Below are positions 1 to 64,000 of a DNA stretch of 64,000 bases, one piece after another. The DNA is taken from positions 2,294,001-2,358,000 of the forward strand of contig NC_092650.1 of the NCBI RefSeq assembly GCF_032118995.1. Reading direction: 5' to 3'. The notes beneath the pieces are model-generated. The model had not been told where the DNA came from and ran no database searches. It was given only the letters and a program-made list of their open reading frames with translations. Made by a program: the position numbers and the translations under genes. Within the stretch, counting starts at the first letter, position 1, and every line of letters begins with the position of its first letter. The stretch comes from Asterias amurensis. Lineage: Eukaryota > Echinodermata > Asteroidea > Forcipulatida > Asteriidae.

Positions 1-108
1 TTTCTCACAATGTTTTATACCATCAACCTCTCCCCATTACTCGTCACCAGAAAAAGTTTTATGCTAATAATTATTTTGAGTAATTACCAAGTGTGTCACT
101 GCCTTTAA
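1..108 (+). mobile_element. Family A MITE, right end only
   Basis: Matches the 3' third of the family A consensus, from TTTCTCACAATGTTTTATAC to the terminal inverted repeat ending in CACTGCCTTTA. The left part lies outside the window. Confidence 0.8.
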
Positions 109-185
109 AGATGTAGCTTATAAATGTTTTGACAAATGTTTGGGTTAGAAAAAAGGTTACTGTGCAAGCACCGATTTCTGGGCTA

Positions 186-400
186 GCTGTGTATGCGAAG
201 AATGCTTAGTAACGTGGAGTACTCATGTGCACAAGCGAAAATTCCCCGCTAACCCGTGAAATACGCTTGCCGTAAGCACAGAATTCCCTGCTTCCGTAAG
301 CGCCGATTCTTTGCTGGCGGTAAGCAGAGCCATGAAATTGGGCACTGGTTGCTGTTTGGATGCTTAACCCATTTTGTGTAGCTTTACAATAAGACTTGGG
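186..400. repeat. Family E foldback repeat (GTAAGC-rich)
   Basis: Contains repeated CCGTAAGC/GCTTACGG blocks and the end motif that elsewhere reads CATGAAATTGGGCC. Related copies lie near 17330-17445 and 33170-33420, with shorter ends near 16240-16430, 52415-52490 and 59080-59150. It is probably a non-autonomous hairpin element. Confidence 0.6.
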
Positions 401-426
401 ATTCAACAGTTTGACTCAAAGTGTAC

Positions 427-2060
427 CTTTGTTTTCAAGCATGAAGAGTTGTCGTTGAAAGCGGTCGCCATCTTTGCTTGAGGTGTAGACCACATACTGT
501 CCAAAGCGAGGCTTGGTGTTCCTCTCAATGGTGTCGCAATAAGTGGCCGAACATTCACACACAAAGGATGTTGCATGAGGGATATTCTTTCTTTGGCAAG
601 GTTTATTCTCTGAAATAGAAAAAGATAAACTTGATTGACTTAATGTATATTATTTGGTTTGCGGTAACACCATGTGTGTACGTATGTATCTACTTGCCAG
701 GTAGAGTTGTTCTTAGGGAACTGTCTTGCTTTATTCTACTGCTGCGGAGTAGATAATCGGAGGTTCGGGAGATTTCTCAGTTCTAAAAAGAACTGTCCTG
801 CTTTTTAACTATTACCAGGGCGGATGGTATAGAAAATGGACTGGACTACTACTTTAGCTTGTAGGATCGTAATTAACTGTAGTGCCGCGGAGTCAGTTCT
901 CAAATTTATTAACTTAGGAATGGATTTGACATTTGAATCTGGCCATATTGGCTATTAAACTTTTGACATTTGAATGTAGCCAAGTCTGCATACTGAGGGT
1001 TGACATAAGTAATTGACCAAAGCATAAAGCGAAAACTCTGCCCCATCACCACCTAAGATGTGATACGTTTATTCTCTGAAGTTTTGTATGTTTTTCATTT
1101 TATATATTTTTCCGGTGTGCATCTTAGGGTAAAATTACTGGGTCTACATATTTGATTTGATATACGTTGATTGCATCTATATCTGTTTAGTTGTACTTGT
1201 ACTTTTATTGTTACAACAAAACTTGTGGGTTCTATTTTTGACCTTTTAATTGTTTTACTTTTTGTGGTTTGTATCGTTGTAAAGAGAGCGTTTTTGATGG
1301 ATTTGGCGCTATATAAATGTGTTTTATTATTACCAATAAGCCTGCTTGATTTTTTTTAGTTTTCTTAAAATAATTTTGAAACAGGGTTTGGGTTAGGAGT
1401 TAGAAAATACACTAGGGGCCGGGTTGGGGGGGGGGGGGGGTCGATGTGTTAGAAAAAAGGTGGGTGTTTTGAAACGAAGTTGTGTCGGAACACCTGTGTG
1501 TAAACCATCCACACCGAGGCCTAATACTTCATTCTTCAAGACAGATTTTCTTCTTTAGTAATAAAAGGCATATAGGGCAAGGAGGGCACCTTTTCATGAA
1601 GGGAATGCAAATTTCTCGTGGACCATTCCAAGTTACTGTACACCAAGGCCAGGGAAATGGGGGCAGTTGTCTCAGACATGGGGGCAGTTGTCTCAGACAT
1701 TGGGGCAGTTGTCTCATGTGCAGCCATGAAGTATCAGACCAGCCCCCGATTTCACGAAGCGCTGCGTCGCGTCGCAAGTGCAAGTTGCGACCGGTTACAC
1801 GTCATAAGTTGCGAACTCGTCGCAGCTGCGTAGTGTCTTATAGGTCTGCGACGCATCGCAAACCCTACGATGCGTCGCTACTCGTGATGAGTTTCGAGAA
1901 ATCGGGGGCTGCACACCATAAAAACTCCAAACATCACTTAGGGTTTAGTCTTCACAAACTGTTGTAGGTACATGTACAGTTTCTAATCCTACACAGTAAA
2001 ATATAACATACCTCCGAGACAGGGCAAACAGAAGACAGCCAGTATCATCCATTTGTACAT
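427..2060 (-). CDS. GBA1: Glucosylceramidase paralogue (5' part, runs off left edge)
   Basis: Two coding exons are visible: 2060-2012 (start codon, 16 codons plus one base) and 609-427 (183 bases). Both have consensus GT donors, the second has a TTTCAG acceptor, and the phases fit. Exon 1 encodes a signal peptide starting MYKWMILAVFCLPCLG. Exon 2 encodes the N-terminal four-cysteine segment (KPC, then FVCEC, then YCDTI) of GH30 lysosomal glucosylceramidase, which cleaves glucosylceramide to glucose and ceramide. This exon has exactly the same length as exon 2 of the complete gene at 4814-12077, and 49 of 61 encoded residues are identical. I infer a head-to-tail tandem duplicate. The catalytic exons lie outside the window, so it is unknown whether this copy is active. 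No break is seen in the visible part. Confidence 0.85.
656..912 (+). repeat. Family J dispersed repeat
   Basis: Begins GGTTTGCGGTAACACCATGTG. It carries two related halves, each with a GAACTGTC(T/C)TGCT block and a GCGGAGTAGA-like block, and ends near CCGCGGAGTCAGTTCT. Other copies are at 12183-12492 (inverted), 19644-19850 (internally deleted) and 27540-27820. It lies in intron 1 of the left GBA copy. Class unknown; no coding capacity seen. Confidence 0.6.
1658..1720 (+). repeat. 21-bp tandem repeat, 3 copies
   Basis: The unit GGGGGCAGTTGTCTCAGACAT occurs three times in a row, the last slightly altered (TGGGGCAG, then TGTCTCATGTG). Confidence 0.85.
1745..1915. repeat. Foldback repeat rich in GCGTCGCA
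   Basis: Starts CCCGATTTCACGAAGCGCTG and ends TTTCGAGAAATCGGGGG, so the ends are inverted. The interior alternates GCGTCGCA and TGCGACGC blocks. A short related segment (AGTTGCGACTATTTGAGGCG) is near 32520-32580. Confidence 0.6.
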
Positions 2061-2528
2061 CTTGAGTAAAGATGAAGCTCTTTGAGCAGCGTGACTTGAA
2101 TGGTCTTAATGTTATGTAATAGATAGAGCTCTGCTATGTAGCTGTATTGTACTGGCAGTGTCATCCAACATGCTCAGTACTGCTTGCACTGATCAACGTA
2201 AATCGCAACAGACGGCTAAAGATATCACTCAGATTAACTTTCGGAGTCTTCCATGACAGGTTGTTCTATGGAACAATCATCACTTGATGATCTTTTTTAT
2301 TCCGCTCTTGTCATTTCTATATGAATATAGCATGCTCTAACTAGGCTCAATAATGACTTAACCACACTATGTCCTGCGCTCATTGTACACAATACTTAAG
2401 ATTTGGTCTCACTGCACATGCCTTGACTGAGCACACATACAAACACACACACACTGCATGGGAATTTGCTTGGCTCATTGTTTGCTCGTTGTCATAGCAT
2501 TGTACAATAAGATCTAGCCCCCTCTGTA

Positions 2529-2738
2529 TAGCCTGGCTGATTTTGCTGAATGACCTAATAAGGAACTTGGCAAGAAAGGGGAAAACAGCGTTCCCTTTTC
2601 CTCCCCTGAATGCCTTTCGACCATTGTGCGAGAATAGCCTGGCTGTTTTTGCTGAATGACCTAATAAGGAACTTGGCAAGAAAGGGGAAAACAGCGTTCC
2701 CTTTTCCTCCCCTGAATGCCTTTCGACCATTGTGCGAA
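2529..2738. repeat. 106-bp tandem duplication
   Basis: A unit beginning TAGCCTGGCTG and ending ATTGTGCGA is present twice with only one or two differences (GATTTTGCTG versus GTTTTTGCTG). The high identity suggests a recent event. Confidence 0.9.
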
Positions 2739-2778
2739 ATCAAGCTGGTAGTATTTTTAGGTGTTTTGTGCCCCATCC

Positions 2779-3150
2779 TTTAAACACATTGGACACTATT
2801 GGTAATTGACAAAGACCAGTGTTCTCACTTGGTGTATCTCAACATATGCATACAAAAACAAACCTGTGAAAATTTTAGCTCAATTGGATGTCGAAGTTGT
2901 GAGATAATAATGAAAGAAAAACACCCTTGTCACACGAAGTTGTGTGCTTTCAGATGCTTGATTTCGAGACCTCAAATTCTAAATCTGAGGTCTTGAAATC
3001 AAACTCAACGGGGAAAGTGACGTTTTTCCAGGGAGTCGTTTCTCACAATGTTTTACACTATCAACAGCTCCCCATTGATTCCTCGTAACCAAGTTGGTTT
3101 TTATGCTTATAATTATTTTGAGAAGTTACAAATAATATCCACTGCCGTTA
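2779..3150 (+). mobile_element. Family A MITE, diverged copy
   Basis: Starts TTTAAACACATTGGACACTA and ends near AATATCCACTGCCGTTA. It contains the family hairpin (GAGACCTCAAATTC ... GAGGTCTTGAAATC) and the TTTCTCACAATGTTTTA block. Confidence 0.8.
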
Positions 3151-4261
3151 GTCATATGGATAAACAGGGTTCAAAAGACAATAGTGTATTATTCTATACA
3201 CAATAACCAATTGGCGCTATCATTTACCAACTTACGTGTACGGCTATTTGTTTAAACAGCAATTTGTATGAGTTGTGCAAAGTCATCGCACACAACCAAG
3301 AGATCTGACAACATTCTTTTGTATAAGCCCAGTAAACTGTAACATCACTTGAAGTGAGCAACTCCATCATGGATGATAATATTGAACATCTGTCAAGTGA
3401 TGGAGATTGCAATACACAATTTTTATTAAGAATTGGGGGAACATCTAAAAACTTGCCGAACTTTTATTTATTACCACAAGTGACAAGTACAGACACTCCG
3501 TTTGTACAGAGTGGCTTGAGCAGCCTTTTATTCCAATTTAATACTATAAATAATTACATGATCCTAAAACCCTGAGCATTTTGTCACAAATGCAAAATTT
3601 AGCCAAACTGAGTTTTCAAAAATAAAAGTTAATCTTAGCAAATCGATTTCCTGTAATAGTCCAATCAGTGAAATCAATGCAAGAACTGTACTGCTCTCCG
3701 GCTGTATCAATTAATCCGTATTGAAACATTATCAACATTGATTTTTGGTAGTTATCCAATCCGCAAAATTATGATTATATTTGCAAGAACAGTACTGATT
3801 TTTGGCAGAATCATTAAACCCGTAAGTTCTTAAACATGATTAAAATATATTGTTTTCATCGTTAATAATTTATTCATTTATATAGGACAAACTCTAATAT
3901 AATGCGCTGAACAAGAAAATATATAATTTACAAGAAAATACACTGTAAAAGTATACCCGTATGTGCTATTACACACATTAAAATGAATAAAGGTTTAAAA
4001 TATATTTTTTAATTGGAATAACAGTGTGAGGACCCAGTCTTCACCATGTTGTAATGACCAGGTTGCTGGCCACCGCCAACCTTGTCATACCATGCACTGG
4101 GTCATCAAACTGTTACTCCCTAATTAATGGCCCTGACAATAACTTACAGATAAATGAATAAATAAAGGAAATCAAGGAAAAACAATACATGTAAGCTAGA
4201 GTCAGGCCTGGAATTAAACGAATATTAAGATCAAGGAAAAAATACATAAGTTGAAGTCATG

Positions 4262-4425
4262 CCTAGAATTACACGGGCACAGGGCACAGCCTCCGTTGCC
4301 CCTGGTCTTGGCCTTGTCACCCCTTCAAAAAGTGCCCCACTGACTTAAAGATTTTTCAATTGAAGTGCCCTTTACAACATGGAAAAGGTCTTGCCCTTTT
4401 AAAGGTGAAATTCCAGGCCTGGGTA
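4262..4425 (+). repeat. Family D2 low-copy repeat (AATTCCAGGCCT end)
   Basis: Shares GTGCCC(T)TT...AACATG and ATTCCAGGCC blocks with 45698-45885 and, inverted, 53105-53262. Confidence 0.5.
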
Positions 4426-4447
4426 GTTCACCGAAAAACAACTTACA

Positions 4448-4762
4448 CCCGTTTCAGACCGGCGCGCCAGAGTCACGCCGAACCAAATTGATTAGGAGCA
4501 ACTCTAGGTCGACCCAAATAAATTTTAGTTTCAGACAGGCGAACATAACTTTTACATTGGCTCATGTCAAGATTGACGCCTGAAACCAAGGCGCTCCAGA
4601 GTCGTTACGAATGACTGCTACAGTCGCTCTTTCGACTGCAACAGTCGGTGTTCGACTTCTAGCACGTCCAGTCGCTCACAACTGTTTGAGACATCAATTT
4701 TTTCATGTGACTTAACTATAAATTTGCTCCGGCGCGACTCTGGAGTGCCTGTCTAAAATGGG
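4448..4762 (+). mobile_element. Family G foldback element
   Basis: Terminal inverted repeats of about 28 bases: CCCGTTTCAGACCGGCGCGC at the left pairs imperfectly with TGGAGTGCCTGTCTAAAATG at the right. A second copy is at 30103-30401. No coding capacity. Confidence 0.7.
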
Positions 4763-4813
4763 TATTAACTACCTTTCCATGGAATTTCTACTCAAGTGAT
4801 TATTTAATCCCCT

Positions 4814-7800
4814 TCACCAGATATAAGTTTGAATTGATCGAGGAGGTACATGGGCATTGATATACAACTCTCCTAGGTCTGTGTCCTGCAGGGTAACCTT
4901 GACTTCTTGGTCCAGTCTGCAAAACAAAACACACACAAACAAAGCTTGGTTAGAAAAATTCCCCAAAAATATATTAGACATTTAAAGACAGTGGACACTG
5001 TTGGTAAGTGTCAAAGACCAGTCTTCTTACTTGGTGTATCATAAAATAACAAACCTGTGAAAATTTTAACTCAATTGGTCGTCGAAGTTGAGAGCTAATA
5101 TGGAAGAAAAAACACCCTTGCCACACGAAGTTGTGTGTTTGTCAGATGCTTGGTTTCGAAACCTCAAAATCTAATTCTGAGGTCTCAAAAATCAAAAATT
5201 ACTTCTTTCTCAAAAACTATGTTACTTCAGAGGGAGCCGTTTCTCACAATGTATTAGTCTATCAAAAGCTCTCTATTGCTTGTTAACAAGTAAGTTTTTA
5301 TACTAACAATTATTTTGAGTTATTACCAATAGTGTCCACTGCCTTTAAAACAATGGAATTCTAAAGCTGAAAGTGAAGGTTTACGCTTGGTGATTACTCT
5401 TTAAATTAATGCCAATTAAAACATTGCTATAGTTAGAAACATACAGTAGCTTTCAAGTTTCAATAGTACAAAGAATTTTGCGAAACTTTTCACTTTGAAG
5501 TAATGTGGTGATGTACAACGAAATAAGTTTGAATCTGAGAAGTGTTATTGTCAGATACATTTCTCAGATCATGTATTCCTATCACATGCTTTTTTGTATG
5601 TATTATTCTTCCGTCGTGGACACATTTGCTCTGGATTTTTGGTGAAACATGTATCTCAAAAACGTGACCAACCTGTAGCATCTGTATAGCGCCCTCTATT
5701 GACTAGTTGTCATACAAGTTTATTATTCAAAGGTTAAAGTTCAGAGGTGAATAAAAGAACAAGGAACCATCTTGATTCACGTTGCAACTCAAACAACTCT
5801 GTTTTAGAGTTACCATATTTCTCCACCTTTGTTTCAAAATATTCAAGAACCTTTTTGAATTAAACTTTTACATGTTAATTTTATTGTGTTTACATTTATA
5901 CCAAAGGTATAATTGGACATCAAACCTATATTGAGTTTGAGTTTTACTTACTCGTTTAAAATGACAGCAACTTTAGAGTCGTCAGGCGTCTTGAATGCTA
6001 TACTCAGTAAAGGTGAAATCTCACTCGCTTCTAAACTAATACGAACTGAGCCTGGAGGAACAAACTTACTGTAAAAACAAAATCCAACAATATTGTTTAA
6101 AAGTTTTCATTGAAAGCAGTGGACACTATTGGTAATGACTCAAAATAATTCTTAGCATAAAAACTTACTTGGTAACAAGCAATGGAGAGCTGTTGATAAT
6201 ATAAAACAATGTGAGAAACGGCTCCCTCTGAAGTAATGTAGTTTTTGAAAAAGAGGTAATCTCTCTTTCAAATATTAAAAGACATAAGCTGAAGTTATTA
6301 TTATTCATCTGAAAGCACACAAATTTGTGCAACAATCATGACAATTGTGTTTTTTCTTTCATTATTCCCTTGCAACTTCAATAACCAATTGAGCCAAATT
6401 TTTCACATATTTTGTTGTTTTATGCATATGATGGAATACATCAAGTGAGAATATTGGTTTTTGACAATTACTCATAGAGATATATATAAGAGCTAGAGGG
6501 TGCACGGGTGATACTTCTTGCACAAAAGCGACGGGACCGCAAGGAGACAGGCAGGCGCCATTATGTACGCGCGTTGAATATGAAACACACGTTGGAGTTG
6601 TGTTTATTGAACGCTTTGCGTTGCTGTTTTGTTCAACTTAAAAAATGGTCGCACAAACACACGCTGTGGGATGCCAGTTTTGTCAACTTAGAAAATGGCC
6701 GCCTGCGCGCATGCCGGAGCGCATATATAGGCCAGTGCGCCCTCTAGTTCTTATATATAACTCTATGCAATTACCAGTATACATGGTGCCAGACTACACT
6801 GCATTTTTTTGGTTGTGCTGCATTTGGACCGCAATCGCATCCAGCAATTACTTGACCCGAGAAAACATTGGCTATCCACATCATAACTCGCTTTTACCTG
6901 AAGTGTCCCAAGTGATAAAACATGGGTTGTTTATAGAAGACGTCTCTCTCAGCATCCACTATGATGGGACTATCTACTTGATTATTGGCCCAGTTTGGTC
7001 CTCCATTCATGTCTAGAGCCAGGTTCCAATCCAACCAGCCCGTTACCCAGTGGTTCAGGTCCTGATGAGGAGAAAAATATAAAATCTATATTCTTTGATA
7101 GACTTGGCAATAACTGGGTTTGCCCTCACAGGCCTTGTCCTTCACTCTTGAAGGGGCACAGCAATTTTCCACTTGTAGGGGGCACCTCTACGAGGACAAT
7201 ATAGATTTAAATTTGTACAAGAACATTGCACAGGGCACCACAGCAAAAGCACAGGGCAATTGCTGTGGGTGCCATGGGTTATTTTAGAGGCCTGCCCTAA
7301 TCTTTTTGAGTGCCTGGCCAGCAGGATCAGCTTGCTTGTCATTTCACTAAGTTTGTCAGCTTTTTCACTCGTCAAAATGAGGAACAGCTCCATGCTGTAA
7401 ACCTATCACACTACCAAGCAGAAAAATGCTATGCAAACATCGGGGAATATAACTCAAGGTGGGAACGCACAGTAGCATTACCTCAAAGCCAGTCACTGTA
7501 ACTTTCCGCGTGGCAGCGGAAGGAAAGTCCAGTGGGAACATGGCTTAAGATGGTTTAGTTTGAAGGAAGTAGTCTGTACCTGAATGATATCATAGCTGTA
7601 TCGTTCACCTCGTTCCCAAGAACCTAGCATCACCGGTTCTGCGAAAAGGTCTGCCCCTTCACAGGCCTCTGTAGCTACGATGAATTTATCTGGGAATTCT
7701 AGATGGGTGTCTGTCAGGGTGTTGTAGCTGTCAGGGCCGCGGTTCTTGTACCAATGAACTGCCGCACCTGACAGGTAACTGGCAGCTTCTTCGTCATTGT

Positions 7801-10800
7801 AAATCTGTTGGTAATGAAGTATAAAGGAAGCAAACATAAATTCGGTTTGAAAACATTTATTTATTTTATTGAATAGTTTAAGTAGGATTTGACCTTTGTG
7901 CGGTGGAAATACAATGTATAGTAGAGAAGGTTTGTGGTAACACCATGTAAAATCATCTCTTATATCGTTTTGAACCACCCACCCATGTATCGCCCGCTAG
8001 CCTGAGTTTATTCATCGTTCGATGAAATAAGTTCAATAAGAAAAGTGGGCCCTCCGTCGGGTTTTCACATTACTTTATGATCATTAGGAGTATGAGATAG
8101 TGCCCAAGACTAGGCCCTGAGTTGAAGTCTTACCAATTGAGAACCAACAAGTAATGATGGTACATTATCATCATGAGTAATCAGCTTAACATGACTGTAG
8201 CTGTATTCACGTAACTTGGGACCCAGATCCAGCTTGACGAAATCTCTCATGATTTCTGGAGGCATTGCCATACTCTGCCATGGGTAGATTGGAATCAAAC
8301 CGGCCGACGGCTCGTTCTGGATGGTCATTCCCCAAATGGACACCCTAAGCTTCTCGTACTCAATTAGAAACCTGTTGAAAACAAAATACATGGAGAACTT
8401 TTTGTAAGTTTTACTAAAAGGTTTTTCTTGATATTTTTTAGGAGTTATTTTTGTATTTTTTGAGAATCAACTGTGTGCTCCAAGAAACATTACAGCCCAA
8501 GGTTAAATACTTTCAGGATTTAAAACAATGGTTTGTAGACGAGTCTGTCTAACATCAGTGTAAAATGTGGGATTGACAGTTTACTGTCCAATCAGAAACA
8601 TTTGAATTATGCATGAAGTCAACTTACTGTTGTTGACAAATGGCTGTCCAATCAGGGAAAGGTCTCACAATTAGATTATGAATTATGCATGAAGTACACT
8701 TACAGTTTATAGTTGGCTGTCCAATCAGAGAAAAGTCTCACAGTTAGATCATGAATTATGCATAAAGTCTACTTACTGTTGTTGACAAATGGCTGTCAAA
8801 TCAGAGAAAAGTCTCACAGTTAGATCATGAATTATGCATAAAGTCTACTTACTGTTGTTGACAAATGGCTGTCCAATCAAAGAAAAGTCTCTCATTTACA
8901 TTATGAATTATGCATGAAGTCAGGTTACAAGTTACAGTTAACAAATCGCTGTCCAATCAGAGTAAAGTCTCACACTTAGGTCATGAATTATGCATGAAGT
9001 CAACTTACTTGACAAAGTATAGAGCCCATGTTTGATAAACTTGTCCTCCTGGTTGGCCAATCAAGGATCCTCCACCTGCCATTTTGCCGTTGGTTTTCAT
9101 CCAAGCTGGTGCGGACCATGGACTAGCAATCAGCTTAAGCTCTCTTGGACTCATGTCTAGAGCTGCTCGTATCACTGGAATCTGCATTTTAAGAAACCCA
9201 GTCAAAACATGAACTTTGGTTATAATGATTCTTCCATTTTGCTTTTTAAGAGGTTCATCAGAATATAGTGAGATGTGTTTTGTCAGTGTTGTACTTTTAG
9301 TAATTAGTCAAATTAATTGTAGCATAAAAAATTACTTGGTAACAAGCAATGGAGAGCTGTTGAACACATTGTGAAAAATGGGTCCCTCTGAAGTAACAAA
9401 GTTGTTGAGGAAGAGGTAGTTTCTCACTCAAATACTAAAAGACTTCATCAGATCTACAGCCTTTTTGGCATCTGAAAGCACAAACATTTGTGCGACAAGG
9501 GTATTTTTTCTTTCATTGTTCCCTTGCAACTTTGATGACAAATTGAGTGGACATTTTCACAGATCTGGCAGGAAAAACACTGAATGTTGAAGTGCCTCGA
9601 GTGTCACTGAGTGACGGATATGAGCGCTTTATAAGAAGCCACTTTAATAGTTGTATAATAATGATTAAAGACCCTGGACACTATTGGTAATTGTCAAAAT
9701 CCAGTCTTCTCACTTGGTGTATCTCAACATATGCATTAAATAACAAATCTGTGAAAATTTTAGCTCGATTGGTCATCGGAGTTGCTAGATAACTATGAAA
9801 GAAAAAACACCCTTGTCACACGAAGTTGTGTGCTTTCAGATGCTTTGTGTGATTTCGAGACCTCAAATTCTAAACTTGAGGTCTCAAAATCAAATTCGTG
9901 GAAAACTACTTCTTTCTCGAAAACTACATCACTTCAGAGGGAGCCGTTTCTTACAATGTTTTATACTATAAACCTCTCCTCATTACTTGTTACCAAGTGA
10001 GGTTTTATGCCGATAATTATTGTGAGTAATTACCAATAGTGTCCACTGCCTTTAAATGAGGACCAGCAAACTGAAGTCTACGTTCATACCTTATAGTGGA
10101 TATCCTGATATGCTAATTCGAATTCACTGAGGTCATAATCTCCAGGGGTGTCAGCATATGAATACGTACTACTAGAGAAATCACAGCTTGCGATAGGTAC
10201 ACGTCCAGCGCTGTACTCCAGTCCTTTGAAAAGAGTTCAAGAGATTGTAATTAAAAAAACAACAATACGCTATTTTTTGGTTGCAGAATTGTCAACACTT
10301 AATTGTCAAACTTATTTCTTGAAAGTGCAAAAATAAATAATGGTCTGTACTCTACTGTAGTCTATTTAAAAAAAGTTGAGGAAGTTTAAAAACAACATTG
10401 CGTTGAATTGTTTTTTTAGAATTGTCAACAGTTATTTGTTTTATTTATTTCTTAGTCTAGGAGCAATAGAATGGCTGACACCAGCCGTGATATTTTACGG
10501 AGGCAACAAAGGCGATTGCCTCCATGCTCCCTGGTCATTGCCCTGGTGCCCTTGAAATGCTCCAGTAAAAATTTGCAATTTCCTCACAGGTTGCCCTTAA
10601 CCAAGGAGAAAATGGCTTGGTGCCCTTGCCCTTAGAAAAAAATGATGCAACAGTGTCCAGGGGTCGATTTCACAAAGAGTTAGGACTAGTCCTAACTTAG
10701 GACTAGTCCTAGGAGATATACAAATTGCATGGATAGTCCTAAGTTAGGACAAGTAACTGGTGCTAACTCAAGATAAGACTAGTCCTAACTCTTTGTGAAA

Positions 10801-12077
10801 TTCACCTCGTGCCTTTACATTTAGTAATAACATATTGATAATGATGAATTAAGAAATACAGGTTTTTTCAAGTCCTGCCACGAAGTAGACACTTACCTTC
10901 TGTAGAGAAGTAGGATTTAAGAAGGTTTTCTGTCGCTCCATCTGAGAGATTAAGGATATTCATGGTGGCTGAGTCTGTGAAGGAGCCCCCAAAGCCTAAG
11001 ATCTCCTGGTAATGAACAGAGTCATCTATCGTCAAATGATGGTCGTGTTTAGCTGGAAATAAACAAACAAAATGAAGAGTAATTTCTTAGCTATTGTTGT
11101 AAATTTTAAAAGTTATGTTTTTAGACAGTTTTTGATACCCTTGATTTCAACTGATTTTTCTTGACATAGAAAGACAAATGAGATTTTTGTTTGTCTTTCA
11201 ATTTTTAAGTTTTCATTCTGCTAACATAATTTTCAAAGAAAAATTCTTACCCAGGAAGCTCTGAAAAGTAAATTTTTTAAATATTGTTTGAATATATGTG
11301 AAGAGTTAATATTTGAACATGTTTCTGGTAAACCAAACGTGCAGTGTAAAGGCGATTGCCTCCATGCCCCCGTGTCATTGCCTTGGTGCCCTTGAAATGC
11401 TCCAGAAGACATTTACAATTTCCTCATAGGGTGCCCTTTACCAAGGAGAAAGTGCCTTGGTGCTCTTGCCCTTTCAAAAACAAAGGGTACCGGCCTGTAG
11501 GTCACTACTCTAACCTTCGTTTTCTAGCATTAAAAGTTGTCGTTGAAAGCGGTCGCCATCTTTGCTTGAGGTGTAGACCACATACTGTCCAGAGCGAGGC
11601 TTGGCGTCTCTCTCAATGGTGTCGCAATAACTGGCCGAACATTCACACACAAAGGATGTTGCTTCAGGAAAATCTCTGCGTTGGCAAGGTTTACTCGCTA
11701 CAGGAAGACAACAAATCATTAAAGGGAGAGTAAGGTTATACCTTCCAAGAATTAAAGACTCTGGACACTATTGATAATTGTCAAAGACCAGTCTTTTCAC
11801 TTGGTTTATCTTAAAACATAAGTTAGGACGAGTAACTGGTCCTAACTCGAGATAAGACTAGTCCTAACTCTTTGTGAAATCCACCCCTGGGCTTAAGTGT
11901 ACTCTCTTTATCCTCTGCCTATATTGATGTATTGTTTATATTGATTTGCTCAATTAAGAATGATTTACCACCTAAAATAAATAAATAAATAAATAAAGTA
12001 AATAAATATTTACCTCCATCGCAGTAGGGGATGACAGCAACATTCAAGATCATCCAAATGGAAAAATACAACAGCAT
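4814..12077 (-). CDS. GBA1: Lysosomal glucosylceramidase (glucocerebrosidase, GH30), complete
   Basis: Ten coding exons: 12077-12014, 11697-11515, 11052-10897, 10223-10090, 9181-9009, 8371-8134, 7804-7580, 7061-6898, 6068-5952, 4916-4814. They total 1557 bases, giving 518 residues (human precursor 536). The protein begins with a signal peptide ([16 protein letters not shown]). Then come the four N-terminal cysteines, [10 protein letters not shown], the acid/base motif NEPSAGL (catalytic Glu), AVHWY, the nucleophile motif ATEACEG (catalytic Glu) and [16 protein letters not shown]-terminal beta domain ends RSIQTYIW. It hydrolyses glucosylceramide in the lysosome. The first human N-glycosylation sequon (NAT) is SAS here. 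I chose the ATG at 12077 because a pyrimidine-rich AG acceptor lies just before it, suggesting a 5'UTR intron. An in-frame ATG at 12164 is possible but less likely. Confidence 0.95.
4982..5347 (+). mobile_element. Family A MITE in last GBA intron
   Basis: Near-complete copy from TTTAAAGACAGTGGACACTG to ATAGTGTCCACTGCCTTTAA, about 66 bases upstream (in GBA sense, inside the intron) of the final GBA exon. Confidence 0.9.
6114..6785 (-). mobile_element. Family A MITE interrupted by family O element
   Basis: Inverted family A copy starting GAAAGCAGTGGACACTATTG. Its far end is split by the element at 6473-6767, with the remnant CAATTACCAGTATACATGG beyond the insertion. Confidence 0.75.
6473..6767. 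mobile_element. Family O short inverted-repeat transposon, nested
   Basis: About 295 bp with terminal inverted repeats (CATAGAGATATATATAAGAG and, inverted at the right, CATAGAGTTATATATAAGAA, followed by CTAGAGGG). It is flanked by CAATTACT at 6465-6472 and CAATTACC at 6768-6775, a likely 8-bp target-site duplication with one mismatch. Eight-base duplications are typical of hAT elements, so I infer a non-autonomous hAT. Confidence 0.75.
7130..7300 (-). repeat. Family D repeat, inverted
   Basis: Blocks AAGGGGCACAGCAATTTTCC, CACAGGGCACCACAGCA and GGCAATTGCTGTGGGTGCCA are shared in reverse with 26198-26363 and 45048-45272. Confidence 0.6.
8550..9008. repeat. GBA intron minisatellite abutting a splice donor
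   Basis: Six imperfect units of about 60-80 bp, marked by GCTGTCCAATCAGAG and ATGAATTATGCATGAAGT, run up to the donor of GBA exon 9181-9009. The true donor reads (minus strand) CAAGTAAGTTGACTTCATG. Upstream units carry AGTAAGTAGACTTTATGCAT or AGTAAGTTGACTTCATG, so copies of the donor have been multiplied. Confidence 0.85.
9299..9568 (-). mobile_element. Family A MITE, truncated inverted copy
   Basis: From AGTCAAATTAATTGTAGCAT through the ACTTGGTAACAAGCAATGG block to GACATTTTCACAGAT. The distal terminal repeat is lost. Confidence 0.75.
9666..10055 (+). mobile_element. Family A MITE
   Basis: Near-complete copy from TAAAGACCCTGGACACTATT to AATAGTGTCCACTGCCTTTA. It ends about 35 bases from the GBA exon at 10090. 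Confidence 0.9.
10490..10650 (+). repeat. Family D variant (GGAGGCAA head)
   Basis: TTTACGGAGGCAACAAAGGC, then GATTGCCTCCATGC and GGTGCCCTTG blocks, shared with 11350-11500 and 47041-47142. It lies directly beside a family C copy. Confidence 0.6.
10660..10806. mobile_element. Family C palindromic element
   Basis: Ends GGTCGATTTCACAAAGAGTT and AACTCTTTGTGAAATTCACC are inverted. The interior is built from TTAGGACTAGTCCTAA palindromes. Other copies lie at 11819-11889 (partial), 26083-26197, 35101-35232 and 46863-47040. Confidence 0.85.
11350..11500 (+). repeat. Family D variant (GGAGGCAA-like)
   Basis: GGCGATTGCCTCCATGCCC, GGTGCCCTTGAAATGCTCCA and CAAGGAGAAAGTGCCTTGG blocks match 10490-10650. 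Confidence 0.6.
11751..11889 (+). mobile_element. Fused fragments of family A and family C
   Basis: 11751-11818 is the left end of a family A MITE (TTAAAGACTCTGGACACTAT). It passes directly into the right half of a family C palindrome (AAGTTAGGACGAGTAACTGG to TTTGTGAAATCCACCCCTGG). Confidence 0.7.
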
Positions 12078-12182
12078 ACTGGAACAATTATTGTGAAAAA
12101 AATCACGAAGTAACAGCTTCCCCCGCACCAAACCTGAAGAGATTAATGACAACTTTGTGATCAAGACAGTTTTTTTGTGATC

Positions 12183-12492
12183 AATTCAGTCTCCTGACCC
12201 TGACGATGACTAGAGCAAGCTAGCGAAGGCGAAGTTGAGACCAATTAAGAACTTACTCCGCAGTAATGGAACTAATAACAAGAAGTTCCCCTCAATCCAC
12301 AAGGTGAAAGTAGCCCGCCCGATTTTCTACCTTCCGCTCAGGTAGTAGTTAACAAGCAGGATAGTTCTTTTTAGAACTGAGAAGTCTCCCAAATTCTGAA
12401 AATCTACTCTGCAGAAGTAGAATATATGGCAAGACAAGTTCTCAAAAGAACATAATCTACCCAGCAAGTACACATGGTGTTACTGCAAACGA
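12183..12492 (-). repeat. Family J repeat, inverted
   Basis: Reverse of the 656-912 copy: AGTTCTTTTTAGAACTGAGA and CATGGTGTTACTGCAAAC are recognisable. It extends to GACGATGACTAGAGCAAGC, also seen in reverse at 27795-27820. Confidence 0.6.
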
Positions 12493-13559
12493 AAGTATAC
12501 ATCGATACCTCATCATGCAATGCCTCAAAGACGAAACCTATACCAGTTTTCTCTGTCATGATAGAAAACAGTGGTGAAATTAACCATGTAGTTAAGCCAT
12601 CAGGTATACCAGCACCTCTTGTAATGTTCTAGGGGCATAATTAATAAAAACCAATGATGCAGTTCTTGTGTATCCAACGTTTTATCATATCTGATTGGGT
12701 GTCTCTAAGCGAACAAATCAGTTATGAAGTGCTGTGGTTGACTATTTTGAGATCCATGTACCAGCATTAGTGAATAGAGTATTATTGTATTATGTACATC
12801 TAAGTGTTCAAGTTTGCGTTTGACTGAACAAATAAGGAGGGAGCCATTTTATCCAGCAGTTTAGCATACATAGCAAAAACATTTCAGACTATACTGTGTT
12901 TTGTGCAGCATTTACACTTTAAGTACATACTCTTTTTTTTGCTGCTTATACATAGAACCATTCATTTGTGTTTTTGTTGTTGTTGATCTCATTTGGGGGA
13001 CTCTGACATGGGTGATAACACCTGGAGGCGGGGGGGGGGGGGGGGGCTGACGGACTGGCTTTAGTGGGTCAACCTCGTGATGACCCACAAACCTGTTTCA
13101 TATTAATCGCTTGCACTTGATCAAGGGTCAAGGGTTTCAGATTGGTGCCTGTCTCTCCAGGATCAAGACAACGAAGGCCAAATAACAACAAAACAGTTGA
13201 TTGTCCCCGGCCACATCCTTTTTTGGGGCCGCATCCTTTTTTTTGGTACTATTTGTTATTTTTAAATATTTGTCAAAAAAAAAAAAAAGAGAAAACAAAA
13301 AGTTTTTATTTTATTTTTTAAATCCATCTTTTCAAGAGGACTGGCCTAGGAGCTTCTTCATAACAGGAACATTGTTTTTTAAGAGGACAGCAAAACAAAG
13401 AAACACAAAGCAGAAATGAGATTCGGGAATTCAGAATGTACCCTTTGTAAGCAGAACCTCTTTAAAACAGGAACATTGTTAAAAAAAAAATATATAAAAA
13501 ATAAAGCAGAAATGAGATTTTAGACATCAGAGTGTACTCTTTATTAGCAGAGCCTGTTT

Positions 13560-13770
13560 ATAACAGTGCTTTTTATAACGAACGTCGACTACATGGTGCT
13601 TGTTTGGTATGACACTGCTCATGGTCGTGGGTCTGAATGCCACCCAAGTAATATGCCTTATATTTTGTTCACAGAACTCGGGGGAAAGTACTGAGTATAC
13701 AGTGCTAACACACATCAGTGTAATGGGTAAAACCAAAATTTACAATCTTTATCCCCACATTCTTTATCCC
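13560..13770 (+). mobile_element. SINE-like tRNA-derived repeat
   Basis: GTTTGGTATGACACTGCTC resembles a tRNA A-box region and GTGGGTCTGAATGCCAC a B box. The tail CAGTGCTAACACACATCAGTGTAA is shared with 32795-32818, marking a dispersed family. Confidence 0.5.
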
Positions 13771-13869
13771 GATGCAAGTTTAACATCTCAATAGTGCATC
13801 ATACTCACTGGTGTAAGGGTAACTTCTGTTAAATTGGACATGTTTTATCCTTATTCTTTAATACAATAG

Positions 13870-15503
13870 AGTAACTGAAGAAGTTGCTGCTGGTTCGAAG
13901 GAGGCTAAGATGCTCTTGGATCCCAAACCAGCGTCTGCTAAGACAACTGTAGGAGCTAACTCTGCCTCAAAGATGCCGCCATTTGGGTAAGTCAGCAGTT
14001 TATAATGGTTTGGGTACCTTTTTTTATTATACAAAACACAAACGTCCACTCAAAACACAAACGTCCACACATTTACATTACACGGCTTCAAAATAACGAT
14101 GGTGGAAAAAGCTTTCCCTATAATACTACTTGCTGAGTTGCTGTAGTTTTTGAGAAATTAGTGTAAAAAAAATTACCAAAATAACTTTCTTCTCAGTGAG
14201 AACGGATTCACACGACTCTCTTGAAAACATTGCTCCGGTACTTTCACTTATCTCTTCACTGATGAAGCTGAAACTACAGGTAAATACATATCTTCATTCA
14301 CAGTGAGTAGGGATTCATTGATCTAAAAAGGGTATCAAAACCCTTTAAAATTGGATCCAAACAAGACAACAGGGCCCAGTTTCTATAAAACTGGGCCCTG
14401 TCGAGGAGGGTATTTATGCCTTCTAGGATGGGTAACTATGTTACTGGATAGCATCCAAATTGTTAATATTTTAAATTTGATTATGAGTTCATCGTTGGAG
14501 CATTAATTTAATGTCATTTTCATTACAGTGCTAAGAGACCCGCCGGAGGTTTAGGGAATGTGTTGGGGCTGATTAACAAGAAAGCTAAGATTAGCGTCTT
14601 AGAGAAGTCTAAAATTGACTGGAATAGTTTCAAGACAAAGGAAGGAATTGCAGATGACTTGAAGATACACAACAAGGGCAAGGATGGGTGAGTATAGGAT
14701 TAATCAAATAGGTCAAAGGTTAAGACCGGCAGTATGGATTCTTACCATTAAATATGTTCATCTGGATTGTTGATTTAATCTCAAGCAAAAGGTGCATTTT
14801 TACAAATCCAAAAATAGTTAATAATGTAAATTAGTTACATTACACTCGTCAATAAACTTAGAGCTTCTTCAGACTGGTGACTATGTCCAATGCTGAACTG
14901 TCTCATTAAAGGATTTGGGTTCTTTTTGTAAACACAAAACACATTAAACTTATTACATGGTTTGAAGAAAATGACGGTCGAAGGCTTCCCTTAAAGTATA
15001 ACTTGCTGAGGTGCTGTAGTTTTTTGAGAAATGAGTAAAAGCTTTCTACCATCATTACTGTCAAACTGTGTGAGTTTGATGTAAATCTGTGGACATTTAC
15101 AAGCTCCAGAAAATTTATGATCAAACAGTTATTTCGTTGTTCAACCCCCAAAAATCAAATATATTTTCCCGTCACTTTTTATGTTACACTTGGTTACCTC
15201 TTCATGATTGTTCAAGCAACTTTTATGGTAGCAGGCTTTGTTTGTACCCGCAAGCTTTTGCGCTTGCAAGCTTTCACGCCTTCACACTTGGCGCTGCTTG
15301 CAAGCTTTCCTGCTTGGCGCTTGCAAGCTTTCATGCTTTGCGCTCATAGTTTATTTTCTTCTTCAACTGCCTATCACAAACTAACTACTTGTTTGTCTAT
15401 TTGTTTATCAAGGTATGTCGAGAAACAGAAGTTTTTGGCACAGGCAGACCAGCGTCAGTATGAGAAAGAACGAGATATGCGAATGGGACAAGCTAAGAGG
15501 TGA
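13870..15503 (+). CDS. CFDP1: CFDP1/BCNT-family chromatin protein, C-terminal exons only
   Basis: Three exons: 13870-13986, 14529-14687 and 15413-15503 (stop TGA). Phases 2-2-2 join cleanly. The first contains [17 protein letters not shown], which matches the segment before the BCNT-C domain in human CFDP1. The second and third encode the BCNT-C domain itself: [37 protein letters not shown], then an R/Q/E-rich tail ending MRMGQAKR. The family (yeast Swc5) is a subunit of SWR1/SRCAP-type H2A.Z-loading remodelers in the nucleus. The usual acidic N-terminal half was not found in the roughly 1.8 kb between the GBA start and 13870, so the 5' exons are either cryptic to me or lie elsewhere. A family A MITE begins about 40 bases after the stop. 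Possible AATAAA signals lie at 16206 and 17008. Confidence 0.85.
14000..14240. repeat. Family H repeat, partial
   Basis: Shares GGTTTGGGTACCTTTTT, TTGCTGTAGTTTTTGAGAAA and AAAGCTTTCCC blocks with 14905-15105 and 31834-32200. Located in a CFDP1 intron. Confidence 0.55.
14905..15105. repeat. Family H repeat
   Basis: From ATTAAAGGATTTGGGTTCTT through TGAGGTGCTGTAGTTTTTTG to AAATCTGTGGACATTTACA. Located in the last CFDP1 intron. Confidence 0.6.
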
Positions 15504-15542
15504 CATGCCCAATCATCTGGAACTAAGTGTGGCACTGGACGT

Positions 15543-15910
15543 AAAGCCACTGGACGTGTTTGGCAATTGTCAAAGACCAGTATTCTCACTTAATTATCCC
15601 AACATATGCATCAAATAACAAATTTGTGAATATTTTGGCTCAAGTCGTCATCGAATTTGCAAAATAAAAATAAAATAAAAACACCCATGTTGCATTACCT
15701 TGTATGCTTTCAGATACATGGTGAAAGGCCTCAGCTGAAGTCTTACTATTTGAGTGAGAAGTTCCCTCTTTCTCAGAAACTACTTTACTTCAGAGGGAGC
15801 CGTTTCTCACAATATTTTATACTATCACCAGTTCTCCATTGCTGGTTACCAAGCATGTTTTTATGCTAACAATTATTTTGTGTAATTATCAATAGTGTCA
15901 AATGCTTTTA
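15543..15910 (+). mobile_element. Family A MITE in CFDP1 3' region
   Basis: Diverged copy from AAAGCCACTGGACGTGTTTG to AATTATCAATAGTGTCAAAT. It begins about 40 bases after the CFDP1 stop codon, so it is probably transcribed in the 3'UTR. Confidence 0.75.
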
Positions 15911-16501
15911 ACAATGCAGGGATCAAGTGGACAATGTCTTTTGTTAGGAATTCTTTGGTCTGTTTTTAGTAAAACATCAATTTTGTTTTGTACAGTAGTA
16001 TTGACAATGAAGTATGAAATGAATCATGTAGAATAATTTTTGTTGACTTTTTTTAAATTTTTTTGTCATCCTTTGTACAAATACTTCTTTACAACGTGTA
16101 ACTGTTTATTTGTTATGTTAAGACCAGAAGAAATTAATGAGAAAATTCTTTGCAGTTTTATTTAGCTATTTTTAAAAAGCTGTAACAACCTCAGAAAATG
16201 CTCAAAATAAATCATGGTGACACTGATAGGAAAAGGGCTCAATTTGATAGAATTGCTGAGGCAGAAAATATTGCTTAACCATTGTCTGCTAAGCAGAAAT
16301 GAGCAGGATACCAGTCACAAACTGTACTTGTGTCATGTTAGTTTGGCTGGTGACCTTATTATGGTTAGCAGATATTTGTCATGCTTGGCTACTTGTTGTA
16401 CTTAAGCAGCTCTACGAAATTGGGCTTAGGTGATAAAATGTAGCTGGTTTATGAATTTCTGAAACAAGAACTACTCTACAAAAAGGAGTATTTCTTATCT
16501 T

Positions 16502-16811
16502 AAAGCCATTTGACACTTTCGGAAACAGTTTTGTCCAAGACCCACACCTAGTTATCACAACTTCTATATAATAACAAACCTGTCATCTGAGTCGGGAGAA
16601 AATAACGGGAAAACCCACCCTTGTTCCCGAAGTTTTGCCGTGTCATGACATGTGTTTAAAATAAATCGTTTTAATGTTTTCTCAAAAAGAAAAGCATTTC
16701 ATGGAATAATATTTCAAGAGAAGTCTTTCACCATTACCTTCTGTAAACCCTGTAAGTTATTTGTAAATCTGTGAGATTTTTTTTCTGTTCCGAAAGTGTC
16801 CAATGGCTTTA
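16502..16811 (+). mobile_element. Family B MITE
   Basis: Terminal inverted repeats AAAGCCATTTGACACTTTCG and CGAAAGTGTCCAATGGCTTT. Interior blocks GAGTCGGGAGAAAATAACGG and AAGCATTTCATGGAATAATA are shared with 23868-24271 and 59623-59994. Confidence 0.9.
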
Positions 16812-17329
16812 AAGGTTTGAATTTTTTTTTTCAAGTTAATGCAAAGATTATGTCTTTGTGTCTGAGACCAACATAAATGTACAAAAACGTCTTCTGAGAG
16901 TATTTTTTGTGTCAAGCTTTCAGTAATTAATTTCCATACTGTTGTTCACTCCCAGATGTCTGATTTTGGTTGTTACTGTGTATATTTAAGGAGTATAAGT
17001 TGGATCAAATAAATTGAATTTGGATCAAACTTCCTTTTTATGATGTGTTAAGTTTGTTTTCTGGTCCTGAATGTAAGACTTATTTGACCTTTTTTTTGCA
17101 AGAACAATATGTGGTTAATGGCAACAGTTATTTTTCTTAATTGACCAACATACTCCTAATTTAGTGCTTTCAACCATTTTGAATATATTATTGACCAAAA
17201 AACCACAAAAACACCGACAACTCTTGCAACTTTGCAAAACAAAGTTATCAGCTAAACCGTACATTTACCGTTACTGTGACACTGGTATCACACCAAGTTC
17301 TTGCTTAGAAAAGGAATTTGCCCTGTTCC

Positions 17330-17445
17330 TTGTATTTTGCTAGCACAGAAATTCGGAGCCTGGCCGTGCAAGCAGACTGGAATGGTGATCGTAAGCACTG
17401 AATTCGGCGGTTAGCAGAGATTCAATTGGGCCCACTGAACGGCTT
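17330..17445. repeat. Family E foldback repeat fragment
   Basis: ATTCGGAGCCTGGCCGTGCA, GTAAGCACTGAATTCGGCGG and TTCAATTGGGCCC match the other family E copies. Confidence 0.5.
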
Positions 17446-17735
17446 GATGAAATCGGGTCCTGGATCTGAGCATCAACCTTACGTAACCTTTAATACGTCA
17501 TATCTTTGGTCAATAAAAGGTTTCAAAGTCCGTATTCAAACTTCGATGAGTGGAAGGAATGTCTGTATCTATACCTCCATAAATAAGAGTATGCACGTGT
17601 CATCCTTGATTGATTGTACTTTCTAAAGATCGAGAAAGTGTGCATTTTGGGGGTTCTGCTCTCTCCAATTCAACAGTCCAATGGACATGATTTCAACAAC
17701 ACCTTCAATCTCTACGGCTCGGACACTATAATATC

Positions 17736-20709
17736 ATGGGAGAAATACCAGCAGGTTACGGCGCAGTGTTATTCGTCGTCCTCGCTACCCTCATCTGTGG
17801 CGTAGCACGGAGACTACTGAACAAGGCTCTACCAGCAGGGAGTAATGTCAGACGATATGGTGGCGAGATCATAGCCACATTCCAGCTTGTTACAGGGATG
17901 CTGGAAGGTGATGTCGTCATGGAGGTAAATAATTTACTGAGTGTTCTTCCCTCAACGATTTTTCGTTAAAAACATAATTCATTCAAATTCAATTCAATGT
18001 GACGTTTATTCCATACTCTTTTGGGAAAATAATATCCAATAATTCAATATCAGAAAGTATCAGTGAACAAAATCAGAAGCGCATAAAACTGCACGCAATT
18101 AATAAAGGTTTTCTCGGTCAAATTTGGCGAGTGGGCAGTCAATTTCATTTTCATGCGTTCGAGTTAAAGCTGTTTTGCCTATCCAGTTGTTACTGCGTTT
18201 CAAATTCAGAGATCGGCCATTCAATATCGTTTTGAGTCGAGTCAAATTCCTTTAGAACTCTGTTCAATTTAGTGTATCGTCATACTTTTTTTCCCCGTGA
18301 CACACACGCCACAAGAAGCATCTGTAAATTTGAATGCTGCTTTGATGGGGCAGGAAAAGAAACCACTGTGTCATCTTGAACTTGGTAATACCATTGGTAT
18401 TATTATGAACAAATCATGGGATAGATTTCCGTATCATAGCTGACACTACTTTTCATTTACTAGTTTTTATCAAAAAGAATATCTCATTTGAGTAAATTAG
18501 AGACTAATTTATTACCAATGGTGTCAGTGTCTTTAAAGGCAGTGGACACTATTGGTAATTGTCAAAGATCAGTCTTCTTACTTGGTGTATCTCAACATAT
18601 GCATAAAATAAGAAACCTGTGAAAACTTGAGCTCAATCTGTCGTCGAAAAAAAACCTAGTCACACGAAGTTGTGTGCTTTCAGATGCTCGATTTCGAGAC
18701 CTCATATTCTAAATCTGAGGTCTCGAAATCAAATTCATGGAAAATCACTTCTTTCTCAAAAACTACGTCACTTCAGAGGGAGCCGTTTCTCACAATGTTT
18801 TATACTATCAACCTCTCCCCATTACTTGTTACCAAGTAAGGTTTTATGCTAATAATTATTTTGAGTAATTACCAATAGTGTCCACTGCCTTTAATATTGC
18901 TTGTTCTGTATTATAGGAGAATGGCTTAATAGCCTACATGATCTACCTATGGTTTTTCTTTGTACTTCTGGGCTTCACATTCGATGATGACTGCACGGCC
19001 AATCTTGGACTCGCCTGGCAAGCTTGGATCAAGGGGGAGACGGACGGCCTCGACGCATCCTCCACCGGTAACTTTGACGTCAAATAAAAAATACGCCCTC
19101 CTATAAAACGAACATCGTTTACTATAGACCATTTTCGAAACGACGGCTTCGGCTTTGGATTCGGCTCAGGCTAGCTTGGCCCCGCCGATTGATTTGACAA
19201 TATTGCGCGTGCTTTGCGTATAGTTATACGCGCTCAGGCTAGGGCTTCAAAAGCCGAAGCCGTGGTATCGAAAAGGGCCAAAGACGTTGAAAAACGTCAG
19301 TTAACTATTTGTTTCCATAGGTCCTTTTGGTTGATAAGCAGTTTTGAACAGCTAATTTTATTTTCTCGGTTTTATAAACTACATTTTCATAAGGCTCACC
19401 GTATAATATTGAAGTCACGGTGATTGATGCACTGGCGATTTTATTGCCTGAATTCTATATTCACATTTTTACGTGTTTTTGTTTAGCTTCACCAATCATC
19501 ATCAAATTTCCATGGAATTTATCTTCCTCTCTTTATTTTTGGAAGCATGTTCTAATTGCCCTTGAAATTAAATGATAAGAACCACACTGGAAATTCGGTC
19601 ACATGTCATGTTTTGTAAAATCAAGAATAAGAGGACAATACTCGGTTTGCGGTAACACCGCGGAGTAGATGTTCGGGGGTTCGGGAGACTTCTCAGTTCT
19701 GAAAAGAACTGTCCTGCTGTTTTTTAAACTATACCCGAGCGGATATTATAGAAAATAGGCTGGGACCACGACTTAAGCTAATAATATATAGGATCGCGAT
19801 TAACTGTACTACCGCGGAGTCAATTCTTGGTCTTAAATTGGACAAAACTTGTGCCCAAGACAATTATTTATAATACACTGGTATTTTACTTTTTAGTGGA
19901 ATTGGTGAACTTTTTCCCTTTTTTTTGTCTAGTTCTGTCCCCCTGTAAAAAAATTTCTTTGCACCAACAGCCGTTTTCCAAGTCCTTGGCGGTCAACTTG
20001 CCTTTCCTTATGCCAAACGGCTGTGGAGGGCAGCACCATCAGCTCGCCATGGTTATAAATGGAAGCACATGATCCAAGATCAATGTGACTCAGCTTTGAG
20101 GTCCTCCATCTTGGGAGGAATGGCTGCCGAGGCTCTGGCGACTCTTATCTACTTCTTGGCAAGGAAGTACTTGATGCCAAAGGGTAAAGCAAAGAGTATT
20201 GCTTTTGATTCCTTTGTACAAGTTGGTATAATTTCAATAGGTGAGTACTATTTTAGTTTTGTGGATTGTAAACTTAGGTAGGCCTGAATGTTTGGTTTTT
20301 TGCAAGACTACAATATCAAAAAAGACCAGGAGCTCCAAATAATAAATGAAACCTGTACAGATTGCGCAAAAATTACCTTATAGTTTGAACATACGAACTT
20401 AAAATTGTGATAATGCAGCTACGATACAAACTGTCACTTGTTTGGATGTTAGTTCAGCATAAAACGGACGAAGATTGACACTGTTTTTATCTAATGCTTT
20501 GGGTGTTTTCTCCCGCTCTTTTTAAAGGTCTTGAATGGACAGGCATGATGTTCAACCCAGCCCTTGCATCTGCACTGACATTCAACTGTCACAACCATCC
20601 AATGGGGGAGCATCTATTGGTATACTGGGTGGCGCCCTTGGCGACTATTGCTCTTGTACATGTACTCACAAAGAAGACGGCCATATTGGATGCAAAGAAG
20701 ACCGATTAA
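17736..20709 (+). CDS. AQP12: Superaquaporin (AQP11/AQP12 family), complete
   Basis: Four exons: 17736-17924, 18917-19067, 19971-20240 and 20528-20709. They total 792 bases, giving 263 residues, the usual family length. Hydrophobic segments include GAVLFVVLATLICGVARRLL, IIATFQLVTGML, AYMIYLWFFFVLLGFTF, ILGGMAAEALATLIYFL and LVYWVAPLATIALVHVL. The second NPA box is intact (MMFNPALASALTF). QDQCDSALRSS and VYWVAPL resemble vertebrate AQP12 and AQP11. The position of the first NPA box appears to read TANLGLAWQ, so Asn-Leu-Gly replaces Asn-Pro-Ala/Cys. Family members are intracellular (ER or vesicle) water/glycerol/peroxide channels; that role is inferred. The C-terminus KKTAILDAKKTD lies in the first unit of a 37-bp tandem array. 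A family A MITE ends about 24 bases upstream of the exon 2 acceptor. Confidence 0.92.
18533..18893 (+). mobile_element. Family A MITE next to an aquaporin splice acceptor
   Basis: Copy from TAAAGGCAGTGGACACTATT to AGTGTCCACTGCCTTTAA. A stray right end of another copy (ATTACCAATGGTGTCAGTG) lies just before it at 18511-18534. The element ends about 24 bases before exon 2. Confidence 0.9.
19125..19285. mobile_element. Family N foldback element
   Basis: CATTTTCGAAACGACGGCTT at the left pairs with AAGCCGTGGTATCGAAAAGG at the right. Internal copies of GGCTCAGGCTAG are also seen. About 160 bp, in aquaporin intron 2. Confidence 0.65.
19644..19850 (+). repeat. Family J repeat, internally deleted
   Basis: CGGTTTGCGGTAACACCGCG passes directly into GGAGTAGATGTTCGG, lacking the first half present at 656-912. 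Confidence 0.6.
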
Positions 20710-21042
20710 GAACCCGGCCATGTTGGATGCAAAGAAGGCAGATTAAGAAGACGGCCATATTGGATGCAAAGAAGGCAGATTAAGAAGACGGCCATGTTGG
20801 ATGCAAAGAAGGCAGATTAAGAAGACGGCCATGTTGGATGCAAAGAATGCAGATTAAGAAGACGGCCATGTTGGATGCAAAGAAGGCAGATTAAGAAGAC
20901 GGCCATGTTGGATGCAAAGAAGGCAGATTAAGAAGACGGCCATGTTGGATGCAAAGAAGGCATATTAAGAAGACGGCCATATTGGATGCAAAGAAGGCAG
21001 ATTAAGAAGACGGCCATGTTGGATGCAAAGAAGACAGATTGA
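20673..21042 (+). repeat. 37-bp minisatellite seeded on the aquaporin stop codon
   Basis: Ten head-to-tail 37-bp units of the type GAAGACGGCCATGTTGGATG followed by CAAAGAAGGCAGATTAA. Unit 1 (20673-20709) is the last 12 codons of the aquaporin plus its TAA. The other nine continue in the 3'UTR, each ending TAA (TGA in the last). Units differ by a few substitutions. Confidence 0.95.
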
Positions 21043-21203
21043 ACAAGGGATGCGTCTTTAGATGGGCGGAACAAGGGGAGTAAAGGGGTGTGAATATATA
21101 TTGCTTGATGCTGCATGCAGTTTGAAAGAAATGTAATAATTAAAGATGCGGTTATCAAATTAAATGTCAAATAGTATTATTGGACAAATCAATCGGAGTA
21201 AAA

Positions 21204-21209
21204 AATAAA
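21204..21209 (+). terminator. Possible aquaporin poly(A) signal
   Basis: AATAAA about 160 bases beyond the minisatellite and 495 bases after the stop codon. Position is plausible; no downstream element was tested. Confidence 0.35.
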
Positions 21210-21469
21210 AGTCATTTTGGTCATGCATTGTCGCTTGTGGTGAAATTGTGTAGCTTCTAGCTGCGTTTTCAAAGGCATATTCACACTAATGACCTTGGGT
21301 GTCAGGAGAATGTAACAATGTTGTAGAAATTTGTGAGCTTCCGAATCATTATGATGATCTGAACAAGATTGGGCGCATCTCACAGCCTTCTCATTTGATG
21401 TCATCAGGTCTTCAAGACAGCACTGCTCCTCAAGGGCTTGGCATCGTAGAAGGTGTGGCATAGATTGAG

Positions 21470-23070
21470 GTAATCAGGGGCGTCAATCCGTCTTGAAAGG
21501 TGGGGGGGGGGGGGACATAACATTTACGGCGTGGGAATTTTGTAGTCCGTAGATGCTCTCTGGTGCAATCTATGGAGTGTGAGGGGTGATGTTCTCCCCT
21601 CTCAGATTTAGTGCCTATTTTTGCTATCATGGTTATTTTTGCTATCATGGTTATTGTACCTAAAAAACAACTCAATTATAGCTTAGTAATATCCATTTTG
21701 TTTCTGCATTATAATGCTCAGGCGGCAGTTCATCCCTGGTGGGTATTAAAGATGGAGCCTGCTATAAAGCGGAACGCGAAGCCTTTTACGGCCTTGGGTC
21801 CAGGCCTAAGGGCTCGGGAAAATTTTGCATTCTAGATGCTCTGAGGTGCAATCTAAGGCCAATAAGAGGCATACAGAATGGCACAGAACATTTGTAAAAT
21901 GTGAGCAGCAGTAGAACCTTTTGAGTTAACAGCATCTTCAAGTTCGGATCTATGAACCAAGTTTTAGGGGGGGGGGCAATCTGTCGAAGAGTGAGCACAC
22001 GAGGGCGAAACCTTTACGGCATGGGTCCGGGCCCGCTTAAGGGCCCGGGAAAATTTTGCATTCTAGATGTTCTGTGGTGCAATCTAAGGCCAATAAGAGG
22101 CATACAGAATGGAACAGAACATCTGTAAAATGTGAGCAGCAGTAGAACCTTTTGAGTTAACAGCATCTTCAAGTGCGGATCTATGAACCTTGTTTTAGGG
22201 GGAAAATCTGTGAGAGAGTGAGCACGCGAGTGTGAAACCTTTACGACATGGGAAAATTTTGCGTTCATGTTCTGTGGTGCAATCTAAGGCCAATAAGATG
22301 CATACAGAATGGAACAGAACATCTGTAAAATGTGAGCAGCAGTAGAACCTTTTTGGTTAACAGCATGTTCAGGTGTTGATCTATGACACGAATTTTAGGG
22401 GACAAATCTGCCAAAGAGTGAGCACGCAAATGCGAAACCTTTACGGCATGGGTCCGGGCCCGCTCAAGGGCCCGGGAAAATTTTGAATTTTTAGATGCTC
22501 TGTGGTGCAATCTTTAGGCCATTTAGCGGCCAAATGGCAAACGAAACAGAACAATGGGAATATTGTGTTCCAGTGCTCCACAGTTCCACAGTGCAAAACA
22601 TGAGTTTCATGATAAAGGTGGTCAAAAGACACGGGGAACAGTTGATACTGTGTCCCCCACCCTTCGAAAATGGGGTGGGGGTTCACATTCCTTCCACTCT
22701 TTCAGGGGGGAGGTGCAAATCTGTCAACGATGGACCATGCGTGTGGGAAGCCTTTACGTCGTGAGGTGCGGGCCCGATTAAGGGCCCGGGGAAATTTTGC
22801 AGTTTAGATGCTCTGTGATGCAATCTAGGGCCAATTTTGAGGGGGGACAATTTTGATATAGTGTCCTTCACCCTTCGAAAAATTGTGTCATCCTTTGCCC
22901 ACAGGATTAATGCCCATATAGGGACACCGGGTTTCGTCTTACACAGGGCAAAACTTGGGCTTCATGATAAAGGTGGTCAAAAAGGTGGGGGGGGGGGGGA
23001 CATTTGATATTGTGTCCCCCACCCTCCAAAAAGGTGGGGGGGACATGTCCCCCTGTCCCACCCCTGATTG
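21470..23070. repeat. Decayed tandem array, roughly 200-310-bp unit, about 5 units
   Basis: Units recur near 21780, 22010, 22236, 22439 and 22752. Each has CCTTTACGGCATGGGTCCGG or a variant, GGGCCCGGGAAAATTTTGCA, CTGTGGTGCAATCTAAGGCC and AAATGTGAGCAGCAGTAGAA. The flanks carry G-runs with GTGTCCCCCACCC and the ends GGGGCGTCAATCCGTC and, inverted, GATTGACGCCC. Reading frames through it are repetitive shadows. It is probably one transposon with internal repeats. Confidence 0.75.
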
Positions 23071-23187
23071 ACGCCCATGGAGGTAATATGCCACAATAGC
23101 ATTAAATTTGGTGTCGTCATCGTCACTGTATAACCCCAGTTTCAATGTTTGTATTCCACCGTTCCACCCCGTAGTCCATTGACTTTC

Positions 23188-23343
23188 AATGGGTGCGTTC
23201 GATTAGCTTCCCCGGGTCGACCCCGGTGTGTGGGCGTTTTCTTTTTTTTTCCAGGACGAAGGTGTACAGCTAATTACCAACGTTCGTCCTGGAAAAAATA
23301 ACCGCCACACACCGGGGTCGACCCATCACGAACGCACCCAAAG
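23188..23343. mobile_element. Family P foldback element
   Basis: GGGTGCGTTCGATTAGC plus GGGTCGACCCCGGTGTGTGG at the left pairs with CCACACACCGGGGTCGACCC plus CACGAACGCACCC at the right. Inner arms CCAGGACGAA and TTCGTCCTGG are also complementary. About 155 bp. Confidence 0.85.
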
Positions 23344-23867
23344 AATGTGATGGTAGACGACCCTAAGCCAATAAGTTCATTTAAAGAGGAAAATTACCGC
23401 ATCAGCCCACCACTTTTTATAAAACTTTTTATTTATTTTTAATTATGGATATTGGACTAAATTGCCATTTTAAAAACAGTCTTCTAATTGATAAAACCGA
23501 TTTTTTTTTGACCCGTTATTTAAATTCAAGCGCACTTTTCAACCACGTGGACGAAACTCTTCGCAGCCACTCTCATGCCAAAATTAAGAACTACAAATGG
23601 AGTGTCGAGAGAGCAGTGTTGTCAAGGCCACTGTTTTGTAGGCTCACCCAAAATCGCTTATTTTTTTTTATTTTGACGCTGAAGTTCAAATTCAGTGCGT
23701 GCCTCTCTGCATGAATTCTGTCTTTTCTTCCTCCATGATTCAATAATGATTGGCCTAAATTGATTTTTTGTTTAAGGGAGTCCTACTTGATATACGTGTG
23801 ACAGAAATTGGATTTTCAAAAAATGTGCATAAAAATTATGGTGAAATACATATATGGGGAACTAATT

Positions 23868-24271
23868 AAAGCCATTATACACTTTCGGTAAACAGTATTG
23901 TCCAAGTCCCACACTTCGTGTATCACAACTTATATATAAAATAACAATCCTGTGGAAATTTAGGCTCAATCGGACATCGGAGTCGGGAGAAAATAACGGG
24001 AAAACCCACTCCTGTTTTCGCGCGTTTCGCCATGTCATGACATGTGTTTATAACAAATCCGTAATTCTCGTTAACGAGAATTTATATTGTTTTACCGTTT
24101 TCTCAAAAAGTAAAGCATTTCATGGACTAATATTTCAAGAGAAGTCTTTCACCATTACCTTCTGTAAACCCTGTAAGGTATTTGTTATTTGAAAGTGTCT
24201 GTTTAATTTAAATTATTTGTAAATCTGTGAACTTTTTTTTTTTTTCTGTACCGAAAGGGTCCAATGGCTTT
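23868..24271 (+). mobile_element. Family B MITE
   Basis: AAAGCCATTATACACTTTCG to CCGAAAGGGTCCAATGGCTT, with the interior AAATCCGTAATTCTCGTTAA also present at 59623-59994. Confidence 0.9.
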
Positions 24272-25739
24272 AATAAACAGATTGCTCTTTGATCTATGCC
24301 AACCTGCAGAAAAAAAAATCATTGCTTTGCCCGTCCGTATACGTACACGTATAAAGCGGGCAATTCTCATTATTTGACCGACTGGTGGTCGCTATACAGA
24401 TCAACGGCAGTGCTCTAATTATTTTGTTAGTACGTAGGTAGATGGCGTAATAATCATCCACCAAAATATGCCAAGTATTACGTGAAATCCTTCCTATAAA
24501 ATGAGTGTATTTTTCTAGTGGATAATACACGTCAATTTACTGGTAAGTGATACGTTTAAGTTTATCCTAAAATAGTAAAATTATGCTTGAAGCAGTAGTT
24601 TTGCTCGTGTCGTCGGGTTGCGCTGCCTGCTCTGCGCTGTCAACAAAGTGCAACACTGAGACGCGTAAACGTATACGATTACGTGTCCTTCTTGAACAGT
24701 TGACAAACGCCCTGAGTTGGTCAACTCGACCTATCTAAGAACGGGATACCCTAACCTTTTTGTCGCGGTAAATAAACACATTTCTCCATCAGGATAAAAA
24801 CTGGTCACCACCAACTTTTGCAATTAAGTGTCCTGTTACCCTGTTAAAACTTTAATTCAATTTTTAGTGTGTGAACTTGCGAATACTTTCCATTTTCATT
24901 ATTTTAATTAAAATGTTATCTTTTTCAATTTCCGGACTTTCTTTGGTTTTTGCTTTTTATTTGCTAAATAAACGAATACATTGTTTGTGAATTTTCTATT
25001 TCTATCATGGTGTCATGGGTTTCCGACTGGATAACGAGAGAATTGTTCAGAATCGAAAACTAAATGATTTTTTTTTAAATCATCAGAAACGTTTCCGTAT
25101 GGGTGTCGCCACCACTTTTTCATTCGATATGATATAATATAGTATTTAGTAATTTGCCTCAATGAGAAATCTCTTTTTGTATAAATGAGTTAATAAGTGG
25201 TGGCTATACGGAAAGTTATCCAAATCACCTCACCATACCAGTGCACCAACCTTTTTTCTAGACACTTACAGTTACACTTCATCGGATCTTGAAATCTTAG
25301 AATTTTTGGTCTTACGTTTTGAGAGATCGTCCGCCTTTACAATCAGTGGTGAAGCCCGGTTTATACTTCCTGTGAATGCAAATGCGAAGCGATTTTTGGT
25401 GACGCAACATTCGTTACACGCTCCATTTCCCTTTGTGACGCAATTAAATTCTCATCGCACGAAGCAGTCGCAGGAAGTAGTAACCGGGCTTAATGCATGC
25501 ACGACATTGGAGTAACGGCATGTTTCTGATACTTTATTGGTTGGCATTTAAATGAATATATTCAGAAGCTAGTAGGTCTATGGCAATACTTCAATAGCTT
25601 ATTATGGCTAATAGTTGCAAATCGGCTGAAGCCGCGAATTGTAAATTTGTTTTTAAGAAACCATTTATGAATGAATAAAGTAAATTGCTTACCTATCATC
25701 ATCCATCGATGTATTGTTTTCAGGTACCCAGTGTTCATC
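24272..25739. other. AMFR 5' flank and 5'UTR intron
   Basis: The AMFR start codon follows a CAG acceptor at 25723, so a non-coding first exon should lie upstream, probably in this interval. I could not place it. No other gene or repeat stands out. Confidence 0.5.
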
Positions 25740-28700
25740 ATGCCTGTGTTAGTACTCCAACCTCCATCCCTTCCTGCTCTCCAGACCTACATAGCTCTGA
25801 GCTGTCTCAGTCTAGCTTGGTGCTTCTTGTATGCCAGAGAGACCCTCGAGACAGTAGAGAACGCTGGGTTGACCCACCAGGCACCAGACTCGAGCACAGA
25901 GACTCTTGGTGACGATGGTAGAGGTGCTCCAGGAGGATGGTCTAACGGGGCAAATGAGAGCGAGACGTCACGGTATTTGTTTGGAATACAAGCGGACGAT
26001 GGAGAGATTATTAAACTGTGCCGAATTATGATGGCAGATGTCTGGTCGGTGTTGGTAAGTCCAAGTCAAGTCAAGTCAAGTGGTGGGTTACACAAAGAGT
26101 TAAGACTAGTCTTAGGACTAGCCATACAGTTTTAATATCCCCTTAGGACTAGTCCTAAGTTAGAACTAGTCCTAACTCTTTGTGAAAATAGACCCCAGGC
26201 CTCGAAATAACCCATGGCACCCACCATAATTGCTGTGGTGCTCTGTGTTTTTGCTGGTGCCCTTTACAAATTCCAAATATTAATTTTTATTTTGTCCTCA
26301 TAGAAGTGCTCCCTTACAAGAGGAAATTTGCTGTGCCCCTTCAAGAACGAAGTTCAAGGCCTGTCAGTCATTTAGCTCTAAACCACTCTTCTTGATATTT
26401 ATCATATTTGGAGAAACCTTCCACTCATTGATTTTGTATTTATGTTTACAGTCGTTGATCAACCTGGCCTTCTGTCTTCTGGTCTTAGTGGGACGTTTGT
26501 TGCAGCATATTGTGTTTGGAGAACTCCGTGCCAGTGAGAGACAGGTACTAGTACTTAGCCAAAACTTGGTTTGTGTCGTTCATTTAAAAACTCTGTAATT
26601 CATACTTCACTAGATGTCATATGTCAAACCCAAACCAAAAGCAAACCACCCAAACCAAAAGCAATTTAACAGTTGACAGTGGCATTTTACTTTGTCATTT
26701 GGAGTAATTTGTTATGAGTAGTTTAGAGGAGTGGCCTGCTGGGTTTTTGTTTACCACACACAACTGTTCATTATTTTAGAAAGTTTTAAACGTTAAGAGT
26801 CAATGGAGTCAAACTGTAAATGTGTTTCTGTTTTACTACAGCATCTCCGAGACAAATTATGGAAGTTTATCTTCTACAAATTCATCATCATCTTTGGTGT
26901 TCTGAACGTCCAAACTTTAGAGGAGATGGTGATGTGGATGGTATGGTTTGCTGCCCTCGCTTTCCTCCATACTCTGTCCGGACTCTGTAAAGATCGATTT
27001 GAATATGTGAGTATCGTTCAAAAAGAGAATTTAATCATCCTTCTACTTTTTCCAGTGGATTGATCAAATTACAAATTTAATAAGTTAGAACTTTGCATGA
27101 TGGAAGTATAATCAGGTGATTAAACACTAGGGAGGAAAGATGAGTGAGGGGGAGGGCTGGAGCACTTGCTTGACTTGGACTTTGAAGGCAGTGATGGATT
27201 GGTGGAAGATGTCGATGGAAGGATTGGTTTGGGCGATTGAATTAAACAGGGAGGTGAGACGGTGTATGAAGCCCTTTGTAGTGGCATTGACCCTGTTTTT
27301 AGGGACAATGAACAGGACAGGGTAACGGAGGTTAGGACGGGGAACTTTAAGGGGGAAAAGAGAACAAAGTTTATCTCCATTACAACAGAGTCCAGCATCC
27401 TCTTGAAGGTGATAAGAACATACTGATTGAGGAATCCAGTTGTCAACCACGGGTTCTTTTCCCAAACCAACACGACTCAAAAGAGGTTTACATATGGGGC
27501 TACCACAAACCTCACCTAAAAGTGGCAATTCTTGTTACATATACCATGTGTGTATCTACTTGCCAGGTAGAGTTTGTTCTTTAGACAACTGTCTTGCTAT
27601 ATATTCTACGACCGCGGAGTAAATTTTTCGAATTGCTCGGCAGACTTCTCAGTTCTGAAAAAAAACTGTCCTGCTTTCTGACTACTACCTGGGAGGAAGA
27701 TATAGAAAACTGGCGGGACTACTACTTTAGCTTATAGGATCATAATTAACTGCACTACCGCGGTGTCAGTTCTTAAATTGATCTCAATGTTTTCGACTAG
27801 CTTGCTCTAGTCATCGTTAATTTGTGTTATTTATTGTTATTTGTAGCTGTGTTTCTCACCTTCCCCCATGGGTTGGGCTCACGGCAAGGTATTGTTTCTG
27901 CTAGCTACCATTTTGTGTATGTGCAAAGGTCTGATTTTCATCTGCTGTTACATGGGTGCACTGCAAGACTGGAATGTCTTTCTCTTTACCATCTCGGAGG
28001 TAAGACTGGCTGAAGAAGAATATTGTCTTATATAGCATACATATCTAAGGTACTTTAGGCACTTCAACAAAACAAATTTTAACTCTTCTAGTGCCACGAT
28101 CTATGTTATGTATTTTGAAAGCAGCATTATCGTACATGTAAGATCGAATCTATGTACTCAAAAAGTGTCACTCAAGAAATACTATTTACTTTGGGATGTA
28201 CCAAGGCAACTCAAATCAGCAAGATGAATTTTGTTCGGCGAGAGTGATTTTTATATATACATAATTTTGAAAAACCTGAAAAAAGCTGGGTATTTTAGGT
28301 TCAATAGGCAAACGAAGCGGCCACTGAAAGAGTTAAGAGACGCACTTTAGATGAGGCCAGAAAACATGATCACAAATTGAATCAGTAAAAGATAAATAAC
28401 TTTTTGCTTGTGCTGCTAAATTATGACACAAATATTTAAAGTCTCATACCGATTTCTGATCACTTATTTAGTGTGACGATTTTTTTATTTTTTTATTTTT
28501 TTAAAAAAAATTCTCTGTGATCTGTTGACTATTTTTTCATTGTATGATTTTTTGTTGTCAGGTCATTCTGCTGGAGATCAGGACAGTGTACGTTCTAATC
28601 AGGTATAAACAACATCAACAATTTGATTTATGAATTCCACTTTTTAAGAGAAAGTATCAAAGATCCTTTCTCTTGAACCATCTGTTGGTAATTACTCAAA

Positions 28701-31700
28701 GTAATTGTTAGCATAAAACCTTACTTGGTAACCAGTAATGGGGAGAGGTTGATAGTATAAAACATTGTGAGAAACAGCTACCTCTGAAGTGACATAGTTT
28801 TTGAGAAAGAAGTAGTTTTCCACGAATTTGATTTTGAGACCTCAGAATTAGATTTTGAGGTCTCCAAATCAAGCATCTGAAAGCACACAACTTCGTGTGA
28901 CAAGGGTGTTTTTTATCTTTCATTATTATCTCGCAACTTTGACGACAAATTGAGCACAAATTTTCACAGGTTTGTTATTTTATGCATATGTTGGGATACA
29001 CCAAGTGAGAAGACTGGTCTTTGACAATTACCAATAGTGTCCAGTGTCTTTAAAGGCATGATTTTTCCCCTACTTACGGCTGATCTCTAATTTTGTTGCA
29101 ACCCTTCATGGTTCAGTTACTTGTTCAGCAGACCACCTAATAATAAGAATAATAAACAGTATTTATATAGCACCAAAATCTGCCTTCAAAAACACGCTTA
29201 AGGCGCTTTACAGATTAAAGATGAAGGCAATTAAAATGGTGCTAAATATAAAACAACTGTAAACGGAAACATGAATTGTTCTATTGTTTTGTGGTTTAGA
29301 GTTTGTTTTATTGTGCGCTACATGTGTCAGGTTTTAGTAAATTTTAGTAAAATGTTTTTTTTTTCTTAGATATGGAATCCATTTCTACGATCTTCACTAT
29401 GAGGGCGTTTGGGAGAAACGAGGTACCATCATGTACTACTCAGATCTTATTATGGAGCTTTCTGCACTGTGTGTGGACTTTGTGCATCATTTCCATATGC
29501 TGGTTAGTATTAGTCTTCTAATAATAATAATAATAATCACCAGATGTTATATAGCGCTTTTCACACCCGATTGGCATTTTAAAGCTCTTCCATTATTATC
29601 CCTGGTCACTGGGCCATTTAATTCATTCCTTAAACTGTCTCAGCTCCCTGGGGAGCATACAGCCTGTGCAACAAATGGGCGCTTCTAAGCTTAAACAATC
29701 ACAAAGAACCATATCTGCCCTTACAGGTACCCATTTACCCCTGGGTGAAGAGAAACAATTAAAGTAAAGCATCTTGCTCAAAGACACAAGTGCCATGACC
29801 GGGATTCAAACCCACACTCCAATGACTCCACCAGAACTTGAATGTGATGCTCTAATCCTTGTAGTTCTTTCAAAACTGTTGACTCAAGACTTCTTAGAAT
29901 TCACTGTTTTGGGTTTTTTCCAGCTTTGGGGCAATGTGTTTTTGAGTATGGCAAGTTTGGTGATCTGCATGGAGCTACGTTTCCTGTACAGTGAAATCCA
30001 ACGACGAATCAAACGTCATCGCAACTTCAGACAGGTTGGTTTCAATAATATCTTAAAGTTTAAGGAGTCAAGTTTCCTTGAGACATTTGCTGATGTATAT
30101 TAAACCTGTTTCAGAGTGGCTCTCCAGAGTCATGCCGAACCAAATAGATAAGGAGCAACTCTAGGTCAACCCAAATAAATGTTGGGTTCAGACAGGCAAA
30201 CTTAACATAACTTTTACATTGGTTCGGCTCGTGATAAGATTGACGTCTGAAACCAAGGCGCTCCAGAGTTGTTCCAAACAACTGCAACTGTCGATCTTTC
30301 TAGTGCTTCCAGTCGCTCCTAACTGTTTTAGACATCAACATGTTTATGAACTTAATTTCAGAATTTGGTTTGGCACGCACTGAAGTGCCGTTCTGAAACA
30401 CAAGTGTGAGACAGATTGAGTAATAATCCATGGAGATTTGAGACTGCCAGGCGTTTTGTTTTAAGTGTCATTTACTAGTCCATATCAGTTTTTACTTGAC
30501 AATGTTTGCCGGGCTGGTGTTAAGGGTAATCCCTGCTGAGATATCAGTAACAACTGAATTATTCTGAAGATGACTTTCTTGTTTGTGCGTCAGGTTGTGA
30601 GCAATATGGAGGCAAACTTCCCCTTAGCGACAGATGAAGAATTAAGAGAGAATAATGACGATTGTGCGATCTGCTGGGAAGAGATGAAGAATGCTCGGAA
30701 GCTGCCCTGTAATCATCTCTTTCATAAGTAAGTTTTTCATGTTGGCATTTTCTACTGCTTGATTCAGATGATTTGAGATGTCGGTAACATTTCTGCCGTC
30801 AATCTTGAAGTATTTTGTATTCACTTACCCTTGCTAAAGTATCTCTAAAGGAGCTTCGACAACTTTGGGTGCAAGGGTTGATGTAGTAGTGGTATCCTTC
30901 TTGCCTTCCACCTCTAGGGTTTGCTTGCGGAACTGTGTGGATTGGGTCTTCAGTCCCTACCTGACTGCGTGGGTGTTCCCCTTTTGGGTTTTCCTCTCAC
31001 ATCTAAAACCGAAAACTTCTTGTTTCCTATTCATCCTGTTATCTGCCCTAATTGTGTTGTTGGATGTGTTGCTACCTTTGTGTTATTTTTATACTGATGG
31101 TCGAGCGTTCTGTGCTTTTGAAGATAATTTTGATGTGCTCTTTGTTTTAAACGTCTTGTATTTTTATCATTGCTATATTGTTGGTTTAGTACTGATGCTT
31201 TTTACTCTCTTTAATATTGTAAAGCGCTCAGTGACTGGTTTGATGTTGGGCGCTGTATCATGCTTATTATTATTATTATTATTAAATAAATGAATGGTGA
31301 ATTGTTTAACTCCACAGTAACTGTCTGCGATCCTGGTTAGAGCATGAGACATCCTGTCCGACGTGTCGACACACCCTGAATATCCGACCTACAGACCAGC
31401 CGACAGTACCTACAGCTACTCCTCATGCTCATGGCGTCGGTGGCGCTATGATGGATCCGATGATGCGAGATGGTCAGGCACAACCGGTGCGACCAAGGAG
31501 AGGCAGAAATCACTTCTTTCATTTCGACGGTGAGAATAATGATCTTTGTTGTGTTTTATGTGGAAAAATAGTGAGATTTGTACCAATTTGGTTGCATTGA
31601 AAGGGACTTTTAGATAGAAATAAGTTTTTCTGCATGGTGACATATTTGCTGTTGCACTATCTCTAAACTTCTTTGAGTAGTGTTGGTTCGCAGGGTGATC

Positions 31701-34700
31701 TTTACTTAAGTCGATCAGAGCATACTATTCAAAGCGTTTGGTTGTCAACCACTGGTTCTTTTCAGAATCAACACAATTCAAAAGACGTTAACACATGGTG
31801 CTACTGCAAACCTCACCCAATGAATAAGTTGTTAAGGACTTGGGTACTTTTTCAAAATGTCCACAGATTTACATTAAACTTACAGGGTTTGAAGATAATG
31901 ATAGTGAAAAGCTTCCCTTCAAATTATACTAACTGAGGTTGTGTAGTTTTTGAGAAATGAGTAAAACAAGTCACAAAATAATTTTGGTCTCATGAGACTA
32001 AAATTATTTTAGCATGTCAAATCCCCTGATATTATACCAAAACCATAGCATAACTGCTTATGTTTTTACATGCTAAAACTGAGACGAAAATTATTGATTT
32101 TACTCATTTCTCAAAAACTACAGCACCTCAGTAAGTACAATTTCAAGGGAAGCTTTCTACTATCATAATCTTCAAACTATGTTGTGGACATTGTGTACAA
32201 ATTTAGCTACTTCTAACTCAAAGTTACAACAACCTTTTATGCTGCTGAGAACAACACATTACTTTTCTTCTGTACTTGGCTAATTTTGTAAACTTGAATT
32301 ATAAAGAATCGTTGACAGCTTGACTGTATCATCTAGAGTATAATATTTGTGTTAAAATCCGTGATGAATTTTCACAGGTTCCCAAATTGCCAGCTGGATA
32401 CCAAGTTTCTCCGTCGAGGTTTCACATCGTCATTTACTGCAGCAGAGAGCTGTACATACTTCACAACTCACTAACATGGTGAGTCTAACACAACAGTAAG
32501 CCTGGGTGACTAGTGTCATAAGTTGCGACTATTTGAGGCGTGACTAGTCGAGTAGTTAATTTCACTAGTCGCCCAGGCCTACTACGCAGTAGGATGGTTT
32601 AATACGGGTATTTCAAGTTGTAAACTCAGATGTTGGATTTATTTATTTGATTGTTGCAGTACCCGCTGCCAAAATATAGGACTCGAACGGCCTCTAGCTA
32701 CCGGGCAATCTCGGTGGTCTAGTTGGTAAGACACTGCTCTAAGAATTGCAAAGGTTTTTTGTTCACATAACTTGTCAAATTACTGAATTTACAGTGCTAA
32801 CACACATCGGTGTAAGGTAAATAAATAAATAATTGTATTGTTTCTCTATCAGGCCACCCAGGTCCAGCAGATGTTTCCAAATTATCCAGTGCATGTACTC
32901 CTTGAAGATCTGCGAGTCACACAGGCTGTTGAAGTTACTATTGATAACATCTTAGAAGGAAGATTAGTGCTGCCGCCTGTAAGTTAGAGTAGCTTCTTGA
33001 TTAGGCGATTGAATATTTTGTGATATAGACTCTTGTTCATGAGGTGTTGGGTATTATTTAGCCTCACAAAGAGCTCAATATGATCAGAATTGTGTATCTA
33101 ACTTAATTTTTTAGCTAAGTGTGTAGACACAATACAAATCACTGTGGTAATAATGCTGCAACTCATCTGGGCCCAATTTCATGGCTCTGCTTACCGTAAG
33201 CACAGAATCGGCGCTTACGGAAGCAGGGAATTCTGTGCTTATGGCAAGCGTATTTCACGGGTTAGCAGCGAATTTGGGCTTCTGCGCGTGCGTACTTCAC
33301 GTTACTAGGCATTCTACGCTTACAAGGCTAGCGCAGAAGTTCGGCGCTTGCACGTAAGCAGGGAATCGCGACCGTAAGCGCAGAATTCGGCGGTAAGCAG
33401 AGCCATGAAATTGGGCCCTGAAGATGCATCTTAGTGCTTCGTTAAACCAAGCCCTAATGCCATAGAAGACCGCTTGTTGTATTCAGTGTTTACCCCTTGC
33501 TTTTTGCTGTGTGCTTCTGACTCTCTCTCTCTCTCTCTTTATTCATTTCTTTTCACTTGACTGATTTTGTTATACTAATAAACCTGTTCTCGTTTGTTGT
33601 GTTCTCATTTAGCCTTTGAGAAAGACTCTGCTAGGGTCAAAACATCAGGCCATTAACTATTTTTTTTAACTTGCTGTATTTTTTGTCTTGCAGCAGTTTA
33701 TGTCCTGTCTTTCATGTATGTCTGTCATTTTGTCTGTCCGTCCATAGGCTGTAGGAACATCAGCCGTTGCTTCCCGGACCTAGATGTTGCCATTTGTTTA
33801 AAGATAACTTTTGTAATGATTTTGGGGGTTGAACAAAGAATTGACTAGAGTGGTATTCGAACCAATGACCTCCGGATTAACGTGCCGGCGCTCTACCAAC
33901 TGAGCTATCTAGCCCTATGTTGGCGGTGTCCCTATTTTGTCAATATCTTTGTTCGGGGGTGCCAGTCAGAAGTCATACAAGCGTTAACTGCCGTGTAGCC
34001 GGGGCTCACACCCAAACTACGATACAACCTGGGAAGCGGCAGCCAGGGGATCATCTTAAGGGGATGCGACTGTTTCAGATATCAATATAGACCATATATC
34101 GATAGATAACTTTTGTATCACTTTTATAGAATGTAGATTTACCATCATGTTGACTATATTATAGCATCTTGTATTATTCATTTTGAATTACTGTGATTTC
34201 TGCAACAATGAATGAACAAAATATTATTAGTGTTTTATTGAATGATTCAGAAAAGGCCCATCAGTCATAGAAATCATTATTGATATGGTATCTTCCCAAA
34301 CAGGAAACCACTGAAGCAAATGCTACCACTCCAGCCGACGCTATCCAAACCCCTTCATCCAACCCATCCCTAAACGCCAACGCCAACTCAAGACGGACAG
34401 GAGAAAGCCCATCTTTATACGACACACCAGGGAGGTCGGTAGAGGCCGACGTGGTGAGGCAGAGATCGGCAGCGGCCGACGTGGTGAGACAGAGGTCGGT
34501 AGCCGCTGATATGGTGAGACGATTTGGTGAGATGGAAGAGATGGTTCAGAATGATAGACATCAAGGAGTTGATGAACGTGGCGATCGATCCGCTGAGATG
34601 GCTTCAGTCTCTACCTCAAGGTAAACTTCAAAACTTCGATATAGTATTATAAATGGTGGCTAATGATTTGGTTATAGTATGCTAAAACAAAAAAAGTAAT

Positions 34701-36736
34701 TGTGGACTAAGCAGTTGCTCATCATCCATAAAAATTATTCATGATATCGCAACTTCTCAAACAGGAGACTACTGAAGCAAATGCTGCCACTCCAGTCGAC
34801 GCTATCCAAACCCCTTCACTCAACCCATCCCTCAATAACTACAATGTTTCACATTGTGAGAAACGACTCACGAAAGTGTTAATTTCTCTTTCAATATTAA
34901 TAATGATAATAGTGGCTTCTTTTGAATCGCTCATATCCATCACTCAGTGACACACAAGGTGCTTCAACATTCAGGATTTGTTTTCCTGCAATGTATGAAT
35001 TATGAGAACAATTCCTTTTTACATGTTATTTGTACGCTGTGGTTCGATCCAGTTTTCTTCTACTTCGGTTTTTGAACTCCTTCTTTTGTAACATCAGTCC
35101 TGGGGTCGATTTCACAAAGAGTTAGGACTAGTCCTAACTTAGGACTAGTCCTAACTTAGGACTAGTCCTAGAAGAGTTAGGACTTACTCGTCCTAACTCG
35201 AGATAAGACTAGTCCTATCTCTTTGTGAATACCCAGGATTACTATAAAATTCCTGTTAATATATTTGTATGTGTTTAAATGTGTATATCAATTTTTTTTT
35301 CGAAGGTTTTTAAATTTATATCTATTTGTATATGTGTATATTGTAGAATCTTTTCTTTAGGATATTTTATAACGTAGTTAAGTAGGCCTATATTTTAATT
35401 TGATTACATTTTTAGCTTTTATTTCTGTTGTTAGGCGCATTGAGGAACCTGTGATTCATAATTAACCTTATTCATAATGTGCTTTATAAATGCTGTTTAT
35501 TATATAGCCAAGTATAAAAGACGTGTTTCCATCCTTGTGTCTTTCTAATTATCTTATGTCTGAGGGTGCATGTTCCTAAACCTTCTTTCTTATTTACTTA
35601 TTGACAGTGTTGGTGCATGTTCTGATACCTGTTTCTTTATTTACTTATTGAGAGTGTTAGTGCGTGATACCTGTATCATTATTTACTTATTGACAGTGTT
35701 AGTGCGTGATACCTGTATCATTATTTACTAATTGAGAGTGTTAGTGCATGATACCTGTATCCTTATTTACTTATTGACAGTGTTAGTCTGTATACCTGTA
35801 TCCTTATTTACTTATTGACAGTGTTAGTCTGGATACCTGTATCCTTATTTACTTATTGACAGTGTTAGTGCATGTTGTGATACCTGATTCCTTATTTACT
35901 TATTGACAGTGTTGGTGATGATGGGAATGTACCCTTCACCGACGGTCCTCAAGCCCTCCCCGGTAGATTCTCAAAATCCTCAGCAGAGAGAGAAACCATT
36001 CTTAGACAACGTAAAGAATTATTAATGAAACTCGCAAGAAGGTTAGTAAACAGAGCGGGAAAGATCCAGGATTTCAGGTTTGGAGGGGAGGGGGGGGGGG
36101 ACTTGGGCACAAACTTTGAGGGCTAGTTTCAAAGTTGAATTTTATCAGTAACACCAAAGTATATATTCTGGTGACTAAATTTGTGTTGGATGATAATCTA
36201 TGCATTTGATGTTTTAGGCAAAAAAATAAATATATGTTAACGACCCCACCCACTTCCTTTTTAGGGGCCACCTTCTTAAAAAAAAAAATTGTTTAAAAAA
36301 AAAGGAAATATTTAAACGATCTCACTACCCTTTTTCAGAAGTATTATTTTTCCTAATTTTGAAACGAGAAATTTGTTAATAATTTTTTTCTTTTTAATAA
36401 CGTATTTTTTACCAAAGAGCAAACAAATGTTATCCCCTGGAAAAAAAAAACCCTAAATAAAAATCAACTAACTCTATATTGTATTTTTTCTCCACAAGGC
36501 GATTCCAAGACAAGCAGGCACATTCCACCAAAACCACTGCTTCCTCCAATAAAAACAACCAATCAGCTTCAAACACCTTAAGAAACCAGTCAGCCAATCA
36601 GAATCCTTCCTCTAGAGAATCATCAACAAGCTTAGCAGCGGGTGCTACAGCGCCCTCTAGTGGTGAAGAGGATCGTGCGCAGAAGCGTTTCGCTGCGTAC
36701 GAAGCCGCTATGAGGAGAATGAACCAGCAACATTAA
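25740..36736 (+). CDS. AMFR: E3 ubiquitin-protein ligase AMFR (gp78), complete
   Basis: Fourteen coding exons: 25740-26054, 26452-26544, 26842-27006, 27847-27999, 28562-28602, 29370-29502, 29924-30034, 30594-30727, 31318-31529, 32378-32478, 32853-32978, 34304-34620, 35910-36041, 36499-36736. They total 2271 bases, giving 756 residues (human 643). A multi-span membrane part (FYKFIIIFGVLNVQTLEEMV and others) is followed by a RING finger (DDCAICW, CNHLFH, CLRSWL, CPTC), then HFFHFDGSQIASWIPSFSVEV. A CUE domain has MFPNYPVHVLLEDL and DNILEGRL. A G2BR-like helix (ERETILRQRKELLMKLARRR) comes next. A C-terminal VIM (RFAAYEAAMRR, pattern R-x5-AA-x2-R) binds p97/VCP in relatives. The enzyme ubiquitinates ERAD substrates at the ER membrane. 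The extra length is mainly exons 1 and 12. The acceptor at 25723 implies a 5'UTR intron. Confidence 0.96.
26083..26197. mobile_element. Family C palindromic element
   Basis: GGGTTACACAAAGAGTTAAG and CCTAACTCTTTGTGAAAATA flank AGGACTAGTCCTAAG palindromes. It starts about 28 bases after the AMFR exon 1 donor. Confidence 0.8.
26198..26363 (+). repeat. Family D repeat
   Basis: AGGCCTCGAAATAACCCATG to CCCCTTCAAGAACGAAGTTC, matching 45048-45272. It directly abuts the family C copy. Confidence 0.65.
27127..27528 (-). mobile_element. Possible LINE ORF remnant (C-terminal part)
   Basis: An open frame of 133 codons in AMFR intron 3. The middle reads FPLKVPRPNLRYPVLFIVPK, then NRVNATTKGFIHRLTSLFNS and DIFHQSITAFKVQVKQVL. 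That is the style of the C-terminus of jockey/CR1/L2-type reverse transcriptase ORFs (charged, TTKGFIHRLTSLFNS-like). No catalytic YxDD region is present. The call rests on resemblance only. Confidence 0.35.
27540..27820 (+). repeat. Family J repeat
   Basis: ACCATGTGTGTATCTACTTG to CTAGCTTGCTCTAGTCATCG, in AMFR intron 3 just before the exon at 27847. Confidence 0.6.
28685..29055 (-). mobile_element. Family A MITE, inverted
   Basis: Reads GTTGGTAATTACTCAAAGTA through the GAGACCTCAGAATTAG hairpin to CAATAGTGTCCAGTGTCTTT. In an AMFR intron. Confidence 0.85.
29519..29870 (-). mobile_element. tRNA-derived SINE, inverted
   Basis: Begins with an (AATA)n-like tail and ATATAGCGCTTTTCACAC, and ends with an inverted B-box-like sequence (CCGGGATTCAAACCCACAC). 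It lies in the AMFR intron between the exons ending 29502 and starting 29924. A short relative of its 3' end is near 29145-29235. Confidence 0.6.
30103..30401 (+). mobile_element. Family G foldback element
   Basis: AAACCTGTTTCAGAGTGGCT at the left and AAGTGCCGTTCTGAAACA at the right. The interior is shared with 4448-4762 (GGAGCAACTCTAGGTC, CCTGAAACCAAGGCGCTCCA-like). Confidence 0.7.
30857..31292 (+). mobile_element. Non-LTR element 3' tail (LINE/SINE)
   Basis: Ends ATTGTAAAGCGCTCAGTGAC ... GGGCGCTGTATCATGC followed by (TTA)n, the usual 3' end of a non-LTR retroposon. An apparent 142-codon hydrophobic frame inside looks incidental. It sits just before the AMFR exon at 31318. Confidence 0.55.
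31834..32200. mobile_element. Family H foldback, fullest copy
   Basis: TTAAGGACTTGGGTACTTTT at the left. An inverted second half contains TGAGAAATGAGTAAAAC / TTTTACTCATTTCTCAAAAA and AGCTTCCCTTCAAATTATAC / TACAATTTCAAGGGAAGCTT pairs. About 365 bp, in an AMFR intron. Confidence 0.75.
32690..32835 (+). mobile_element. SINE-like tRNA-derived repeat
   Basis: TCTCGGTGGTCTAGTTGGTAAGACACTGCTC resembles a tRNA 5' half with A box. The tail CAGTGCTAACACACATCGG matches 13708-13733. Confidence 0.55.
33170..33420. mobile_element. Family E foldback, fullest copy
   Basis: GGGCCCAATTTCATGGCTCT at the left and AGAGCCATGAAATTGGGCCC at the right are perfect inverted ends. The interior is CGTAAGC-rich, in AMFR intron 11. 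Confidence 0.85.
33843..33915 (-). mobile_element. tRNA-like sequence (SINE head or pseudo-tRNA)
   Basis: On the minus strand GGGCTAGATAGCTCAGTTGG begins a tRNA-like A box. A GTT triplet sits at the anticodon position and GGTTCGAATAC resembles a B box. The acceptor arm partly pairs but the T arm pairs poorly, so it is not a good functional tRNA. Related sequence continues to about 34065. Confidence 0.5.
34433..34522 (+). repeat. 30-bp in-frame coding tandem repeat in AMFR
   Basis: Three in-frame 30-bp units encode RSVEADVVRQ, RSAAADVVRQ and RSVAADMVRR, between the CUE domain and the G2BR helix. Confidence 0.9.
34690..34850 (+). pseudogene. Partial duplicate of an AMFR exon with its acceptor
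   Basis: Copies the intron end and 5' part of the exon at 34304. CTTCTCAAACAG|GAGACTACTGAAGC parallels CTTCCCAAACAG|GAAACCACTGAAGC, followed by GACGCTATCCAAACCCCTTC in both. The duplicate loses similarity after about 34837. No consensus donor continues the frame, so it is either a decayed exon or a cryptic alternative acceptor. Confidence 0.8.
35101..35232. mobile_element. Family C palindromic element
   Basis: GGGGTCGATTTCACAAAGAG start, AGGACTAGTCCTAACTTAGG repeats, CTCTTTGTGAA end. Confidence 0.85.
35590..35920 (+). repeat. AMFR intron minisatellite copying a splice acceptor
   Basis: Eight units of about 41-47 bp, each of the form TTATTTACTTATTGACAGTG followed by TTAGTG and GATACCTGTATCC. 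The last unit contains the real acceptor (GACAG|TGTTGGTGATG at 35910). Six of the eight units keep GACAG and two read GAGAG. Confidence 0.9.
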
Positions 36737-37077
36737 GGCAAGACAAATAAAAACCATTTTGAATTAAATGTAATCACACTACATTAAACAAATTTCCCTA
36801 GATAACTCTGTCAGTTCCCGCTTTTTTGTTTGCATTTTGAGCCTAAAATGCTGAGCTTTTTAGCTTTTCTGGAATAGGAAAAGTAAATAATTCACGATAC
36901 TAAATGTATCCTGCTGATTTGGGTTGGGACTTGGCCCCGAAGACAATTTTGGTTGACGGGAATCTCCTAATGCAATCTGGCAAAGTGACCAAAATGCGTT
37001 GTCACATACAAAATTCTTCGACACAAGTTAATAGTATTTCCTGAGTGATAATACCCTCTCGTGATAAATGTATGTAT

Positions 37078-37415
37078 GCGGGGGGCATGGTCAGCTTGTT
37101 AGTAAAGCACTTGCCTCCCACCAAGGTGACCCTGGTTCGATTCCCGGCCAGGGCCATATGTGAGTTGAGTTGTGCATTGGTTCTCTACTGTGCCACGAGG
37201 GTTTCCCAGACCATCCGGTTTTCCTCCCTCCGGAAAAATCAAACACTTTTGATCTCTGGCTGTGCTCCGTGGTCATAACGGGTTGATGTGGCTGGCGGCC
37301 AAAGGCACCCTTGCATGCCTGCTTCTCGAACATGTTGAAGCCGTGTCCTTCGCAATTCAGCTCTTAGCTGCGACTAAGGATGATTAGCCTCCCAAATTAT
37401 CATTATTATTATGTA
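37078..37415 (+). mobile_element. tRNA-derived SINE
   Basis: GCATGGTCAGCTTGTTAGTA (A-box region) and GGTTCGATTCC (B box at 37134). The body contains ACCATCCGGTTTTCCTCCCT, and a TATTATTAT tail closes it. Full length for a tRNA-SINE. Confidence 0.8.
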
Positions 37416-37471
37416 TATGATGGGATGTACAGGTAACTTATGAAACTTTTGTATATGTACAACGTTGGCAT

Positions 37472-37859
37472 GTAAAGACACTGGACACTCGTGGTAATTG
37501 TCAAAGACAAGTCTTCTCACTATATGTATCTCAACATAGGCATGAAATAACAAACCAGTGAAAATTTGAGCTCAATCGGTCATCAAAGTTGCGAGATAAC
37601 TATGAAAGAAAAAACACCCTTGTCACCTGATGTTGTGTGCTTTCAGATGCTTGATTTCGAGACCTCAAATCCTAAATCTTAGGTCACAAAATTAAATTGT
37701 TTGACAAATACTTCTTTTTTTGTAAACTACGTTACTTCAGATGGAGCCGTTTCTCACAATGTTTTATACTATCAACAGCTCCCCATTGCTTGTTACCAAG
37801 TAAGGTTTTATGCTAACAATGATTTTGAGTAATTACCAATAGTGTCCACTGCCTTTAAA
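37472..37859 (+). mobile_element. Family A MITE
   Basis: TAAAGACACTGGACACTCGT to AATAGTGTCCACTGCCTTTA. Confidence 0.9.
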
Positions 37860-38151
37860 CTGTTCAGGTTTGTTTCTGATTATTTACTAGATACAATTTA
37901 TTGGTGTGCTCCGAAATCATGTTGAAGCATTTTGATTAAGATAAATCAACATATTTCTTATTTGGAATAGATTTGCTAAAAGTTAAAGGTATGTAAATTT
38001 ATTGTAACTTAGAATTTTATGCTCAAAGGGCAAGGAAATCCATTTCCAAAGATATAAATATGTCTGTGGACATTAAACAGTATTTTTCTTTAGGAATATA
38101 TATATTTAGATTTCTTTGTTTCTCCCAGTTTTTGAGTGATTCCTAAATCCT

Positions 38152-38535
38152 TAAAGGCAGTGGACACTATTGGTAATTGTCAAAGACCAGTCTCCTCACT
38201 TGGTGTATATCAACATATGCATAAAATAACAAACCTGTGAAAATTTGAGCTCAATTGGTCGTCAAAGTTGCGAGTTAATAATGAAAGAAAAAACACCCTC
38301 GTCGCACGAAGTTGTGTGCGTTTAGATGGTTGATTTCGAGACCTTAAATTCTAAACTTGAGGTCTCAAAATCAAATTCGAAGAAAATAACTTCTCTCTCG
38401 AAAACTATGTCACTGCAGAGGGAGCCGTTACTCACAATGTTTTGTACCATCAACCTCTCCCCATTACTTGTCACCAAGTAAGGTTTTATGATGATAATTG
38501 TTTTGAGTAGTTACCAATAGTGTCCACTGCTCTAA
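38152..38535 (+). mobile_element. Family A MITE
   Basis: TAAAGGCAGTGGACACTATT to ACCAATAGTGTCCACTGCTC, followed within 100 bases by a subfamily A2 copy. Confidence 0.9.
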
Positions 38536-38618
38536 ATGACATTTTGAGAAGGCGCCACAATTCTAAATTTAAATCCATTAATGCAAGCTTTAAATTCACG
38601 TTGTCCCAATCAGTCACT

Positions 38619-38996
38619 TTAAAGGGAAGGTACATGTTTGGTAATTGTCAAAGACCAGTGTCCTCACTTGGTGTATGCCATCATAATAATAAAACAACAA
38701 GCCTGTGAAAATTTGGGCCCAATTGGTCATCAGAGTTGCGTGAAAATGATGAAAGAAAAAAACACCTTGTTGGACGAATTTGTGTGGTATCAGATAGGAA
38801 TAAAAAAGACATCTAGCTAGAAGTCTTTAATTATTTTAGGTATAAATTACCCCTTTTTCAAAAACTACATTACTTCAGAGGGATTCGTTTTCCACAATGT
38901 TTTATACTATCAACAGCTCTCCAATGCTCATTACCAAGTCAGTTTTTAAGTTAATATATGTTTTGAGTAATTACCAAACGTGTACCTTCCCTTAAA
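38619..38996 (+). mobile_element. Family A2 MITE (distinct terminal repeats)
   Basis: Ends AAAGGGAAGGTACATGTTTG and AAACGTGTACCTTCCCTTAA, differing from family A ends. Interior landmarks are shared (CAAAGACCAGTGTCCTCACTTGG, TCAACAGCTCTCCAATGC). A second A2 copy is at 57743-58102. Confidence 0.85.
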
Positions 38997-39073
38997 AGAT
39001 GGAACGTTCCATATGATGAGGTGAAGCCACGTTTAGCGAAACATTCCATCCTTCAACCTTAACAATGTTCTCA

Positions 39074-39298
39074 CAATGGACCCTTCCCATGAAATATGCT
39101 GATTACATTCACGCATGCGTACAGACCCTGTTGGTTGGCAAACGCCATAGAGTTGTGCACTAAGCAGACGTGTAATCATGTCTGCGTCACGCAGCCATTA
39201 TCCGTGTACTAAACAGCAAGATGTTCCCTCATTTTGCCAACCAAAATGTTAGTGCGCACGCGCTATGTGCAATTTACATATTTCATGGGAAGGGTCTA
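39074..39298. mobile_element. Family F foldback element
   Basis: GACCCTTCCCATGAAATATG at the left and CATATTTCATGGGAAGGGTC at the right are perfect inverted ends. The interior TTGTGCACTAAGCAGACG is shared with 63353-63563. Confidence 0.9.
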
Positions 39299-40301
39299 TT
39301 CCATGAACACGAGGGCGTTTAGTGCAGCTTTGAAAGGTCAGTTTGTACGCTGTCGTGCGTTGATAATCGTTGACAGGTGAAGGGCACCAGTGTCTTTAGT
39401 GAAGATAACTATAAACTGATTTTAGTGATGATCGTACGTCAGGTTTTCATCTGTGCAACAATTGTGCGAGCGACTGGCCTACTGCACACTGGTGGTGGTC
39501 TAGCGTGCAAAAGTGCAAAAAGAATGGAACAGAAATGAATGCTAAATAACACAAAAATGCAAGCATAATAGCATTATGTCATTAAATGTTGTAAAAGAAT
39601 GAACACAACGTGACCTCCGAGGATCTTCTTTGTTTAATATTTTATAATAGTGGATATTGAAAGTTAAAAGTTGTTATTTGGTACTACTTAAATCAATCGG
39701 ATCACACGGCGCTTGATCTTGGAGAAAAGAAAAAAAAAGGAGATAAGTTAAAGTCAGGTTAATCCATACAAACATGTACAAAGTTCGTGTGAATAAACTT
39801 TTTGGTTGAGTTAATTAATTTTTACTAATATAAGGATTGTTAGAATCATGATTGTATGGAAGTGTGATTTGAGGATATTATTGAAGATATGGGTAAATAA
39901 AAAAATATGAACTATTTGTTCTATCAAAGTCTTGGTCTTATCAATTGATAACATGACTTGTTTTATAGTGAAATACATTGTATGCATTGCTGAACTTTTC
40001 AAAATTGATGTGTTTTTTTTTCTCGTTTTTTTTGTGTGTGTAAAGTTGGTGCAGTACATTTAAAGTTTTCTATATAAAAATGTAATAAGTTTAAATATTA
40101 AAAGTTAGCAAAGGAGAATAATATGTATATTCATTTAAAATAACTAACTTTCATAGAGTTTATATTTTGACCTGACTGACTGTCACCTATGTGAGATATA
40201 TATGAAGTTTAAAGGTCAAGAAAAAGTACATTGTTATTGAAGCCATAGGAGGCCTTGCACCGAGAAACAAAACAAATTGCACGTACAATGAGCTGGGCTT
40301 A

Positions 40302-40704
40302 TAAAGGCACTGGGCACGTTTGGTAATTATTCAAAGTTTTTATGCTGATATATATATCAGCATAAAAACTTACTTGGTAATGAGCAACGGAGAGCTGTTA
40401 ATAGTATAAAACACCTTTTGAGAAACGACTCCATCTGAAGTAACGTAGTTTTTTAGAAAGAAGTTGATTCTCACTAAAAATTTTGAATCTGAGAAAGACT
40501 TTAGGCCTGGGATACCTTTCCCAGGCATCTGAAATCACAAGTAATATTTGTGAAACAATAGTATTTTCCCCATTAATTTCTTGCGACTTTGATGACCAAT
40601 TGAGTCCAAACTTTCACAGATTTGTTATTTTGTGCGTATGTTGGGATACACATAGTGAGAAAACTGGTCTTTGACAATTACCAACAGTGTCCAGTGTCTT
40701 TAAA
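40302..40704 (-). mobile_element. Family A MITE, inverted
   Basis: TAAAGGCACTGGGCACGTTT to CAACAGTGTCCAGTGTCTTT. A short ATATATATCAGCATAAAAAC insertion-like duplication lies near 40340. Confidence 0.8.
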
Positions 40705-41017
40705 GCTCCTAATGGAAATATGTATTTCCTATTAATATTTATTAATCTATTTTCTAATGCACTGTCGTTTCATTACTTGGTCTGTTTGTTCTTTGCAGCA
40801 AAACCAAAACAAAATTATATGCCAGAGATTTAAATTAATTTAGAGTCTTTTTCTTTATTGCCACTTATCTCCAACTACATGTACTTGGAGAAGCTAGGGG
40901 TTGAATTTTTGTTGAAATGTAAATACATTTTGTTTTAATGCAGAGGATTGTTGTCATACAGGTTGTTTTTGTCTTGTTCCCTTTTTAAAAGGTGATTTTT
41001 AGTGGTTCTGTCTCTGT

Positions 41018-41398
41018 TTAAAGACGCTGGACACTATTGGTAATTGTCAAAGACCAGTCTTCTCACTTGGTGTATCTCAACATATGCATAAACAACAAAC
41101 CTGTGAAAATTGAGCACAATTGGTTGTTGAAGTTGCGAGATAATAATGAAAGAAAAAAGCACCCTTGTCACACTAAGTTGTGTGCTTTCAGATGCTTGAT
41201 TTCGAGACCTCAAATTCTAAATCTGAGGTCTCTAAATCAAATTCTTGGAAAATTACCTCTTTGTTGAAAACTACATTACTTCAGAGGGAGCCGTTTCTCA
41301 CAATGTTTTATACTATCAACAGCTCTCCATTACTTGTTACCAAGTGAGGTTTTATGCTGATAGTTACTTTGAGTAATTACCAATAGTGTCCACTGCCA
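41018..41398 (+). mobile_element. Family A MITE
   Basis: TTAAAGACGCTGGACACTAT to ACCAATAGTGTCCACTGCC. Confidence 0.9.
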
Positions 41399-43049
41399 CT
41401 AATAGATCGTCTGGGTTGAATTTTCTTAGATTGATATTTACAGCACACCATGTATTATTTTGTCCGAAATTGTTTGTTTGTATACAAACGTATCATTGGT
41501 ATAATGGCATGCTGTGTGTCATCTGTTGTTGTAGATTTACTCTGATTGTTGATGCCGAAGACATCAGTCAAAGCGACTCATTGGTCCCCATTACACAATT
41601 GTTGCTCGCTGTGAAGGGGACCCATGGATCCCAATCACAGAGTGCTGTAATTGTTTTGTTATACCATATTGAGAAACAAATGGTGATTTTTGCGTAGCAA
41701 TTGATACATTTTGTTTTGCATTTTGGTCTGCTATACAAGGGAAAATGGTTTTCTGTTGTAACTATTTGAGGGATTATACAATGTAAATATATTTTCTCAA
41801 ACTAATTATAATGTAATAACATGTTCATGCACCGTTGTGGTTCAAACACATGTACTTGTTTAATATCAGACGTATTATTGTAATGAAGTTCATCATTTTA
41901 TACCCATTGATTTCATAACAATAAATGAACAATTTAACCATGCTAATGTTTGATTTTAATACGTTGAGGTTAACTAGATAATCGCTCCATGCTTTTTCAT
42001 TGTAGGGCAGAGTGGTGCAGTAGTGGAGACCTAAAACAAACAAGAATTAAAAATAAAGAAGAAGTTGCCTTTGATATTAAAATTATTTTTAATTTTAAAC
42101 ATGCCTGCTTTTATAAACAATAAATACAATCTTTTGGGTTAAATAGGAAACAATTATTAACCTGAAAATTGGAAATAAAAAATTCCTTAACCTCCTTAAC
42201 TTTTAACAGCTTTTGATTCTTACAAAACGAAGAAAACTTAAAAAAAGACAACATTTCCTTCTTAAGAATTTTACTGGAGACAGTGTAGTTTGAAACAATG
42301 CTTGGTTTTTTTGCTTGTTTGCTGTATTTTTCTCAGCTTTTGTGAGCTCAACTGCTCTTCAACATTGGCTCATGATTTGTTGCATATGGAAATTAACAAT
42401 GGCATTTAAAAAACTTTTGTTTAAAAGTTGCCAGCTACATTTATCAATACCAAGCAAACCATGCATGACAAAGCTTCAGACTGATGTTGGTTTTGATGAG
42501 GACACTAGCCCAATTCATTTAGTTTTTTAGTTAATTTTTCTTTTAAATATTGGTTTACCCGAATTTATTATCATAAATATCCAAACACCATTCAAAGCCT
42601 AAAAACTTGATGCATGTATATTACAGATTCAGCCCAATTAATGTTATAATTGAAGCATACAAAATTTTCTTTAATGTCACAAAAAATGCATAGAAAACTG
42701 TAATTTCCCCAACAAACTCATGCAACATGCATAATAGAAATGAAACAAAAGATGAACAGAGTGGGGAAATATGGCCATAATAAATTTAAAAGATGTCAGA
42801 ACTAACCATATTGTTACACAAATTTACAATAAATGGCAAACTGTGATATTAGTGGGGAGAACTCCTTTAAAACCAAAACATAAATTAAAAATCACTAAGA
42901 AACATTTTAAGTCACCTGGAAATAGAATTTTTTTCTTTCAAACATAAGAGTATATGCTTACGAACAATAAAACAATTTTTTTAGTAATTGTTTGTCACAA
43001 TTTATATGTTTAAAACATATATAAAGTTGTTTGGGGGGGCTGACTCCGC

Positions 43050-43285
43050 CTACCCCTTTTGTGACGTCAATCGAGGCAGACTTTGCCTGCAATGCGTATA
43101 GTAAACACACGTGCAAAGTACATGTACGTCCAAGTCATGAGTTGGTACATTTCAAAAAGTGTTTTTTTTTTTTTTTGAAACGTACAAACTCACGACTTGG
43201 TCCGTACATGTACTTTGCAATTGTGTTTACTCTACGCATTACAGGCAAAGTCTGCCTCGATTGACGTCACGAACAGCGCCCTCTC
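43050..43285. repeat. Long palindrome with poly-T loop
   Basis: Two arms of about 100 bp around a T16 tract near 43164. The left arm has GTGACGTCAATCGAGGCAGA, TACATGTACG and CAAGTCATGAGTTGGTAC. The right arm has the complements ending TCTGCCTCGATTGACGTCAC. Arms are about 90% paired. Each carries a TGACGTCA CRE-like octamer. No other copy is in the window. Confidence 0.9.
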
Positions 43286-43559
43286 GGGTCGGGGTCTACT
43301 CTTAAATTTGTAAATAACATAAGAACTGATTTTTTAAAACCTTAGTTAACTGTTTATTCCAGTCCACTCATCAAAACACATATTAGTGACAAAAGCTTTA
43401 TTTTGAAAAAATACCACTTCCAGGTGACTTTAAACCATTTCAACTGTGTTGCAAGTTTCACATCAACATGTAATATGATAGTCTTGTTCATTCATAATTA
43501 CCACCAAATTATAATACAACTGCTTTTATTAGTTATCACAAAAGCCTGTGAAGCCTAGT

Positions 43560-44028
43560 GAAGTTTGGAATCATAGATCCATTGGTTTATGGCTACTTAT
43601 TCCTTTTTTTAGTCCATTGCTGAGTGAAGAAGTTTGGGACCATAGATCCATTGGTTGTGTGCTACCTATTCCTTATTCAGTCTGTCACTCATTGAAAAAG
43701 TTTGGAACCAACTAGATCCATTGGTTCTTGGTTACTTATTCCTTATTCAGTCCATTGCTCATTGAAAAAGTTTAAAACCATAATTAGCTAGATCCATTTG
43801 TTACTTATTCCTTATTCAGTCCCTTATTCAACGAAGAAGTTTGGAACCATACTAACTAGATCCATGGTTTCTTGGTTGCTCATGCCTTATTTAGTCGGTT
43901 ATTCACTAAAAAAGTTTAAAAAACCAAAAATGAATTCATTGGTTACTTATTCCTTATTCAGTCCATTACTAGCTGAAGAAGTTTGGAACCATATTAACTA
44001 GATCCATAGGTTCTTGGTTGCTCGTATC
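43560..44028. repeat. Roughly 70-bp minisatellite overlapping the ZNF236 stop codon
   Basis: Seven imperfect units of about 66-75 bp (plus strand: GAAGAAGTTTGGAACCATA, TAGATCCATTGGTTCTTGGT, TACTTATTCCTTATTCAGTC). The unit nearest the gene contains the last codons and TAG of ZNF236 (43969-43971). The other six lie in its 3' flank. Confidence 0.9.
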
Positions 44029-47000
44029 TCCCGATGAAACATTCCCTATGACTTCTGTCATCTCAGATGGATCTTCAAGTACAGTATCCTGAGCGCTGGC
44101 GTTGTGAGTGCGGATCATGTGTACTCGTAAATTACCTGAAACAAGAACATCAGAAACAATGTGTTATAAAAAACAAGAAAGATAGTGCGTCCTTTCTGAT
44201 CTGGTGAAGATTTGTGTTTAAAATAGTATTTGCATTTGCTCATGCCAAATGCATACTATTTTTAACACATTAATCCTCAAACAAGACCAGCTCATTGCAA
44301 GTGCTATGAGGATATGTGAGGTGGACATGGCTTAGGGTAGCCCTACACAGAACTCTTCCTCTGTGATGTACACCAAACAGAAAAAAAGGAGAAAGGACGT
44401 CAGGGCTAGGCTTTGTGTTTCTGATCAGCAGAGTGTGGGTTCGAATCCCCCAGGCGTGACACCTGTGTCCTTAAGCAAGACACTTAAACATTGCTTCGTC
44501 CTTCGGATTGGACCTCAAGCCGCTGGTCCCATGTGCTGTGTATCGCATGCGAAAGAACCCAGTGCACTTATCAAAACCTGGGTTTGCCTCAGTGTTCCTG
44601 GCTGTGGCTGCTGTATGCCCCGTAGCACCTTGTAAACCCTTATAAGGTGCTAACTTATTGGGTTTTAGAATTCATCACTTCAATAACTTATCTTTCTATA
44701 TAAATGTATATATACTAAGCGCCTTGAGTACCTTGTTGGTTGATACGTGCGCTATTTATTATATTCTTCCTCTTTTGTGTACGCAGAAAAGAAAAAATTA
44801 AAGAGAAAGGCTGCCAGGGCTAGGCTTAGAGTAGCATTGAGAGATTGTACGTACCTTTCTGTGTGAATGCCATATTACAGAATGGACAATGATGTGGTTT
44901 CTCTCCAGTGTGTCTCATCATGTGCATCTGCAGACTGTTCTTCTGATTGAAACCTTTGCCACATTGAGGACATTGGAATGGTCTCTCGCCTACATCAAAA
45001 CAAAAATTCATTAGATTACTCTCGTTTTAAATTCTTAATCTGTTTTACAGGCCTCGAAACAGCCAACGGCACCCACAGCATTCTTAATCCGTTTTACATG
45101 CCATGCCTCGAAATAGCCAACGGCGCCCACAGCAATTGCCGTGGTGCCCTGTGATTTTGCTGATGTCCTGTGCAAGGTTCCAATACAAATTTAGGATTTC
45201 CTCATTGAAGTGTCCCTTACCAGAGGGAAAAATGCTGTGCCCCTTCAAGAACGAAATTATTCAAGGCCTGGTTTCAATCTTTTTGTTTGTTACTAATTGG
45301 GCCTTTCCTTAGAGACACTGGACACTATTGGTATTTGTCAAAGACCAGTCTTCTCGTTTGGTGTATATCGACCGCTCAATTATTGGTCGTCGAAGTTGCA
45401 AGATAACTATGAAAGAAAAAAACACCCTTGTCACACAAAGTTGTGTGCTTTCAGATGCTTGATTTTGAGACCTCAAAATCTAATTCTGAGGTCTCAAAAT
45501 CAAATTCGTGGAAAATTATTTCTTTCTCAAAAACTACATCACTTCAGAGGGAGCCGTTTCTCACAAAGTTGTATACTATCAACCTCTCCCCATTACTCGT
45601 TACCAAGAAAGGTCTTACCAATAGTGTCCACTGCCTTTAAATTTTATTTTACTTTGGAATTATATGGATGATGCAAGACAAAGTAGAAAGATTTGTATGG
45701 AGTACACGGGGGCTGACCTACATGTACACATGTACAAAGTTTCCCATCGACTTTAAGATCTTTCAATGGAATTGCCCTTTCAACATGTCCAAAGATGAAG
45801 ATCTTTCATTCAATGGAAGTGCCCTTAGCAAAATGAAAATGGCCTTGCCCTTTCAACATGTTCAAAGATGAAATTCCAGGCCCGACATCATGATGATATT
45901 GAATGTACTTTATTATAATCTGATATGTCCTTCTAAGGTGCTACATAAATGGGTCTCAGAACTCACCACAGCAATCTTTCTGAAAGTTTGTATAATATAC
46001 TCAGCGCCTTGAGTACCTTGTTTGGTAGATGCGTGCTCTATATATAAGACTTTGATATTATTATTATTAATTACCTGTGTGTATTCTAACATGCCGATCC
46101 AGCTGACTCTGTTTATTGAATGCCTTCCCACATGTGTCGCATTTGAGAGCGTGAACCCGAGACCCTCTTTGTGCTGAAGCTTTAGGCAGGTGGGTTGCTT
46201 CATGTTCCTTAAGGTGGCTCTGGCGTTTGAAGGCCTTGTTGCAGATGGAGCAGACAAAGGGTCGAAGGTCACCATGGGCATCACTCTGATGTGTGCGGAG
46301 ATGGTTCATGGAGGTGAACACCTGAACAAAGAAACAGTTTAGAAGTAAAATTTAATTTTCTAAAAAATATTTATTTTTTAAATGTAATGTGAATCCTTGG
46401 GATGGGAGAGGTGCTATATAAATGTTGATCAACAATAATAATCATAAGAAGAATTTGGTTGTTTAGCGTTCGAGAAAGACTCTGCTAGGGTTATAACTGT
46501 CAGCCTATCAATTTTTTTTCGAAACGAAAAGATTACTGCAAAAACCAAAAAAGTTACTCTCCTCTTAGTTAATATGAAACCAAAAGTGTCTGAAAAAAAA
46601 AAACAATCGGGATTTAACTCAGTCAATTTTCACGCTTTTCTTACGCCAGTGTTTAAGTCTGTTTATCTGTGCTCAACACCTTTTCCAAAACAAACCCCCA
46701 AAATTATACACCTAAAAAAAAACCAAGAAATCACAGGAATAGACCTCTTGCAAAAAGGGACCCGAGGTCACTCACGCGCACATTTGTATTTACAAAGAAC
46801 ATCTATCGACCAAAGATTTGTCTCCTTTGGCCTCAGTGAGGGCACTTTTTGAGAGTGTGACCAGGGGTGGATTTCACAAAGGTAGTCCTAACTTGGGACT
46901 AGTCCTAGGCAATGCAAAGAGATAGGACCAGTCCTAAGTTAGGATGAGTTACTGGTCCTAACTTAGAACCAGTCCTATCTCTTAGCATTGCCTAGGACTA

Positions 47001-50000
47001 GTCCTAAGTTAGGACTACCTTTGTGAAATCCACTCCAGGGCTGATACTTCACGGAGGCAACGGAGGCAATTGCCTCCATGCCTCTTGTCAAATACCTTGG
47101 TGCCCTTGCCCTTTCAAAAACGAAGCATACAGGCCTGTGGGACATCATATGCAAGGGGTCTATGCAAAATGTTTAAAACTTGCAAAAGTGATCAATTCCA
47201 AAGACTGTTTCTCACCTGTGTGCAATTTTCAGCTGAGCATGTGTAGAGGGAACCAATAGATGCAGCTGCCTCGGCAACGGATAGAGTAGCTTGTTTGGAC
47301 TGGGCAGAAAGTCCTACACCACCGTCCGATGTCATCGCTTTACCGGCTGCATCCTGATCCGGCTCTTGATAAATGTTGACTTTTAAGACATCGACAGTAT
47401 TTGGGTTTGAGGTTGCCGTTACTCCTAATGCTTGATTCAGAGCTGTTGCCGTTGCCTCTAAAGCTTGGTTCAACGTTTGATTGGACGCACCTGTCATGCC
47501 TCCCATTCCGGACTGTAACACTAGGTTCTGTGAGAGATTCAGCGTCTCCCCGCCGAGGGTTAGTTGAAATGTTTGTTGATCCACAGCTGGGTTATTGGCG
47601 AGAGTTGAATCGCCGAGGTTGATCGTTCTCTTGTCCTGTACACTCTGCAACATCTCATTAATAATCGGATCGGTCTGAGAGTTGATGACCGAGGGTTGTT
47701 GAGTAGTTACCATTGAGGTGATCGGGGCTGACGTGTGATCCAATGTCGCTAGACTAGTCTGAGGTTGCTTCTGAGTTGTCATCTGTTGGACAGGTTGCGA
47801 CAGGTCTTCAGGTAAAGCTCCCGCTACGCTGGTCACAGTGCTGAGATTTAGAGCTTGAGGTATCGATACACTTGACATAGTTGGGGTCATCAGGATACTG
47901 GACGTTGAAGGTTGCATTGAGTTTGAACTGAGAGCCGTGGTTAGGATGGGCAGATCCTGTGGTTGGGTAGGAGTAATCAATGCAGGGTCCAGGGTTACTG
48001 ATGTAGCTTCATTTGTATCACTCACTATGGGTGGGTTATCAACCTGCTGTAGGAGATTAGAGTCTATACGCACGAGAAGGTTAGACTGCTGTGGATCAGT
48101 TCCTTGTGAGAAGACGGACTGAGGGAGAGTTTGTTCAGGGGCAGCTGTTCCCATTACCTGATCGCCCTGGGGCAACTGCAATCCTATCTGCCCCAGATTC
48201 AAGTCTCCGGTCTGTAGCATGATGGGGTTCAAGCTTCCGTGTTGGAGTTGTTGGAGTAGACTCGGATCGATCTGAACAGTGATGCTCTGATCGATTCCAT
48301 GAAGTTGTAGACTCTGACCGAGATTCGTGGCGGTGAGCTGCAGTTGCAGACCTTCTAACCCCTGTAGGACCGTAGCTCCGATTGCGTTATCTCCAAATGA
48401 CAGAGCTTCATTGCCGGCTACTGTTATTGGCAGCACTTGAGGCTGGCTCACAAACGCCTGTTGCTGCTGTTGTATCATTGGTTCAGTCTCTTCTATACCG
48501 GTATTAACGACTGCGTTACTGCTGTCGGCTATATTGTATTGCTGAATGGCGTTCGTTGTTGCAGATCTTTGAACAGTCTTGCTTACTCTCTTGGTCTGGA
48601 TAGGTTTGAAGTGGGCCATAATATGCATCTTCCTCGATCCCGATGTCCTGAAACGTTCGTCACAGTGTGGGCACTTGAACGGTCTTGAGCCTGTATGAAG
48701 ACGCATGTGGACTTTAAGACTCCCCTTTGTAGCGAAGACGGTGTTACAGATATGACACGTTACACTCTTTCCTCCCCGATGCGTTCGCATGTGGCAATCA
48801 AGGGTCGATTTGACAGTGAAGGTTTTGCAGCATTCGTCGCATTTGAAAGGTCTCTCGCCAGTGTGAGTACGAATGTGTCTCACCAGATCACTGGGCTTCT
48901 TGAAACTCTTAGGACAATGCTCACATTTATGCGCAAACTTCGGTCCCTTCTCCAAGAGCTCGTTCTTGTCCTGAATCTCACTGATGCGATCTTTCTCCAA
49001 GACTTCTTGAATGAGGACCTTCTCAGAAACACTGGCGTTACGAGGAGGTAAACTCTTGCTCAGTTCCTTGGTCTGTTCCTCAGTGAAGACCACCACATTC
49101 CTCGGTCGGCGCCCGTCGACACCCTGCCCGCGCTCAGCTTCCTCATGGACAGACCTGACATGGCGTTTCAGGTGAATAGCTGTTCGGAAGGATTCCCCGC
49201 AGTTTGAGCAGTCGTACGGACGGACATCACTGTGGATGGTCATATGTCTGGTGAGAGATCCATTCGTTGTGAAAGTCGTGTTACAAACGTCACAGTTGTA
49301 GGCTTTGATTCCAGTGTGTGTCCTCTGATGAGACTTCAGCACCCCAGATGATACAAACGACCGCCCGCACTGAATACAGGCGTAAGGTTTCTCACCCGTG
49401 TGGGATCGTATATGCTGCTTCAAATGGCTAGATTTCTTGAATGCTTTATTACAATAACCACATCTGTATGTCCGCTTCACATCCTCCATTCCTGCACGCA
49501 GCATTCGCATCCGTTGGTTCACCGTCTGTGGAGGCGGTTGTTCCGGTTGACTTACATTTATAACAGTCGGCTGGAATATTCCTGATTGGCCAGTAATGGC
49601 CTCCAACTGCTGCTGAATCTGCTGAGTCTGTAGACTTATCTGTTGTTCTTGGGTCAATCCTGAGTGGTGACTATTGGCCAAGGTGGCCAGTTGTTGTGTA
49701 AGCATGAACGTCTGACCATTAATCGTTGCATGAGTGAGAGTATCATGCGCTGCTAGGGCATCCAGATTGGACTGGGTGAGTGTATTCTGTGCAAGGGCTT
49801 GCGAGGCTAGGTTAGCCTCTCCGGATTCCAGATTAGCTTGTCTCAGAACCTCGTGAGTCTGGTTGTTCAGCTGGCCCAGTAATGATGCTTGGTTCTGGGC
49901 GGCGCTAACAGCAGCCAGTTGGTCTACAATACTCTGCTGAGACGTAGGTTGAGGTTGTATCTGTGCCTGTTGATTATCCCCACTCTGTCCCGAACCTTCA

Positions 50001-53000
50001 GCTGACGACACCTGCTCAAGAGCTTGCAGACCTAACTCACGTCGATGTGTCTTCATGTGCTTCTTACAATTAACAGACGTCTTGAATGTCTTCTGACAAT
50101 AAGGACACATAAATGGCCGGACCTCGCTGTGAGTAGACATATGACGCTTCAGGCTGCCGTTGGTCGTGAAGGTAGTGGTACAAATCAAACACTTGTATGA
50201 TTTAATCCCAGAATGGGTGCGACTGTGTGACTTCAAGACGCCAGTTGACACAAACGACTTGCCGCATTGAAGACATCTAAATGGTTTCTCTCCGGTGTGC
50301 GAGCGGACATGCTGTTTTAAATGACTAGACTTCTTGAAGCTCTTAGCGCAGTAGCCGCATTTGTATGGTCGATCAATACTACTGACTCCATGGTGGATAG
50401 TATTACCAATGTATTCGTTGTTATACATTGCACTGTTTCTTGGGAGCTGTTGAATAAGACCAGTGTCTGTAATCAGTATGGGTTCCTGAAGCTGAACATC
50501 GGGCAGCTCTATCTCTGGTCTGGGAGGTTTAGTAGGTCGCTGTCGGTTTGGTTTTAATCTCCGAAGAGAATTCTCTTTGAAATGGGAGGATATGTGCGTC
50601 TTGCGATGTCCGGTCGTACGGAACTTCTTATCGCAGTGAGGGCATTCAAACGGTTTGGCTCCGGTATGCAAACGAAGATGAACTTTTAAACTTCCGTGCG
50701 TGGAGAACAATTTGTTGCAGACGTGGCATTTGTACTCTTTCACGCCTGTGTGTGTTTTTAGATGCGCCGTCATTGTGCTCTTGACTGTGAAACTACGGAA
50801 ACACTGAGTACACTTGAAAGGTCTCTCTCTTGTATGGATCCTTATATGCCTCGCAAGATCGCTGGGTTTCTTAAAGGTCTTACTACAATATTTACACGAA
50901 TGGAGCCTCCCACATCTTAAGCGCAGACTCTTCTGCTTTTGAAGTAGTTCCGCTACTGCTGCACGGTTGGCTATCGCGGGTGAATCCGTCGTTCCCTCCT
51001 GACCGGGCTGTTTATCGTTTGAAAGTCCAGAATTCTCAAGAGCTTGCTGTAAGATATCAGAATTGATGTTACAAGTTGCTCCCATAGCCAGCTGTTGGAT
51101 CTGTTGATGGGCGTAGGAGTGCTCCTCCGAATGCTCAGAGATTTCAAGCAGCTGCTGGATGACGTCACTGACCATACTCGATGACAACATAGTGCCGTCA
51201 AGCTGTAGAGTTGCTGTTCCCGTCCCCAAGGTTGTCGTAGGTGCCTCTTCTTCTTTATCCTCACTGCTAACTAATCCTCCATGTACGCGAGTTATATGAG
51301 CGTTGAGACTTCCGAGTTTACGATACGAACAGGTGCATGACTCACAGGGATACATAGCAACCTCCTTATTGACTTCGTGGACGCGAGCTATATGCGCACG
51401 TAGATTGCCCTTTTGAGAGAAAACAGACGGACAGAAGTCGCATTTATGCGGTTTATCGCCGGTGTGTTTCGTCATGTGGATTTGCAAGGAGCCTTTCTGG
51501 TTGAATGCCTTATTGCAAACGTCACACTGGAAGGGCCGCTCTCCTGAAGGGGGAAAATCAAACATTCAAAAGAAAATTTCAACTCTGATTTTAACAAGAA
51601 AGACATTTAAGACTACACCTTATTTTATGAGCCTTAACACAAAATATTGACCTTGATCAGTCAATAATCTGTGAGCTTAAAGACCTTTCTCATACCACTT
51701 AAGAACCAGTAAGATCTTCATTTTTATTTAAAAATCTTTATATTTTTGTCCTACATTTTGCTTCATCACATTCATACACTATTCTTTTGTGAAGTTCAGA
51801 GGTATGGTCAACAAGAGCATGTGGCTCTCCATTTGTATGAACTTGGATCTGCCAAATGAGGAATTAATCTAATCTAACAACAATATGTAGCCATAAGTAA
51901 GGAAACCCCCTCATTTGTAGAAGTCACCTTTCACTCTTAATCTGGGTTACACTTTTTACATAGACTTTTCTTTATTCATTGTGACTCAATGACATAGTTG
52001 TAACAGACGATAGCTCTCTATAAGGACTGCATTCATCTACTTGTTTCTTATTTTGTCATTTTTACAAAACAAATGTACTATTTCCAGTATCATGCAATAC
52101 AGAATTTAACCTTTTAGATAGTAAATAAAGATCTTTTATAAAACTTTAGCAGGTATGCTTTCCTGATTAAAGAGAAAATTGTTTTAGATTTAATACCTGT
52201 ATGGATGCGCATATGACGGACTAGCTGGCTCGGTTTCTTGAACGTCTTGAAACAGAATTCACATTCTTGCCTGAACAGACTACGATCCAAACTACGTTTC
52301 ACTGGCAACTGATCACCAGTAACCTTGGTCCTGTTTAATCAACAAACAAGGAAAAGGAAAATTGTCATTGACTACCATGTCACGTGTACAATTTCCGACA
52401 GGCATCCTTCTCCTTTCTGCTTAGCAGACAGTTGCTATTAAGCAATATGTTCTGCTTAATTAAAAGCATTTCTATGAAATTGGGCCCTGGTCTTCACTGC
52501 CTGGTAAATGGCCTTGGTTTGTGGCTGGCCACTGTAGAAGACCCCCACCTTCAGCTCGGTCCATTTAAAATGGTCCTTACCATGTAGTGCAGACTACTGC
52601 GAAACGCGCGAAAACAGGATGGCTTTAAGTGTTAAAAAAAAGAGAGAAATGTAAAAAAAAAAGAAAAAAAAAAAGAGAAATCACATCCCTGTTAAATGTC
52701 AAGATTCTTTATTTCCATACCTTGTCTTCTGGTGTGTCTTCATATGTTCTTTAAGGAGGTAGCCCATGTTGAACTCCCTTGTGCATAACTTACAGGGGTA
52801 GACAGCGGATCCAGCGGCTTCTTCCCTATGCTCAGATAGATGTTTATCAAGCTGGCTCTGTCAAACCAAGTCAAAATAAAATCAAGTTAAAGAACACAAT
52901 AATCAATACAGGGTTTGCTCAAATGTTTTTATCACTGGCCAGCGGGAGTAGGTAGTTTTGTCAGTTCATTCACTAGATTGTCAGCTTTTTCACTGGTAGG

Positions 53001-55281
53001 CCTGGTTGGTAGTTTTGTCAGTTCGTTCACTAGATTGTCAGCTTTTTCACTTGTAGGCCTTGAACTTTGCTCTTAAAGGGGAAAAACAATTTTCCTCAGA
53101 GCATTTCTATGAGGAAAATGCAGGCCTGGAATTTCAAACTTAAAAGGGCAAGGCGACTTTCATTTTGCAAGAGGGCACTTCCATTGAAGACTTTAAAGTA
53201 GCCTATGGGGAAATTTGAAGGGGCAAAGAAGGCCATGGCCTCCGTGCCCAGGTCGAAATTCCAGTTGAACCTAGTTAAACTGGGTTTAACTGGAACTAGT
53301 TGAAACCAGTTGATAAACTAGTTAAACACAGTTAAAACCAGTTGGTCTAATATGGAAAATGGACAGAGACCAACTGGTTTATAATTTCAACCTAGTTGAA
53401 CACAGTTAAACCTAGTCCAAACCAGTTGGTTAATATGGAAAATGGACGAGTTTGATCACTATCCAGTTGAACAAGTTGACCCCAGTTAACTAGGTTCAAC
53501 TGGAATTTTGACCTGGGTGGCTTCAGTGTAATTTTTGGCATGAAATGTAAATTTAAGTTTGCTTTTTATAAATGCAAGCACTCTCTGATCATTAACTTTT
53601 TCTTTCAGTTTAAAGCTATAGTCTTACCTGAAGGCTAAACTCGTCCCCACACTCTGCACACATTAGATTCTCTTCTTTCTCGTGGAGCATAATATGCGCT
53701 TTAAGACTCGCTATACGCGAGAAGGTTTTATGGCAGTCGGGACACTGTGGTTTCTCTGTAGTATGCGTCGATTTATGCAACATCAAGTTATACTCCAAGT
53801 TGAACGATGCTGTGCATTTATCACAACGATGTGGTTTGTCGCTTTCATGGTTACGCTCATGTCGCTTGAGTTGATTCCATCTGTTGAATTCCTGGGAGCA
53901 AGTTGGTACCCCGCACTGGTAGGGACCAGCACTGGGACTTTTAGGTGCAATGTTCTCATCGACCTCTCCTCCTAAAATTGAAAATAAGTTTGATTTGATT
54001 ATTGGTGAAAATTAGACCACATGTATTGTTTACTTGACTGACAAAAAACATTGATTCTGATCCGAAAGTTGTTCACTTTGTCATGGTTTTTCAAAAGCCA
54101 ATTTTTAAAGACCATTTCCTTTAAACAACAGTTGCATTTTTTTTATTTTTTTATTTTATTTTTTATTATACTTTAATTTGAGTTAAAAAACTAAAATTAA
54201 AAACATGTGGTTAAAAAAAGAACATGCAAAAACAAAACATGCACTCAATCACAAACTGTGAGTTAGGAATGCAATTAAAAAACAAAATTAACAATAACAA
54301 TAAAACATACATAAAAAATGATAAACAAATACTAGGGCCTACGTACTAGTTACTATTAAAATCAGAACATTTTGCTTAACTTATTATTATATTAATTACA
54401 ATTAGTTTAGGTAGGACTTTAGCTTCTGTTTTTATATTAAAATAAAAAATTAATGACTCATCCTCATCATGAGATCACACTGTAGTGACTATTCATGTCA
54501 ACTGTTAATGTAAGGCTATGGTTTTGTTTAACATTGAACATCCACTGCATGCAGCAGTCAGATTTTTCAGACAAAAGAAAAAGTTTGAAATTTTTAATTT
54601 TAATAAACAGTACATGTCATTACCACGCACATGAGGAGATACATGGGTAATAAAACAGAGTGATTCAACGCATTTCAATGTTGCCAAACACACCGCATCA
54701 TCATCATCATACGGCGGCGGCTGCAGCAGAAAATAAAAAACTTCTTAATAAACTGCATACATACTCTATGCAAACCAGCAATAACCGCCATCTTGAACAA
54801 CGACAACTTCATTCCAAGATTTCACAAAATCTCAATTTAACAAGGTTTATTTTCGACTTGAAACCGCACAATTTATAACGAAATTGAGAAATGAAATGTC
54901 GACTGCAATCGGCGAAGCATCCAACATCAACTTTTGGACATCTCACCGTCGCAAGAATATCTCAAAAAATCGTGATTGAACGTAAAGAGTGCGTATCGTT
55001 CCGCAAAGATACTCGTCGTTTGCTGTAAATTCCGTAATGTATAATAAAAAAATTCTAATGGATGTACATGCACAATATGAAGTAGACACGCTGTACATGT
55101 TGTCCTCAAACAAAAATAAGGAACTACATCGCTGCAAGGGCCTAGATTTGTCAAAACTATCCCATTTTAAACACTCGTTTATCGCTATTTTATCCGTACT
55201 GTTTCAGCTTTGATATTTAATTGACTTACCCTCCTGCGTTTCTTGACGGACTCTAGGTTTAGGACCCCTAGGACGAGGCAT
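43969..55281 (-). CDS. ZNF236: Zinc finger protein 236, 30 C2H2 fingers, complete
   Basis: Eight coding exons: 55281-55230, 53971-53628, 52857-52721, 52330-52197, 51543-47216, 46321-46075, 44989-44855, 44135-43969. They total 5544 bases, giving 1847 residues; human ZNF236 is 1845. I count 30 C2H2 fingers: five and most of a sixth in the first exons, the bulk in the 4.3-kb central exon, and five at the C-terminus split across exon junctions. Fingers 10-13, 14-17, 18-21 and 22-25 are four related tetrads (FKKPSDL or FKKSSHL, then FTVKST or FVSTGVL, then a GSLK finger, then an FRT-type finger). Long Gln-rich linkers lie between tetrads, as in activation domains. The N-terminus [13 protein letters not shown] is basic. 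It is a nuclear DNA-binding protein, presumably a transcriptional regulator. The stop codon lies inside a roughly 70-bp tandem array. Confidence 0.96.
44395..44770 (+). mobile_element. tRNA-derived SINE
   Basis: B box GGTTCGAATCC at 44438, then the conserved body GTGTCCTTAAGCAAGACACT, TCGTCCTTCGGATTGGACCT and AAGAACCCAGTGCAC. A tail ends TATACTAAGCGCCTTGAGTA. A 3' fragment of the same family is at 45935-46062. In the last ZNF236 intron. Confidence 0.85.
45048..45272 (+). repeat. Family D repeat with a partial internal duplication
   Basis: GCCTCGAAACAGCCAACGGC and GCCTCGAAATAGCCAACGGC occur about 55 bases apart, then GCAATTGCCGTGGTGCCCTG to CCCTTCAAGAACGAA. Confidence 0.65.
45310..45640 (+). 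mobile_element. Family A MITE
   Basis: TAGAGACACTGGACACTATT to AATAGTGTCCACTGCCTTTA, with a short deletion near the right end. In a ZNF236 intron. Confidence 0.85.
45698..45885 (+). repeat. Family D2 repeat
   Basis: Repeats of TTTCAACATGT(C/T)CAAAGATG and GAAATTCCAGGCCCG. Related to 4262-4425 and 53105-53262. Confidence 0.5.
46863..47040. mobile_element. Family C palindromic element, long form
   Basis: GGGTGGATTTCACAAAGGTA and TACCTTTGTGAAATCCACTC ends. The interior TCCTAACTTGGGACTAGTCC and inner AGGCAATGCAAAGAGATAGG pair across the centre. Near-perfect hairpin, immediately followed by a family D variant. Confidence 0.9.
47041..47142 (+). repeat. Family D variant
   Basis: GGAGGCAACGGAGGCAATTG, CCTTGGTGCCCTTGCCC and CATACAGGCCTGT match 10490-10650 and 11350-11500. 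Confidence 0.6.
53105..53262 (-). repeat. Family D2 repeat, inverted
   Basis: GCAGGCCTGGAATTTCAAAC, GGGCAAGGCGACTTTCATTTT and GAGGGCACTTCCATTGAAG are the reverse of the 45698-45885 blocks. Confidence 0.5.
53235..53520. mobile_element. Family K foldback built from CCAGTTGAAC motifs
   Basis: CCAGGTCGAAATTCCAGTTG at the left and CAACTGGAATTTTGACCTGG at the right are inverted ends. The interior alternates CCAGTTG(A)A and TTAAAC(T/C)(G/A)GTT motifs. ATATGGAAAATGGAC is duplicated inside. In a ZNF236 intron. Confidence 0.85.
54785..54794 (-). promoter_or_regulatory. YY1-type motif AAGATGGCGG
   Basis: Exact AAGATGGCGG on the minus strand, about 490 bases downstream of the ZNF236 start codon in intron 1. 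YY1 sites of this form often sit just downstream of start sites of housekeeping genes. A weaker ATGGCGG on the plus strand lies at 55322, about 40 bases upstream of the ATG. Function is inferred from the motif only. Confidence 0.3.
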
Positions 55282-55403
55282 TTCGAAGTGTTTTTTTCAA
55301 AAGCAAACACTCTCACAAATAATGGCGGTAGTCAAACGGCTGCTGCTTTTTTTGCACGGACGGATCATGACGTTGTTCCTGTAAATATCCCGGATGTACT
55401 AAT

Positions 55404-55438
55404 GTTTTTTTTTTTTTTTTTTTGGGGGGGGGGGGGGC
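55404..55438 (+). repeat. T-tract followed by G-tract
   Basis: About 20 T directly followed by about 14 G, upstream of ZNF236. Such homopolymers are assembly-fragile. Confidence 0.85.
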
Positions 55439-57013
55439 TTGCTGCTTAGCTGAGTTTTTGAAACTATTTTAGTGTTGGTTAGGCCCTAATTGTTTTTATA
55501 ATTTGTTTGCTGTTCTTTGTTTTGTTGACTGGAAACAAGTGAATCGAATAAAAGATAGGGTAATTCCGGGATTTGAAATATCCGAACTGCGATTTTAGGG
55601 AAACAAACCTAGACGAATTATTAACAGTTTTGGTCAGACCTTGGATGGTTTCTCAAAAAAAAAAAAAAAACTAAAATTACTGACTTTTGCATCTTTTTTT
55701 GGCAATACCACCAGTCATTCATTTGCGCGGGCAACACACTGGATATTGGACTTGAAGTCATTGGTCTATGGCGTGGTATATGTACGTAATTGAACGTCGT
55801 CTGTGCTCTGCTGTAACAAATGAGACAAATTGAAATACAAGCCTCTGACCACACTGTTACATTATTTTCAAACAGACAAATTGCCGAAATTTTATTATTA
55901 TTATTATTATTTATTCGGCCAAGATTTCAACAAACAGTACAAGATACAATATTACCGTACTAAAGAACACTTTGAACACTGAATTATACTTATAAACAAC
56001 TTTCACTTCAGTGAACACAATGACTAGATGGAATTTCATCACTTCATCAATTTAATTTTATTTAATTGATTATCTATTTGTTTCATTTGATCTGTTGTAA
56101 AATTGATTTACATATCTTTTAATTGTTTTAAAAATACAAGTTTCTTGTTTTTCTCATAATTATTTAATTGGGATTTGTTTTGTTTACTTTATTTGTTATA
56201 TTTTACGAATTGTTTTGAGATTTGACCACTTCTCGATTCAGTGTGACATGGTGATGTAGTTTGTATTTATATGCTAGTTTTTGCCTGAACCTAGCATCAA
56301 ATTCACACGTTGACAAATTCTTTTGGGCGGTACTATCATCCCATTCATAAACAATACAAAGCACGCAGCTCAATGAAATCGATTGGCCATTCAGAGTGCA
56401 GGAAATGAAGTTGAGCAACAATATGTTGACGCGCAAGCGCACATGCACTGCATAATGGTTTGTACAGTAATTCACGCACGTTAAAACCACGTGTATAAAC
56501 CAAATAGAGGATTAAAATTTATAGGACAAACAATAAGATTAAAAGCCGGCCATTCAGCGCTTGTTTCTGTTACCCAGCTAAGCCGTGGTGTATGGGTTGT
56601 TGTTGTGAAGTGACACCGACAGTTGCATTGCTCAGGGTCAGGGTTGCACTCTTCTGTAACTTTATGCACGCAGCATTACACAACATTACACTCATTGATG
56701 AGCAACGAGAACAGACTAATGATATTGACGGACGTTGACTCTGCGCGGGTACTTGAAACGTAAAACTAGGACTCTTTTGTTAAGCGCGGAAGTTGCTGCC
56801 CCAAAATACTCAAGGAGTCAAGGTCAAGGAAATGTTTAGAGTGCAGATAGAAATAGTGTCACATGTGTTTCTCTGTGAGCCGTAAAACTATATAGCAAGT
56901 TCACAGTTGAGAGAGCAAGCTGTGCTCTATTTGAGTTCACGGTGTTCGGTATTCAACCAACAAGTCTTTCATGGACCATGGATGGAGTTATTTATTCATG
57001 ACCGACCGTCACC

Positions 57014-57123
57014 ATGCACATGCCGACCGGCGGACCAAAGCAGAGGAAAACAACACCCAAACAAGCCCAACCAAAGATGAACAGCCAGATAAACACAACG
57101 TTCAGTAAACTCCAATTTTCATG
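57014..57123 (+). CDS. Candidate first coding exon of an unidentified gene
   Basis: An ATG with a strong Kozak context (gtcaccATG) opens a 36-codon reading frame plus two bases. It is followed directly by a consensus donor (ATG|GTACGT at 57124). The peptide is Lys/Gln/Pro-rich: MHMPTGGPKQRKTTPKQAQP, then MNSQINTTFSKLQFS. I do not recognise it. No continuation exon was seen up to 64000, so the gene would need a first intron longer than 6.8 kb. The region upstream (56700-57000) is less repeat-like than its surroundings. This could be a chance ORF. Confidence 0.35.
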
Positions 57124-57327
57124 GTACGTATTTTGTGACATTCATTGCAGTTTGGTGGTGGTTTTGTATTGTATTTTTCTTCACCTCCCCAAATAGCCAG
57201 CAGCCCAAAGTTTTGCTGACTTTTTTGGGGACGTCTTTGGCCATTGGTATTGCCTGAAACCGTTCTTTCCTTACACGGCCCCTACCCTGCTGATGCAACC
57301 ATCCCCCAGCACTCGGTACACTCGACG

Positions 57328-57434
57328 AGTCACTTCGTTTCTCGGCAAAATGTGTCACTTTTGTACAGTCAGCCGAGTCACTTCGTTTCTCGGCAAAATG
57401 TGTCACTTTTGTACAGTCAGCCGAGTCACTTCGT
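57328..57434 (+). repeat. 47-bp tandem repeat, 2.3 copies
   Basis: The unit GAGTCACTTCGTTTCTCGGC followed by AAAATGTGTCACTTTTGTACAGTCAGCC occurs twice with near identity, plus a third start (GAGTCACTTCGTACC). Confidence 0.85.
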
Positions 57435-57742
57435 ACCTTCCTTTGTAATGATGCCTTGTACTGTTTTACTGCTGAATTTCATTATTATTTACCGCTCCTT
57501 CCAAATAAAAATTCAGTATTTTGTCAATTTTGTTGGTATAAATATAATTTTTTTTAGGGCCTAATGTTTTTTTTTAAATAAAAATATTATTTCCCCCCAA
57601 TAATTTTTTAATTTTTTAAGTTAAAGCAATTTAATACAGGGTGGGGAGTAGGCCTACAGTTTTTATTTTTATACTGTTGATCATCAAACTTTTTTATTAA
57701 AAATTAACATTTTTTTTTTTTAAATAAAGTTAATTTGCTTTT

Positions 57743-58102
57743 TTAAAGGGAAGGTACACGTTTGGTAATTAATCAAAACAAATATTAACTTAAAAACTGA
57801 CTTGGTAACGAGCATTGGAGAGAGCTGTTGAATCCCGCTGAAGTAACGTAGTTGTTGAGAAAGAGGTAATTTCTCACTAAAATAATAAAAGACTTCTAGC
57901 TACATGTAGAAGTCTTTTATTCTTATCTGAAAGCACACAAATTCGTCCAATAAGGGTGTTTTTCTTTGATCATTTTCTCGCAACTTTGATGACCACATGA
58001 CCACAAATTTTCACAGGCTCGTTGTTTTTATGCTTATGATGGGATACACCAAGTGAGAACACTGGTCCTTGACAATTACCAAACGTGTACAGTGCCTTTA
58101 AT
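57743..58102 (-). mobile_element. Family A2 MITE, inverted
   Basis: AAAGGGAAGGTACACGTTTG to CAAACGTGTACAGTGCCTTT. The central hairpin ATAAAAGACTTCTAGCTACA / ATGTAGAAGTCTTTTAT is well preserved. Confidence 0.85.
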
Positions 58103-59622
58103 AGGTGAAAACTCATTCGTTTTGAAAGAAGGTACAATTTAGGAATTACAAAGTGAGTAGCTTGTATTTAGATACAAAGTGTCCAAAGTCACTTTTAATC
58201 TTGGGACAGGTGCAATACCAGAATTCACCTGTCACCCTTGATATGGCTTTATCTATAATCAACCTCCATGGTCTGATGATAGTGGTAATCGTTCAGGGGG
58301 ACAAGGTTACGATTTATCACAACCTACGTATGGCTACCTCCATGATATTACAAAGCAGTTTACATAAAGTGACTTAAAAATATGTGAGTTAGAATGAATC
58401 AGAGATAAAACATTAAAGACAAGGTATAAACAGGATGAGCCAACGCAATTATAAACAATTATTAGTGAGGGCTGCATTTAAAAGGCAAATCATGTAAGGA
58501 ATGAATGACTGTTTATATCTGGAGGTCCTGGTTTTGGCAATAATATAGTTGTTGAGAATTTCTGACTAACAACCTTCTGTTTGTCTGGTTTGTGGAAAAA
58601 GGGCGGTGTTTATATACCATAATACGATACAATACTAGTCACGTGTGTCATTGATACATTCATCATGTTTACTGTTGGCTGGGAGTTCCCTTGGCTGGTA
58701 ACCTTTGGGAAACATTTCCCATTTCCTGCCACCACCTTTTCAGTACTTGAACACCTGTTAAGTTGTTATAATTTTATTAATAGTTACCGGTATATTCATG
58801 AGTGTTTGTCCGCTTCGTTTGTCAACTATTATTACTGCCAACAATACTGTATATTATTGTATTTATTTTTACGACTTGAATTGAGAACTCTTCAACTGAT
58901 TTCATTCAAATGTGAATGCATGACTGAATGCATTCACACCACACCCAACAGAGTTGTGGAAAGCAACATGCATGACGTACTTGCTGTACCTCTTAGCCGG
59001 TCCATGCTGTACCCTTTTTTTGCACAGCTCCACTTTTTCCTTGCCAATATTCTTACCTCAGTTGTTTGTGACTGGTGTCCCACATTAGCAAAGAAAATTG
59101 CCAAGCAGTATTTTCTGCTTATCGGCTTTATGAAATTGTCTCCAGTTTAGTCTATGTACTGATCGGCTGTGTATTCTGTGATCTCCATGGTTGATGTAAC
59201 AAATTCGATAGCTCCAGCTGTCAGGATAGTCACACAATGTTTTCTTCCCCCTACCTCTCTTCGGACCCCCAATGTTTATCCCTTTTGAGTCTATTCTTGT
59301 TATAGCTCCATGGCTTTTCTTTTACTAACCCCCACCCCAGCCCCCTTCTTCCCACCCCCATTCTTACCACCCCCTAGCTCTCTTCCGACCCCTAGCTGCT
59401 CTGAAAGTTATACTCTTTTGAGACTATTCAATAAACATTGTGATTTTAAAAGCTCCTCACACTTAATTTGACTGGGAAGCCTGTTCTGTCAATAAACAAA
59501 CTTTGAAATCATAAGGGAGTTTACTCAGTAATTGTAAAGTAAGGCCTAGTAAAAAAGAAACTTGTTTATCGTCCCCGCCCGCTTCCTTTTTAGAGGCCGC
59601 CACCTTTTTTAAATATTTGTTT

Positions 59623-59994
59623 TAAAGCCATTGGACCCTTTCGGTAAACAGTATTGTTCAAGGCCCACACTTTGTGTACCACAACTTCTAAATCAAATAA
59701 CAAACCTGTGAAAATTTAGGCTCAATCGGTCATCGGAGTCGGGAGAAAACAACGGAAAAACCCACCCTTGTTTCCGCGCGTTTCACCGTGTCATGACATG
59801 TGTTTAAAATAAATCCGTAATTCTCGTTAACGAGAACTTATATTGTTTTGCTGTTTTCTCAAAAAGTAAAGCATTTCATGGAATAATATTTCAAGAGAAG
59901 TCTTTCACCATTGCCTTCTGTAAACCCTGTAAGTTATTTGTAAATCTGTGAATTTTTATTTTTTTTTCTAAACTGAAAGGGTCCAATGGCTTTA
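59623..59994 (+). mobile_element. Family B MITE
   Basis: AAAGCCATTGGACCCTTTCG to CTGAAAGGGTCCAATGGCTT. Confidence 0.9.
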
Positions 59995-61392
59995 TTGCAC
60001 ATTTTAATTATTTTTTAAATTATTTTTTATTTTAATTTTTATGAAAAAAGGGTTATTTCAAACGATCTCAGCTAAACCAATCTGAATGTCTTGTCCGAAT
60101 GTATTGTCCAAAATTTTTCACTTATGTATTGTGTGTTTGAGCAGTAGGAAAAACAATGGCGGCCAAAAAATAAAAATTAAAAAGCCCCTCCTCCTTCCTT
60201 TTTTTGAGAAACACAGATGCTATCATGTTTCTTTTTTTTACTTGGCCTAATGCCTTCATGTTGTGTTTTCATCCATTAGAACGGAAGGTGCAAGTTTATT
60301 ACATGCTGTATTCATGTGGCTCCCAGGTTGTGTTATCTCAATAAAGCCCGTTTCACAGGAGGTCTCTAAGTGTGGCAACGAAATCGCATTGATGTAAAAA
60401 CAATCATTTCAAATTCGCATCATATGAAACTATTGGATGCTTGTCTTGAATTTGAATTGAAAGCTATAAGGATGGATGCTGTAAAGCATGCGTTGTCCAA
60501 ACTTCAGAATGTCAAACCATGGTCAAACGATGTAAAGCATCATTCCATGGCTAATGAGATGAGGCACTGGTTCTTTTGGAAATTTTCAGTTTGTAAAATT
60601 TCTTTATAATTTAAAATTCCAGAGTTAATAAAAGTTTCCCGGTTTTGAAATGCGCCCTTTTTCTTTTTATAAATCTAAAGTTGATACAGACCAAATAGTG
60701 CAATCTCCTTTAAAAACTATAAGAGCGATACCCCCAATGTCTTCTTTTGCTTATTTGTTTGTAAAAATCATGCCTGCAGGTAGTTGCGATGATTTTTATG
60801 AAGAAGTTGTGGTTTGGTTTAACCATAACAGGGTTAAGTATTAGTATCACTATCATTTTGTTTTAGTTTAGTCCAAACAACATTTCAAAAACCATCAATC
60901 TTATTTATGAATTCATAATCCATCATTTCATTTTTATCCGCGGGTATAGCATTCATGGTTACAGTCATACTGTTCTAAGTTCCTGGTTTGTTTTAAAGAT
61001 AAGTTTTGGAAAGCAGTGATTTGGAGGAAGTTCAGAGTTCAAAATCATCAATCTTGTTTTTAAGTTCTTAACCATCATTCCATTATTTTTATCCCCGGGT
61101 TAAACATTCATTGTTACAGTCATCAGTCATACTGTTCTAAGTTCCTGGTTTTTTTTTAAGACAAGTTTTGGAAAGCAGTGAGCTAGAGGAAGTTTGGAGG
61201 AATTCATATATGAATTATTTCTGCCCTTAGTAATCAAGTCACTATAAGGGATATGCTGGCCATGGTAAGCCCATGATCATATTAAACCCATAGGCACACA
61301 TCAACAGTCTGCTTGTTGTCAAAATAACCTTCAAAACAGATGTTTTCTGCTGAAGAAATAACGAAAAAGAAATGGTTGACATTGGCAAGGGA

Positions 61393-61784
61393 ATTAAAGG
61401 AACACGTTGCCTTGGATCGGACGAGTTGGTCAAAACAAAAGCGTTTGTAACCGTTTTTTATAAAATGCATATGGTTGGAAAGATGTTTTAAAAGTAGAAT
61501 ACAATGATCCACACAAGTTTGCCGCGAAATTGCGTGGTTTTCCTTCTACTGTGCGAACTAACATGGTCGGCCATTTATGGGAGTCAAAATTTTGACCCCC
61601 ATAAATGGCCGACGTGTTAGTCGACAAGGTAAAAGGAAAACCACGCAATTTCGAGGCATGTTTGTGTGGATCATTGTATTCTACTTTTACAACATCTTTC
61701 TACCCATATGCATTTTATAAAAAACGGTTACAAACGCTTTTCAAAAACCAACTCGACCGATCCAAGGCAACGTGTTCCTTTAAC
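61393..61784. mobile_element. Family Q foldback element, about 390 bp
   Basis: AATTAAAGGAACACGTTGCC at the left and GGCAACGTGTTCCTTTAACT at the right. The arms pair over about 190 bases each, with centre AAAATTTTGACC near 61590. No coding capacity; single copy in the window. Confidence 0.92.
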
Positions 61785-62514
61785 TCGGTCAAAGATTTAC
61801 AGCTCTAGATATGGAACATCACAATGCATGGAAAGTAGAAAACTGGTAGTGACAGTTCTGTACTTCCATTTTAGGTCGGTCCACGTCTAGGGTTTTGAGT
61901 CTGATTATGTTATTTTAATGAGATTTTGTTAAGTGTTTTATTGGCATAGAGGAACAACTGCTTAAATCTATATTGGTGGCTTGCATTTTGCAGTTTTGAG
62001 GGGTGTTGGCATGGCTTAATATGTTTATTCTATCTTGTTGTAAAGGTGTTTCCAGACTATTTATGGATTTTCTTGTTGCTCTGTATTTGTACACTTGTCC
62101 CTTAGGGTTAGCATACTGATGAATACCCTGTCTAAATACATAAATAAATAAATAAATAAATGAATCATTTATTATAAGGTCATAAAAAGCTCTATTTGTT
62201 CCCGAGGACTTTAGGAGCGGTCAAAACATTTATGGTAATAATTTTGCCCTTCCCATGAGCATAGGGGGTACTTCTGCTATTTTAATTTGGGTTATTCTTT
62301 GAACTTTCAGTAGTTGCCTGAGTGAAAGATGGAAAGTGATTTTTTTTTACAGTCGTGTTTTCAATTACTGTAAACCAGCGTTCACCTTTCTCAAATGCTT
62401 CCTTTACATCGTAAACTCCCTTAGGGTTCAAATGTGGGGCAATGAAGGAAGGTGCAGTATTACCTATTTCTGTGTATATTCTGCTATGTATTTAGATTTG
62501 GGGAATTGGGGCTA

Positions 62515-62720
62515 CTTCCGGTGTTCTCATTGGACTTTTCTACCGCTGCCACGTGAAATGTTGTCGTGACTGGCTTTGGTGTAACTCTACCGTGTGTTCC
62601 GCACGATGCATAGCGTTTTACAGCGTGGTCGGGGTAATGATTAGTTTACAACATGGATTGGTCCTGTTAGATTACCGTGGCTGTGCGGAACTCAGTTTAC
62701 CATGTGTCCCCATTGGATTT
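62515..62720. mobile_element. Family L foldback element
   Basis: GGTGTTCTCATTGGACTTTT, CTACCGCTGCCACG and ACCGTG(T)G blocks. The inner ACTCTACCGTGTGTTCCGCA pairs loosely with TGTGCGGAACTCAGTTTACC. The end motif recurs, inverted, at 7499-7545 (CGCGTGGCAGCGGAAGGAAA). Confidence 0.6.
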
Positions 62721-63057
62721 AATTTTGTCAATCAACAGAAAAGTTGCGGTACTTTCTTAAAAAATAATAATAATTTTGAATCGCGGCTTTAGTTCTGCTT
62801 ATCTACCTGGGAAGGTAGGACTTTGGCCTTGACTACTACTTTTTGTGATAAGGGTGACATCATCAAAGTGGGTTATCAATGTTGACCCTTTTGAAGTACT
62901 TTGTCTCAAGGTGCTCGAGCAAACTAGACTGCTCACTTCCGCTTCTGATACCTATCCTCCACACTACTGATCAGTTGATCTTGCAATTGATCTGTGATAT
63001 TGCAAGTTCGAGCAAGTTCAACATGTAGCAGTAACCGTTAATTCTCATGTTATTGCC

Positions 63058-63235
63058 TTGCAAGGTTTTAGCCAGGATTTGGTAAAAGGGTGTCCAAATT
63101 TGCTGGAAATTTTAAAACTGGGTGTCCAAATTGTTCACCTACAATAAATTTACATGTAAATGACAGATGAAACAGGGTGTCCAAATTAAAAACAGGGTGT
63201 CCAAAAGACACCCAGACACCCCTCTGGCTAACACT
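63058..63235. mobile_element. Family M short hairpin element
   Basis: GGTTTTAGCCAGGATTTGG at the left, repeated GGGTGTCCAAAT blocks (four or five), and AGACACCCCTCTGGCTAAC at the right, which inverts the left end. Confidence 0.65.
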
Positions 63236-63352
63236 ATGTTGCCTTGAGTTGTGGGCAATAACAAGGTTAAAAGTGGTTTCAAAGTAAAATTTAGTGATTC
63301 CATCCTGCTTCATATACCCTGGTTGACTTCCAATTGCACATGGGATTTATGA

Positions 63353-63563
63353 CGGACCCTTCCCATGAAATATGCTAATTACATTCACGCATGCGACTCA
63401 TTGCGTAGATACCCTGTTGGTTGGCAAACACCATATAGTTGTGCACTAAGCAGACGCGCAATCGCGTCTGCGTCACGCACCCATTAGCCATGTTCAAAAC
63501 AGCGCGATGTTCCCTCATTTTGCAAGCGCTATGTGCAATTTACATATTTCATGGGAAGGGTCT
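63353..63563. mobile_element. Family F foldback element
   Basis: GGACCCTTCCCATGAAATAT and ATATTTCATGGGAAGGGTCT ends, as at 39074-39298, with a shared interior (CCCTGTTGGTTGGCAAACAC, ATGTTCCCTCATTTTGC). Confidence 0.9.
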
Positions 63564-63939
63564 GTTGAATGTGTGTAGTACTACTACTAGTCCTGGTACA
63601 ATGTATAATAATTGAGAGGTTTCGCAAGCGTACGGATACAGATACAGATACGTTGACACTTTGTGTGTTCACGTGACGCGTATCTGCGACTATCGTATTT
63701 TTCATACACGTTATCAACGGATACAGGAGCTCATACACATCGTCGAAAAACGGATACTGTTTTGCAGACTTTTGTTGTCCCAGTCAAAAACATTTCCCAC
63801 GGAATTGCTTTCACTGGTATTGTGCTTGATATAGATAGAAAATTGTTAGTCATTTGCAAGCAAAGCGGTGAGAAAATGCAGCGTATAAAACACGGGGTCT
63901 CTGTCGGTCATGTTTGTCAGAAAAACACTCATGATGATA

Positions 63940-63979
63940 GCCAGCGCACTCAAGTGAAAGCCAGCGCACTCAAGTGAAA
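63940..63979 (+). repeat. 20-bp tandem duplication at window end
   Basis: AGCCAGCGCACTCAAGTGAA occurs twice back to back. Confidence 0.8.
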
Positions 63980-64000
63980 CATACCTATAGACGATGTGAC

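Follow-up and report, generated by a model that had tools for sequence, protein, structure and literature searches.

Minisatellite-like tandem duplications that extend over a 5' or 3' exon-intron boundary have been described in lancelets, where they are called 'mirages'. They are known in Adh3, in the globins BflGb6 and BflGb9, in TnC and in PGBD5, and their units measure 10 to 160 bp. The AG/GT signals are kept in many copies, the edges of the clusters escape homogenisation and splicing is reported to be regular (PMC3087553, PMC3902484). Tandem duplication over AGGT is also the basis of a model of intron gain (PMC4974935; model in PMC3087553).

Arrays of a similar kind are encountered in the sea star Asterias amurensis, in the whole stretch of 64,000 nucleotides analysed here (the window). 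The splice-edge arrays are like mirages in that tandem units lie over an exon-intron boundary. They differ from the lancelet cases in their host and in the presence of stop-codon arrays beside the splice-edge arrays. A homogenised interior with divergent edges, which is a trait of mirages, is found in the AMFR array, partly in the aquaporin-like and GBA arrays, and not in the zinc-finger array. Tandem duplication over AG/GT is common to the sea star arrays and to the published outline of AGGT intron gain; the sea star arrays copy an existing edge into the intron side, with no new intron shown. Among the papers listed by a literature search, in which subscription journals were poorly covered, there was no echinoderm case of boundary-spanning arrays. 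As far as that search reached, the sea star arrays are a known pattern in a new phylum.

Four arrays and the exon edges within them

Tandem Repeats Finder recovers all four of the arrays that had been reported in the window, essentially where they had been placed. The edges inside them are a splice donor in GBA, a splice acceptor in AMFR, and stop codons in an aquaporin-like gene and a zinc-finger gene. The features are as follows.

8134..8371, minus strand: next GBA exon; its first base (G) completes the split AAG codon
8603..9009, minus strand: donor-type array in the intron of GBA (glucosylceramidase), 76 bp x 5.3
9009..9181, minus strand: GBA exon ending ...YFVK, with a codon split as AA/G; placed by alignment to human glucosylceramidase, start (acceptor) by eye
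20528..20709, plus strand: last coding exon of the aquaporin-like gene, stop at 20707-20709; start by eye, family not confirmed
20671..21040, plus strand: array in the aquaporin-like gene, 37 bp x 10; the first unit includes the final 12 codons and reaches the stop, the remainder lies 3' of the stop
34304..34620, plus strand: predicted preceding AMFR exon, donor after 34620, in phase with the exon start at 35910
35589..35917, plus strand: intronic array of AMFR, acceptor type, 42 bp x 7.6, with 8 acceptor-like sites
35910..36041, plus strand: AMFR exon, first base 35910; weak, sub-threshold G2BR match, 3' limit approximate
43560..44023, minus strand: array of 69/142-bp units in the zinc-finger gene; the exon-proximal unit includes approximately the final 17 codons together with the stop
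43969..44135, minus strand: last coding exon of the zinc-finger gene, ending ...VNMVPNFFS*, stop at 43969-43971; start by eye

The original prediction held that each array has an exon boundary as its terminal unit, expands away from the exon and is placed exactly on the boundary. The arrays do have the exon edge in their terminal unit and the rest of their length outside the exon. Their placement on the edges is not exact, as they intrude into the coding sequence by 1 base strictly in GBA (8 with a small gap), by 8 in AMFR, by 36 in the aquaporin-like gene and by about 52 in the zinc-finger gene. In GBA, AMFR and the splice-edge arrays outside the window, the authentic boundary is that of the terminal unit beside the intact exon.

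Both GBA exons align to solved human glucosylceramidase. The donor GT is at 9007-9008 on the minus strand and the exon ends at 9009, so that ...YFVK(AA) is followed by GTAAGT. This word is present in four of the five units examined and absent from one, and the exon-proximal unit is the least similar to the others (5 units scored). A frame read past the proximal donor meets an immediate stop (FVK*). To the left of the window, at a distance of 2.7 kb, lies a GBA paralogue (L002) with a separate array at this edge; the unit there is a different one, of 104 bp, and includes about 55 exon bases. The junction of the paralogue's array, at TGATTGG, joins intron and exon, and this word occurs at both places in the GBA gene of the window. 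Judged by its letters, the junction has the pattern that duplication between short matches would leave.

The second gene is classed as AMFR-like from its RING exon, for which 2lxh and 4lad are the best matches. Its array unit resembles TTATTTACTTATTGACAG/TGTTAGTG. All seven upstream acceptor copies reach an in-frame stop in 41 codons or fewer, and the frame is open only from the proximal acceptor at 35910. Of the seven units scored, the two outermost retain a 47-bp form; the inner five are 41-42 bp long and more alike, a pattern that points to growth inside the array. The AMFR coding exon at 34304..34620 has a repeat of its own, an in-frame 30 bp x 3 at 34432-34520.

A Pfam search of the aquaporin-like gene product gave no match. 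The zinc-finger gene has C2H2 matches, and its putative name, ZNF236, is that of the original prediction. The exon-proximal unit is the least similar to the others in the aquaporin-like array (9 of 10 units scored). The interior of the zinc-finger array is not homogenised, and its units are less alike with distance from the exon. Neither array is a mirage in the strict sense, because the edge that is spanned is a stop codon and not a splice boundary. A simple account would suffice for both, namely that the frame entering the array ends at the first stop that it meets.

Frequency of arrays at exon edges

The four placements had been considered unlikely to arise by chance, and the estimate for the window does not bear this out. 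Genome averages were used for this estimate, because an ad hoc exon map of the window recovered 15 exons but not all of those that are known, GBA 9009-9181 being one that it lacked. The A. amurensis genome is described as having 16,531 genes with on average 10.07 exons (PMC10625585), from which about 43 edges per 64 kb are obtained. Fifteen non-overlapping arrays lie above a cut of score 80 and period 12, and cover 4.4% of the window bases. For 45, 60 and 80 edges, which are the genome average and larger guesses and not an annotation of the window, 2.0, 2.7 and 3.5 edges are expected inside arrays by chance, and four are seen; the probability of four or more is 0.14, 0.28 and 0.47, respectively. 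When only the four long arrays are considered, all of which are on an edge, P is 0.003 to 0.02, a choice that was made post hoc.

Elsewhere in the genome, 10-kb stretches were sampled at round positions, and 19 of 21 were kept (190 kb). The two left out are pure satellite over their whole length: L011 (C1:9000001-9010000) with 325 bp x 30.9, and L018 (C3:6000001-6010000) with 495 bp x 20.2. The sampled stretches contain 24 arrays, with a coverage of 4.3% that is raised by large arrays in L015 and L024. One boundary array was recognised among the 24, which is a lower bound because such arrays were recognised by eye. In L010, two sampled arrays lie inside one coding-looking frame. Another observation concerns two nuclear COX1 copies (L004 and L005), at G000:C5:658874-660214 and C5:675294-676634. 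They are separated by 16,420 bases, close to the length of a mitochondrial genome, and the 4,341-base loci are identical. Either complete mitochondrial DNA was inserted in tandem or the pair results from a join in the assembly. The mitochondrial contig itself follows the echinoderm code, with AAA read as Asn and AGA as Ser where COX1 is conserved, and a lancelet origin of the DNA, considered at first because of the mirages, was rejected on this ground.

Pairs of the donor word AGGTAAGT were counted across the genome, with the reversed word as the control. There are 41 pairs with a gap of 20-50 and 95 with a gap of 51-81, that is, 136 per 13,407 single words (1.01%). The control has 70 and 121, or 191 per 21,153 single words (0.90%), and in this genome word count there is no excess of paired donor words. 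An apparent excess of CAGGTAAGT pairs (27 versus 6) was rejected, as 18 of the 27 come from two arrays and the excess is gone with AGGTAAGT (41 versus 70, gap 20-50). For TTTTACAG, there are 340 pairs versus 422 in the control; none of six arrays, picked among the 100 of 340 listed, ends on an exon in the stretch read, and L045 extends beyond that stretch. Near-identical sequences in which two AGGTAAGT words are spaced by about 37 bases occur at G000:C2:18608361, C2:30211776, C15:1017854 and C16:1419369, and are apparently a dispersed repeat family.

Array loci were defined as chained matches, called by eye, with single pairs dropped for donor and control alike. There are 10 per 13,407 donor words and about 9 per 21,153 control words, a ratio of 1.75 (p = 0.24). 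The control count was made by eye among the matches listed (100 of 121), with clusters C6 and C20 each counted once; counting their parts separately would add control loci and thus lower the ratio. Three of six single AGGTAAGT words, drawn from the sampled stretches plus L008, L009 and the window, are real donors (GBA in the window, L022 with a TPR match, and L014 by eye only). The Markov expectation for AGGTAAGT, 12,543 to 17,907, yields no usable real-donor fraction. The rate at real donors relative to the control would be 3.5-fold if 35% are real (p = 0.016), 2.5-fold if 50% are (p = 0.079) and 1.8-fold if 70% are. The genome-wide excess that was expected of the original claim is therefore not seen in this limited word test, yet the test would be compatible with a bias as large as about 3.5-fold.

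The exon side of the 10 chained AGGTAAGT arrays is confirmed by homology in five and assigned by eye in two. Three have no assigned exon: L037, which has no clear exon, and L042 and L043, for which the stretch read does not cover the array start. The arrays with an assigned exon are listed here, together with a carboxylesterase array.

L031, G000:C1:36705100-36706300: vWA domain, 39-bp unit, peptide homology
Porphobilinogen deaminase HMBS: 32-bp unit, peptide homology
Bromodomain gene: 62-bp unit, peptide homology
Formin-like FH3: 64-bp unit, peptide homology
L038, G000:C1:37342300-37343200: GALNT, 86-bp unit, peptide homology
L034: 19-bp unit, open frame and splice signals only, no family match
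L041: 69-bp unit, open frame and splice signals only, no family match
L016:6828-6992: acceptor-type array in a carboxylesterase gene, 39 exon bases in the unit

Boundary arrays with exon and adjoining intron in the unit are thus those of GBA and AMFR plus nine outside the window, L034 and L041 being without homology. In the vWA array, the 39-bp units are open in frame throughout, and therefore the distal donors could add 13-residue units. Each GALNT unit combines a piece of exon with GTAAGT, the branch-like TACTAAC and CACAG, and resembles a mini intron plus exon. Against the baseline of three in six, seven of the eight arrays with a readable exon side adjoin an exon (p = 0.035), or seven of all 10 (p = 0.17). 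Three single-pair tandem donor loci (L032, L033 and L035), at which no clear exon was found, had been dropped from the chained set; with these added, the tally of tandem donor loci next to an exon becomes 7 of 13 (p = 0.5).

Probable tandem duplication over the exon edge

The reading that best accounts for these observations, to which we assign a probability of about 0.78, is that the arrays are ordinary minisatellites, produced by tandem duplication of a unit that by chance includes an exon edge, and that they are tolerated since the gene can still use the copy nearest the exon. The segment duplicated in tandem would run from the end of an exon into the intron or, in the stop-codon cases, from the last codons into the 3' UTR, and further copies would then be added by slippage or unequal exchange. 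The copy beside the exon would retain the right frame, splice site or stop, with normal splicing presumably at the proximal site; the duplication would be nearly neutral for this reason, and the remaining copies would be free to drift. One of the two explanations originally offered, that selection keeps one unit and the arrays only look anchored, is supported by the stop just past the GBA donor and by the seven stopped copies upstream in AMFR. The frequency of edges inside arrays, which is about what coverage predicts, is also consistent with tandem duplication of this kind. Counting against it in its plain form are the four long arrays of the window, all on an edge, the seven exon-adjoining arrays among the eight with a readable exon side, the rates of 2.5- to 3.5-fold at assumed real-donor fractions of 50% and 35%, and the zinc-finger interior that is not homogenised.

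The second explanation originally offered was that exon edges are preferred start points. In 11 splice-edge arrays, the exon part of the unit is 2 to 56 bases (1 for GBA without the gap). As a share of the unit, the exon part varies between 0.03 and 0.84, with a mean of 0.42; this share is compatible with a uniform distribution (KS p = 0.39), and no pile-up at zero is seen across the 11. Given that a start point at the edge predicts a share of about zero, the duplications do not begin at the edge. With the exon share scattered and donor pairs no commoner than reversed ones, preferred start points at exon edges find no support. In seven of nine donor arrays the period is not a multiple of 3, and thus the donor arrays are not coding expansions.

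A weaker bias may nevertheless be considered, in which tandem duplication, in addition to being tolerated, slightly prefers exon edges and especially donors, perhaps by way of DNA breaks linked to transcription or splicing. The ratio of 1.75 for chained arrays (p = 0.24), the real-donor ratios of 1.8 to 3.5 for assumed fractions of 0.7 to 0.35, and the position of every long window array on an edge all lean this way. However, the breakpoints are scattered over the exon, no more than 7 of the 13 tandem donor loci lie next to an exon once L032, L033 and L035 are included, and the TTTTACAG word gives fewer pairs than its control and, within the stretch read, no exon end in six picked arrays, so that a bias of this kind seems unlikely. 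It is similarly doubtful that splice donors in A. amurensis undergo tandem duplication at a higher rate than comparable DNA, by a factor of as much as about 3.5.

The arrays could alternatively be functional, with repeated donors or acceptors kept by selection as decoys or for alternative splice forms. Copies retain consensus donors, the open vWA units would let distal donors add 13 residues at a time, and the same edge carries an array in both GBA paralogues. However, lancelet globins are reported to be spliced regularly despite their mirages (PMC3087553), distal sites in GBA and AMFR run into in-frame stops, and unit sequences drift, to the point that one in five GBA units is without GTAAGT. 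A function of this kind is therefore very improbable.

HiFi reads are longer than these arrays. That the four arrays are an assembly artefact is hardly credible: although tandem arrays are often misassembled, individual units here have distinct substitutions, and the A. amurensis assembly is described as built from HiFi and Hi-C data (PMC10625585).

Duplicated edges as a possible supply of splice sites

If the doubtful donor bias were true, there would be a real mutation bias at exon ends, feeding new exons and introns; units of the GALNT type already resemble ready-made exon-intron modules. A pattern of lancelet genes is extended to an echinoderm, as far as the literature search reached, and its rate is compared for the first time, if roughly, with that of a control. 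If arrays meet edges at the rate that coverage predicts, then by extrapolation thousands of exon edges in the genome would carry tandem copies. Such duplicated splice sites would be a standing supply, relevant to the origin of introns and exons and to annotation errors.
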